Shown one piece after another: positions 1 through 64,000 of a stretch of DNA of 64,000 nucleotides (position 1 is the stretch's first letter; the number at the start of each line of letters is the position of its first letter). Made by a program: the position numbers and the translations under genes. A model generated the notes under the pieces. The model worked only from the letters and a program-made list of their open reading frames with translations, searched no databases and was not told where the DNA came from. Source of the stretch: Anadara kagoshimensis (taxonomy: Eukaryota; Mollusca; Bivalvia; Arcoida; Arcidae); assembly GCA_021292105.1 (NCBI GenBank), contig CM037861.1, positions 60,309,245 through 60,373,244 of the forward strand, in the 5' to 3' direction.

Positions 1-117
1 AAGTAATGATCCAACATTAAAGTTGATTACTACAAGATGGCACTAGGAGAGATCAAGAAGCTACATAGCAAATCAAATATCAGTCTTGTATTAATAATAA
101 GCACACCATGGCTGAAT

Positions 118-190
118 AAAGGGCTGTTGTGGTCGAGGGGTTAAGACGTTAGTCTTCAAACCCAAGGTCTCTCACCACTGTGAGTTGGAA
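118..190 (+). repeat. tRNA-like SINE head (left copy)
   Basis: GTGGTCGAGGGGTTAAGACG resembles an RNA polymerase III A box; the B-box region is degenerate. The mirror is at about 43,335-43,405 on the minus strand. Not a functional tRNA: no cloverleaf could be drawn. Confidence 0.35.
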
Positions 191-1702
191 TTTTTACTGA
201 CTGGCTTGTTGTCAGTTTAATGTGACCGTTGTTGTCAGTATAATGTGACCGAGTGGGGTGTTGTGTATATCTTGGCAATGCTTTTGTGAACTAACACCAA
301 AATAGTTGTCATCAGTGCACACTAATACAAAGCACAAACTCATTACCACAAGAAAATATGAAGACTAATCCTGAGATAAGTAAAAACTTGATTTCGTCAC
401 AAAAGGCTGAAAGATTACTGATGACATAAAACAACAGGCAACCAACCAACCGACCATGGCAGAATAACACAATACAATACATTGGGCACATTAATAGACA
501 TGCCAGTTTTATTAGATAAAAGTCTGAGTGCAACCACTGTGGCAAAGCATAACTTGCAAATTGGTTTCCAATACAAACAGGAAAAATAAAATCAAATTTT
601 TATCCATACTTAGCAAAATTCAAACTCACATTTAGACAGTGATAAGAATTAGACCATGTGTCCAAAGTAACCAACATGCTGATTTAATGTCACTACATGG
701 TTTTTAATGTACTTATGTAAATGAATATATCTCTATCAAAAGAAAGAAAACAAACTAATTTATTCTTTAAATACTTGTGTGAAATATATATGTGAATATG
801 AATGTCAAAATGTTGTTTTAAATTAGACAACATTGAAAATTTGATCTATCAGAAGCATCTGGTGGGGTTATATTGACAAGAAAAATCCATATCAGTGAGT
901 CTTGGTGTTTTTATATTCATGTTTTGGTATTTTAAATGGATTTTTTATTGGTGTTTTACATCTCTTCAAGATTATTTCACTCATGAATATAGGGGCAGTA
1001 TATTTTTTGGAGGGGGGTGTAGAGAAAACCAGTGTCCAGAGTAAACCAACAACCTAGGATAAATTAAATCTTCCCACATGAAATAATTTGTCTTCGCTGT
1101 GGCTCGAACTTGTACTTCAGGTGTGAGGCTTTGTGATCCATACTAACTATACAGACTTGCTACCTTCCAGAAGTACATGTAACTGGTAAATTTCCTACAC
1201 AAGTCTGAAAAATAACCACCTATAAGATTCTATAGATAAATGCCATACAACCCAGAATTTACTTTTTATCTCCACACTTAACTTACACTGAATAACTATT
1301 TCATAACTGAAAAACAACTTTTTAAGATTTTTCAGCCTATGTGACCTTGACCTTTGACACACTGACCCCAAAAGTAATCCTAACCAAAATCTGTTACTAT
1401 GTATTCACATACAAAGTTATTTTGAAAAAAATTTGTTAGTTATCATCCAGAAACCAATTTGATGTTGCCCTCCCACCCGCCTGCACACCTGCCAACATTC
1501 GTTAATCTAAGAACCAGGTTTCTACGAAAACCTGGCTAAAAATTTACCTAGTTACTAGGCTTGAAGTAATTGTTCTTTAAAAGGCAAATGTGGAAGAAAA
1601 ATTCTTAACTCTGATTGGAAGAATTATGAACAGACCAACACAGTTACCTCCTGCCACAATGAGAAAATATACAATGTATGTAAAGTATTATAGAGTAAAT
1701 AC

Positions 1703-1784
1703 CATCTAAGGTGATGTCCTCTAATTTTTTCCCTTTCCATTTATTAACTTGCCCACTTTCAACAGCAAGAAGTAAATGAGAGAC
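1703..1784 (-). CDS. Exon following the recombinase core (left copy)
   Basis: Mirror of 41,735-41,816, 82 bases. This is the last left-arm exon in the window; two more are expected beyond base 1 if the duplication includes them. Confidence 0.65.
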
Positions 1785-2411
1785 CTGTAATTCAGATGTA
1801 AATTGAATTAATGAATTGAATGATGCCAACTCACCATAGAACAAATAATAACAAAAGGAAAGCAATAACACAAGATTTGACTGACATATTTATCATACGA
1901 TTCTTTGGAAATTTTCGTTAGATGCTAGGAAATAACATAAATATTTCCGCATGTATGCAAAAATACTTTTTGCATCTACTTCAGATTAAGTGCAAATTTG
2001 ATAAATTTTATTGTTCCCATGCAGAGATTTACATATACAGGTGTGGAAATATACTTGTAAAAATCCAGATGCAAATCACTTATCATTGATCGTTAACTTC
2101 AAAAGACCATCAGTTGATCTTTGACCAAAGAGCCTCATTGGCAAATGTCAGCATCCTTACATCACAACAGACAATCGGAATAAATTCAGCCAGTTTCAAT
2201 GGTTAAAAGAAAATAAGTAAGCATTAGCAAAGAAGTGGTATAGTATTATATTGCATACCCACACAAGCAAAGCTTTCGAGAAAACTACCGATGACACAAC
2301 TTTGGTCTCAACCAAGCCCAAATATACATTTTTAAAACTTTTCAATGATAAAACTATTGGAATATGGATAATGTTCTTAATAGAAATTAACTGTGGTCAA
2401 TATACATTTAC

Positions 2412-2525
2412 CTTTGTAAGTTCTACTGTTGAATGGCTCAACCTATAATTTTCCTTGTGGGTTTTCACATCATGACCAAGATGGTTGGCCAGCATCTCAA
2501 ATTCATTTGTTGTCATATCCAAAAT
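2412..2525 (-). CDS. Tyrosine-recombinase-like exon, LGH...Y (left copy)
   Basis: Mirror of 40,994-41,107, 114 bases, carrying HLGHDV and ENYRL. Confidence 0.8.
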
Positions 2526-3207
2526 CTAAAAACAAGCAATACTTGTTATTTTTGTGCTGCCAAAATTATTCAAATTTTTAAACGCTTTACATGTTTGTAC
2601 TACACTTTGGACACTGGCATGCCAACTTGATGTGAGAAATCAATCCTTGCAATCTTTTCCTATAACCACAGCGTAATTTAGTCTGCAACACTCTAAAACT
2701 CTTCCAAAATACCTGTATCTTAGTTGTTCAATTATGATGCCTTTTCTACAAAGGCAAATGCTGACAAAATTCTGGATATGTCAGCAAAAGGGAAGGGGTA
2801 TATAAAGTGTTTTTCCAAAATACCATATTGGCATTTGTTCATGTTTGTTGTAAAATGCCAAATAACTATACAAAGTTTTGTTTTAGGCATAACTTTCATA
2901 AAATAGTAAATTATAGAATATAATCCAAAATGCAAGATAATTAACTTGATACGAAAAATTTTCAAATCAATATTACATAACATGAATTTAAGATCCTCTA
3001 TAAATAATGGTCATTGCTAATGTAAACAAACTTATATTGTTCAATTATGATACATATGATGAGGAATTGAAGGTATTATATGAGACATTCCAATTATAGT
3101 TGTTTTTTAATCAATGAAATCCAAGTCCAAACAAAACATTGAATTACTCTGAAAATAGTCACACAGTACCTCAGAAAATAAATGATTTCACAGTAAACAA
3201 AACATAC

Positions 3208-3487
3208 CTGGGAAACAGTTGCAATATATTTCCTCAGAGAAGTAGAGGTGATTCTCTCCGGATGCTGCAAACCAGGGCACTTAGAAACAATTTCTGCCAT
3301 TTCAGTGTTGCCACTAAATGGGGTATCTGCATTTAATCTTGCAAAAATATATGGGTTGGTTTCAGGTATTCCAACTTCTTTTCTGAATTTTATTAGCAAA
3401 TCAATCGCAGATTTTGCATCTGGTGGCAGTATAACATATGCATTAACATTTTTGCGTGATTTTCCCGCAGATATCACCATATCCATC
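3208..3487 (-). CDS. Tyrosine-recombinase-like exon, box II (left copy)
   Basis: Mirror of 40,035-40,314, 280 bases, identical peptide ending TSTSLRKYIATVSQ. Confidence 0.75.
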
Positions 3488-4158
3488 CTACAAAAAAAGA
3501 TTTTAATGACATATGAAGGTTTATACTATCAACTGAGTTGCAACATGCCCCAGTGCACACAATGTAAACTCACTATTATACGTCCATAAATATATCACAC
3601 CCTGTTTTTCCTTTTTCATTTAATTTGATAACATTGAGTAAAATGAACTAAATAATTTCATTTTGTATTTCAAAACACAACAGAATTTAATTCTGGTTCA
3701 ATCTGTATGTTCCCTAGTTTGTCTGTGTTCAGAGAAAACATTTTTTCAATTTTGTAAGTTCATTTTGATCTTATTGTCTCCCCAGTTGAAAACAACTATT
3801 GATATATTGATCAGATAGGATTGGCACCATATCGATATGAAAACAAAAGTGATTAGAAACATCAGTGGAAAACAGTGTACTATGGGTTGATGAAAATTTG
3901 TTTAATCTGTTAGCACCAGTAAAGCAAGACTTTTCTTATTAGCTATTGATTTTACCTTTTATTGATTTTTATTGAAATCAATCAGTTCTATATTGCAAAA
4001 AAAAGTATAATGCATCAAAAATGTTCTGTTATAACTTTTCTGGCGTATTTTGTCAAAGAATATGGCAAATGTACAGATAGATAAATGATGTCATGATCGT
4101 GTGACCATGGCATCCATTCACCTTACAGTTACCTTTAAATTGTATTTGATATAATTAC

Positions 4159-7100
4159 CTGTCTGCAAGTAATCTGTCCACTTCTGATAAAGCAAGTCCA
4201 AATTCTCCATTGTCCTCATCTTTCCAATTTGGCCTCTGTAGATATTCACAAACTTTCAAATCTTTGACCTCAGCTCTTCGTCTTTTGTTGAAGAGGATTA
4301 AACGACACATTGTCAGTTGTGCAAGGTCTGTCCAATGGCAAGACAGTCTAGTTTTAGTCAGAGCAATAGAACTGGTTTCCATACTTGTCTGAATGTGTGC
4401 AACTAGTTTTTTTAAATCATCTGTTAGGGGAATTGTTTGAACTTTTGTTCGCTTCACAGCATTAATACGCTTAAGACATACTGAATTTACACGGTAGTTC
4501 CATTCAGCTTTCATCAATTTTTGAAAATTAGTACCATCTTGATTCCTTCTATCATCATTTTCACGCAATGCATGGCCAACCTTAATTTGGACAACATGAT
4601 TTAACAGGTTCCCTATGAACTTACCAAGGGTCAATGCTGGATTGTCATTTCTTAATGACAATGCCTTTGTACATTCAACAACTAAATCAAAATTTTCAGG
4701 TCTCACAAGATAATCAAGGCTGATAATAGTTTCTGGCCGCATCTTCTTGGCTTCTAGAATCAATCTTGCTAAAGTTCTACAACATTGGGAAACCCTATAC
4801 ATATCATTGATTTTTTGATCTCCTTCTTCCCCTAAGGAATCCACTCTCAAGGCAGCATAACGTTTGAGTAAGGAGTCATCTTCTACAATTGCCTTAACAG
4901 TGTCATTCTTCATTCTGGATAGCATTTTCACAACAAAGCTATCAGTCTCCTCTTGTAATGCACTACGAAGCAAATGTTGTCCATGCCGCACTGCATTATT
5001 TGAAGTTTCATTTTCATCAAGACTTGCATTTTCCCCTGTTCCCCGAAAACAACAATTTCTGTTATGCCACCAAAGTGATGTCCTCAAAATAAATTTTTTG
5101 CAATATTCACATGGTAAATAGTCAACTGGCCTCTTTTCCTCATAACCATCTCTCCGAGCAACCACTAGACAACCTTCTTTCTTTTGCAAAACATTAATAT
5201 TATGTTTGAAGTTGCCTTCATTGGCTAAGAGCTCCAAATTGTGTAGTCTTTCTTTTGATTTCTTTGGAAGCAACAACAATTCTGATACTCTGGTTCTGTC
5301 CCTGTGAACGGTAAGGAGATGTCTTGATATTTTACTAGATATTTCCTTTTCACAAAAGGTACAATAATTCTTTTTGTCATATATTTGCTTACATCCTTCT
5401 TTCTTCTCTCCTCTTTGTAGTATATATACATTTGGATATAAATTACTTGACAAACCATTCTTGATAGAGATAGAATCTGACATCTCACCATCTGAATTTG
5501 TAATTTCAGCATCATCTATGAAAGAGTCATTTATTGTCAAAGATTGATAAAGAGGTTTGGTATTGTATGGCATATTTGTGTCGGAGTTTGACAGGAAACT
5601 ATCTTCAACAAAATTAGCTTTGTCCATGAAAGTATTTTCAAGGACAGGATTCAGGGGAACAGCAGGTTTTTTCACACGTTTTCTCTTGGTAAATCGCTTT
5701 TTTCTTTTTTGTCCAAGCTTAAATGAAGATGATAGTCCTTCATTGGAAAAGCTATCATATTCATCTGAAGTGCTGTCTGTAACAACATAGTCAGGATCTT
5801 TGACTTTGTCACTGTCTGTTTCAAAAGTCTGTTCAAAGTCACTTAAGTTTTCATCATGTGAATGTTGTACAATATCATCTTGTGTAGGTTGTACAATATC
5901 ATCTTGTGTAGGTTGTACCATATCATCTTGTGTAGGTTGTACCATATCATCTTGTGTAGGTTGTACAATATCATCTTGTCTATGTTGTACCATTTCATCT
6001 TGTGTAGGATGTACCATTCATCTTGTGTAGGATGTACCAATTCATCTTGTGTAGGTTGTACAATATCATCTTGTCTATGTTGTACCATTTCATCTTGTGT
6101 AGGATGTACCATTTCATCTTGTGTAGGATGTACCAATTCATCTTGTGTAGGTTGTACAATATCATCTTGTCTATGTTGTACCATTTCATCTTGTGTAGGA
6201 TGTACCATTTCATCTTGTGTAGGATGTACCAATTCATCTTGTGTAGGTTGTACAATATCATCTTGTCTATGTTGTACCATTTCATCTTGTGTAGGTTGTA
6301 CAATATCATCTTGTGTAGGTTGTACAATATCATCTTGTGTAGGTTGTACCATATCATCTTGTATAGGATGTACCATTTCATCTTGTGTAGGTTGTACAAT
6401 ACCATCTGGTGTAGGATGTACCATTTCATCTTGTGTAGGATGTACCATTTCATCTTGTGTAGGTTGTACCATTTCATCTTGTGTAGGTTGTAGCAATTCA
6501 TCTTGTGTAGGTTGTACAATATCATCTTGTGTAGGTTGTACAATACCATCTTGTGTAGGATGTACAATACCATCTTGTGTAGGTTGTACCATATCATCTT
6601 GTATAGGATGTACCATTTCATCTTGTGTAGGAAGTACCATTTCATCTTGTGTAGGTTGTAATATCATCTTGTGTAGGTTGTACCATTTCATCTTGTGTAG
6701 GATGTACCATTTCATCTTGTGTAGGTTGTACCAATTCATCTTGTGTAGGTTGTACTATATCATCTTGTGTAGGTTGTACCATTTCATCTTGTGTAGATTG
6801 TACAATACCATCTGTGTAGGTTGTACAATATCATCTTGTGTAGTTGTACCAATTCATCTTGTGTAGGTTGTACCAATTCATCTTGTGTAGGTTGTACTAA
6901 TTATGTCGTGCAGGATGTACCATATTATCTTGTGTAGGTTGTGTAGGTTGTACAATATCATCTGTGTAAGTTGTACCATTTCATTTTGTGTAGGTTGTAC
7001 AATATCATCTTGTGTAGGTTGTACTATATTATGTCGTGTAGGTTGTACAATATCATCTTGTGTAGGTTGTACAATATCATCTTGCGTAGGTTGTACCATT

Positions 7101-8400
7101 TCATCTTGTGTAGATTGTACAATATCGTCTTTTGTAGGTTGTACCATTTTATCTTGTCTATGTTGTACAATATCATCTTGCGTAGGTTGTACCATTTCAT
7201 CTTGTGTAGATTGTACAATATCGTCTTTTGTAGGTTGTACAATATCATCTTGTCTATGTTGTACAATATCATCTTGCGTAGGTTGTACCATTTCATCTTG
7301 TGTAGATTGTACAATATCGTCTTTTGTAGGTTGTACCATTTTATCTTGTCTATGTTGTACAATATCATCTTGCGTAGGTTGCACAATATCATCTTGCGTA
7401 GGTTGTGCAATATCATCTTGCAAAGGTTGTACTGTAATATCATGAAAAGGTTGTACCATATTATGTTTTGCAGGATGTACCATACCATCTGGTGTAGGTT
7501 GTACAATATAATCTGGCAAGGGTTGTACTGTATTATCTGGCAAAGGTTGTACTATATTATGTTTTGTAGGATGTACAATATCATCGGGTGTAGGTTGTAC
7601 AATATCATCTTGTGTAGGTTGTAAAATATAATCTGGCAAAGGTTGTACTGTAATATCTGGCAAAGGTTGTACTATATTATGTCGTGTAGGATGTACCATA
7701 TTATCTTGTGTAGTTTGTACCATTTCATTTTGTGTAGGTTGTACAATATCATCTTGTGTAAGTTGTACCATTTCATTTTGTGTAGGTTGTACAATATCAT
7801 TTTGTGTAGGTTGTACAATATCATCTTGCGTAGGTTGCACAATATCATCTTGCGTAGGTTGTGCAATATCATCTTGCAAAGGTTGTACTGTAATATCATG
7901 AAAAGGTTGTACCATATTATGTTTTGTAGGATGTACCATACCATCTGGTGTAGGTTGTACAATATAATCTGGCAAAGGTTGTACTATATTATGTTGTGTA
8001 GGATGTACAATATCATCTTGTGTAGGCTGTAGCATATCATCTTGTGTAGGTTGTAAAATATCATCTTGTGTAGGTTGTACCATATCATATGGCAAAGGTT
8101 GTTGCATATTTTGTGAAGGTTGCACATTTTCATCTGGCAAGGGCTGTACCACATCATCTGGTACAAGTACCATATTATTTGGCAAATGTGGTACCATATT
8201 GTTTTTTGAAGGTTGTATCATACCATCTAGAGAAGGTTGTACCATATCATCTTGTGTAGATATATCATCTTGTGTAGATTGTACTATATCCAGGGACAAG
8301 GGTCTTACCATACCATCTTCTGTAGGTTGAACCATATCATCATGCATAGGTTGTGTAGAATATTCAACCTCCTGTTGAGGATGTTGCACTGCTGTACCCT
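4159..8400 (-). CDS. Large exon: octapeptide array, zinc fingers, recombinase N-half (left copy)
   Basis: Mirror of 34,974-39,364, with acceptor and donor at the same places. The non-repeat part (4,159-5,860) translates identically to the right copy, including both fingers and the box I RRR motif. The array frame runs unbroken from 8,400 to about 6,963. It is then disturbed by small deletions near 6,962, 6,841, 6,812, 6,657 and 6,018, at different sites from those in the right copy. Different lesions in the arms point to errors in the consensus, or to decay after duplication, and not to an inherited break. Confidence 0.7.
5862..8352 (-). repeat. 24-bp coding minisatellite, left copy
   Basis: Same octapeptide family as 35,010-37,672 but about 2.49 kb. 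It differs by whole-unit gains and losses and in the order of subfamilies. Most of the length difference between the two large exons is here. Confidence 0.95.
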
Positions 8401-8884
8401 CTGGAAGTATAATTAGAGAATTATAAAATTTCAACTGATTGTTTGCAAAGTTTGACCTTGACATTGATACTGAAAGCATCCCCAACTTGAAATGATAAAC
8501 TTATCGAAACTTAACAGTGAAATAAAGAGTTTATTATTTTTTTCCATGAATTTCCTGGAAAAAATATTTTGTGGAATTTTTTTTTCACTAATTGATATTT
8601 AAAATTTCAATTAATGTTTTAAGAAATTTCACAAGCACAACATATGCAGTGTCTGTTTCTGCTTTCGTTTCCAAATTAAAAGATGAGAATAAGACTTCAC
8701 AGACAATGCTTACACCTTTTCAGCAGGATTAATTGTAAAGAATTTATCAAAAGTCATTTAAACATTTTTACACATTTAGGTTTTAAAGTTTATTTTCAGC
8801 CAAATTTCAAAAAGTCAAATGACAGGAATGGCAATATTATTTATTGTGGAATAGTACCATTTTTGATAATAAAATATTCATTAC

Positions 8885-8947
8885 CTCTGGCCCAGGACAA
8901 ATCATGTCTGAAGCAGTTCAGAAATACTGGCATTTTTTTCAAACATT
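8885..8947 (-). CDS. Small exon upstream of the octapeptide array (left copy)
   Basis: Mirror of 34,417-34,479, 63 bases, same phases. One residue differs between the arms in the intron just beside it. The 102-codon ORF on the plus strand here is an antisense shadow. Confidence 0.5.
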
Positions 8948-8949
8948 CT

Positions 8950-11900
8950 GCAAAAAGAAATAAAAAAAACTACATTCTTGAAGGATTGTAATAAATACTC
9001 CTTAATTGATATGAATATGAGATGCTATGCATTATTTTCAATTTTTTATTTTACTCTTCACATAATTAGTTTAACAAGATACTCACTTAATGACAGTTAT
9101 TGTATAAAATCGTCATTTATTATAAATAAACAAAAGCTGTCGGTGTAACGGACACATGCCCCAAAAACATAACTGACAAGGCAAAAAAATAAAAATTCTT
9201 TTGTGTGATTTGTCAAAATGTAGTTATTAAAAACTATTAGAAAATAATTCATTTTTTATATTTGTTTTGCCTAAAACTATCAAAATAAAACATTTTCTGT
9301 TACTTTTCCTGTTACTCATATTGATGAACTAATTAACAGGGTAAATTAGTTTCACCAAAAGGCATGGGATAGAATAATTGTGCTAGCTATCAGGTGTTTA
9401 TATTTCTGATTTTATTTCAGAGGTTTTAAATTAATTATAATATAGCTGAAACCACTTTATTGCATATCTGTTAATAAAGTTACCATGTTAATTGCACAAT
9501 ATAATGAAATCCAATACCATTTTCCATTATACTCAATAGAAATATTATCTCATTAAATTTGCATTGTAAATTTGGCACATATCTATTAATTACATAGCAA
9601 AATTAAAAAAAATTTTGAGAAAAAAAATATAGACATTTATATATTTTAACTGAAGATGAAGTAAACCCACACCCTGGTTGTGCTGATCTGTGATAGAATA
9701 TGTTGGATTTAGTAGTCTTTCTAAATAAATAATAAATTACAAATAGCAGGAAAGAACTCAATGATCAACCAACTGCAAGTTGAGGCTTGTTAAATCGACT
9801 AGTTCCATGGTAAAAGATAATTCTGAAGCCTAAGTTTTGAGCAAGACCCAATAGTGCTATATATATGTATATATATATAATATATTATTGGGCCATTGCC
9901 CCAATAGTATCTACAAAATATACTGTTGGATTCCCAACCAATAATGCTACCAGTATGTTTATTTTGACTATTTATGGTAATGTGCCCTTTGATCATTGTT
10001 TGTGTTTTCAGGTTTATTTTCATTGAAACTCATTAAACTGCACTTTCAGCTTGTTGAGTTCTTACCGTCTATTTATGATTTATATACTTTAGAATGTCAA
10101 CTGAAATTAATACAAAACCAAATTGCATATATCTGAAGTGTAGTTCTATGATACACTGTAAAATATTCACATATTTCCTTTTTCATAAACAAGAGGCTCA
10201 TGGGGCTGTAGCCAAAGAAGTAGTTGTTTATGTCAATGAAACAGTAGATAACCTTTAACCTTATTCTCCACTATGCAAGTACACACCACTGTAGAGCTGC
10301 AAACAAATATTAGAAATAGGGATGTTCTGTTACTCCAATTTTCTGACAGTATTCAAATAATATCCATTCTGAACACTTGATAACACTAGATCAACATCAA
10401 ACTTGCTGAATCACCACAAATAGTACTTAACAAGACAGAAAATGGAATATATTGAAAATATTTGCTTGATCATTTTCAGTTTAAATTGTTGATAAAATAT
10501 ACTGCACTGTTAGTTTTGATTTTTACAAAAAGAATAATAGTTGCATTTTTTCGCTGTTTTTCTATCATTCTGTAAATTTTCTTAGAACATTGAACAATAG
10601 ATCATTTTCAGGTTCCCCGTTTCGTGCAAATTCGGAGATTTATAATCTACTTAAGTCAAGTGATGTGCAGGCATGATACTTTTGGTTTCCTATGGCATCT
10701 ATAGAAACTGTCATTTCACGATATTGTATATAATGGAGACCTGTATTTTTCTCACCAAATTATGGTTTTTTTTTGTTTTTTTTTTAAATTATTATTATTA
10801 TTATTATTATTTTTGATTGATATGAACTAAAATGATTTTTTTTGTTACACAGTAAGGACACAGCACCAAAGGCCAACTACTGGAATGGCCAAGCAACAAA
10901 TTAGAACGTATATGACCAACAAGACCCTTAAAGAAAATGTCTCAACCAAGCAGAAAGCTAATCCCCATTCAAAATCTCAGTCACACATATTTACCACTTG
11001 GGTTAATCTTTTGCATTGTGTATTTAATCCTTTGTTAAAATGGCAATTATCACAAAAGATTAAAAAACATTTGCCAAAAACATTCAAGGCACATTTTCAA
11101 AAAAAAAACAACATGTATAAATGACTGCATTGATTTTACACTTGAAAAACCGAAATCATCCACAACACAATCACAAACATACAGCTCATACAAACACAAA
11201 AGCACATGTAAAGCACTCATAAACATCACACCTGCAGGATCATTCAACTTTATTTCACATATTTGGGGAGGTAATACATCAGACAGATACATACCGGTAA
11301 CAAAAGAAAGTTGAAGTTATGGTAGACAGAGGGGTATTTAATTAGAGATTTATAATTAGAAAGAAGAGCTACAATAAATATGTAAACGGGGTAGAGGCAA
11401 ATAACTGAATGTTGCGAATGTTTAAAAAGAAGTATAGCTTGTCCAAGATTAAAAATATTTAGTATCTTAGCTGGTGCCATTCCACTGACTATGAAATCGG
11501 AAGTGAATCAAATTTTGAAAGTGTGTTTTTGTGTGTGTAATTTGCACAAACCATTACTAACTTAGTATGTAGTCTTGTTATAGGTGTTAATTTTAAAAAA
11601 ATACTGTCGTGGTACTAGTGGACCAACAAGGGTTTTTCATTTCAATGTTGATTTAGTATTGTAATATCTTTTTCTTTGTATTAATACTTTACTGGTAGGT
11701 ATGTATTAAGAGATTACAGATACTGTATGTGTCATATCATTTGTATTAATACAGTGTTAATAAAATACAGTCATTGGTCATTACTGCAGGTGGTTTTTAA
11801 AAAATAGGTTTTACTGTATATTTCTTACCAATAATTACCAAAATTATCTTTATATATGGGAACACTTGTATGATTGCATGAAAAACTTGTACTTGAATAA

Positions 11901-12640
11901 AAGCAGAATTTATACTTGAATAAAAGCGGAATTTTAGGACAATTTTATGCACTATTTTTAAAAAAAATATTTCATTTTGCTTTAGCCAGAATTGATTATA
12001 TCGCATAAACTGTTGGCATGTCACGAGTGGGAGGTTGTATTTTCACTGACTCAATACTGGGATATAAGTAATGCCTGTAGTTGGATTAAAAGTGAAAAAT
12101 AATGATTGAATAATGAGACATTGAAAACAAAAAAATTCTTATTTGTTATGTTATTAAGGGGTGGAGTAATATTGTTTTAATCCCCAGTCAAGATTATTTC
12201 ACATATATCAAAGATGTCAACTCTAGAAATGTTGAGGAAATGAGAGTGCCTAGAGAAAATCAATAACCATGGCAAGAGAACTGTCAAACTTTGTCAACCT
12301 AATGACTAGGTCAATATTATCTTTTATATTAGGATTTGGAGCTAGGCAGTGAGAGGATCTATGATTTGTAAGTTCATTTTTTCAACTCACCATTGGATCA
12401 ATAAGGCCCCTTTTAACCAAGATGTACCAGGTCTAAATTAAAAGACTTTCATTTGTACCCTCTACTTAAAATTTAAATATAAGTATCAGAGGAACCTCAG
12501 AATGACAAAATAATTGTTTATTTAAATATTTTGCATGGAATTTAATGAAAGTGCAGGGTACATAAGAAAGTTTAGCCATAATAGAAATGACACTTGGTCA
12601 TTTGAAAAAAAAGACTTGCACAACCATCTTGCTTGAGCAT
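8950..12640. other. Left-arm intron DNA without recognised genes
   Basis: Between the 63-base exon and the 1,050-bp left-only segment. It contains a TTGGGTC-family element (about 9,840-10,030), poly-T and (ATT)n tracts near 10,765-10,815, and the empty site of the Helitron-like insertion near 11,600. Mirror DNA at 29,291-34,416 is the same apart from that insertion. Confidence 0.6.
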
Positions 12641-13146
12641 CCACCGGACAATATAGAACCAGATGTGGTCACAAGGATCCACACAATATAAGGGTCTGCA
12701 TTCTGTCTTGTTTCAGGCAAACAAGTAGCTTTTGTATACTTGCAAATGTCACTATTAGGAATATTAGCAGTCCAAATCATCTATAATGATTAAACATCAT
12801 CATCTTTTGCCGAGAACAATTACAAAAATTTACCATGGTACAGAACAAACAAAGCATATTAATAGCACACAATTTATTGTATGCATATACTGATACAGTA
12901 GAGAAGAGTAAGTACCTGTGGATGTGTGGCAACCCTGGAACAATAGATGGCCAAGCAGCTTTGTCAGTAGCTTTCTGCTAGTATTAGGAAGGCCCCGGGT
13001 TCGAGTCGGCTGCATTTTTCTTTTTACTGTTACATTTTGGGGCTTGCTCAACCCTGGGAAGTGACTGGCCAATATTTTGTTCCTAGAGTGAAATCTAAAG
13101 GTTCTGATTCAATGTAGTTGATCAACTACAATCAATTCATGAATTG

Positions 13147-13178
<32 letters not shown>

Positions 13179-13690
13179 AGAGAAAACCACAAAAATGAAG
13201 GGAGGAAGTGACAGACCAGGCTTGATAGGTGACATAGCTCAGTTGTTACAGCATTCTACAAATATTGAAGGTATGTCTATTTGAATCCTGGTTTGGCTGC
13301 TACATTTTTCTTCTCTCCTGTTACAGATATTTCTGATCATTCCCTTTTGCATCACTTAGAGTGCTACTGTAACAACTAGTATTGGATTTTTCTGTAGTTA
13401 TTTTATTTTTTAATTTTGAAAAAGTGAAGTCCAATTAAATTATTTTTCATACAGAGAATGGCAACGAAAATAAGCATATTAACATCTTGTTCATCTTCAG
13501 TCAACATGCCTATATGTCCAGCAGTGTACAACCTATGGTTAATGTCTTTTCGGTTTTATTTCAATGTCTTCTTTTTATTTGCAAGTGTGAAGCAAGTACA
13601 TAAAAACATTGTATTGCTTAATGTCTGGTAAAAACCTTGAGTTGTATCCCCAACCATGTATCTACCCAAGCTCACATAAAACGTTACCAT
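12641..13690. repeat. 1,050-bp segment present only in the left arm, with SINE-like pieces
   Basis: The arms match up to 12,640 and again from 13,691. The right arm has about 11 unrelated bases here. Inside lie two tRNA-like motifs (GGGTTCGAGTC near 13,007 and a GCTCAGTTG...TTTGAATCC pair near 13,236-13,290) and a (GA)n tract at 13,146-13,176. With no target duplication and filler bases on the right, a deletion in the right arm is more likely than an insertion in the left. Confidence 0.65.
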
Positions 13691-13873
13691 TTACAGTTTC
13701 ACTAAAAAAGAATTTTGGTAATCACTCTCTGAATCAATATTTTTCAGCTGCAACTCTTTTGCCAACTGATGAACCCCAATTAAATCATTTTTCAGATACA
13801 AATGCGACAAAATTCCTCTAGATTTCAAATAGCTCTTCAAATCATTTACCTGCTCAGTAGCAAAGTCTTTCAT
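13691..13873 (-). CDS. SAP-like small ORF (left copy)
   Basis: Mirror of 29,108-29,290, with ATG at 13,871-13,873 and an identical 60-residue product. Its stop codon abuts the left-only 1,050-bp segment. Confidence 0.45.
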   Translation of the reverse strand: MKDFATEQVNDLKSYLKSRGILSHLYLKNDLIGVHQLAKELQLKNIDSESDYQNSFLVKL

Positions 13874-14559
13874 CACAAGATAGACATTAAAACCTTATAT
13901 GCCTGCACTTTTCTTACTACAATATGCCTGTTTTACCTCTAACTGCTGATAACCCAAAAATATTCTATTGAATAATATTCGAAGACTGGTATAGATATTC
14001 GAAAAGTACTATTGGTATTTGTTGCAGCTCTACACCACTGTAAGTCCCATTTTGAATGAATTTAGTATCCAGGAAAAGAAATGTGGTAGGTATTCCTAGA
14101 TTCCAAGATGGACTAATGCAAAACAAGATTTGTTTGTGAAACAATATAAAAACAATATAGCCCAATCTTTAAATCAAAATAAAAATAACATGAAACAAGA
14201 GGTGTTTCCACTACAGTGTTCTGCAAAAATTGAGATGTGACAAACATTTGGCAATTAAAATCATAAAGACCCAGAGAAACTTTATTGGGTCTTAAAATGA
14301 TTGACCAACCTTTTAAGTTGTATTTTGCAGGTACTTAAAATGAAAGTTTTACATACTTTCTTATTGATGATTTTTCCACAAGGTAAAAACCAAAGTTAAA
14401 ACAATTTAACAATACATTTGAAACTTGAATACCTCTGAAATTTTGTTTTCATTGGCCAAACATTTTCCATAAAACCCCCCAAAACATGGACACTTTATAA
14501 GGAATTGTGAAAACATTGACACTCTATAAGGAATTGTGAAAACTGGGAAGCGGAAACAC

Positions 14560-14687
14560 CTTTTAAAAATATCGAAATATATTTAAGACAACTGCAACGA
14601 ACAAAACAATACTCAAACCAACCAATTCCTATATCTTCCCACTCTTTATGAGAAATGCATTCAATATCATCCAAAGATACTCTGAAA
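14560..14687 (-). CDS. Candidate linker exon (left copy)
   Basis: Mirror of 28,295-28,422, 128 bases, open in the same frame with the same weak donor. Confidence 0.4.
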
Positions 14688-14823
14688 CTGTATACAAGCA
14701 AAACAACCATTTTATTTTATTGTTTAAGGAATTTCATGACTGAAAATCATTCAACCGGAAATATGGGTCTGTTAGGGGTTACCCTATCTACCCTATTTTT
14801 GTCCCAACTCTTAGTTGCATATT

Positions 14824-15186
14824 AACAAGAGGCCCATGTGGGCCTTAACTCTCACCTTAATGAGCTATCTTGTAGTATTTAACTGAGTTTTTATAAATTA
14901 AAGTCTCTTTTTGGAGCCCCATAGTCCAGCATTATAGATTTAATAATTATTTGTACTACAAATGCTTAATCTGAAATAAGTAAGGTCTAGCTATTGTACA
15001 TTAGTCATTTGTGAGTTTTAAATAATTTATAGGAGTCCTTCTACAGATACCCTATTTGAAGTCCTGTTACCTGCATTTGTTTAGATTAAATAACACTTGT
15101 ATTTATAATATCTAATGTCTAGCTAATGCACATGAGTGATTTATGATTTTTCAATAATCTATAGGGCCTTGGCTTAGATGAGCTAA
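14824..15186 (-). mobile_element. Short Helitron-like element (left copy)
   Basis: Mirror of 27,797-28,158. Its presence in both arms dates it before the duplication, unlike the 1.4-kb relative found only on the right. Confidence 0.65.
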
Positions 15187-16103
15187 AAGTTTACAGAGAA
15201 AGAAAATATTTTTCATAACAAATGATGAATTAATAATAATAATATCCCCAACAGTTTGTCATTAAGATGACTAAAATTCCCTGCTTATCTGTTAATCTGA
15301 CATAGGTTATGAAGATCATATGTATAGTTTAAACACATAGAGATTGATAGGACCTAAAACATTTATTTTGTGAATATGGGGAGGGAGATAGGGTTAGTGG
15401 GGGAGGGTGGGGGACACAATTTGATTTGTCTGGCCTTAAAGCACATGTGAAATGGGTTAGGGGAGTATGGGAAAATGGGAGGGGAGAGTCCAGTTTTTGC
15501 ATAAACATCTTAACATGGGATAATATGGTTAAAATTTTCACCGAGACATGATAGATTAGGCAATCTGGCTCACCTCTGAAGACAAATTGATAAAACAGCT
15601 TTGTCAAATTTAAAATCGCCATATTGGATTTATAACTTGTGGCACTAAATGTATTCTTGCAATAATTCGTTTTTGCAAACTGTTATGAACCAGATAGAAT
15701 CACAAAACCTAGGATGAGAAAGGCTACAGCAATTACTGGCTGATAATGACCTATGTCACTTAGGAATCGAGGCCCTGCTAACCATAGCAGAGTATCTATC
15801 TTTCACAAAAAGTATATCATTAACAATCATAAATTACCAATGTTTACCACCTGATTTTGATCAGATTTGACTTCCTGTTGGCATTTAATAGTTATGATAG
15901 GTGTGCAATAACCTTGACATGTGTAAAAATTTAAGTAAATCCCACAAATCGAGGATAATTTTTGTAAAACAATCGCATCAAATAACACTATCAGGTGAAG
16001 TATAAAACAATCCTAGCAAAGACTGATGTTAGGTGTTTAAATGCATTTCAATTGCACTATAAATATCCCTTATCATATATGACAGATGGTGTAATGAACT
16101 CAC

Positions 16104-16255
16104 TTTCTGTCATCAGCCAAACAATATACATTAGCCTGCTTCTGGTCTTCATACACTGATTTAACTTGAACTGGCCATTTCATTTTCTTGGGTATACCTG
16201 GAAGCTTTGCCCACATATATTTCTCCAACATGGCATCTCTTTCATTGTTGTTATC
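16104..16255 (-). CDS. KMT5A-like SET gene, exon 4 (left copy)
   Basis: Mirror of 26,727-26,878, 152 bases, with identical splice phases and peptide. Confidence 0.6.
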
Positions 16256-17020
16256 CTGTAAATAAAGTTAACAAGTAGGTATTACAAAACTGAAAAGCGA
16301 TAAACATGAGGAATAATCAAAGATTACAATTACCCCCTCCTCCTCCCCCATCCCCGCTCATCAAGCACATCTCTGAAACTCCAAAGTCTCTTAACATGTT
16401 TTATTGTAACCAGCCATATATGTAGTACATTAACCAAATGAAGATGCCAACAAGTTGAGCTGAGCAATGACAGACACATTCTGGCCTGTCTAATTATGGA
16501 AGAAACATGAATATAATACTTGGATGTTTTTGTGATGTTTCAAAAACATCCAAAGCAAGCCTATCAGACTTGCAATAACCATGGGATAACTGTTAATCAA
16601 TATTCTTATGTATGACCTATTGGATTTCTCTTGAATACATTTAAAGGCTTCTTTTTAAATGTTGTTTTATACCCTTTCAAGATTATTTCACACATATCTG
16701 GGAAGTCAATTTTAAATGTTGGAGGAAGTCGGAGTACCCAAATAAAACCATCGACCCACTGTGAAATCTTTCTCAGATAAGACACGAGTCAGATTCAAAC
16801 ACGCAGCCTCAGTGCTGAAAGACCTCATGATCCATACATTAGCAACATTAGTAGTGGCAGGCACAAAAACTGACACAGTATCAACAAAGAAAAAAGATTA
16901 AAAACTCTTCCATTTAAAGCACAACACCCTCCCATATGTTTTGGCATTAATATCAACAAGAAACACAGAGCCATAATCGTGTCTCTGCATCTTCCTCAAT
17001 TTGAGATAAAGATTATTTAC

Positions 17021-17213
17021 CTTCCTCCACCAAAGATTTGTTGCATCACCATAATCATATAGCAGTTCTGCCCCTATGTCAATGTCTGCTTTGGCAAAAA
17101 TGGCAAGGTGGCATCTTCCATCCACCACAACTTTTTTAACTGCACAGTTGGCATCTTTGTCAGAGTCATTTACCAGTGAACCTGCCCTTCCACACATGTT
17201 GGTAGCATCAATG
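17021..17213 (-). CDS. KMT5A-like SET gene, exon 3 (left copy)
   Basis: Mirror of 25,769-25,961, 193 bases. It encodes the catalytic core with NDS in place of NHS and an intact YDYGD, so the His to Asp change is shared by both arms and is not a random error in one. Confidence 0.85.
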
Positions 17214-18087
17214 CTGCAAGCACAAAATAAACATTTCAATTTTTTTCTCTCCAAAATAAAATCAGTTAACATGCTTGAATACTTATAATCTCTCAAAAAG
17301 TAACAACCAAGTTAAACATTTCTGTGATGTAATTTGAAAATGGCCTGGCGTAAACTTAGAATTCGAATAGAAAATAAGATAAGGCTGGTCAGAACAGTGG
17401 AAACAACACAAGTCAATGTTCAGCAATAACTTGTGTATATATTTGTGTTTTTTCAAATAACTTACAAGTGCAAGTTATCAAAATCAATAACTTTAATAAG
17501 TTACACCACTTAGTTACTACTTATAAGCATGTTTTTGTGTATGTGAAAATTAAAAATATAAATGCTGAGTTCAAGCCTCTGCGAGGACAAATTATTTCAT
17601 GCGGAAAAAGTTTGTCAATAGTCTGGGCATTTCGGTTTCCTCCACCAAAAAGTGACTACCCATGAGCAAAATAATCTTGAATGGGCATAAAATATCATAA
17701 AAGCTAGAAATGGTAGTAATACAACCATGAAATTTGTCTGCACAGACTAATGTATCAGTGTACCAATTTTCACCAAAGTTGGACAATAAGTCTAATAGAT
17801 CTATACAAAGATTGTCTTGAAGTACCAAGAAATCACATATGTAAGGCAGGAGCTGTCTATACTCATTACTGAGGTGGACTTTCATATATTTCATAAATAT
17901 TCAACATGATCAAAGAACATACAGCTAGCTAAACAATAAATGTCACTCTGGTGAACTCCAACACTTCCTCCCATATCTTAACAAATGCTGACAATGACCC
18001 AAGAATGACAACACGACTTTCCAAATTCTTCAAGACCAAGCCAAACTTGCATATACAGATATACATGTATACATAACATATAATTAC

Positions 18088-18268
18088 CACATATCTTTAT
18101 CATTGTGTCTAAAATAATACATGAAGCATCTTGGATACAAGGAATTTCTTTGACGCCTCAAGTACTTTTCTTCTTGCAAATCTGCCTCTTCCTTACAAAG
18201 TAAATCACCTGCATATTCCAGCAGGAAATCTCCTTTCTGAAATGACTTGCTTGTAAAAACACCATATC
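18088..18268 (-). CDS. KMT5A-like SET gene, exon 2 (left copy)
   Basis: Mirror of 24,714-24,894, 181 bases, with the same splice signals and the same GYGVF and LLEYAGDLL motifs of the SET N-terminal half. Confidence 0.85.
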
Positions 18269-19116
18269 CTAAAATAATTAAGAAAGGACTTTTTACTGTT
18301 TCATGATTGATGTGTAAGTTACATACATGATGAATCATGAAAATAGATTATACATGCAAACATTACATATTATATGTATATGCATGTATATATCAATAAT
18401 AGAGTATTGTGCATATACAGTAAAACCTAGTTGTATTGCCCCTCAATAACTTTGCTACATCACTTATTGCCACACCATTTAGAATTTCCAAAATTGATTT
18501 CTTCTATGTTTTTCTTTATAAGTGTCCCTCAATATATAACACCAAACTTCCTTATAATGCCAAAATCTCACTGAACAAATGATAGCAATGAATCAAGGTT
18601 TCACAGTATTTGATGATCAAGAGTAGCACTTGGAAGACTGGATTTATGTTATCACCTTTCCTTCTTCCATATTGTGTTGGATATCATCCTGAGAAATCAA
18701 TATCAAATCGAGATCCGGGATTTAATTTCAGACAATAGAAAACACTTAAAAACTTTAAAATCAGCCAAATGGACACTTACTTGTCTTGAATGTGCCTTGA
18801 ATTAAATTTCTGCTCAAATAAGGGTTGGAAAAATTTTATTACATGTTTATGCCATTTTGCCACAATAAAGTGAAATACAGTGGTGACCACAAACTAATAT
18901 GTGGTACCCGTCAGATGATTTATCTGACTTCAAGTGACTTAAGATCATGTTTACACATTACCATAACAAGAGATCATGATTTTATCTGATCATCTGATGC
19001 TCACTATGGTAAAGTTGTAGTAAGCAATTTTACTCAGCAATATTAAGCAATATCTTTTAAGTTGTTTGAGCTATTACCAGTGCTTACGTATTACATATAT
19101 ATAGATGGGTACATAC

Positions 19117-19231
19117 CTTTAATCTTGCTAATATATTTTATATCAAAACCCTCTTGGTCTTTTCCTTCTTTTATTATGCGAACAGCCTTGGCTGTAGGGT
19201 TTTCTCTTTTAGTTCTTTTCATTTTCAGCAT
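19117..19231 (-). CDS. KMT5A-like SET gene, exon 1 (left copy)
   Basis: Mirror of 23,751-23,865, 115 bases, ATG at 19,229-19,231 on the minus strand, donor at 19,111-19,116. The predicted peptide matches the right copy. Confidence 0.7.
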
Positions 19232-19955
19232 ATTGAAACTGTTTTAATTAAAAAAAATATTGTAATTTATGTCACCTAAACATGCTAAATCATAATTGTC
19301 ATTTTCTAAGAATAAATGTGTTTTTACCACCCCGTCCTAAAAATTTGGATGGTAAGATCAAATTTAGGATAAACAACTCTAACTTTAATACAGTTGAATC
19401 CTGTTATCTTAAACTTCATGGGAATTAAAACAGTTTGACTTATCCAAATGCCAAGATAAAAGGAGTGTGAAGTTGTGAATGACACTCAAAATGGGAGGAG
19501 TGAAGTGGAGTAATGGAGTTTTACGCCCTAATCAAGATTCTTTCACTTATATTGTGGTGATCAGTTTAGAGGTGGTGGAGGAAGCCGGAGTGCTGTGATC
19601 TGTAAGCGCACACTTTAGACCACCGAGGCTTCTCAAAATGGGAGGGCATGTGCAGGGTTTTACACAACTTTTCAAAAATGTGGTTTTTTGGGACTCCAAT
19701 AAAAAAATAAATGGGGTCCAAACTTTCAAATGTAGGTCCCATAACTGAATTAAATTAAAAGTATTAATTATATAATTATGATTATATAGTCCTGGTGTCG
19801 CGATAATGTTGAATTTTGAAAATTGTTACAACCGACTGTGAATGCATTGTTTTTCGATGCATGTATCACAAGCCATCACCTTTTTTGCATAGTATTTCAC
19901 ACATGGATACCGCATTAACCATGCTGTTGAAAAAACCCTTATTCTCTTTTAAATG

Positions 19956-20063
19956 TCAAGTCAGATGAGCCAGACTGCACAGGTTCTGAATCGGATGTAT
20001 TTGATTCTTTTTCTTTTGGTGTACACTTAGAAAATCGCCAATATTACTTTGCCGTTTAGCCAT
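19956..20063 (-). CDS. Short ORF with PIP-box-like N-terminus (left copy)
   Basis: Mirror of 22,919-23,026. The start codon lies at 20,061-20,063 on the minus strand. It has the same PIP-like opening and the same apparent frameshift after the lysine run, so the defect predates the duplication or the frame is not real. Confidence 0.3.
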   Translation of the reverse strand: MAKRQSNIGDFLSVHQKKKNQIHPIQNLCSLAHLT

Positions 20064-20777
20064 TATGACAGTTCTTGCAAGCTACTGATGTCAAGGACAT
20101 CAGCATCACGTGAGCGAATTTCACTACGGGCCAATCAAAATTTTGGCGGAAATTTGCGAGTGCTATCTTTACACACCAATGTATTTTTAGTATGCGGGGA
20201 ATTTCAACATCCAGAGGGTTTTCGAAAAATCCTTGTCCATATTAACAGAAATTTAAAACACGTTTTCCAATTCAATTCAAATTGGTTTACAGATTTTTTG
20301 CGTCCTTCTGGACGCATATGATAATTATTTTGCGTCCAACATAATTTATTTTGCGTAAAAAACGCAGAATTGTGTGTCCCGTAAAACCTTGCATGTGTAT
20401 GCGTGTAATTATATTATCAATCTTTGTAGGGTCTTTATTGAAGGCTAACAAAGTTGATGTATGGCATTATCAATTTACAATGTAGTGTGTAATTGATTGT
20501 GTCTGATCCAGAATGCAATTTATTTTTTCATAGAATCTGACTTAAAAAGTCAGATTGATCTAACTAATGCAGGATAATTTTAGTGTGATCAACCAGGGTG
20601 GGCAGGGAAATCTAACAAGATTGCCCGGTCACAGGTTTGAGAAAACATTGTCAACCCAAGTGCCACAGTGGCTAAATTAGGCCTATATTATAAAACAGTT
20701 ATGGACTTTTTAGTGGTTGTATATGGCGTGATATTCACCTGAAAAATAAATATTGACCTCGGCTGTCGCCTCGATTG

Positions 20778-20904
20778 CACAGGCACTTGTTTCTATGAAT
20801 AAAGGGGGTAGGTCAAGACCCATATTACTATATAGACCCATATTACTATATAGTAATATGGGTCTTGACCTACCCCTCTTTATTCATAGAAACAAGTGCC
20901 TGTG
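20778..20904. mobile_element. hAT-like hairpin MITE, left-arm copy
   Basis: A nearly perfect 127-bp inverted repeat begins CACAGGCAC and ends GTGCCTGTG, with arms of about 55 bases. It is flanked by an exact 8-bp direct repeat, CTCGATTG, at 20,770-20,777 and 20,905-20,912. An 8-bp target duplication with CA-starting inverted ends fits the hAT superfamily. It is too short to encode a transposase. This copy has 18 bases duplicated at the loop compared with its mirror copy. Confidence 0.8.
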
Positions 20905-21339
20905 CTCGATTGACAGATATATCTGAAAATCACGTGTTGCTGTTTTTTGTTATATTGGGTCATTGACGCTGATGGGTTAAACATTGCAGTTCTTATATGC
21001 AACTGAATAAACGTTTCTTTTGGTATTTGATGACTTCGAACAGTGATTAAATAAACTGAAAGTTAGAAAGAAATCTTCAAAGAATACATACACAGCATCA
21101 TCATGTCATCCGAGGCGACTGTGTCATGGCAGCCATGTTCACTGGTTCCGGCATATCTCTTCTGTGTGCTGATTGGACGACTGGTTGCCGAGAATTTCCG
21201 AAGATTACCGAGAAGTTATACATATATATGACATTTTACAGTAGGTCGGCGGTGGGGGTGATTTTTGATTTTTTTTGACCCAATAATACGGTATAAAATG
21301 GTAGAGATACATTTAATTATTTTTGAATTTTGTGTCGTT

Positions 21340-21481
21340 CTATCAATAATTGACTATTGGGTCGCTAGATTATTGGGTCTTTTGACCCAATAGTCAATTT
21401 ATGACCCAATAGTCAATGCAAGACCCAATAGCATGGGTCTTAGAATAACACCCGACCCAATAATTCGGTGTTGATACACAC

Positions 21482-21525
<44 letters not shown>

Positions 21526-21665
21526 TTATCAACACCGAATTATTGGGTCGGGTGTTATTCTAAGACCCATGCTATTGGGTCTTGCATTGACTATTGGGTC
21601 ATAAATTGACTATTGGGTCAAAAGACCCAATAATCTAGCGACCCAATAGTCAATTATTGATAGAA
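21340..21665. repeat. Central block dense in TTGGGTC / GACCCAA motifs
   Basis: On each side of the (TA)n tract, several copies of TATTGGGTC or its reverse complement lie within about 150 bases. Some form their own short inverted repeats, for example around 21,375-21,395. The same motif marks dispersed elements at about 9,845-9,905, 33,470-33,530, 48,395-48,425, 48,740-48,765, 58,050-58,110 and 58,255-58,345, so the centre was probably built from members of this family. Confidence 0.7.
21482..21523. repeat. (TA)n tract at the palindrome centre
   Basis: About 40 bases of alternating TA sit exactly at the symmetry centre (pair sum about 43,003). The flanks differ slightly between the arms (a few bases just outside the tract), so the centre is not perfectly symmetric. 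AT-rich centres are typical of large palindromes and are also places where assemblers fold back. Confidence 0.9.
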
Positions 21666-22096
21666 CGACACAAAATTCAAAATAATTAAATGTATCTCTA
21701 CCATTTTATACCGTATTATTGGGTCAAAAAAATCAAAAATCACCCCCACCGCCGACCTACTGTAAAATGTTATATATATGTATAACTTCTCGGTAATCTT
21801 CGGAAATTCTCGGCAACCAGTCGTCCAATCAGCACACAGAAGAGATATGCCGGAACCAGTGAACATGGCTGCCATGACACAGTCGCCTCGGATGACATGA
21901 TGATGCTGTGTATGTATTCTTTGAAGATTTCTTTCTAACTTTCAGTTTATTTAATCACTGTTCGAAGTCATCAAATACCAAAAGAAACGTTTATTCAGTT
22001 GCATATAAGAACTGCAATGTTTAACCCATCAGCGTCAATGACCCAATATAACAAAAAACAGCAACACGTGATTTTCAGATATATCTGTCAATCGAG

Positions 22097-22205
22097 CACA
22101 GGCACTTGTTTCTATGAATAAAGAGGGGTAGGTCAAGACCCATATTACTATATAGTAATATGGGTCTTGACCTACCCCCTTTATTCATAGAAACAAGTGC
22201 CTGTG
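22097..22205. mobile_element. hAT-like hairpin MITE, right-arm copy
   Basis: Mirror of the left element, 109 bp, flanked by the 8-bp direct repeat CAATCGAG at 22,089-22,096 and 22,206-22,213. It lacks the 18-base loop duplication. The insertion and its target duplication are present in both arms, so it predates the inverted duplication (or is shared by both haplotypes). Confidence 0.8.
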
Positions 22206-22918
22206 CAATCGAGGCGACAGCCGAGGTCAATATTTATTTTTCAGGTGAATATCACGCCATATACAACCACTAAAAAATCCATAACTGTTTTATAATATAG
22301 GCCTAATTTAGCCACTGTGGCACTTGGGTTGACAATGTTTTCTCAAACCTGTGACCGGGCAATCTTGTTAGATTTCCCTGCCCACCCTGGTTGATCACAC
22401 TAAAATTATCCTGCATTAGTTAGATCAATCTGACTTTTTAAGTCAGATTCTATGAAAAATAAATTGCATTCTGGATCAGACACAATCAATTACACACTAC
22501 ATTGTAAATTGATAATGCCATACATCAACTTTGTTAGCCTTCAATAAAGACCCTACAAAGATTGATAATATAATTACACGCATACACATGCAAGGTTTTA
22601 CGGGACACACAATTCTGCGTTTTTTACGCAAAATAAATTATGTTGGACGCAAAATAATTATCATATGCGTCCAGAAGGACGCAAAAAATCTGTAAACCAA
22701 TTTGAATTGAATTGGAAAACGTGTTTTAAATTTCTGTTAATATGGACAAGGATTTTTCAAAAACCCTCTGGATGTTGAAATTCCCCGCATACTAAAAATA
22801 CATTGGTGTGTAAAGATAGCACTCGCAAATTTCCGCCAAAATTTTGATTGGCCCGTAGTGAAATTCGCTCACGTGATGCTGATGTCCTTGACATCAGTAG
22901 CTTGCAAGAACTGTCATA

Positions 22919-23026
22919 ATGGCTAAACGGCAAAGTAATATTGGCGATTTTCTAAGTGTACACCAAAAGAAAAAGAATCAAATACATCCGATTCAGAACC
23001 TGTGCAGTCTGGCTCATCTGACTTGA
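22919..23026 (+). CDS. Short ORF with PIP-box-like N-terminus, possible first exon or transposase relic (right copy)
   Basis: The ATG at 22,919 opens a 35-codon frame starting MAKRQSNIGDFLSVHQKKK. QSNIGDFL resembles a PCNA-interacting (PIP) box followed by basic residues, which is of interest because vertebrate KMT5A carries PIP motifs ahead of its SET domain. After the KKK run a second frame continues with an acidic Ser-rich stretch (SNTSDSEPVQSGSSD), suggesting a one- or two-base frameshift. Similar MxKRQSxIxxFF starts are also common in ZMYM/hAT-derived proteins, so this may be an unrelated relic. No splice link to the SET exons was established. Confidence 0.3.
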   Translation: MAKRQSNIGDFLSVHQKKKNQIHPIQNLCSLAHLT

Positions 23027-23369
23027 CATTTAAAAGAGAATAAGGGTTTTTTCAACAGCATGGTTAATGCGGTATCCATGTGTGAAATACTATGCAAAAA
23101 AGGTGATGACTTGTGATACATGCATCGAAAAACAATGCATTCACAGTCGGTTGTAACAATTTTCAAAATTCAACATTATCGCGACACCAGGACTATATAA
23201 TCATAATTATATAATTAATACTTTTAATTTAATTCAGTTATGGGACCTACATTTGAAAGTTTGGACCCCATTTATTTTTTTATTGGAGTCCCAAAAAACC
23301 ACATTTTTGAAAAGTTGTGTAAAACCCTGCACATGCCCTCCCATTTTGAGAAGCCTCGGTGGTCTAAAG

Positions 23370-23475
23370 TGTGCGCTTACAGATCACAGCACTCCGGCTT
23401 CCTCCACCACCTCTAAACTGATCACCACAATATAAGTGAAAGAATCTTGATTAGGGCGTAAAACTCCATTACTCC
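23370..23475 (+). repeat. SINE-tail-like dispersed repeat
   Basis: Contains CACTCCGGCTTCCTCCACC then an ATAAGTGAAAGAATCTTGAT...GGCGTAAAAC tail, a pattern repeated at 25,300-25,420, 26,160-26,320, 29,680-29,785 and 42,400-42,560, with mirror copies in the left arm (about 19,500-19,620; 17,580-17,690; 16,665-16,830; 12,160-12,330; 960-1,150). The tail GTGAAATAATCTTGA...GGCGTAAAAC is shared with the full SINE at 47,299. Confidence 0.6.
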
Positions 23476-23750
23476 ACTTCACTCCTCCCATTTTGAGTGT
23501 CATTCACAACTTCACACTCCTTTTATCTTGGCATTTGGATAAGTCAAACTGTTTTGATTCCCATGAAGTTTAAGATAACAGGATTCAACTGTATTAAAGT
23601 TAGAGTTGTTTATCCTAAATTTGATCTTACCATCCAAATTTTTAGGACGGGGTGGTAAAAACACATTTATTCTTAGAAAATGACAATTATGATTTAGCAT
23701 GTTTAGGTGACATAAATTACAATATTTTTTTAAATTAAAACAGTTTCAAT

Positions 23751-23865
23751 ATGCTGAAAATGAAAAGAACTAAAAGAGAAAACCCTACAGCCAAGGCTGT
23801 TCGCATAATAAAAGAAGGAAAAGACCAAGAGGGTTTTGATATAAAATATATTAGCAAGATTAAAG
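23751..23865 (+). CDS. KMT5A-like SET gene, exon 1 (right copy)
   Basis: Starts at ATG 23,751 and reads MLKMKRTKRENPTAKAVRII, ending in KYISKIK just before a GTATGT donor; 38 codons plus one base (phase 1). The segment IIKEGKDQEGFDIKYIS aligns in style with the pre-SET helix of KMT5A (the ...ESGKEEGMKIDLI... region), directly before the glycine loop encoded by the next exon. The start is the first ATG in frame; an upstream spliced exon cannot be excluded. Confidence 0.7.
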
Positions 23866-24713
23866 GTATGTACCCATCTATATATATGTAATACGTAAGC
23901 ACTGGTAATAGCTCAAACAACTTAAAAGATATTGCTTAATATTGCTGAGTAAAATTGCTTACTACAACTTTACCATAGTGAGCATCAGATGATCAGATAA
24001 AATCATGATCTCTTGTTATGGTAATGTGTAAACATGATCTTAAGTCACTTGAAGTCAGATAAATCATCTGACGGGTACCACATATTAGTTGTGTCACCAC
24101 TGTATTTCACTTTTTTGTGGCAAAATGGCATAAACATGTAATAAAAAATTTTCCAACCCTTATTTGAGCAGAAATTTAATTCAAGGCACATTCAAGACAA
24201 GTAAGTGTCCATTTGGCTGATTTTAAAGTTTTTAAGTGTTTTCTATTGTCTGAAATTAAATCCCGGATCTCGATTTGATATTGATTTCTCAGGATGATAT
24301 CCAACACAATATGGAAGAAGGAAAGATGATAACATAAATCCAGTCTTCCAAGTGCTACTCTTGATCATCAAATACTGTGAAACCTTGATTCATTGCTATC
24401 ATTTGTTCAGTGAGATTTTGGCATTATAAGGAAGTTTGGTGTTATATATTGAGGGACACTTATAAAGAAAAACATAGAAGAAATCAATTTTGGAAATTCT
24501 AAATGGTGTGGCAATAAGTGATGTAGCAAAGTTATTGAGGGGCAATACAACTAGGTTTTACTGTATATGCACAATACTCTATTATTGATATATACATGCA
24601 TATACATATAATATGTAATGTTTGCATGTATAATCTATTTTCATGATTCATACATGTATGTAACTTACACATCAATCATGAAACAGTAAAAAGTCCTTTC
24701 TTAATTATTTTAG

Positions 24714-24894
24714 GATATGGTGTTTTTACAAGCAAGTCATTTCAGAAAGGAGATTTCCTGCTGGAATATGCAGGTGATTTACTTTGTAAGGAAGAGGCAG
24801 ATTTGCAAGAAGAAAAGTACTTGAGGCGTCAAAGAAATTCCTTGTATCCAAGATGCTTCATGTATTATTTTAGACACAATGATAAAGATATGTG
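24714..24894 (+). CDS. KMT5A-like SET gene, exon 2: SET-N half (right copy)
   Basis: Bounded by TTTTAG acceptor and GTAATT donor, entering in phase 1 and leaving in phase 2. It encodes residues 39-98 of the predicted product: GYGVF glycine loop, then FQKGDFLLEYAGDLL, the SET N-terminal core where KMT5A has ...FxRGDFVVEYxGDLI..., and later CFMYYFRHNDKDM, matching the C-Y-M-Y-Y-F strand of KMT5A. KMT5A-family enzymes monomethylate histone H4 lysine 20 using S-adenosylmethionine; the activity of this copy is unproven. Confidence 0.85.
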
Positions 24895-25768
24895 GTAATT
24901 ATATGTTATGTATACATGTATATCTGTATATGCAAGTTTGGCTTGGTCTTGAAGAATTTGGAAAGTCGTGTTGTCATTCTTGGGTCATTGTCAGCATTTG
25001 TTAAGATATGGGAGGAAGTGTTGGAGTTCACCAGAGTGACATTTATTGTTTAGCTAGCTGTATGTTCTTTGATCATGTTGAATATTTATGAAATATATGA
25101 AAGTCCACCTCAGTAATGAGTATAGACAGCTCCTGCCTTACATATGTGATTTCTTGGTACTTCAAGACAATCTTTGTATAGATCTATTAGACTTATTGTC
25201 CAACTTTGGTGAAAATTGGTACACTGATACATTAGTCTGTGCAGACAAATTTCATGGTTGTATTACTACCATTTCTAGCTTTTATGATATTTTATGCCCA
25301 TTCAAGATTATTTTGCTCATGGGTAGTCACTTTTTGGTGGAGGAAACCGAAATGCCCAGACTATTGACAAACTTTTTCCGCATGAAATAATTTGTCCTCG
25401 CAGAGGCTTGAACTCAGCATTTATATTTTTAATTTTCACATACACAAAAACATGCTTATAAGTAGTAACTAAGTGGTGTAACTTATTAAAGTTATTGATT
25501 TTGATAACTTGCACTTGTAAGTTATTTGAAAAAACACAAATATATACACAAGTTATTGCTGAACATTGACTTGTGTTGTTTCCACTGTTCTGACCAGCCT
25601 TATCTTATTTTCTATTCGAATTCTAAGTTTACGCCAGGCCATTTTCAAATTACATCACAGAAATGTTTAACTTGGTTGTTACTTTTTGAGAGATTATAAG
25701 TATTCAAGCATGTTAACTGATTTTATTTTGGAGAGAAAAAAATTGAAATGTTTATTTTGTGCTTGCAG

Positions 25769-25961
25769 CATTGATGCTACCAACATGTGTGGAAGGGCAG
25801 GTTCACTGGTAAATGACTCTGACAAAGATGCCAACTGTGCAGTTAAAAAAGTTGTGGTGGATGGAAGATGCCACCTTGCCATTTTTGCCAAAGCAGACAT
25901 TGACATAGGGGCAGAACTGCTATATGATTATGGTGATGCAACAAATCTTTGGTGGAGGAAG
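25769..25961 (+). CDS. KMT5A-like SET gene, exon 3: catalytic core (right copy)
   Basis: CTTGCAG acceptor, GTAAAT donor; enters in phase 2, leaves in phase 0. Encodes CIDATNMCGRAGSLVNDS (residues 99-116) and later IGAELLYDYGD (145-155), equivalent to the CVDAT, NHS and YDYGD motifs of KMT5A. The usual NHS is NDS here (His to Asp at residue 115), a change at a cofactor-proximal motif. The Tyr in YDYGD is kept. No post-SET cysteines follow, as expected for KMT5A. Confidence 0.85.
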
Positions 25962-26159
25962 GTAAATAATCTTTATCTCAAATTGAGGAAGATGCAGAGA
26001 CACGATTATGGCTCTGTGTTTCTTGTTGATATTAATGCCAAAACATATGGGAGGGTGTTGTGCTTTAAATGGAAGAGTTTTTAATCTTTTTTCTTTGTTG
26101 ATACTGTGTCAGTTTTTGTGCCTGCCACTACTAATGTTGCTAATGTATGGATCATGAGG

Positions 26160-26320
26160 TCTTTCAGCACTGAGGCTGCGTGTTTGAATCTGACTCGTGT
26201 CTTATCTGAGAAAGATTTCACAGTGGGTCGATGGTTTTATTTGGGTACTCCGACTTCCTCCAACATTTAAAATTGACTTCCCAGATATGTGTGAAATAAT
26301 CTTGAAAGGGTATAAAACAA
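26160..26320 (+). repeat. SINE-tail-like dispersed repeat
   Basis: Same family: TACTCCGACTTCCTCCAAC, then a TGTGTGAAATAATCTTGA and GGGTATAAAAC tail. It lies in the intron between exons 3 and 4 of the SET gene; the mirror is at about 16,665-16,830. Confidence 0.6.
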
Positions 26321-26726
26321 CATTTAAAAAGAAGCCTTTAAATGTATTCAAGAGAAATCCAATAGGTCATACATAAGAATATTGATTAACAGTTATCCCA
26401 TGGTTATTGCAAGTCTGATAGGCTTGCTTTGGATGTTTTTGAAACATCACAAAAACATCCAAGTATTATATTCATGTTTCTTCCATAATTAGACAAGCCA
26501 GAATGTGTCTGTCATTGCTCAGCTCAACTTGTTGGCATCTTCATTTGGTTAATGTACTACATATATGGCTGGTTACAATAAAACATGTTAAGAGACTTTG
26601 GAGTTTCAGAGATGTGCTTGATGAGCGGGGATGGGGGAGGAGGAGGGGGTAATTGTAATCTTTGATTATTCCTCATGTTTATCGCTTTTCAGTTTTGTAA
26701 TACCTACTTGTTAACTTTATTTACAG

Positions 26727-26878
26727 GATAACAACAATGAAAGAGATGCCATGTTGGAGAAATATATGTGGGCAAAGCTTCCAGGTATACCCAAGAAAAT
26801 GAAATGGCCAGTTCAAGTTAAATCAGTGTATGAAGACCAGAAGCAGGCTAATGTATATTGTTTGGCTGATGACAGAAA
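26727..26878 (+). CDS. KMT5A-like SET gene, exon 4 (right copy)
   Basis: TTTACAG acceptor and GTGAGT donor; enters in phase 0 and leaves in phase 2. Encodes DNNNERDAMLEKYMWAKLPG followed by a Lys-rich stretch ending CLADDRK. The intron immediately upstream follows WWRK. This is the segment just C-terminal to the SET fold; I do not recognise a domain. Since it leaves in phase 2 with no stop, the SET product continues into further exons, and the next candidate (28,295-28,422) enters in the required phase. Confidence 0.6.
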
Positions 26879-27796
26879 GTGAGTTCATTACACCATCTGT
26901 CATATATGATAAGGGATATTTATAGTGCAATTGAAATGCATTTAAACACCTAACATCAGTCTTTGCTAGGATTGTTTTATACTTCACCTGATAGTGTTAT
27001 TTGATGCGATTGTTTTACAAAAATTATCCTCGATTTGTGGGATTTACTTAAATTTTTACATACGTCAAGGTTATTGCACACCTATCATAACTATTAAATG
27101 CCAACAGGAAGTCAAATCTGATCAAAATCAGGTGGTAAACATTGGTAATTTATGATTGTTAATGATATACTTTTTGTGAAAGATAGATACTCTGCTATGG
27201 TTAGCAGGGCCTCGATTCCTAAGTGACATAGGTCATTATCAGCCAGTAATTGCTGTAGCCTTTCTCATCCTAGGTTTTGTGATTCTATCTGGTTCATAAC
27301 AGTTTGCAAAAACGAATTATTGCAAGAATACATTTAGTGCCACAAGTTATAAATCCAATATGGCGATTTTAAATTTGACAAAGCTGTTTTATCAATTTGT
27401 CTTCAGAGGTGAGCCAGATTGCCTAATCTATCATGTCTCGGTGAAAATTTTAACCATATTATCCCATGTTAAGATGTTTATGCAAAAACTGGACTCTCCC
27501 CTCCCATTTTCCCATACTCCCCTAACCCATTTCACATGTGCTTTAAGGCCAGACAAATCAAATTGTGTCCCCCACCCTCCCCCACTAACCCTATCTCCCT
27601 CCCCATATTCACAAAATAAATGTTTTAGGTCCTATCAATCTCTATGTGTTTAAACTATACATATGATCTTCATAACCTATGTCAGATTAACAGATAAGCA
27701 GGGAATTTTAGTCATCTTAATGACAAACTGTTGGGGATATTATTATTATTAATTCATCATTTGTTATGAAAAATATTTTCTTTCTCTGTAAACTTT

Positions 27797-28158
27797 TAGC
27801 TCATCTAAGCCAAGGCCCTATAGATTATTGAAAAATCATAAATCACTCATGTGCATTAGCTAGACATTAGATATTATAAATACAAGTGTTATTTAATCTA
27901 AACAAATGCAGGTAACAGGACTTCAAATGGGGTATCTGTAGAAGGACTCCTATAAATTATTTAAAACTCACAAATGACTAATGTACAATAGCTAGACCTT
28001 ACTTATTTCAGATTAAGCATTTGTAGTACAAATAATTATTAAATCTATAATGCTGGACTATGGGGCTCCAAAAAGAGACTTTAATTTATAAAAACTCAGT
28101 TAAATACTACAAGATAGCTCATTAAGGTGAGAGTTAAGGCCCACATGGGCCTCTTGTT
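27797..28158 (+). mobile_element. Short Helitron-like element (right copy)
   Basis: Begins TAGCTCATCTAAGCC and ends with AAGGCCCACATGGGCCTCTTGTT, the same end style as the element at 30,352, with two diverged internal units. No ORF. It is present at the mirror position in the left arm. Confidence 0.65.
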
Positions 28159-28294
28159 AATATGCAACTAAGAGTTGGGACAAAAATAGGGTAGATAGGG
28201 TAACCCCTAACAGACCCATATTTCCGGTTGAATGATTTTCAGTCATGAAATTCCTTAAACAATAAAATAAAATGGTTGTTTTGCTTGTATACAG

Positions 28295-28422
28295 TTTCAG
28301 AGTATCTTTGGATGATATTGAATGCATTTCTCATAAAGAGTGGGAAGATATAGGAATTGGTTGGTTTGAGTATTGTTTTGTTCGTTGCAGTTGTCTTAAA
28401 TATATTTCGATATTTTTAAAAG
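28295..28422 (+). CDS. Candidate linker exon between SET and recombinase parts (right copy)
   Basis: An acceptor TATACAG precedes an open segment reading FRVSLDDIECISHKEWEDIG, closing at a GTGTTT donor after 128 bases. Entry phase 2 matches exon 4 of the SET gene, and exit phase 1 matches the 63-base exon at 34,417. There is no recognised domain. The donor is weak, and an alternative donor lies inside the exon near 28,366, so the exon end is uncertain. Confidence 0.4.
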
Positions 28423-29107
28423 GTGTTTCCGCTTCCCAGTTTTCACAATTCCTTATAGAGTGTCAATGTTTTCACAATTCCTTATAAAGTGTCCATGTTT
28501 TGGGGGGTTTTATGGAAAATGTTTGGCCAATGAAAACAAAATTTCAGAGGTATTCAAGTTTCAAATGTATTGTTAAATTGTTTTAATTTTGGTTTTTACC
28601 TTGTGGAAAAATCATCAATAAGAAAGTATGTAAAACTTTCATTTTAAGTACCTGCAAAATACAACTTAAAAGGTTGGTCAATCATTTTAAGACCCAAAAA
28701 GTTTCTCTGGGTCTTTATGATTTTAATTGCCAAATGTTTGTCACATCTCAATTTTTGCAGAACACTGTAGTGGAAACACCTCTTGTTTCATGTTATTTTT
28801 ATTTTGATTTAAAGATTGGGCTATATTGTTTTTATATTGTTTCACAAACAAATCTTGTTTTGCATTAGTCCATCTTGGAATCTAGGAATACCTACCACAT
28901 TTCTTTTCCTGGATACTAAATTCATTCAAAATGGGACTTACAGTGGTGTAGAGCTGCAACAAATACCAATAGTACTTTTCGAATATCTATACCAGTCTTC
29001 GAATATTATTCAATAGAATATTTTTGGGTTATCAGCAGTTAGAGGTAAAACAGGCATATTGTAGTAAGAAAAGTGCAGGCATATAAGGTTTTAATGTCTA
29101 TCTTGTG

Positions 29108-29290
29108 ATGAAAGACTTTGCTACTGAGCAGGTAAATGATTTGAAGAGCTATTTGAAATCTAGAGGAATTTTGTCGCATTTGTATCTGAAAAATGATTTA
29201 ATTGGGGTTCATCAGTTGGCAAAAGAGTTGCAGCTGAAAAATATTGATTCAGAGAGTGATTACCAAAATTCTTTTTTAGTGAAACTGTAA
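29108..29290 (+). CDS. SAP-like small ORF (right copy)
   Basis: 60 codons from ATG 29,108 to TAA. The sequence VNDLKSYLKSRGI...YLKNDLIGVHQLAKEL has the helix-loop-helix spacing and the Lys/Asp-Leu-Ile pattern of SAP-like DNA-binding motifs (xLKxxLxxRGxxxxGxKxxLIxxV). It is intact in both arms. It sits between the SET and recombinase exons and may be an alternative exon, a small gene, or a domain exon whose splice sites I could not place. It ends next to the arm-specific 1,050-bp indel. Confidence 0.45.
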   Translation: MKDFATEQVNDLKSYLKSRGILSHLYLKNDLIGVHQLAKELQLKNIDSESDYQNSFLVKL

Positions 29291-29679
29291 AAATATATAA
29301 TAATGCTCAAGCAAGATGGTTGTGCAAGTCTTTTTTTTCAAATGACCAAGTGTCATTTCTATTATGGCTAAACTTTCTTATGTACCCTGCACTTTCATTA
29401 AATTCCATGCAAAATATTTAAATAAACAATTATTTTGTCATTCTGAGGTTCCTCTGATACTTATATTTAAATTTTAAGTAGAGGGTACAAATGAAAGTCT
29501 TTTAATTTAGACCTGGTACATCTTGGTTAAAAGGGGCCTTATTGATCCAATGGTGAGTTGAAAAAATGAACTTACAAATCATAGATCCTCTCACTGCCTA
29601 GCTCCAAATCCTAATATAAAAGATAATATTGACCTAGTCATTAGGTTGACAAAGTTTGACAGTTCTCTTGCCATGGTTA

Positions 29680-29785
29680 TTGATTTTCTCTAGGCACTCT
29701 CATTTCCTCAACATTTCTAGAGTTGACATCTTTGATATATGTGAAATAATCTTGACTGGGGATTAAAACAATATTACTCCACCCC
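29680..29785 (+). repeat. SINE-tail-like dispersed repeat
   Basis: Same family: TCTAGGCACTCTCATTTCC and TATGTGAAATAATCTTGAC...GGATTAAAAC. The mirror is at about 12,160-12,270. Confidence 0.55.
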
Positions 29786-30351
29786 TTAATAACATAACAA
29801 ATAAGAATTTTTTTGTTTTCAATGTCTCATTATTCAATCATTATTTTTCACTTTTAATCCAACTACAGGCATTACTTATATCCCAGTATTGAGTCAGTGA
29901 AAATACAACCTCCCACTCGTGACATGCCAACAGTTTATGCGATATAATCAATTCTGGCTAAAGCAAAATGAAATATTTTTTTTAAAAAATAGTGCATAAA
30001 ATTGTCCTAAAATTCCGCTTTTATTCAAGTATAAATTCTGCTTTTATTCAAGTACAAGTTTTTCATGCAATCATACAAGTGTTCCCATATATAAAGATAA
30101 TTTTGGTAATTATTGGTAAGAAATATACAGTAAAACCTATTTTTTAAAAACCACCTGCAGTAATGACCAATGACTGTATTTTATTAACACTGTATTAATA
30201 CAAATGATATGACACATACAGTATCTGTAATCTCTTAATACATACCTACACCAGTAAAGTATTAATACAAAGAAAAAGATATTACAATACTAAATCAACA
30301 TTGAAATGAAAAACCCTTGTTGGTCCACTAGTACCACGACAGTATTTTTTT

Positions 30352-31760
30352 AGCTCACCTGAGCTGAAAGCTCAGATGAGCTATTGCTATCCATCTTCGT
30401 CCGTCGTGCGTCGTCCGTCGTCCGTCGTGCGTAAACTTTTTACATTTTAATCTTCTCCTCCAAAACCACTGGGCCAAATTTAATGAAACTTGGTAACCAT
30501 CATGCCTGGGTGAAGCCCTCTCAGATTTGCACAAATGAAGGAGTTATGTCCCCTTGGGGCCCCATAAGGGGGGAAATAGTGAAAAACTTTAAAAATCTTC
30601 TCCTCTGAATCTACAAGACATATACCTTATTTATTTCATATATAACATCCTTAGGTCATCTAGTTTCAGATTTGCACAAATGGTAGCCATGGGGCTCAAA
30701 ATGGGGAAATGGTAAGGTGCTGAGTGGGGAAATTGCTAAAAATTATGTATTTGTCAATATATCTTGAAAACTATTAACTTTTTGTATAGGCATGTATATT
30801 AGAATATTTTAGGTATTATCCTAACGATCATTTTGATATATGAATGAAGGTCATAGGTTCAAAGGTCAAGGTCACAGATGTGAATGAATACCTGAATGGT
30901 TATTTATCTTGAAAACTGTTAACTTTTTGGATATGCATGTATATTAGAATATTTAGGTATTATCCTAACGATCATTTTGATATATGAATGAAGGTCATAG
31001 GTTCAAAGGTCAAGGTCACAGATGTGAATGAATACCTGAATGGTTATTTATCTTGAAAACTGTTAACTTTTTGGATATGCATGTATATTAGAATATTTTA
31101 GGTATTATCCTAACGATCATTTTGATATATGAATGAAGGTCATAGGTTCAAAGGTCAAGGTCACAGATGTGAATGAATACCTGAATGGTTATTTATCTTG
31201 AAAACTGTTAACTTTTTGGATATGCATGTATATTAGAATATTGTAGGTATTAGCCTAACAACCATTTTGATATATGAATGAAGGTTATGGGTTCAAAGGT
31301 CAAGGTCACAGATGTGAACAAGATCTGAAATGATTATTTATCTCAAAAACTATGAACTTTTTGTATAGGCATGTATATTAGACTATTTAGGTATTATCCT
31401 AATGATCATTTTGATATATGAATGAAGCTCATGGGTTTAAAGGTCAAGGTCACAGATGCGAATGAATACCTAAATGGTTAATTATCTTAAAAACTATTAA
31501 CTTTTTGTATAGGCATGTATATTAGAATATTGTTAGTACGGGCACAGTGGTCATTTTGATAGATGAATGAAGAGCATGGGTTCAAATGTCAAGATCACAG
31601 ATACAAACAAGTACTGAGATGATTATTTATCTCAAAAACTATAAACTTTTTGTATAGGGATGTATATTAGAATATTGGCCGAATTATCATTTTGATATTT
31701 GAATGAAGCTCATGGGTTCAAAGGTCACAGGTGAGCGTTAAGGCCCATGGGCCTCTTGTT
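30352..31760 (+). mobile_element. Helitron-like non-autonomous element with 145-bp internal repeats (right arm only)
   Basis: The left arm preserves the empty site (seven A then TTTT side by side at 11,594-11,604 region), so the ends are defined: starts AGCTCACCTGAGC and ends with a small palindrome AGGCCCATGGGCCT followed by CTTGTT. There is no target duplication; insertion is between T and A, or between two T allowing for shared bases. Inside are about seven tandem units of about 145 bp (spacing of TTTTGATAT near 30,832, 30,976, 31,121, 31,266, 31,410, 31,555, 31,691). A hairpin near the 3' end, no target duplication and internal tandem repeats fit the Helitron/Helentron type of short element known in bivalves (pearl-like). 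No coding capacity. Confidence 0.75.
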
Positions 31761-33299
31761 AAAATTAACACCTATAACAAGACTACATACTAAGTTAGTA
31801 ATGGTTTGTGCAAATTACACACACAAAAACACACTTTCAAAATTTGATTCACTTCCGATTTCATAGTCAGTGGAATGGCACCAGCTAAGATACTAAATAT
31901 TTTTAATCTTGGACAAGCTATACTTCTTTTTAAACATTCGCAACATTCAGTTATTTGCCTCTACCCCGTTTACATATTCATTGTAGCTCTTCTTTCTAAT
32001 TATAAATCTCTAATTAAATACCCCTCTGTCTACCATAACTTCAACTTTCTTTTGTTACCGGTATGTATCTGTCTGATGTATTACCTCCCCAAATATGTGA
32101 AATAAAGTTGAATGATCCTGCAGGTGTGATGTTTATGAGTGCTTTACATGTGCTTTTGTGTTTGTATGAGCTGTATGTTTGTGATTGTGTTGTGGATGAT
32201 TTCGGTTTTTCAAGTGTAAAATCAATGCAGTCATTTATACATGTTGTTTTTTTTTTGAAAATGTGCCTTGAATGTTTTTGGCAAATGTTTTTTAATCTTT
32301 TGTGATAATTGCCATTTTAACAAAGGATTAAATACACAATGCAAAAGATTAACCCAAGTGGTAAATATGTGTGACTGAGATTTTTGAATGGGGATTAGCT
32401 TTCTGCTTGGTTGAGACATTTTCTTTAAGGGTTCTTGTTGGTCATATACGTTCTAATTTGTTGCTTGGCCATTCCAGTAGTTGGCCTTTGGTGCTGTGTC
32501 CTTACTGTGTAACAAAAAAAAATCATTTTAGTTCATATCAATCAAAAATAATAATAATAATATAATAATAAATTCAAAAAAAAAAAAAAAAAACATAATT
32601 TGGTGAGAAAAATACAGGTCTCCATTATATACAATATCGTGAAATGACAGTTTCTATAGATGCCATAGGAAACCAAAAGTATACATGCCTGCACATCACT
32701 TGACTTAAGTAGATTATAAATCTCCGAATTAGCACGAAACGGGGAACCTGAAAATGATCTATTGTTCAATGTTCTAAGAAAATTTACAGAATGATAGAAA
32801 AACAGCGGAAAAAATGCAACTATTATTCTTTTTGTAAAAAAAAAACTAACAGTGCAGTATATTTTATCAACAATTTAAACTGAAAATGATCAAGCAAATA
32901 TTTTCAATATATTCCATTTTCTGTCTTGTTAAGTACTATTTGTGGTGATTCAGCAAGTTTGATGTTGATCTAGTGTTATCAAGTTTTCAGAATGGATATT
33001 ATTTGAATACTGTCAGAAAATTGGAGTAACAGAACATCCCTATTTCTAATATTTGTTTGCAGCTCTACAGTGGTGTGTACTTGCATAGTGGAGAATAAGG
33101 TTAAAGGTTATCTACTGTTTCATTGACATAAACAACATACTTCTTTGGCTACAGCCCCATGAGCCTCTTGTTTATGAAAAAAGGAAATATGTGAATAGTT
33201 TACAGTGTATCATAGAACTACACTTCAGATATATGCAATTTGGTTTTGTATTAATTTCAGTTGACATTCTAAAGTATATAAATCATAAATAGACGGTAA

Positions 33300-33545
33300 G
33301 AACTCAACAAGCTGAAAGTGCAGTTTAATGAGTTTCAATGAAAATAAACCTGAAAACACAAACAATGATCAAAGGGACACATTACCATAAAATAGTCAAA
33401 ATAAACATACTGGTAGCATTATTGGTTGGGAATCCAACAGTATATTTTGTAGATACTATTGGGGCAATGGCCCAATAATATCTTATATATATATACATAT
33501 ATATAGCACTATTGGGTCTTGCTCAAAACTTAGGCTTCAGAATTA
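33300..33545 (-). repeat. TTGGGTC-family dispersed element (right copy)
   Basis: Contains TCAAAGGGACACATTACC, GGGAATCCAACAGTATATTT and a TATTGGG...CCCAATA pair around a (TA)n core. It is closely related to 48,300-48,430. The mirror is at about 9,840-10,030. Confidence 0.6.
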
Positions 33546-34416
33546 TCTTTTACCATGGAACTAGTCGATTTAACAAGCCTCAACTTGCAGTTGGTTGATC
33601 ATTGAGTTCTTTCCTGCTATTTGTAATTTATTATTTATTTAGAAAGACTACTAAATCCAACATATTCTATCACAGATCAGCACAACCAGGGTGTGGGTTT
33701 ACTTCATCTTCAGTTAAAATATATAAATCTCTATATTTTTTTTCTCAAAATTTTTTTTTAATTTTGCTATGTAATTAATAGATATGTGCCAAATTTACAA
33801 TGCAAATTTAATGAGATAATATTTCTATTGAGTATAATGGAAAATGGTATTGGATTTCATTATATTGTGCAATTAACATGGTAACTTTATTAACAGATAT
33901 GCAATAAAGTGGTTTCAGCTATATTATAATTAATTTAAAACCTCTGAAATAAAATCAGAAATATAAACACCTGATAGCTAGCACAATTATTCTATCCCAT
34001 GCCTTTTGGTGAAACTAATTTACCCTGTTAATTAGTTCATCAATATGAGTAACAGGAAAAGTAACAGAAAATGTTTTATTTTGATAGTTTTAGGCAAAAC
34101 AAATATAAAAAATGAATTATTTTCTAATAGTTTTTAATAATTACATTTTGACAAATCACACAAAAGAATTTTTATTTTTTTGCCTTGTCAGTTATGTTTT
34201 TGGGGCATGTGTCTGTTACACCGACAGCTTTTGTTTATTTATAATAAATGACGATTTTATACAATAACTGTCATTAAGTGAGTATCTTGTTAAACTAATT
34301 ATGTGAAGAGTAAAATAAAAAATTGAAAATAATGCATAGCATCTCATATTCATATCAATTAAGGAGTATTTATTACAATCCTTCAAGAATGTAGTTTTTT
34401 TTATTTCTTTTTGCAG

Positions 34417-34479
34417 AATGTTTGAAAAAAATGCCAGTATTTCTGAACTGCTTCAGACATGATTTGTCCTGGGCCAGAG
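34417..34479 (+). CDS. Small exon upstream of the octapeptide array (right copy)
   Basis: A strong polypyrimidine tract and TTTTGCAG acceptor precede 63 bases that end at GTAATG. In the frame required by the following exon it reads CLKKMPVFLNCFRHDLSWAR with no stop. Enters and leaves in phase 1, consistent with the exons on both sides. No domain recognised. Confidence 0.5.
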
Positions 34480-34973
34480 GTAATGAATATTTTATTATCA
34501 AAAATGGTACTATTCCACAATAAATAATATTGCCATTCCAGTCATTTGACTTTTTGAAATTTGGCTGAAAATAAACTTTAAAACCTAAATGTGTAAAAAT
34601 GTTTAAATGACTTTTGATAAATTCTTTACAATTAATCCTGCTGAAAAGGTGTAAGCATTGTCTGTGAAGTCTTATTCTCATCTTTTAATTTGGAAACGAA
34701 AGCAGAAACAGACACTGCATATGTTGTGCTTGTGAAATTTCTTAAAACATTAATTGAAATTTTAAATATCAATTAGTGAAAAAAAATTCCACAAAATATT
34801 TTTTCCAGGAAATTCAATGGAAAAAAATAATAAACTCTTTATTTCACTGTTAAGTTTCGATAAGTTTATCATTTCAAGTTGGGGATGCTTTCAGTATCAA
34901 TGTCAAGGTCAAACTTTGTAATCAATCAGTTGAAATTTTATAATTCTCTAATTATACTTCCAGAGGGTACAGC

Positions 34974-37900
34974 AGTGCAACATCCTCAACAGGAGGTTGA
35001 ATATTCTACACAACCTATGCATGATGATATGGTTCAACCTACAGAAGATGGTATGGTAAGACCCTTGTCCCTGGATATAGTACAATCTACACAAGATGAT
35101 ATATCTACACAAGATGATATGGTACAACCTTCTCTAGATGGTATGATACAACCTTCAAAAACAATATGGTACCACATTTGCCAAATAATATGGTACTTGT
35201 GCCAGATGATGTGGTACAGCCCTTGCCAGATGAAAATGTGCAACCTTCACAAGATATGCAACAACCTTTGCCATATGATATGGTACAACCTACACAAGAT
35301 GATATTTTACAACCTACACAAGATGATATGCTACAGCCTACACAAGATGATATTGTACATCCTACACAACATAATATAGTACAACCTTTGCCAGATTATA
35401 TTGTACAACCTACACCAGATGGTATGGTACATCCTACAAAACATAATATGGTACAACCTTTTCATGATATTACAGAACAACCTTTGCAAGATGATATTGC
35501 ACAACCTACGCAAGATGATATTGTACAACCTACACAACCTACACAAGATGATATTGTACAACCTACACAACCTACACAAGATGATATTGTACAACCTACA
35601 CAAAATGATATTGTACAACCTACACAAGATGATATTGTACAACCTACAAAATGAAATGGTACAACTTACACAAGATGATATTGTACAACCTACACAAAAT
35701 GAAATGGTACAAACTACACAAGATAATATGGTACATCCTACACGACATAATATAGTACAACCTTTGCCAGATATTACAGTACAACCTTTGCCAGATTATA
35801 TTTTACAACCTACACCCGATGGTATGGTACATCCTACAAAACATAATATGGTACAACCTTTTCATGATATTACAGTACAACCTTTGCAAGATGATATGGT
35901 ACAACCTACACAAGATGATATTGTACAACCTACACCCGATGATATTGTACATCCTACAAAACATAATATAGTACAACCTTTGCCAGATAATACAGTACAA
36001 CCCTTGCCAGATTATATTGTACAACCTACACCAGATGGTATGGTACATCCTACAAAACATAATATGGTACAACCTTTTCATGATATTACAGTACAACCTT
36101 TGCAAGATGATATTGCACAACCTACGCAAGATGATATTGTGCAACCTACGCAAGATGATATTGTACAACATACACAAGATAAAATGGTACAACCTACAAA
36201 AGACGATATTGTACAATCTACACAAGATGATGTGGTACAACCTACACAAGATGATATTGTACAACCTACACAACCTACACAACCTACACAAGATGATATT
36301 GTACAACCTACACGACATAATATAGTACAACCTACACAAGATGATATTGTACAACCTACACAAAATGAAATGGTACAACTTACACAAGATGATATTGTAC
36401 AACCTACACAACCTACACAAGATAATATGGTACATCCTGCACGACATAATATAGTACAACCTACACAAGATGAATTGGTACAACCTACACAAGATGAATT
36501 GGTACAACTTACACAAGATGATATTGTACAACCTACACAAGATGATATAGTACAACCTACACAAGATGAATTGGTACAACCTACACAAGATGAAATGGTA
36601 CATCCTACACAAGATGAAATGGTACAACCTACACAAGATGATATTGTACAACCTACACAAGATGAAATGGTACTTCCTACACAAGATGAAATGGTACATC
36701 CTATACAAGATGATATGGTACAACCTACACAAGATGGTATTGTACATCCTACACAAGATGGTATTGTACAACCTACACAAGATGAATTGGTACAACCTAC
36801 ACAAGATGAATTGGTACATCCTACACAAGATGAAATGGTACAACATAGACAAGATGATATTGTACAACCTACACAAGATGATATTGTACAACCTACACAA
36901 GATGATATGGTACAACCTACACAAGATGATATTGTACAACCTACACAAGATGATATTGTACAACCTACACAAGATGAATTGCTACAACCTACACAAGATG
37001 AAATGGTACAACCTACACAAGATGAAATGGTACATCCTACACAAGATGAAATGGTACATCCTACACCAGATGGTATTGTACAACCTACACAAGATGAAAT
37101 GGTACATCCTATACAAGATGATATGGTACAACCTACACAAGATGATATTGTACAACCTACACAAGATGATATTGTACAACCTACACAAGATGAAATGGTA
37201 CAACATAGACAAGATGATATTGTACAACCTACACAAGATGAATTGGTACATCCTACACAAGATGAAATGGTACATCCTACACAAGATGAAATGGTACAAC
37301 ATAGACAAGATGATATTGTACAACCTACACAAGATGAATTGGTAATCCTACACAAGATGAAATGGTACATCCTACACAAGATGAAATGGTACAACATAGA
37401 CAAGATGATATTGTACAACCTACACAAGATGAATTGGTACAACCTACACAAGATGAATTGGTACATCCTACACAAGATGAAATGGTACAACATAGACAAG
37501 ATGATATTGTACAACCTACACAAGATGATATTGTACAACCTACACAAGATGATATGGTACAACCTACACAAGATGATATTGTACAACCTACACAAGATGA
37601 TATTGTACAACCTACACAAGATGATATGGTACAACCTACACAAGATGATATTGTACAACATTCACATGATGAAAACTTAAGTGACTTTGAACAGACTTTT
37701 GAAACAGACAGTGACAAAGTCAAAGATCCTGACTATGTTGTTACAGACAGCACTTCAGATGAATATGATAGCTTTTCCAATGAAGGACTATCATCTTCAT
37801 TTAAGCTTGGACAAAAAAGAAAAAAGCGATTTACCAAGAGAAAACGTGTGAAAAAACCTGCTGTTCCCCTGAATCCTGTCCTTGAAAATACTTTCATGGA

Positions 37901-39364
37901 CAAAGCTAATTTTGTTGAAGATAGTTTCCTGTCAAACTCCGACACAAATATGCCATACAATACCAAACCTCTTTATCAATCTTTGACAATAAATGACTCT
38001 TTCATAGATGATGCTGAAATTACAAATTCAGATGGTGAGATGTCAGATTCTATCTCTATCAAGAATGGTTTGTCAAGTAATTTATATCCAAATGTATATA
38101 TACTACAAAGAGGAGAGAAGAAAGAAGGATGTAAGCAAATATATGACAAAAAGAATTATTGTACCTTTTGTGAAAAGGAAATATCTAGTAAAATATCAAG
38201 ACATCTCCTTACCGTTCACAGGGACAGAACCAGAGTATCAGAATTGTTGTTGCTTCCAAAGAAATCAAAAGAAAGACTACACAATTTGGAGCTCTTAGCC
38301 AATGAAGGCAACTTCAAACATAATATTAATGTTTTGCAAAAGAAAGAAGGTTGTCTAGTGGTTGCTCGGAGAGATGGTTATGAGGAAAAGAGGCCAGTTG
38401 ACTATTTACCATGTGAATATTGCAAAAAATTTATTTTGAGGACATCACTTTGGTGGCATAACAGAAATTGTTGTTTTCGGGGAACAGGGGAAAATGCAAG
38501 TCTTGATGAAAATGAAACTTCAAATAATGCAGTGCGGCATGGACAACATTTGCTTCGTAGTGCATTACAAGAGGAGACTGATAGCTTTGTTGTGAAAATG
38601 CTATCCAGAATGAAGAATGACACTGTTAAGGCAATTGTAGAAGATGACTCCTTACTCAAACGTTATGCTGCCTTGAGAGTGGATTCCTTAGGGGAAGAAG
38701 GAGATCAAAAAATCAATGATATGTATAGGGTTTCCCAATGTTGTAGAACTTTAGCAAGATTGATTCTAGAAGCCAAGAAGATGCGGCCAGAAACTATTAT
38801 CAGCCTTGATTATCTTGTGAGACCTGAAAATTTTGATTTAGTTGTTGAATGTACAAAGGCATTGTCATTAAGAAATGACAATCCAGCATTGACCCTTGGT
38901 AAGTTCATAGGGAACCTGTTAAATCATGTTGTCCAAATTAAGGTTGGCCATGCATTGCGTGAAAATGATGATAGAAGGAATCAAGATGGTACTAATTTTC
39001 AAAAATTGATGAAAGCTGAATGGAACTACCGTGTAAATTCAGTATGTCTTAAGCGTATTAATGCTGTGAAGCGAACAAAAGTTCAAACAATTCCCCTAAC
39101 AGATGATTTAAAAAAACTAGTTGCACACATTCAGACAAGTATGGAAACCAGTTCTATTGCTCTGACTAAAACTAGACTGTCTTGCCATTGGACAGACCTT
39201 GCACAACTGACAATGTGTCGTTTAATCCTCTTCAACAAAAGACGAAGAGCTGAGGTCAAAGATTTGAAAGTTTGTGAATATCTACAGAGGCCAAATTGGA
39301 AAGATGAGGACAATGGAGAATTTGGACTTGCTTTATCAGAAGTGGACAGATTACTTGCAGACAG
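34974..39364 (+). CDS. Large exon: octapeptide array, C2H2-type fingers, N-terminal half of a tyrosine recombinase (right copy)
   Basis: Acceptor TACTTCCAG before 34,974, donor GTAATT after 39,364 (leaves in phase 2). It opens with EGTAVQHPQQEVEYSTQ, then about 110 copies of an 8-residue repeat of type DDIVQPTQ to about 37,672. Next come an acidic stretch and a basic patch (KRKKRFTKRKRVKKP, likely nuclear), one C2H2 finger (CTFC...H...H, near 38,160), one C2HC-like finger (CEYCKKF...WWHNRNC, near 38,410), and an all-helical segment leading to ILFNKRRRAEV near 39,225-39,255. The last is placed like box I, with the catalytic Arg, of a tyrosine recombinase. Array indels near 35,160, 35,648 and 37,345 break the frame. 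They may be sequencing error or decay. Confidence 0.7.
35010..37672 (+). repeat. 24-bp coding minisatellite (octapeptide DDIVQPTQ type), right copy
   Basis: Tandem 24-bp units, each coding variants of D-(D/E/G)-(I/M/L)-(V/L)-Q-(P/H)-(T/L)-(Q/P/K). Variants include QHRQ, HPTQ and QPLP subfamilies arranged in runs, and local 9-bp (QPT) expansions near 35,520-35,590 and 36,260-36,290. The unit has no stop codon in two forward and two reverse frames, so long apparent ORFs occur on both strands. Total length is about 2.66 kb. Confidence 0.95.
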
Positions 39365-40034
39365 GTAATTATATCAAATACAATTTAAAGGTAACTGTAA
39401 GGTGAATGGATGCCATGGTCACACGATCATGACATCATTTATCTATCTGTACATTTGCCATATTCTTTGACAAAATATGCCAGAAAAGTTATAACAGAAC
39501 ATTTTTGATGCATTATACTTTTTTTTGTAATATAGAACTGATTGATTTCAATAAAAATCAATAAAAGGTAAAATCAATAGCTAATAAGAAAAGTCTTGCT
39601 TTACTGGTGCTAACAGATTAAACAAATTTTCATCAACCCATAGTACACTGTTTTCCACTGATGTTTCTAATCACTTTTGTTTTCATATCGATATGGTGCC
39701 AATCCTATCTGATCAATATATCAATAGTTGTTTTCAACTGGGGAGACAATAAGATCAAAATGAACTTACAAAATTGAAAAAATGTTTTCTCTGAACACAG
39801 ACAAACTAGGGAACATACAGATTGAACCAGAATTAAATTCTGTTGTGTTTTGAAATACAAAATGAAATTATTTAGTTCATTTTACTCAATGTTATCAAAT
39901 TAAATGAAAAGGAAAAACAGGGTGTGATATATTTATGGACGTATAATAGTGAGTTTACATTGTGTGCACTGGGGCATGTTGCAACTCAGTTGATAGTATA
40001 AACCTTCATATGTCATTAAAATCTTTTTTTGTAG

Positions 40035-40314
40035 GATGGATATGGTGATATCTGCGGGAAAATCACGCAAAAATGTTAATGCATATGTTATACTGCCACC
40101 AGATGCAAAATCTGCGATTGATTTGCTAATAAAATTCAGAAAAGAAGTTGGAATACCTGAAACCAACCCATATATTTTTGCAAGATTAAATGCAGATACC
40201 CCATTTAGTGGCAACACTGAAATGGCAGAAATTGTTTCTAAGTGCCCTGGTTTGCAGCATCCGGAGAGAATCACCTCTACTTCTCTGAGGAAATATATTG
40301 CAACTGTTTCCCAG
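40035..40314 (+). CDS. Tyrosine-recombinase-like exon carrying box II (right copy)
   Basis: Acceptor TTTTGTAG, donor GTATGT, entering in phase 2 and leaving in phase 0. Reads RMDMVISAGKSRKNVNAYVI... and ends ERITSTSLRKYIATVSQ. The VILPPDAKSAIDLLIKFR segment resembles the strand and helix after box I. TSTSLRKYIAT sits where HxxR (box II) is expected: the Arg is present, and the His three residues before it is Thr. This combination also occurs in eukaryotic Crypton-like recombinase derivatives as I recall them (not checked). Confidence 0.75.
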
Positions 40315-40993
40315 GTATGTTTTGTTTACTGTGAAATCATTTATTTTCTGAGGTACTGTGTGACTATTTTCAGAGTAATTCAATGTTTTGTTTGGACTTG
40401 GATTTCATTGATTAAAAAAAACTATAATTGGAATGTCTCATATAATACCTTCAATTCCTCATCATATGTATCATAATTGAACAATATAAGTTTGTTTACA
40501 TTAGCAATGACCATTATGTATAGAGGATCTTAAATTCATGTTATGTAATATTGATTTGAAAATTTTTCGTATCAAGTTAATTATCTTGCATTTTGGATTA
40601 TATTCTATAATTTACTATTTTATGAAAGTTATGCTAAAACAAACTTTGTATAGTTATTTGGCATTTTACAACAAACATGAACAAATGCCAATATGGTATT
40701 TTGGAAAAACACTTTATATACCCCTTCCCTTTTGCTGACATATCCAGAATTTTGTCAGCATTTGCCTTTGTAGAAAAGGCATCATTATTGAACAACTAAG
40801 ATACAGGTATTTTGGAAGAGTTTTAGAGTGTTGCAGACTAAATTACGCTGTGGTTATAGGAAAAGATTGCAAGGATTGATTTCTCACATCAAGTTGGCAT
40901 GCCAGTGTCCAAAGTGTAGTACAAACATGTAAAGCGTTTAAAAATTTGAATAATTTTGGCAGCACAAAAATAACAAGTATTGCTTGTTTTTAG

Positions 40994-41107
40994 ATTTTGG
41001 ATATGACAACAAATGAATTTGAGATGCTGGCCAACCATCTTGGTCATGATGTGAAAACCCACAAGGAAAATTATAGGTTGAGCCATTCAACAGTAGAACT
41101 TACAAAG
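40994..41107 (+). CDS. Tyrosine-recombinase-like exon carrying the LGH...Y motif (right copy)
   Basis: Acceptor TTTTTAG, donor GTAAAT; exactly 38 codons in phase 0. Reads ILDMTTNEFEMLANHLGHDV then KTHKENYRLSHSTVELTK. LGHD...H..NY is the classic C-terminal signature of tyrosine recombinases: the third catalytic His and the nucleophilic Tyr. Together with the two Arg residues in the preceding exons, the R-R-H-Y set is complete. Confidence 0.8.
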
Positions 41108-41734
41108 GTAAATGTATATTGACCACAGTTAATTTCTATTAAGAACATTATCCATATTCCAATAGTTTTATCATTGAAAAGTTTTAAAAATGTATATTTG
41201 GGCTTGGTTGAGACCAAAGTTGTGTCATCGGTAGTTTTCTCGAAAGCTTTGCTTGTGTGGGTATGCAATATAATACTATACCACTTCTTTGCTAATGCTT
41301 ACTTATTTTCTTTTAACCATTGAAACTGGCTGAATTTATTCCGATTGTCTGTTGTGATGTAAGGATGCTGACATTTGCCAATGAGGCTCTTTGGTCAAAG
41401 ATCAACTGATGGTCTTTTGAAGTTAACGATCAATGATAAGTGATTTGCATCTGGATTTTTACAAGTATATTTCCACACCTGTATATGTAAATCTCTGCAT
41501 GGGAACAATAAAATTTATCAAATTTACACTTAATCTGAAGTAGATGCAAAAAGTATTTTTGCATACATGCGGAAATATTTATGTTATTTCCTAGCATCTA
41601 ACGAAAATTTCCAAAGAATCGTATGATAAATATGTCAGTCAAATCTTGTGTTATTGCTTTCCTTTTGTTATTATTTGTTCTATGGTGAGTTGGCATCATT
41701 CAATTCATTAATTCAATTTACATCTGAATTACAG

Positions 41735-41816
41735 GTCTCTCATTTACTTCTTGCTGTTGAAAGTGGGCAAGTTAATAAATGGAAAGGGAAAAAATTAGAG
41801 GACATCACCTTAGATG
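41735..41816 (+). CDS. Exon following the recombinase core (right copy)
   Basis: ATTACAG acceptor, donor GTATTT. 82 bases, phase 0 in and phase 1 out, reading VSHLLLAVESGQVNKWKGKK then LEDITLDG. The LLLAxExG...KGKxLEDI pattern looks like the tail that follows the catalytic Tyr in this recombinase-derived family. It is identical in both arms. Confidence 0.65.
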
Positions 41817-41984
41817 GTATTTACTCTATAATACTTTACATACATTGTATATTTTCTCATTGTGGCAGGAGGTAACTGGTGTTGGTCTGTTCATAATTCT
41901 TACCAATCAGAGTTAAGAATTTTATTTTCTTCCACATTTGCCTTTTAAAGAACAATTACTTCAAGCCTAGTAACTAGGTAAATT

Positions 41985-42250
41985 TTTAGCCAGGTTTTCG
42001 TAGAAACCTGGTTCTTAGATTAACGAATGTTGGCGGGTGGGAGGGCAACATCAAATTGGTTTCTGGATGATAACTAACAAATTTTTTTCAAAATAACTTT
42101 GTATGTGAATACATAGTAACAGATTTAGGTTAGGATTACTTTTGGGGTCAGTGTGTCAAAGGTCAAGGTCACATAGGCTGAAAAATCTTAAAAAGTTGTT
42201 TTTCAGTTATGAAATAGTTATTCAGTGTAAGTTAAGTGTGGAGATAAAAA
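41985..42250 (+). repeat. Dispersed repeat with CCAGGTTT hairpin (right copy)
   Basis: Contains a 22-base hairpin, CCAGGTTTTCGTAGAAACC, at 41,990-42,011, followed by an AAGGTCAAGGTCACATAGG block that resembles the internal unit of the Helitron-like element. The mirror is at about 1,280-1,540, with the hairpin at 1,514-1,535. It is probably a fragment of another short element. Confidence 0.5.
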
Positions 42251-43639
42251 GTAAATTCTGGTTGTATGGCATTTATCTATAGAATCTTATAGGTGGTTAT
42301 TTTTCAGACTTGTGTAGGAAATTTACCAGTTACATGTACTTCTGGAAGGTAGCAAGTCTGTATAGTTAGTATGGATCACAAAGCCTCACACCTGAAGTAC
42401 AAGTTCGAGCCACAGCGAAGACAAATTATTTCATGTGGGAAGATTTAATTTATCCTAGGTTGTTGGTTTACTCTGGACACTGGTTTTCTCTACACCCCCT
42501 CTCAAAAAAATATACTGCCCCTATATTCATGAGTGAAATAATCTTGAAGAGATGTAAAACACCAATAAAAAATCCATTTAAAATACCAAAACATGAATAT
42601 AAAAACACCAAGACTCACTGATATGGATTTTTCTTGTCAATATAACCCCACCAGATGCTTCTGATAGATCAAATTTTCAATGTTGTCTAATTTAAAACAA
42701 CATTTTGACATTCATATTCACATATATATTTCACACAAGTATTTAAAGAATAAATTAGTTTGTTTTCTTTCTTTTGATAGAGATATATTCATTTACATAA
42801 GTACATTAAAAACCATGTAGTGACATTAAATCAGCATGTTGGTTACTTTGGACACATGGTCTAATTCTTATCACTGTCTAAATGTGAGTTTGAATTTTGC
42901 TAAGTATGGATAAAAATTTGATTTTATTTTTCCTGTTTGTATTGGAAACCAATTTGCAAGTTATGCTTTGCCACAGTGGTTGCACTCAGACTTTTATCTA
43001 ATAAAACTGGCATGTCTATTAATGTGCCCAATGTATTGTATTGTGTTATTCTGCCATGGTCGGTTGGTTGGTTGCCTGTTGTTTTATGTCATCAGTAATC
43101 TTTCAGCCTTTTGTGACGAAATCAAGTTTTTACTTATCTCAGGATTAGTCTTCATATTTTCTTGTGGTAATGAGTTTGTGCTTTGTATTAGTGTGCACTG
43201 ATGACAACTATTTTGGTGTTAGTTCACAAAAGCATTGCCAAGATATACACAACACCCACTCGGTCACATTATACTGACAACAACGGTCACATTAAACTGA
43301 CAACAAGCCAGTCAGTAAAGAAAAAGTAAGGGAAATTCCAACTCACAGTGGTGAGAGACCTTGGGTTTGAAGACTAACGTCTTAACCCCTCGACCACAAC
43401 AGCCCTTTATTCAGCCATGGTGTGCTTATTATTAATACAAGACTGATATTGATTTGCTATGTAGCTTCTTGATCTCTCCTAGTGCCATCTTGTAGTAATC
43501 AACTTTAATGTTGGATCATTACTTAATTTTTTATGTCACTAACATATCTGGTAGTCTTTATTATTTCCCAAATAAGAGACATTGCATATTTGTGATGATC
43601 AATGTTTCATTTTCTTGCAATAGGTCTATAATGGTTTAG

Positions 43640-43810
43640 GTAGACATGTTCTGAATACTGATGTTCACTTTTCTATTATTTTGAAAGAATTACCAGTAGT
43701 TTACGAAGAGGGAGATGTAGAAGTTGATGAAGAGATGGATGTAGAGGTTGACAAAGAGTATGTAGAGGAAATGATAGAACAACAGGGATGCTCAGGTGAC
43801 ACAAATGAAG
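43640..43810 (+). CDS. Acidic exon of the recombinase gene, beyond the mirrored segment (right copy only)
   Basis: Using the acceptor GGTTTAG (43,633-43,639) the exon enters in phase 1, as the previous exon requires, and reads RHVLNTDVHFSIILKELPVV, then a strongly acidic run (EEGDVEVDEEMDVEVDKE), ending at donor GTAGTT in phase 1. An alternative acceptor at 43,621-43,623 gives the same frame 16 bases earlier but would break phase. The corresponding left exon would lie beyond the window. Confidence 0.55.
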
Positions 43811-44035
43811 GTAGTTATACTGGTATATGGTGACAAAAGATTATGTTAAACTAAATGCTGATAGCATATTTTGTGGATGTTTAATGACATCATTCACATG
43901 ATGTTTTTAGGGTGATTTTTCCTTTAAATGGCCCTTGGTGTAGTTTATTGTCTATGTAGTATATTATTTACATGGACTATCTAGTCATTGTGCAGACCTT
44001 TGCTTTTTGTGTTTCCTTCTGGATGATGGAGCTGG

Positions 44036-44700
44036 AGCTGGGTGCTATGGTTGGTAGTTGAGGTGGTGCTGCTGCTTGTACATCTTTGCTTTTGTTGATT
44101 TCATCAGTCTGTTGCTGGAGCAGTGATGTGCGGCTGTCTTCGCGCTTCTACTTACGTTATTTGATGTTGAGCTGTTTCTTTTTGTGCATCGCTTATCACC
44201 TGATGTAGGTATTGCGACCACTGGTTTGCAATGGTATGCTTTGGTTGCATGGTTGGAGATGGTAATGGTGCTGGTAGGTTTAATTTCCAAACAGGTGCTG
44301 GAACCTTTTTTTCTTTCTTACTGTCTGTGTCTTTGCCTTGATCTTTGACTTTTTCAATCACCACTGGAGCTGGCTGGGTGGTCTGTGCTAGTTCCTGCTG
44401 TTCTTTCCTTTTTCTCCAGCAGGATTTATTCTGCCAGAGAGTTGATGGTGACTTATTTTTTCGTTTTAACAGCAGTTTCCAGCTGGATTGTTCGGATTAA
44501 TCCTGGTCCCCCTGGCCTTTTTGGTCCATACTAAGCTGACAATGTATTTTCCCATGTCTTCCTTCAGGGAGAAGGTAACCAGTAGTTCCTTTAGTTAGCA
44601 TGCTATTTAGCAGGCAGTTGAAAGCTGGAGGCAGGTTGGCTACACAAAGGTCATTGTTCATATCTGCACCTTCCAAGCTGTAGAACTGTGTAGAATTCCC
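44036..44700 (-). pseudogene. Unrecognised coding relic inside the last large intron
   Basis: On the minus strand, open segments read FYSLEGADMNNDLCVANLPP near 44,680-44,620 and VVIEKVKDQGKDTDSKKEKK near 44,364-44,305, separated by stops or frameshifts. The composition is basic and Gln/Pro-rich, as in retroelement ORF1 or gag proteins, but I do not recognise the family. It lies between two exons of the recombinase gene. Confidence 0.35.
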
Positions 44701-45044
44701 GTTTACAGATGTGATATTAGGTCAATTTTATACAGTATAACAATCTTGGGTCTTTGCTAAGACATATATATAAACTTTACATCCCCTTTGTCATAATTGC
44801 AATTTTCATTGGAGAGGTTTTTTTTCTCGATAAAATCAGATGTATATGTTTGGTCCAAATTGATTTTGAGTTTAAAATTGTACTTTGTGGTGCAAGAAAG
44901 AATCAGTCAAAATTTTTTCCCTATCTTGACCACAGTTTGTGGTAGATTCTATAATCTAATATAATTATGTACATACACTTACCATATCTTGTAAAAAAGG
45001 AAACATCACTGTAATTCTAACTCTAATTTCTAATATACTTTTAG

Positions 45045-45249
45045 GACAGCCAAAAAGAAAACGATGGACACCAGAAGAAACCAATGTATTGCGTAAAAAT
45101 TCAAGATGTATTTGGACAATACAAAAAATATAAGCATCCACCGTGCTGATCTTATAGAAGTGCAAAAGACCTGTCCTTCTCTTCAATTGCGAACTCTGGC
45201 ACAGATACGAGCAAAGCTGAACAACATAAAGCTTGGGAAATCAACATAG
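45045..45249 (+). pseudogene. Terminal Myb/SANT-like exon with a frameshift (right copy only)
   Basis: Acceptor ATACTTTTAG; phase 1 entry matches the acidic exon. The frame begins GQPKRKRWTPEETNVLRK, a basic patch followed by a Myb/SANT helix 1. It meets a stop about 30 codons in (near 45,131). The +1 frame from about 45,100 continues the domain with a CPSLQLRTLAQIRAKLNNIK helix and stops at 45,247-45,249. This suggests loss of one base in or next to the A/T run at 45,094-45,101. It may be a real lesion or a consensus error. Confidence 0.55.
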
Positions 45250-45252
45250 ATT

Positions 45253-45550
45253 TTAGCTCACCTGAGCGGAAGGCTCACATGATCTTTTCTGATCAAAATT
45301 TGTCTTGTTGTTGTTGTGAACTTTTACATTTTCCACTTCTACGCTAAAACTACTGAACAGATTTCAATGAAACTTGGTATATTTGGGCCGGTGCATTTCA
45401 GATTTGTTTGTGTGTGTTGCTATTGTAACAAAACTAGTCACAGTGACCTAGGGGTGCAAAAATCTTTAAAAATCTTTTTCTCCAAAAGCATGATGAGAGA
45501 AAAATCTGATGTGATATTTGGGTTCTCTGGGGTCTTAAGACTATAAATTG
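45253..45550 (+). repeat. Helitron-like 5' end fragment
   Basis: TTTTAGCTCACCTGAGCGGAA, then AATGAAACTTGGTATATTTG, matches the opening of the element at 30,352 (AGCTCACCTGAGC...AATGAAACTTGG). No 3' hairpin was found downstream; the rest up to about 46,050 is diverged. Confidence 0.55.
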
Positions 45551-46609
45551 TTCATTTCATAAAATTTGTTTGAGAAATAGGTTACACATTTTTGCGTTAA
45601 ATTTTGAAAATTCTTGAACTGGCTTAAAATTTTTGTAACTTGATTATTTAAACAGATAATGACATGTATACATGGAAATAATATATGTAAAAAATACTAG
45701 GGCCAAACTCAAAGACTTAAAATGTTAATTTTCTCAATGTGACACATTCTTAAAATGGATAGACATAAGATAATGCATGTGAAGTTGTAGAAACTTAATG
45801 AAGAATACTTAGACCCATTACAATGCATGGGAGTTCAAGGGTGATAAGTTTAATTTAGCCCACATGTAGGAAGTGCAGAAGGCTTCTTCTGTTCTACCCC
45901 TCGTCTGCATTAGTTCCCATGTTAAGTTGTTGGGGTAAACTTTATAAATGAAGTTTATTGATCTAGATTTGCAGGTGAATGTGCAGAAATCATAAAGAAT
46001 ACTTGAGTTAAGTTTCAAGGTCATGAGGTCAAGTCATTGAGGATTCAAAGTCTGTTAACATCAGTTTTTATATGTGTATTATTTTACATTTGATTTACTC
46101 AACTTGAGAAAATTGTCCTCTATAAAAAGGATCTACTGTTTGGTTTGAACACAAATTATGCATGGCAATATTATTTTCTTGTTGATGAAATAAAGGACCT
46201 TAAACATACAATTATTATGTTTTTTTGTTGGTGGCAATGGCAAAATCTAAATGAATTGTTTTCATATTTTCAGTTCCTAACAATCAGTCCATAACAACAA
46301 GTATTGTCTTGCCTTTTAAGAAAAAAGAAGACATTAGAGTTACTGTTTCGAGGATTTTAAATTTAAATGAAAAAGTAAAGTTTTGCATTTAACTCTTGAT
46401 TTTCCAAAGGTATAGGAGCTGCATGGACCAAACCTGACAAAAAGTACCTTAGGTGGTTTCCTCCCCACCCCAGTTTCTTTTTGTTTCTAACTCCCCACCA
46501 CACCTCTTTTACATGTGCCTCAAGGTGAAACAAATCATTCTGCAGAATTCTTGTGTGTAGCTTACAATTTTTATTTACATGTATTCAATGCTGTAATAAT
46601 AATATATAT

Positions 46610-46880
46610 ATATATATATTATGTACAAATGTTTCTATTTTGAAACTGATAAATATAGCAGAACATCACTTTCTCAATCTCCATGTATTGCTCTTGAATT
46701 GCAACACTGGAGGAGTCCTTTTTGTCCCAAACAAGATCATTGCAATTATATCGAGATGTCACCAGTTATAGGTGAAGTGACAAAAATTTGTACTAGTGCT
46801 TCGCATTTATAGCTTATGCAAAGAGGGATCTTCATCTGCCGCACCTTTAGTGACACAGAACCTTAGTTTTTAAGGTCTGA
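46610..46880. repeat. (TA)n tract and diverged SINE body
   Basis: GTCACCAGTTATAGGTGAAG...GTGACACAGAACC at 46,757-46,863 matches, with many changes, the body of the SINE at 47,350-47,465 (GCCAGCTATAGGCGAAGG...GTGACACGGAACC), in the same orientation. A perfect short hairpin GGTCTGATCT...AGATCAGACC follows at 46,874-46,896. Confidence 0.55.
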
Positions 46881-46894
46881 TCTAAAAGATCAGA

Positions 46895-47151
46895 CCCCGG
46901 TTTCACAATCATTCCTTAGCTAAGATTTCCCTTAACTTAAATCATTCAAAATTTCAAATCTTTATAATTTTGTTAAATTTCAAGATATTGAGGAAATTAA
47001 GGTGTCATTTTTAAGATCACTTCTAGATTAAAAGATTTGCAATTTAGTTTTGACAAAAATATTCACTGGTAGTTCCAAAAGAGATTACAAAAATTTGCTT
47101 AATTTAAGTTAAGGAAAATCTTAGCTTAGGAATGATTGTGAAACTGGGGCC
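46895..47151. mobile_element. MITE with ~48-bp terminal inverted repeats
   Basis: Starts CCCCGGTTTCACAATCATTC and ends with the near-exact reverse complement, GAATGATTGTGAAACTGGGG. The match extends about 48 bases with a few mismatches. Length 257 bp, no ORF. The target duplication is unclear, so the superfamily is not assigned. Confidence 0.75.
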
Positions 47152-47224
47152 AGTTGTTATTACCTCTAAATTAAAGGCGGATGACCCTTCAGTAAGCAAT
47201 AACTTTCGATTTTAACATCTTAAA

Positions 47225-47298
47225 AATGACGTGGCTAGTAATCGAACTCAAAACCTCCCGTTCTTGAATTGGACACTCCAACCATTACGCTACCAAGA
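47225..47298 (-). repeat. Head of an older SINE interrupted by the SINE at 47,299
   Basis: The minus strand reads CTTGGTAGCGTAATGGTTGG and GAGTTCGATTAC, an A-box and B-box pair. The younger SINE inserted in or near its A box, so the older head lies between 47,225 and 47,298, with a short continuation after 47,649. Confidence 0.6.
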
Positions 47299-47635
47299 GT
47301 GAATGGAGTAATGGTGTTTAACGTCCCAGTCAAGAATATTTCACTTACATTGAGACATTGCCAGCTATAGGCGAAGGTGCAGAAATTTTGCCTGTGCGTT
47401 GCCCTAATGGCATTATACAGCAGGGTTCTTTATCATGCCACGCCTACCGTGACACGGAACCTCGTTTATTTTAAGTTCCCATCTGAAAGAACTGACTTTC
47501 GTTTCGTAATGCTGAGTGCTTGGCGAAAGAGCAGTCACTACCCACTCTCAAGTCGTGGGTCAGACCCGGCCGGGTTCGAACCCACGACCTCCCACTTACG
47601 GAGTGAGCACTCTACCAACTGAGCTACTGCAATGG
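47299..47635 (-). mobile_element. Full-length tRNA-derived SINE with 14-bp target duplication
   Basis: On the minus strand the head reads GTAGCTCAGTTGGTAGAGTG (A box) and later GGTTCGAACCCGG (B box), with the tail GTGAAATATTCTTGACTGGG...TTAAACACCATTACTCC at the other end. TTACGCTACCAAGA occurs on both sides (47,285-47,298 and 47,636-47,649), a 14-bp target duplication. The tail matches the dispersed tails listed elsewhere in the window. Confidence 0.8.
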
Positions 47636-48299
47636 TTACGCTACCAAGACACATTGAGGAGTCGCAACTTTATTATGATTGAATATTCTAGGTGTTTTGT
47701 TCTGTAAACTCTTGTCTTTAATGTGAAATTTAAGTGATGTCCCTATTCCCAATAAAGTGGCAAGTAATTGGCAGGTTTTTTTTAAACAGAAAAATATGTG
47801 GATCGTGTTAACTTTCATTTGAACCCACGCATCAAAATTAACAGGCAGTGATCATCAAAAGTCCACAACTGAGTTGGCTTCATGCACAGATTAAACATTA
47901 TGAAAGTGAATTCCTCAAGTTTTAGCAATATAGGAATCGTCCTTTCCGTCCATTCATCTAGTCCTGCTAACACCTCCAATACTATAAGACTTAATGCAAC
48001 GAAACTTAACACACGTGGTCAATGATGTGTAGCTGTGCATCCGCGGGTCACTTTAAGGTGCTACTCACTTGGGTTGGTACACAACAGAAAATCATACCAC
48101 ACCCCTTGTCATTCTGACACAGGGTGAACCAGTTGTTACTCTTGTCCTGCTAATGCCAAGAACCAGACAAGGGAGCCTTATCTCGAATCTTAAAAGTCTT
48201 TCTTGTGTATGATCCAGACTGGGCTCAATCCATAACCTTTTGTACTCGAGGATGACTCTACCACTGCGGTTTTACATTGAGTATAATGAAAATGAACAT

Positions 48300-48480
48300 T
48301 AAAAACACAAACCATAGTCAAAGGGACACATTCCCTTCAAATAGTCGCAATAAACAGAATTATTGGTGGGGAATCCAACAGTATATTTTATAGATAGCAC
48401 TATTGGGGCAATGACCCAATAATATATATAGCATTTTTGAGTTTACTCGATACATATGCTTCACTACACTAGTACATTGT
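48300..48480 (+). repeat. TTGGGTC-family element ahead of a minisatellite
   Basis: AAAGGGACACATTCCC, GGGGAATCCAACAGTATATT and a CACTATTGGGGCAATGACCC motif, related to the palindrome elements at about 9,840 and 33,300. A second partial copy occurs at 48,725-48,850; the spacing of the shared block is about 342 bases. Confidence 0.65.
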
Positions 48481-50585
48481 ACTACAGTGTTTGGGTGGTT
48501 GAACAACAGTGTGTTTAGGTGGTATCTAGTGTGTTTGAATGGTTGAACTAGTGTGTTTGGGTGGTTATACTGCAATGTATTTGAGTGGCTGAACTAGTGT
48601 GTTTGGGTGGTTGTACTACAGTGTGTTTGCGTGGTTGTACTACAGTGGTTTGGGTGGTTGTATGACAGCGTGTGTGGGTGGTTGGCAACGTGTTTTAGTG
48701 GTTGTATGACAGTGTGTGTGTGTGTATTTTATAGATAGCACTATTGGGGCCATGACCCAATAATATATATATAGCATTTTTGAGTTTACTCAATACATAT
48801 GCTTCACTACACTAGTACATTGTACTACAGTGTTTGGGTGGTTAAACAACAGTGTGTTTGGGTGGTATCTAGTGTGTTTGAGTGGTTGTAATACAGTGTG
48901 TTTGAGTGATTGAACTAGTTTGGGTGGTTGAAATAGTGTGTTTGGATGGTTGGACTACAGTGTGTTTGGGTGGTTGTATGACAGTGTCTTTGAGTGGTTG
49001 TATGACAGCATGTTTGAGTGGTTGTATGACAGTGTGTTTGAGTGGTTGTATGACAGTGTCTTTGAGTGGTTGTTTGACAGTGTGTTTGAGTGGTTGTATG
49101 ACAGTGTCTTTGAGTGGTTGTATGACAGCATGCTTGAGTGGTTGTATGACAGCGTGTTTAGTTGTTGTATAACAGCGTGTTTGAGTAGTTGTATGACAAT
49201 GTGTTTTGGTGATCGTATGACAGTGTCTTTGAGTGGTTGTATGACAGCATGCTTGAGTGGTTGTATGACAGTGTGTTTGAGTGGTTGTATGACAGTGTCT
49301 TTGAGTGGTTGTATGGCAGCGTGTTTGAGTGGTTGTATGACAATGTGTTTGAGTGGTTGTATGACAGTGTGTTTGAGTGGTTGTTTGACAATGTGTTTGA
49401 GTGGTTGTACGACACGACAGCGTGTTTAGTTGTTGTATGACAGTGTGTTTGAGTGGTCGTACGACACGACAGCGTGTTTAGTTGTATGACAGTGTGTTCG
49501 AGTGGTTGTATGACACGACAGCGTGTTTAGTTGTTGTATGACAGTGTGTTTGAGTGGTTGTATGACACGACAGCGTGTTTAGTTGTTGTATGACAGTGTG
49601 TTTGAGTGGTTGTTTGACAGCGTGTTTGAGTGGCTGTATGACACGACAGCGTGTTTAGTTGTATGACAGTGTGTTTGAGTGGTTGTTTGACAGTGTGTTT
49701 GAGTGGCTGTATGACACGACAGCGTGTTTAGTTGTTGTATGACAGTGTGTTTGAGTGGTTGTTTGACAGCGTGTTTGAGTGGCTGTATGACACGACAGCG
49801 TGTTTAGTTGTATGACAGTGTGTTTGAGTGGTTGTATGACACGACAGCGTGTTTAGTTGTTGTATGACAGTGTGTTTGAGTGGTTGTTTGACAGCGTGTT
49901 TGAGTGGCTGTATGACACGACAGCGTGTTTAGTTGTATGACAGTGTGTTTGAGTGGTTGTTGACACGACAGCGTGTTTAGTTGTTGTATGACAGTGTGTT
50001 TGAGTGGTTGTTTGACAGCGTGTTTGAGTGGCTGTATGACACGACAGCGTGTTTAGTTGTATGACAGTGTTTGAGTGGTTGTATGACACGACAGCGTGTT
50101 TAGTTGTTGTATGACAGTGTGTTTGAGTGGTTGTTTGACAGCGTGTTTGAGTGGCTGTATGACACGACAGCGTGTTTAGTTGTATGACAGTGTGTTTGAG
50201 TGGTTGTTTGACACGACAGCGTGTTTAGTTGTTGTATGACAGTGTGTTTGAGTGGTTGTTTGACAGCGTGTTTGAGTGGCTGTATGACACGACAGCGTGT
50301 TTAGTTGTATGACAGTGTTTGAGTGGTTGTATGACACGACAGCGTGTTTAGTTGTTGTATGACAGTGTGTTTGAGTGGTTGTTTGACAGCGTGTTTGAGT
50401 GGCTGTATGACACGACAGCGTGTTTAGTTGTTGTATGACAGTGTCTTTGAGTGGTTGTATGACAGTGTGTTTGAGTGGTTGTACTACAGTGTGTTTGGGT
50501 GGTTGTACTACAGTGTGTTTGGGTGGTTGTGGTACAATGTGTATGGATTGTTGTATGGCAGTTTGTTTCAGTGGCTGTACTACAG
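48470..50585 (+). repeat. ~24-bp minisatellite with a 124-bp higher-order unit
   Basis: Basic unit of type TGTGTTTGAGTGGTTGTATG plus ACAG, with GGGTGG and GTACTACAG variants at both edges. From about 49,730 to 50,420 the units are organised into about six copies of a 124-base block (starts near 49,731, 49,856, 49,981, 50,103, 50,228, 50,351) marked by GACACGACAGCGTGTTTAG. Long ORFs on both strands are by-products of the period being divisible by three. Confidence 0.9.
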
Positions 50586-50589
50586 TTAG

Positions 50590-52130
50590 ATGAATGAATT
50601 GTTGATAGCACGTTACACAAAAACAAAAATTATATTTCACGTTACCGGTTAAATAAATTCATGTTAATATTACAATAATGCCAAATGAAATGAGGCGACA
50701 AAAATATGGTATTCCATCGACATGTTTTTGAGATGGTTTGAAGACAATATTTTATTTGAATTATAATGGAAAACGACATGCAATGCATTTTTGAGTACGA
50801 TAACGAAACATAATCACAAAAAGTATAATGGTGGAAAAGTGGTCTAATGCGTCCATGTGCTGTATATGAATTGTATTGCTTTTTCCCAGCGAAGTCAGAA
50901 TTTGCTGTATCGCTAAGGGAATCTAGTTACTTGCAGTGTGAAACTATGTGTACATTTAAGATTTCACAGTGACTGAGTAGATGAACATATGAACATCTCA
51001 AAAAAAAAAAAACCGGAGATGATAAGCGTTTTGGCATGCATAGGCCTGGCTTGTGAATTGTTCTAGTGATTTCTACAGTTTTCCAAACCTTTCTACAAAA
51101 ATTTTGAATGGGTATATGTTGAACCAATTCTGACTTTATTTACCGGGCTTATATTGAACAAAATGCAGAAAGAATGAAATTGAAATAACAATTCCCCAAC
51201 AACAGGCTGGACCATGTGTAATGGTGTAAAATTAGGTGTAATTTGTTAAAGTTAAATATTGGTTAAATATTAGATATTAAAAGAAAAACCTTAATTTGAA
51301 TGTTTAAATTTAGATTCTAATTAGCCATAGTTTTATGAAAAATTAATATTAAGAAAGTTGTCTTTAAGTTATATAATTGATAAAAATCTATAGTGTTAAT
51401 TAATTTCTTTGAACTCGGAAATAAGGTATAGGGTTAATATTATTTTTAGCAATTAGAATATATCACTTGTCAATTGACCCCTTGGTTGTAAAAGTTGTGT
51501 TCGATTTAACAGTCGTTCTGACGTGTAAATTATCCTTATAATTCGATAAACCCAGAGGTAAAAAGATAGAAATCTATCGTCTTAATAATAATTAATAAAT
51601 AATAAATAATCTTTAATGTTGAAATTTGGAAAAGTTAAAGAATAAATCGTTAGCATCTTTTGTCTTGATAAATAAAATTGTCCTAGTTGAAACGTTGGGC
51701 GGCAAATTTAAAATAAATAGAGTACGCACTAAATTTGACTACAGGGCAGTCCAGGTCCGTTAAATAGTTTGGCCAGATTGTCCATCCTCACATTACTATG
51801 CGAGATGGAATAAATATAATAAAATGGATCTGGATTTGTTTGTTTTAAGATCTTAGACATGCCAAGCGAGTGCTCGAGAAACATGAGCTAAATTCCCCTG
51901 ATAGATGAGATTCGAACCCGAGTCAGAGCGAGGATGTAACACCCGCAATCCTGCTCCACCGTGCTGTGTATTATCGAGATAAGAAGGAAAAACCGGCGAC
52001 ACGTCCCGAGAAAGGAATGCACAGCATAATATGTTTGGTGGATGAAGAGTGGAAGTAACGGTACCAGGACGAAAACTACAGAGCTAAAGAAATGAAGATA
52101 CCAGGTCCATCGATGTAAAGTCACATCCAA
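50590..52130. other. Non-coding stretch ahead of the Gypsy-like element
   Basis: AT-rich DNA without a recognisable gene. The only notable items are an A-rich run near 51,000 and a roughly 100-bp block at 51,934-52,032 that recurs at 57,790-57,888. No clear long terminal repeat pair was found. Confidence 0.5.
51934..52032 (+). repeat. ~100-bp direct repeat flanking the Gypsy-like element, left copy
   Basis: TGTAACACCCGCAATCC...GCGACACGTCCCGAGA...GGAATGCACAGCATAATA. The block recurs at 57,790-57,888 in the same orientation with about ten differences. It starts with TG but is short, and the right copy is not preceded by a polypurine tract. Confidence 0.6.
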
Positions 52131-52132
52131 GA

Positions 52133-52700
52133 TGTCTGAATCGGAAGGTAACGTACAAGTTTTTACTTCTATTGTTACGCCTCCTATATTTAATGGTTTA
52201 GGCAATCCTTTAAACTGGGTTAAATATTTTAGGAATTGGATTGAAATAAATAAAATTACTGAGGACAAAGCGCATTTGTATGTCCCATTTTATTTAAAAG
52301 GATCCGCTAAAGTCTGGTTTGATGAGTGAAAGAATGGTGCTTAAAATAACTATAAACTTCTTGTAGAAGCACTTTGTAAAAGATTTGGAATTGATTTAGA
52401 TCTTGAAGATATCGAAATTAATTTTTTTAATGAAAAGTTTTGGAGAACTTTGATAGGTTAAAATTAAAAGCATATTAGATTTTGAGATACCGGAACATTT
52501 GGAATTTAAATTGGCAAAGAAGGGTTTAAAGCCAGAGTTGGAAATTACAATTATAAAACAGAACCCTAAACCTTTAGAAGAACTTGAACACGCTGCTGTC
52601 ATAGCAGAGAAATGTGTTAAGTTGTCAGAGCTAAATGTAAATTCAATAGATGGTAAGGATATAGAACATGTACACAGAGAGAGATGTCAAAACTAGTAAG
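52133..52700 (+). pseudogene. Gag-like remnant of the Gypsy element
   Basis: Opens MSESEGNVQVFTSIVTPPIF followed by a WVKYFRNWIEIN...WFDE capsid-like segment, then a stop at 52,327-52,329. Another frame resumes from 52,499. Two Cys-rich knuckles follow downstream (CRFCGRSS...HC and CYKCRKVGHVARAC near 52,790-52,905), as in gag nucleocapsid. Confidence 0.6.
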
Positions 52701-53019
52701 TAAGTTTTAAAGTATTAAAAATGACTCTAGACAATTAGCCAATGAAATACATTCTCAAGTAAGTAGAAAACGAAATAAATTTGTAGATTTTGTGGTAGAT
52801 CTAGTTATACTAGACAAGCTCATTGTAGAGCTAGACTGAAAGAATGTTATAAATGTAGAAAAGTTGGCCATGTAGCTAGGGCATGTTTTGAAGTTAAAAG
52901 TCAGATTAGGCACAAAAATACAATGCACATATAGGCAATAATACTCGGAATAGGACTGAGAATACTAGTCGTGTAGCAAATCAAACTGATAGCAGGAACA
53001 ATTCGACACGTACAACAGA

Positions 53020-53400
53020 GGAATCGAGATTACAAGTAAATTATACAGGAGCGGCAGTTAGTTGTTTGTCAATGTCCTTGTACAATAAGCTAAATGATGA
53101 ACGTTCTAAGATCACTCTATCAGCAACTAGGATTTATGGGGTAGATGGAGTAGGTTTACAGATATGTGGTGAAGGTTTTTGAAAAACTGACAATTTCACA
53201 GACATTTTTAGTAGTGAATAATATTGAATATCCAGTGATTTTTGGGTCATGATTTTCTAAGCGAAAATCTTGCTAATATAGATTACCCAACTAGAACGTT
53301 ATATCTCAATGACGGATCAGAACAAGTAGCACTAATTAATTCAATTCAAAATAAGGTAAGAACAAACTATAAGACAGCTATATAGGGAAATAAGATGACT
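53020..53400 (+). pseudogene. Aspartic protease remnant
   Basis: The segment YTGAAVSCLSMSLYNKL lies where retroelement proteases have the D-T/S-G catalytic triplet. The Asp position is Tyr (codon TAT at 53,042-53,044), so it would be catalytically dead. The frame is broken again around 53,180-53,250. Confidence 0.55.
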
Positions 53401-53666
53401 TTAGTTCCTGTTAAGATACCAGAGAAATTCAGAGGTAAGAATGTTATTTTGAAACCAAATGATTATTTGAAAGCTTTAGAACTGTTTAGTGAACACTAAA
53501 GGTAAGACTGCAATGGTGCAGATAGTGAATCTATATAATGAGAAGATATATTGCCAAGAAATAGATCTGTGGCATCTATATCAGAGATCGAGCCGGGTTC
53601 TATAAAAAACTGGTCAACAATATTGAAAGTAAATCAGGTAAGAGGCAAAATAGCTTAAATTTTGAC

Positions 53667-54690
53667 TTGCCAAAGTCATGTCTTTCAAAGAATGAAAAGG
53701 ACAAATTATTGAAGTTCCCCAAGGAAAACAGACAGGTTTTCTCTACATATTTATTTGAAATAGGTCTGACAGATGTATATAAGCATGAAATTAATACAGT
53801 TGAGAACTCTCCAGTTAGTTTGCCACCGCACAGGGCAGCACCAAAGGCAAGACAGGAAATAGAAAAACAGATAGAAGAAATGCTCAAAAACAATATTATC
53901 AGTCCTTCTAACTCTATTTTGCATAGTCCAGTTGTAATGGTAAAAAATCAGATGGTAGTTTCCGGTTCCTTTGTGACTTTCGTCTTTTAAACCAGAACAT
54001 AAAACCAATGTCATTCCCATTGCCAAATTTAAATGATGTTTTTGACACAATTGGAGGGAGGAAAACTCAATTTTTTTCCACAATTGGTTGATCTCAATCT
54101 TTTTGGCAAATCTCTCTCCATGAAAATAGTAAGGCCAAAGCAGCGTTCATAACGCATTCAGGAATTTACGAATAGAACCGTATGCCCTATGGATTATAAA
54201 TAGCAGTATTTCTTTTTCACAAGTGATGAGAGGTTTGAACTGGAAAATGTGTTATGTTACATAGATGATTTACTGATCTTGAGCAAGGATTTTAATGAAC
54301 ATCTTGAGCATTTAGAAGAAGATTTTACTAGGTTAAGGAAAGCAAATCTAACGCTAAAACCAGAAAAGTGTCATTTTGGTGTCACAGAAGTGAAATATTT
54401 AGGTCACATAATATCAAAAGATGGAGTCAAGGTAGATAATTCAAAAATTGAACTTGTCAGAAATTATCCAGTACCACGAAATCAGCATGAGGTAAGACAA
54501 ATATTAGGACTATGTAATTATTATAGGAGGTTCTCTAAAGATTATGCAAAGATAATCATTCCTTTAAATGCTCTTCAAAAAGATAAACCTTTTGTTTGGG
54601 ATGATAAATGTCAGAAATCTTTTGAAGCTTTGAAAACTGCACTGCACTTACGTCCACACCTATTTTGTCTTATCCAGATTTGAACAAACC
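53667..54690 (+). pseudogene. Reverse transcriptase remnant
   Basis: FPKENRQVFSTYLFEIGLTD and a later EEMLKNNIISPSNS stretch are typical of the Gypsy region before the fingers. The FRLL motif region near 53,980 is frameshifted. The palm motif CYIDDLLIL is intact at about 54,255-54,281, followed by FGVTEVKYLGHIISKDG and GLCNYYRRF. Stops occur between about 54,085 and 54,245. Confidence 0.8.
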
Positions 54691-55090
54691 ATTTATTCTT
54701 ACAACTGACGACTTAGGTTCAGCTATAGGGTACATTTTAGGCCAGTTAGATGTTGAAAATAAGGAACAATATATTTTATATGGTGGGCGTACACTTAGAA
54801 ATAAAGAGAAAAATTGGACAATAACTGAAAAAGAATGTTTGGCTGTATTAGAAGGTATTATGAAAAACAAAGTTTATCTCTCACATGCTAAGTTTCAGGT
54901 TTACACTGACCATCAAGCGTTAGTTTGGTTATATAAATCTAAAGATACAAATTCAAGGTTAGAAAGATGGGCTTTAGAATTGCAAAATTATAGTTTTGAT
55001 GTTATTTACAAAGAAGGTAAAAAGAATCAAAATGCTGATGCTATATCTAGAATACCTTATGATAATGTAGACAATAACGAACAAAAATGA
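54665..55090 (+). pseudogene. RNase H domain remnant
   Basis: FILTTDDLGSAIGYILGQ, TEKECLAVLEGI and YTDHQALVWL are the three acidic-residue motifs of Gypsy RNase H, followed by the usual SRLERWALELQNYSFDVIYK and NADAISR tail. It is one of the best-kept modules. Confidence 0.8.
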
Positions 55091-55479
55091 GTGACACATG
55101 TAAATAGTATTGACAGTAGGTCAGACGTGACTGTAACAGTTGTTATGTTTGAATATATACAAGGCAAACCGTTAGTCGCGGTTATTGACAATGACACCGT
55201 AGAATTAAATGATGTGCCCAGTATTTGTTAGCTTCAGGGACAATGTCCAGAGCTAAAAAACTTGATAAATTATCTTAAGATAAATGAACTTCCGGACGAC
55301 CCGAAAAGAGGTCGAAATTTATGCTATGAAAGAGACCACTATAGGTTAGGTGCTATGGTCGAGCTTATACACTTATATCGATCACGTACTAAGGGTGTAC
55401 ATAAGGCAGAAAGTATGATAGAACAGTTGGTTCTCTCCAAGACATTAGACAAGACGCATTACGTGCTTACCACGACTAG

Positions 55480-56410
55480 TACTGTAAAGCAGGTGGTGGA
55501 CACACAGGTGTTAAGAAAACTTTCAGTGCTCTAAATCTAAAGTATTATTGGAACGGTATGACTCAGCAAGTATATGATTATGTAACAAGTTGTGATAAGT
55601 GCCAGAGAGCTAAACAACCGACTCATCATCGGCCAGATTCATTAATGCCCTTACCCACAGAGGGCACTTTCTCATGTTGGCACATGGACATACTCAAATG
55701 TTTGCCTAAATCAAAAGAAGGGTACCAGCACATCTTGCTAGTTGTAGATAGTTTTTCTAGATGGCCTGAAAGTTTTCCCTTAAAACGCAAGAAGCGACTG
55801 AAGTAGCAGAAGTTCTATATAACGAGATATTTAGTCGCTATGGTGCGCCAATTGGTAAGTGATCGTGGCCAGACATTTATGTCAAAGTTAGTACAAGCAC
55901 TGTGTGAACTGTTTTATGTAAGTCGACACCACACTAGTTCTTATCACCCACAGTCCAATTCTACTTGTGAAAGGATGAATCGCACGATAGCTCAGACGTT
56001 ACGGACATATTGTGGCAGTGACCAGTTAAATTGGCCAAAGCTTTTACCAAGTGTAATGATGGCAATGCGTATGTCTCCAAATACTGAGTCAACAGGGTTT
56101 TCTCCGTTTTAATTGTTATTTGGTAAAGAAATGAATTTACCCTTTGACATAAATGTTCAGCCAAAACCACAAATGGGTAAAACTGCTAAGGAACATTTGG
56201 AGGAGTTGATTGATAGACTGAAAATTGTTAAGTCGATTGTAAAAGAATCAAAAGACCAATCACAAGTGAAGGCCAAGGCGCCTGAATTTGAAGCTGGTGA
56301 TATGGTAATGTTAAAAGCAATGAAAGTACCTAAAGGATTATCTCCCAAGTTACATGTAAAGTGGGATGGTCCCTTTTACATTGTAGACGTTAGAGATAAT
56401 CATACATGAA
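55480..56410 (+). pseudogene. Integrase remnant, interrupted by an inverted repeat
   Basis: Zinc-binding part with GGHTGV and CDKCQRAK (55,495-55,620). Core with WHMDIL, LVSDRGQTF and an E in YHPQSNSTCERMNRT: the DDE residues are in place, but split by stops near 55,805 and 56,112. A C-terminal chromo-like/linker part, AGDMVMLKAMKVPKGLSPKL, ends at 56,409, where an inverted repeat (56,408-56,610) interrupts the frame. Confidence 0.75.
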
Positions 56411-56610
56411 CACCGTCTTAGTTTACAGTAAAACAAGTTTATAATGAAGCCCTAGGGACTCTACTTTTAACTTTGTTATATAGCAACTTTGTTATATTGT
56501 TATATATAGACTTATATAGAGAAGCCAAATTATTGACTTCGTTCTATCCATGTATTCGTTTTAAGCGTGTTCGTTATATTCGTGTTTTATTGTAAACTAA
56601 GACGGTGTTC
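56408..56610. repeat. Inverted repeat inside the integrase tail
   Basis: GAACACCGTCTTAGTTTACA at 56,408-56,427 is the reverse complement of 56,591-56,610, which is itself coding sequence of the element (KLRRCS). The match extends to about 26 bases with one mismatch. The intervening 150 bases have AACTTTGTTATA duplications. It looks like a fold-back copy of local sequence and not a classic MITE. Confidence 0.7.
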
Positions 56611-56896
56611 AGATCACAAAATGGTGAAATCTCGTATTCACAATAATAGATTAAAACTTTACATTGGCCCAAGAGACCACAGAGAATCCCCGACTGACAA
56701 TGATGTTACTGTAAACGATGACAGTGACGATGTACAACCTGCTAATAATGATCAGAATAATAAGGAGAACAGTCAAAATGTTGATAATAATGATGTGGTA
56801 GATTCTGAAATTGATGAAAATGTTAATGATTTTGAAGCTGATAAACTTATGGGCAAGAAAAGGTCTAATTGTAAAAATTATTACAAAGTGATTTAG
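56600..56896 (+). pseudogene. Integrase C-terminal tail after the interruption
   Basis: Resumes with KLRRCSDHKMVKSRIHNNRL, a typical Gypsy integrase tail, then an acidic Asn/Asp-rich extension and a stop at 56,894-56,896. Confidence 0.6.
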
Positions 56897-57789
56897 TGAA
56901 CCTAATTCTCTCATATCTAAATTTGTCAAAATTCTTCAAGAAAGTTGGTTGTCATACTTTAGAATATAAGTTAAATTGCCAACATTTGATGATGTTCATC
57001 AAAGATATTGCTCCACATAGTGGTAATAAGAATGGGAAAATCAACATTAGAATGAATGGTTGAAAATTAATCAAAAAATAAAAATATCACTATATGTTTT
57101 GACGAAGGGTATTCAAATAGCTAGATAAGCAAGGGATTTTTTGTAACATAAAAGTTGTTACTTGTGATATTGTTTGTAATCAATTTAATTTAATTTCAGG
57201 TTGTTAACATTTATCTTTAGGGGAAAGTAATCATAGCGGTCAAAGTAGTGATGCATTCGCATCCAATTGTTGTATATACATTATTTAGTTTCAGGTACAT
57301 AAAGGATTGAGTTGCTGATGTGAGGCATTTGCCCCCAATTGTTTGCCCAACGTGTATTGTAAATATTGTAAATTATAATGTGTTTTTTTTTATTTACATG
57401 ACTGGTTTGTGAGAACATCGGCTGTCGAAGGAAGGCAACGAGAAAACTGACGATAAGAGATGGTTGAAGAAAAACTATGTTAATGGAGAAAAGGCCATGA
57501 CTGATGACAGAGGGCGACAGTATCAGCTAACAGACTGGATAAAAAGACTTTAAACTGAAATGCTGCTATGGAAACGACTGACTTCTTGATCTGAGTTTGG
57601 AATATAAAGCCATAAAACGAGAAGGACTTGTGTTTTGGAATTATGAACTTAACTATTAATTCAATGTGATTCCTAATTTGCGACCATAATATGGACTAAC
57701 TTAAAATATTGACAAAAGAAATTAATATTATGAGCTGTAATCTGTATCAAACATGATAGTACCAGGATCGTGTATGTTATCCGCTTTGA

Positions 57790-57888
57790 TGTAACACCCG
57801 CAATCCCGCTCCGCCCTGCTGTGTATTCCCGGGATCAGAAGGAAAACACCAGCGACACGTCCCGAGAGGGGAATGCACAGCATAATAC
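57790..57888 (+). repeat. ~100-bp direct repeat flanking the Gypsy-like element, right copy
   Basis: Second copy of the 51,934 block. The flanks outside the block do not match. Between the end of integrase (56,896) and this block lies about 0.9 kb with no recognisable gene. Confidence 0.6.
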
Positions 57889-58019
57889 ATGGACCATAAG
57901 ATACACGCAGTTCAGCGTTTGGCAACCGGCCTGGGGTTACATATTAAATGATGCCGTGTATGACAACGTTGGGATGGGGTAGAATTATCTGAATAAAAAA
58001 GTATACTGAGCTACCGAGG

Positions 58020-58345
58020 CAGTTGGGATCCCAATTTATATTTTATAGATTGCATAATTGGGTCCATGGCCCAATAATTTATAAGATATATAGCATTATT
58101 GGGTCTGACCCAACTGCATATGTGTATAAGAAATGGAAAATTTGCAAGTATCAGAAAATCCAACAGTAGACAGATGCTACTAAGAAACAGCCGCAAGAAG
58201 ATTTATAGTATACAAAAGACAAAACCAAAACCTGTTAGGACCCAACTATATTTATATAGATAACATTATTGGGTCCATGACCCAATAATATATTATATAT
58301 ATAGCATTATTGGGTCAGACCCAATAAATAATTGGGTCTGACCCA
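58020..58345 (+). repeat. Two TTGGGTC-family elements in tandem
   Basis: At 58,050-58,110 and 58,255-58,345: ATTGGGTCCATGACCCAATA followed by a (TA)n stretch and TAGCATTATTGGGTC. The first is preceded by GGGATCCCAATTTATATTT. Related to the elements at 48,383 and to the centre of the palindrome. A (TG)n tract lies at 58,555-58,574. Confidence 0.65.
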
Positions 58346-58538
58346 ACAAGTAGGTTTCAGAATCATCATTGATAACTATGAAATTTCCACATTTTTTCGT
58401 GTATATATACGTATACATAGCTACTTGTGCCACTTATCTATAATTCCATAAGATTTACAATCGTCTAACTATAGCACTTCTACTTGGACCCAATAGCAGT
58501 GTAATATATGCAAGACCCAATAAGTGGGTAAGTTTAAG

Positions 58539-58573
<35 letters not shown>

Positions 58574-58965
58574 ATAGATTATTATCATAACTGTACTTAT
58601 TTGTAAATGAATGGTATTACTTTGTTACCACAATTGTTTTATTTTATGCGTATGAATTGAATGTGCTGTTTGTATTAACGTAATATGGTTATTTATATAT
58701 ATTTTTTTCTAACCTTATATTTTCTCAGATACTTACTATTGTTGATGAGCGTTAGAAGCCTACCGCCTTTTTGTTTTTTTTTTTTGTTTTTGTTTTTTCT
58801 CTTTTTTCAACTTACACCGGGGGTAAATGACGAGGTTTTCAAGGGGGGTTATTAGGATGACCAATATTACAGCTAAAAAAACATCTTCCTTTCCTTACAT
58901 TCTTACATTCACAGTAATAGTTTATTTTTACATCCTTTTTACAAAAATACTATTGATTCCTTATC

Positions 58966-59796
58966 ATGATGCGTAATACAGGTCTAAAAATAGGTAGCTT
59001 AAATTGTAGAGGACTTTTTTCCGATAAAATAAAGAGACGAGATTTTTTTAATAGATGCAGAACAAAATATGACATAACTTTTCTTATTGATACACATTCA
59101 ACGAAAGATATAGAAAGTTATTGGAAAAATGAATGGGGAGGGTGTGTCAGGTTTTGCTCTCATACCAGTAACAGTCGCGGAGTTGCAATTTTATTTAATA
59201 ATTCATTTCAATTCAAAATAATTGATGAAATCAAAGATCCAAATGGAAACTTTCTAATTTTAAATGTAGAATTTCATAATAAGAGATTTACTCTTGCGGC
59301 AGTATATGGTCCTAACACAGATCAACCACAATTTTATCAACGAGTTATGGATAATATTAGTATTTTTAATAATACCGCAATAATTTTAGGTGGAGATTTA
59401 AATGTGGCACTTGACTACCAGGCAGACACCACTAATTATGTCCATAAGAATAATCCAAAAGCTCAGCAAAAAATACTCGAAATTATGAGCGAATTCGATC
59501 TTGTAGACATATGGAGAGAACTAAACCCTAATGTGAAAAGGTATACCTGGAGGGGTCCAAAAGAAAAATATCAAAAAATGGGTAGATTAGATTATTTTTT
59601 GATTTCCTTAGATGTTCAAGGTTTTTTGGTAAATGCTGATATAGACACTTGTTATAAGTCCGACCATTCACCTGTTACAATAGAACTTAAATTTTCAGAA
59701 CATGAAAAGGGGAGGGGTATTTGGAAATTTAATAATGGTTTACTGTATGACCAAGAATATATAAATATTGCAAAAAAACATGTAACCAGTATCTGA
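58966..59796 (+). pseudogene. LINE endonuclease domain
   Basis: 276 codons starting MMRNTGLKIGSLNCRGL. Endonuclease motifs in order: N in SLNCRG, DTH in FLIDTHS (the usual ETH is DTH, seen in some Tx1 relatives as I recall), VYGPN, GGDLNVALD, RLDYFL and SDHSPV. It appears complete up to a frameshift at the end, about 59,793. Confidence 0.85.
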
Positions 59797-59852
59797 TTAA
59801 CCCGGTTAATAATCTAACAGAATATTCAATAAACGACCAACTACTATGGGAA

Positions 59853-60890
59853 ATGATTAAATTAAATTTACGAGGAAAAACAATTTCATATTCATCATAT
59901 AAAAAGAAAATTAATATTGAAAAGGAATTTAAATTAGAAAATAAGCTTAAAAATCTTTACGAAAATGAAGCCATATCATCTCGAGACGAAATAGAAAATG
60001 TAGAACATGAATTAAAAACTTTAAGGGAAGATAAAATAAGAGGATTAATAATGAGATCGAAAGCAAAATGGTTAATAGAGGGGGATAAAAGCAGTAAATA
60101 TTTTTGCAATTTAGAAAAAAGACAATATCTGGAAAAAACAATACCAAAATTGATTCTTGATAATGGTACAGAATTGGATAGCCAGTCTGATATAATAAAT
60201 GCCCAAAGAGATTTTTACAGAACCTTATATACATCCCAAAACCTTCAGAGCAATGATAAAAATCACATATTCTTTGATAAAAATAATGCCTTTTTAAATC
60301 AACTTGATGAAACACAGTCAGTGGCACTTGAAGGGGAACTATCAGATCTCGAATGTACAAATGCTTTGAATTTTATGAAAAACGGAAAATCGCCAGGAAT
60401 GGATGGATTTACAATCGAATTTTACAAATTTTTTTGGAATGATATTAGAGAATTTGTTGTCAAAGCATTAAATTATGGGTATAATAATGGTAAATTCTCT
60501 ATTACACAAAGGCAGGGGGTGATCACATGTATTCCTAAGGAGGGAAAGTCAAAATTTTACTTAAAAAATTGGAGGCCGATTTCCTTACTGAATGTAGATT
60601 ATAAAATTGCATCAGCAGCAATTGCTAGCCGAATTAAACCAGTTCTTAATACAATAATAAGTGAATCACAAACAGGCTTTATAAAAGGGAGGTTTATTGG
60701 GGAGACAAGTAGGTTGGTATATGACATTTTAGAAAAAACAGAAACAGAAAATATTCCAGGTATTTTGCTTCTTCTTGATTTTGAAAAAGCTTTTGATTCC
60801 ATAGAATGGTCTTTTATTGAAAATTCACTTAAATTCTTGGTTTTGGGAACTCAATCATCAAGTGGTTTCTTGCTTTTTATTCAGATATAA
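59853..60890 (+). pseudogene. LINE reverse transcriptase, first part
   Basis: MKNGKSPGMDGFTIEFYKFF, WRPISLLNVDYKIASAAIA, SESQTGFIKGRFI and LLLLDFEKAFDSIEW are the RT motifs 1 to A. The catalytic Asp of motif A is present. A frameshift follows at about 60,840-60,850; the next motif, GVRQGDPLSPYLF (motif B), lies in another frame at about 60,940-60,985. Confidence 0.85.
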
Positions 60891-62062
60891 CAAGCTGTAC
60901 TCAATACAACGGTCACTGTTCTAGTTTCTTCCAGATTCAACGGGGTGTCAGACAAGGTGACCCACTTTCCCCTTATCTTTTCATCATATCCGCTGAGTTA
61001 TTAAGTGCAGCAATTAAACAAGACCCTAAAATAAAAGGCATCACAATAAACGATTCTGAATATCTTATAGGACAGTATGCAGGTGATACCAGCCTTATGC
61101 TGGACGATGACTCTGAATCTCTTAACTCTGCTATTAAAATAATTGAAGATTTTGGCGACTGTTCTGGTTTGAGAGCAAACTTTGAAAAAACCGAGGTTGT
61201 GTGGATTGGGGCCAGGAGGGGATGCATTGAGGAATTGCAAACTAAAAAGTGTTTAAAATGGAATCACAGTGGATCTTTTAAACTTCTAGGGCTAAAATAT
61301 AATTTACAAGCAGACTCGATATATATCGAGAATTACACTGAAAAGGTTACCTCTTTTAAAAACGTTCTCAAAAACTGGTCTTATAGAAATTTGTCCTTAA
61401 TGGGAAAAGTCACAGTGGTGAAAACAATCGCATTACCAATATTGATTCAAACTTTCATGGCACTTCCAGATCCCCCTAAAAGAATAACAGATGAAATACA
61501 ATCACACATTTTTAACTTCATCTGGAATGGCAAAGTAGATAAACTTAAACGAAATATTATGTATAACGACCTGGAACATGGCGGACTTCGGGTGCCTCAT
61601 ATACAATCTTTTTATCGAGCACTTAAAATGACATGGATTAAAAAACTAATTGACCCTCTGAATAACTCATCTTGGAAATGTCTTTTGTTAGATACGCTTG
61701 AAAAAATTGGAGGAGATAAAATACTTTTCCTACAGGAAATTGGCATATCAAAATGTTGTGCAGGATTCAATTCTTTTTGGATAGATGTTTTTCAAAATTG
61801 GGCAAAATTAAACCAATCCTTCACTGCATCCCCGAATGACATTATTTCCCAACCTCTATGGTACAATCCCGAGATTAGAATTGATAAAAAAATGGTATTT
61901 TTCAAGAACATGGTCGATTGTGACATTTATTTTATTAATGATATTATTGACGAACATGGATTTTTCTTGAACTGCGGAGAGCGGCTGTTCAATAAATCAT
62001 GTGAGTTACGCGGGTCTAGTAAATGCTATACCAAAACACTGGAAAAATATCTTAAAAAATAA
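60890..62062 (+). pseudogene. LINE reverse transcriptase, second part
   Basis: Contains motif B (QGDPLSPYLF) and then GQYAGDTSLMLDDDSE at about 61,070-61,120. The canonical F/YADD box reads YAGD: the first of the two metal-binding Asp is Gly. Thumb and connection sequences follow (LLGLKYNL, LSLMGKVTVVKTIALPILIQ). The frame ends at 62,062. Confidence 0.8.
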
Positions 62063-62299
62063 TTTGTTTAATAAAGAAATTAAAAATGTTAATATACAAT
62101 ATTTAAAACGGAAAGACAAAGTTTCAAAAATATTTTACAACATGTTCTTAAAATCGGTTAAAAAGGACCCTTTTAAAACACAAGATTTTTTTCATACACA
62201 ACTTAACACTAGTATCCTCGAAATAAACTGGAAACAGATATATAAATCGCCTTTTATTATTACCAGTGATTCAAAGTTGCAGTCTTTGCAGTTCAAGAT

Positions 62300-62748
62300 C
62301 AATCATAATATAATTTTTACAAATGATCGATTATTTAAGTGTAAACTTTCAGAAAGAACTGTGTACTTTTTGTTTTGAAACAAAAGAAACATTGATTCAC
62401 TTATTTTATGAATGTAGTTACAGTCGATCGGTTTGGTTTGGTCTTTTAGATGACCTTTACAATAGTTGTGGTTTATTATTATTTGACAAAACATACGACA
62501 TTTTTATTCTTGGTTTGACAAATCATCCAAACAAACATATAATTAATCTCTGTTTTCTGATCATCAAAAATCACATATACTTATGTAAATTGAGAAAGAC
62601 CAGGCCAAACTATAAAATTGCTTTACAATCAATCAAAGATTACAGAAAATTAGAACTGTTCTCTCTATATATGTTAAGTCCCAAAATAGCAAACAACATA
62701 AGACAATCATGGAATATTATTAATTTACTTTTAGATAGAAATGGATGA
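62300..62748 (+). pseudogene. LINE C-terminal Cys/His domain
   Basis: CTFCFETKETLIHLFYECSY, followed by SRSVWFGL, is the CxxC...H....C motif found at the C-terminus of many L1/Tx1-like RTs. The preceding frame at 62,001-62,378 overlaps and carries LFKCKLSERT, so one frameshift lies near 62,345. Confidence 0.7.
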
Positions 62749-62854
62749 ATTTATAATTTGTATATTTTTCTCTGTTAAAGTGTGTATTTATATATTAATG
62801 AAATGATTATGTTTAATGTATGGAAGATGGAATAAAAACTATTAATACCAAAAG

Positions 62855-64000
62855 AGTTTAAGCTAACGAGGAGACGAGATGAGCTGTCGAGTTTAAGCTA
62901 ACGAGGAGCCAAGATGAGCTGTAGAGTTAAAACTAACGAGGAGCCAAGATGAGCTGTAGAGTTAAAGCTAACGAGGAGCCAAGATGAGCTGCCGACTTGA
63001 AGCTAACGAGGAGCCAAGATGAGCTGTCGAGTTAAAGCTAACGAGGAGCCAAGATGAGCTGTCGAGTTAAAGCTAACGAGGAGCCAAGATGAGCTGTCGA
63101 GTTAAAGCTAACGAGGAGCCAAGATGAGCTGTCGACTTGAAGCTAACGAGGAGCCAAGATGAGCTGTAGAGTTAAAACTAACGAGGAGCCAAGATGAGCT
63201 GTAGAGTTAAAGCTAACGAGGAGACGAGATGAGCTGTAGAATTAAAGCTAACGAGGAGCCAATATAAGCTGTAGAGTTAAAGCTAACGAGGAGCCAAGAT
63301 GAGCTGTAGAGTTAAAGCTAACGAGGAGCCAAGATGAGCTGTCGAGTTAAAGCTAACGAGGAGCCAAGATGAGCTGTAGAGTTAAAACTAACGAGGAGCC
63401 AAGATGAGCTGTAGAGTTAAAGCTAACGAGGAGCCAAGATGAGCTGCCGACTTGAAGCTAACGAGGAGCCAAGATGAGCTGTCGAGTTAAAGCTAACGAG
63501 GAGCCAAGATGAGCTGTCGAGTTAAAGCTAACGAGGAGCCAAGATGAGCTGTCGAGTTAAAGCTAACGAGGAGCCAAGATGAGCTGTCGACTTGAAGCTA
63601 ACGAGGAGCCAAGATGAGCTGTAGAGTTAAAACTAACGAGGAGCCAAGATGAGCTGTAGAGTTAAAGCTAACGAGGAGCCAAGATGAGCTGCCGACTTGA
63701 AGCTAACGAGGAGCCAATATAAACTGTAGAGTTAAAGCTAACGAAGAGCCAAGATGAGCTGTCGAGTTAAAGCTAACGAGGAGCCAATATAAGCTGTCGA
63801 GTTAAAGCTAACGAGGAGCCAAGATAAGCTGTAGAGTTAAAGCTAACGAGGAGCCAAGATGAGCTGTAGAGTTAAAGCTAACGAGGAGCCAAGATAAGCT
63901 GTCGAGTTAAAGCTAACGAGGAGCCAAGATAAGCTGTCGAGTTAAAGCTAACGAGGAGCCAAGATAAGCTGTCGAGTTAAAGCTAACGAGGAGCCAAGAT
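62855..64000 (+). repeat. 35-bp minisatellite running off the window
   Basis: About 33 units containing AGCTAACGAGGAGCCAAGAT then GAGCTG(T/C)(A/C)GA. Variant marker units with GACTTGA occur near 62,990, 63,133, 63,449, 63,589 and 63,694. The first two recur about 456 bases later (13 units), showing a block duplication. The array starts about 100 bases after the end of the LINE. Confidence 0.95.

Follow-up and report, generated by a model that had tools for sequence, protein, structure and literature searches.

To our knowledge, where a chromatin enzyme is fused to a transposon enzyme, the result is mainly a single host gene that has been domesticated, with SETMAR as an example. Among elements that use tyrosine recombinases (YR), the fungal Starships have captain recombinases carrying the DUF3435 label, and in DIRS/Ngaro elements a DIRS-type reverse transcriptase (RT) works with the YR, accompanied by split or inverted repeats. 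The sections of PMC3212892 available to us describe animal Cryptons as having a tyrosine recombinase, no long terminal repeats, and a proposed excised circle; they report neither a C-terminal domain nor terminal repeats, and they give matches of CryptonA recombinases to DUF3504 at E <= 8e-12. A giant tyrosine-recombinase DNA element in animals is not described in the available sections of PMC3212892 and PMC6431247.

We analyzed a window of 64,000 nucleotides from Anadara kagoshimensis (GCA_021292105.1, contig CM037861.1, positions 60,309,245-60,373,244, forward strand), in which an initial annotation had proposed one gene fusing a SET domain, a tyrosine recombinase and a SANT domain. Framed as a single fusion gene, this proposal missed a multicopy giant mobile element: the interval 23,751-45,249 lies in one of the two arms of an inverted pair, 73 kb long, formed by a 37.0-kb element (Table 1), of which about 35 near-identical dispersed copies are present in the genome. 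The recombinase region has 39 genome matches, 32 of which are 98-100% identical and cover it completely or almost so, the left subterminal stretch has 35 (corresponding to 35 left ends), and the linker exon 26,727-26,878 is found at 35 genomic places. In the ten copies whose ends were fetched, the right end falls on the identical base (58,555 in the window) in 10/10; these represent nine independent sites, since L025 and L026 have a common flank. The left-end motif is likewise present in all ten. Every fetched copy has a TA run of 20 bp or more at its left end, and at the right end the runs measure at least 18 bp in eight copies and 10 bp in two; as a control, 12 bp is reached by 1.1% of random 60-bp stretches at the fetched loci. 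Short repeats lie in both orientations at both ends. The roughly 35 dispersed copies with fixed ends rule out an ordinary host fusion gene. It is likely that the 37.0-kb unit is a giant DNA mobile element with recent activity in an animal genome, its main product being most probably one spliced protein.

Table 1. Features of the inverted pair and of the predicted gene in the window
Feature	Position	Strand	Remarks
37.0-kb element, left-hand inverted copy	1..21476	-	extends 14,789 bases beyond the left edge of the window
SET exon 2 match, left arm	17048..17227	-	genome C5:60326292-60326471, minus strand
TA repeat at center of inverted pair	21477..21522	.	separates the two left ends
37.0-kb element, right-hand copy	21522..58555	+	(TA)n-GTGTTATCAACACC at left to TTTAAG-(TA)n at right
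Left subterminal repeats TATTGGGTC / GACCCAATA	21541..21740	.	
Candidate first coding exon (MLKMKRTKREN...)	23751..23865	+	phase-1 donor
SET exon 1	24714..24894	+	Pfam SET 8.3e-6
SET exon 2 (CIDATN...LVNDS...LLYDYGD...WWRK)	25769..25961	+	Pfam SET 1.7e-7; phase-0 donor, no stop
Linker exon candidate (phase 0 to 2)	26727..26878	+	no Pfam match
Linker exon candidate (phase 2 to 1)	28295..28422	+	weak donor; no Pfam match
Linker exon candidate (phase 1 to 1)	34417..34479	+	
Array, C2H2-like fingers (by eye), first recombinase half	34964..39364	+	at least 3 frame changes within array, window copy
24-bp (octapeptide) tandem array	35275..37659	+	
Recombinase exon with TSTSLRK (second R)	40035..40314	+	
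Recombinase exon with HLGHDVKTHKENY (H and Y)	40994..41107	+	
Recombinase C-terminal exon	41735..41816	+	
Acidic exon candidate	43640..43810	+	
C-terminal exon (annotated as SANT)	45045..45249	+	frame broken in window copy
Passenger: decayed Ty3/gypsy-type remnant with pieces of RT, RNase H and H2C2 integrase	52096..56409	+	matches in pieces 54,204-56,109
Right subterminal repeats TATTGGGTC / GACCCAATA	58097..58555	.	

As far as the consulted descriptions of these systems go, the element resembles CryptonA and CryptonI in being a eukaryotic DNA element with a tyrosine recombinase and without long terminal repeats, but it differs from animal Cryptons in its 37-kb size, SET head, C2H2-like fingers, tandem linker and C-terminal part. 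Pfam scans of six recombinase proteins (one partial) yielded no DUF3504 match, and of the 150 DUF3504 candidates scored in the genome (out of 406), none lies within 3 kb of the 87 recombinase loci and two lie within 100 kb. Membership in CryptonA is ruled out by this test, and where a CryptonA would have the recombinase alone, the element has the SET domain and further parts in addition. On similarly partial sources, the likeness to Starships lies in a giant element with a tyrosine recombinase, whereas the host here is an animal and the recombinase is joined to SET and fingers; DUF3435 is absent from the Pfam matches listed for the six proteins. SETMAR (Metnase), so far as its description was available, likewise fuses a SET methyltransferase domain to an enzyme of transposon origin, but there the enzyme is a mariner transposase and the gene is one domesticated in primates, while the present case is a multicopy mobile element in which a KMT5A-like SET goes with a tyrosine recombinase. 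With regard to DIRS/Ngaro, the RT pieces in the element occur, as in gypsy, together with integrase pieces (H2C2 and rve) and carry stops common to 10/10 copies.

The SET domain was borne out (Pfam E=4.8e-19), with KMT5A as the best match in the PDB (E=1.6e-24), followed by 4ldg ("Protein with a SET domain within carboxy region"; 5.2e-20) and KMT2A (1e-11). By sequence comparison, it is KMT5A-like, closest to KMT5A among solved structures. The NHS motif is important in KMT5A-like SET domains. Compared with KMT5A/SETD8, the element's SET has ND, followed by S, A, E or D, in place of NHS in the seven families read (7/7), and it runs into a splice donor instead of a C terminus. Since the H-to-D change occurs in every family read, the catalytic activity of the SET head may possibly be changed or lost.

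The recombinase was confirmed indirectly, through profile matches of homologous families and aligned motifs. The exons ending at 39,364, 40,314, 41,107 and 41,816 give one open frame when their translations are joined, and no recombinase match was found in Pfam for the spliced window protein. The C10 homologue matches Phage_integrase with E=3.8e-5 and 24.0 bits, below the curated cut-off of 27.1; two other family members gave 0.0028 and 0.013 and one gave no match, and a six-sequence recombinase profile matched XerA at E=0.025. The R(R/K)RxxE, TSTxLRK-type and GHDxxxHxExY segments, which we take to have the catalytic roles, align across families where the rows reach, and the first H of HxxR is replaced. 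Judged from these profiles and alignments, the predicted enzyme is a divergent tyrosine recombinase. In three copies, the match lies within open frames of 1,100, 1,242 and 1,266 amino acids, which probably cross the array. The C13 family has nine loci with almost equal scores, and its recombinase frames are 867-875 amino acids long. A search of IMG/VR for relatives with one pattern returned 132 stretches, none of which was confirmed.

The association of the two domains extends well beyond the window. With 150 of 350 SET candidates scored, SET lies upstream of the recombinase, on the same strand and within 40 kb, at no fewer than 62 of the 87 recombinase loci, compared with a chance mean of 0.395 and maximum of 3 (200 placements). 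Thirty-four of the linked loci belong to the window element's family and 28 to about nine divergent families; another 24 have no SET match among the candidates scored, one of them with a SET exon on reading, leaving 23. By eye, SET exon 2 leads into a phase-0 donor without a stop in 7/7 families (window, C11/C10, C2, C13, C3, C9 and C19), the C2 family having a weak GTTAGA donor. In a compact family, phase-0 linker exons bridge SET to the recombinase exon: a splice scan with thresholds chosen after the sequence had been read found three compatible phase-0 linker exons, and a fourth was placed by eye, while 500 Markov shuffles yielded no exon in 455 cases, one in 43 and two in 2. The recombinase exon of this family directly follows an acceptor, with no ATG ahead of the first cysteine of the first finger. 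The recombinases of its two copies (L034/L035) differ by 8 synonymous and 17 nonsynonymous changes, one stop and one indel, and one linker exon carries deletions; the C10 copy also has a stop within SET exon 1. Purifying selection was not shown in this pair, and both copies, to judge by these lesions, are decaying.

Since SET-recombinase order is kept in divergent families, the phase-0 donor is found in all seven families read and the compact family supplies a linker chain, the fused gene is the better reading, and a predicted SET-linker-zinc-finger-recombinase gene is well supported as the architecture of the element. The two domains do form one unit, as first annotated, but the support comes mainly from other families and not from the window phases. 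The most serious competing explanation, although we consider it unlikely, is that the element holds two adjacent genes, one for SET and a separate one for the recombinase, which are comobilized and not cospliced. An in-frame ATG in the open frame 34,864-34,974, ahead of the array acceptor, makes a separate recombinase start possible, phase continuity in the window does not discriminate between the two readings, and the SET-to-recombinase spacing varies from ~2.8 to 31 kb; against it stand the donor that replaces a stop after SET exon 2 in every family read and the compact-family recombinase exon, which lacks an ATG before its first finger and is reached across a gap filled by phase-0 exons.

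In the window copy itself, eleven of the twelve annotated exon starts follow an AG acceptor or, for the first exon, fall on an ATG, while the array exon starts at 34,964 and not at 34,974. Matching phases, which had been reported for every junction, hold for the SET-side exons (the six exons from 23,751 to 34,479 plus the start of the 34,964 exon translate as a single open frame) and for the recombinase exons; judged from reading frames, the acidic and last exons have compatible phases too. They fail within the octapeptide array, where at least three frame changes were read from the frames, and in the 45,045 exon, which continues only in another frame, and an intact gene was not confirmed in the window copy. 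The SANT assignment, for which the C10 homologue gave no hit to any Pfam family up to E=10, found no profile support, although weak matches may be hidden by the HMMER filters. That the phases agree across the gap through the 28,295 exon constitutes weak evidence, since a candidate exon at 27,303-27,408 alone would also join SET to the array and a splice scan of 25.9-35.0 kb returned 20 phase-typed candidate exons; other chains would fit too. The joined linker peptide had no Pfam match and no detected genome match outside the window element's family, and the window linker peptides had no convincing match in the C2 relative L036. A PWWP-like reading by eye of the 26,727 plus 28,295 peptide was dropped, as it lacked Pfam, PDB or genomic support. 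Copy-to-copy identity also failed as proof of the linker exons: perfect copies number 31/35 for 26,727-26,878 and 30/34 for 28,295-28,446 (the exon plus 24 intron bases), and an intron control, with 33/35, is as identical, so that copy variation does not single these exons out.

From this architecture, a pathway for mobility may be proposed. The product would comprise, in order, a KMT5A-like SET, an acidic or repetitive linker, C2H2-type zinc fingers, the tyrosine recombinase, an acidic tail and a small C-terminal domain. The recombinase would cut the element at its TA-flanked ends and release an excised, probably circular intermediate, to be reinserted into (TA)n tracts; the zinc fingers may bind the GACCCAATA repeats, and the SET head may act on or bind chromatin at donor or target sites, or shield the element. 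In the window, the second of the two head-to-head copies was probably inserted into the TA tract ending the first.

That another enzyme moves the element, whether a DDE transposase acting in trans or the integrase of the gypsy insert, with the recombinase as a passenger, appears improbable. TA junctions are typical of Tc1/mariner-type targets, so those of the element fit such a mover as well, as do the short repeats in both orientations at either end. However, the gypsy pieces bear the same two stop codons in 10/10 copies, which disfavors the gypsy machinery as the mover; no transposase besides these integrase pieces was matched in the selection of open frames scanned, and the recombinase is conserved across families.

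We regard as more improbable still that the SET domain is mere cargo, captured passively, and plays no part in the element. The altered NHS motif would suit such cargo, and the element does hold one decayed passenger, the Ty3/gypsy insert; yet SET keeps its position and strand in about ten families. Moreover, SET exon 2 (68-73 codons) shows dN of 0.15-0.18 and dS of 1.3-2.1, near saturation, among the C13, C3 and C9 families, and the resulting dN/dS of ~0.1 argues against this view and indicates that the exon is under purifying selection between these three families. Across ten copies of the element, the SET exons carry no substitution and two indel events, both in L021, where the neighboring rate gives an estimate of only ~2 unique substitution sites.

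The arms of the inverted pair are 96.2-99.7% identical. With low-complexity sequence left out, they show 0 differences over 2,680 exon bases and 20 substitutions plus 21 indels over 12,236 non-exon bases; the 45,045 exon differs by one base in length. The near-perfect palindrome at its center might suggest an assembly artefact inflating the copy counts, but this is hardly credible given arms ~3.5% apart in their outer part with private insertions of 1.0 and 1.4 kb, two outer flanks unlike each other, and unlike flanks among the eight copies compared, save one pair with a common right flank.

The pairing of SET and a tyrosine recombinase in a mobile element appears to have no earlier description; our literature search, which left subscription journals, Repbase and nr outside, found none. 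Tentatively, and short of considering it the probable outcome, we propose that these giant animal transposons form an ancient superfamily of their own, apart from Cryptons, in which the recombinase has its own KMT5A-derived chromatin head to mark or read insertion-site chromatin or for protection of the element; about ten of its families would be present in this genome, where near-identical copies would have arisen in recent bursts. The pairing seems to be built into the mobile element, recurring as it does in about ten families, and it makes testable the idea that a transposon employs a histone-modifying or chromatin-reading domain of its own for site choice or escape from silencing. With it, the DNA elements of animals would also come to include a giant one with a tyrosine recombinase.

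At 62 of the 87 recombinase loci in this genome (105 matches before merging), the nearest SET match within 40 kb lies upstream on the same strand, against a chance expectation of 0.395 on average and 3 at most in 200 random placements. Of 350 SET candidates, the 150 that were scored entered the pairing. At one locus the SET lies downstream, and that SET has its own recombinase further on; at 24 of the 87, none of the 150 scored matches (of 350 candidates) lies within 40 kb, and reading one of these, on contig C2, revealed a SET exon. By our own count, 34 of the 62 linked loci belong to the young window family and 28 to roughly nine divergent families, defined by score, with recombinase identities of 26 to 43%. 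Since copies within one family are not independent, the evidence for linkage amounts to about ten families rather than 62. In the C19 family (locus L046) the recombinase closely resembles its C9 counterpart (L042), but the SET exon is distant from the C9 one, which hints at SET-module exchange between families.

We consider it probable that SET and recombinase are fused in one gene. In all seven families inspected by eye (window, C11/C10, C2, C13, C3, C9, and C19), SET exon 2 runs without a stop into a phase-0 splice donor just past the core, weak in the C2 family. A splice scan of the 2.4-kb gap in the compact C11/C10 family, with thresholds chosen after reading that sequence, yielded three compatible phase-0 exons, one phase 1 exon, and none in phase 2 or antisense; of 500 Markov shuffles, 455 had no such phase-0 exon, 43 had one, and 2 had two. 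A fourth exon was placed there by eye. In this family an acceptor immediately precedes the recombinase exon, and the exon has no ATG ahead of the first finger's first cysteine. In a C2 relative (L036), a tandem protein repeat of ~40-aa units separates SET and recombinase; it is unrelated to the octapeptide array of the window but sits at the equivalent place. The repeat is divided between two frames, and the phase of its final piece fits that of the recombinase exon.

The initial annotation had joined twelve exons into a possible single gene with a KMT5A-like SET domain, a tyrosine recombinase, and a SANT domain; eleven of the twelve exon starts hold, and the array exon instead starts at 34,964. 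In the window copy, the SET and candidate linker exons translate free of stops up to the array start, and the four recombinase exons share one open frame once joined; there are at least three frame changes within the array, and the last exon is broken. Because other candidate exons are also compatible in phase and the array frame contains an ATG, phase continuity in the window family is not diagnostic. Nor does within-family identity prove the linker exons (31/35 and 30/34), since an intron control (33/35) is as identical. By eye, the peptide encoded by the two joined linker exons (EKYMWAKLPGIPKKMKWPVQVKSV...NFRVSLDDIE) resembles PWWP, a reading that drew no profile support.

The SET domain of the spliced product matches Pfam at E=4.8e-19, with KMT5A as its top PDB match (1.6e-24), and the window recombinase matched no recombinase family in Pfam. 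Its identity comes from homology to the compact family (tblastn E=2e-36), one member of which matches Phage_integrase at 3.8e-5, under the curated cut-off, together with the RRxxE, TSTxLRK, and GHD..HxExY segments common to the recombinases compared and a weak profile match to XerA (E=0.025). Two of three further long recombinase frames gave weak Phage_integrase matches, and the third gave none.

Comparison of the C13, C3, and C9 families gives SET exon 2 a dN of 0.15 to 0.18 and a dS of 1.3 to 2.1, the latter near saturation. Between the arms of the inverted pair, outside low-complexity sequence, exons (mostly recombinase) are identical over 2,680 bases, compared with 41 differences in 12,236 bases elsewhere. 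No substitution separates the SET exons of ten copies, and the two indel events there both fall in L021; by our own estimate, the neighbouring rate predicts only about two unique substitutions. In three other copies the recombinase match falls within an open frame of 1,100 to 1,266 aa, and the two compact-family copies are decaying.

Within the 1.115-Gb, 36-contig genome, the recombinase region has 39 matches (32 full or nearly full length), and the linker exon and the left end of the element have 35 each. Both ends were inspected in ten copies, two of which have one flank in common: in all ten, the right-hand terminal base is identical and the left motif is preceded by a TA run of at least 20 bp. 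Subterminal repeats (GACCCAATA/TATTGGGTC) cluster at both ends. The element is therefore ~37.0 kb long, and the window holds two copies, head to head. An assembly fold-back is an unlikely origin of the arms, given their private insertions, ~3.5% divergence outside the inner part, and unlike outer flanks. The inner part is ~99.5% identical and the outer arms ~96%, which suggests recent insertion and possible gene conversion near the centre. Two copies (C8 and C3) have identical right flanks (L025 and L026) over the 1.5 kb compared and unlike left flanks (L015 and L016), suggesting that one end of the element took part in a rearrangement or duplication. A satellite similar to the 145-bp one of the window occurs in L036 and in the flanks of several copies. 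The Ty3/gypsy pieces carry two stops common to 10/10 copies and are read as passengers.

Coordinates of features (window positions unless a contig or locus is named)
Feature	Position	Remark
Inverted repeat (73-kb pair of two giant elements)	-14789..58555	through L010 and L009
TA tract	~21,500	centre of inverted repeat
Linker exons of PWWP-like peptide	26727-26878, 28295-28422	
145-bp satellite	30353-31755	right arm only
Octapeptide array (24 bp)	35275-37659	
Second 24-bp tandem array	48477-50530	within element, downstream of gene
Ty3/gypsy pieces	54.2-56.1 kb	
Tandem protein repeat	L036:3880-5676	
Recombinase locus with SET exon on reading	C2:13,625,117	
Equal-score SET and opposite-strand DUF3504 matches	C33:373263/379287	~6 kb apart, small contig
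Equal-score SET and opposite-strand DUF3504 matches	C34:104055/98227	~6 kb apart, small contig

DUF3504, the domain by which animal Cryptons are recognized (PMC3212892), has 406 candidate matches in this genome, of which 150 were scored. None of these 150 lies within 3 kb of the 87 recombinase loci (two lie within 100 kb), and CryptonA membership is rejected by this test. DUF3435 was absent among the Pfam matches listed for the recombinase proteins scanned. Our literature search found no paper on an element uniting SET with a tyrosine recombinase. Animal databases presumably contain many automatically named KMT5A-like proteins, and related elements may be present there, unnamed.

The NHS position of SET reads ND in all seven families inspected, and in KMT5A the histidine of NHS is important for activity; the SET head may therefore read or bind rather than methylate. 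To judge from the element ends, the recombinase would mediate exchange at TA tracts, and the SET domain could mark or read chromatin during excision and insertion, or shield the element.
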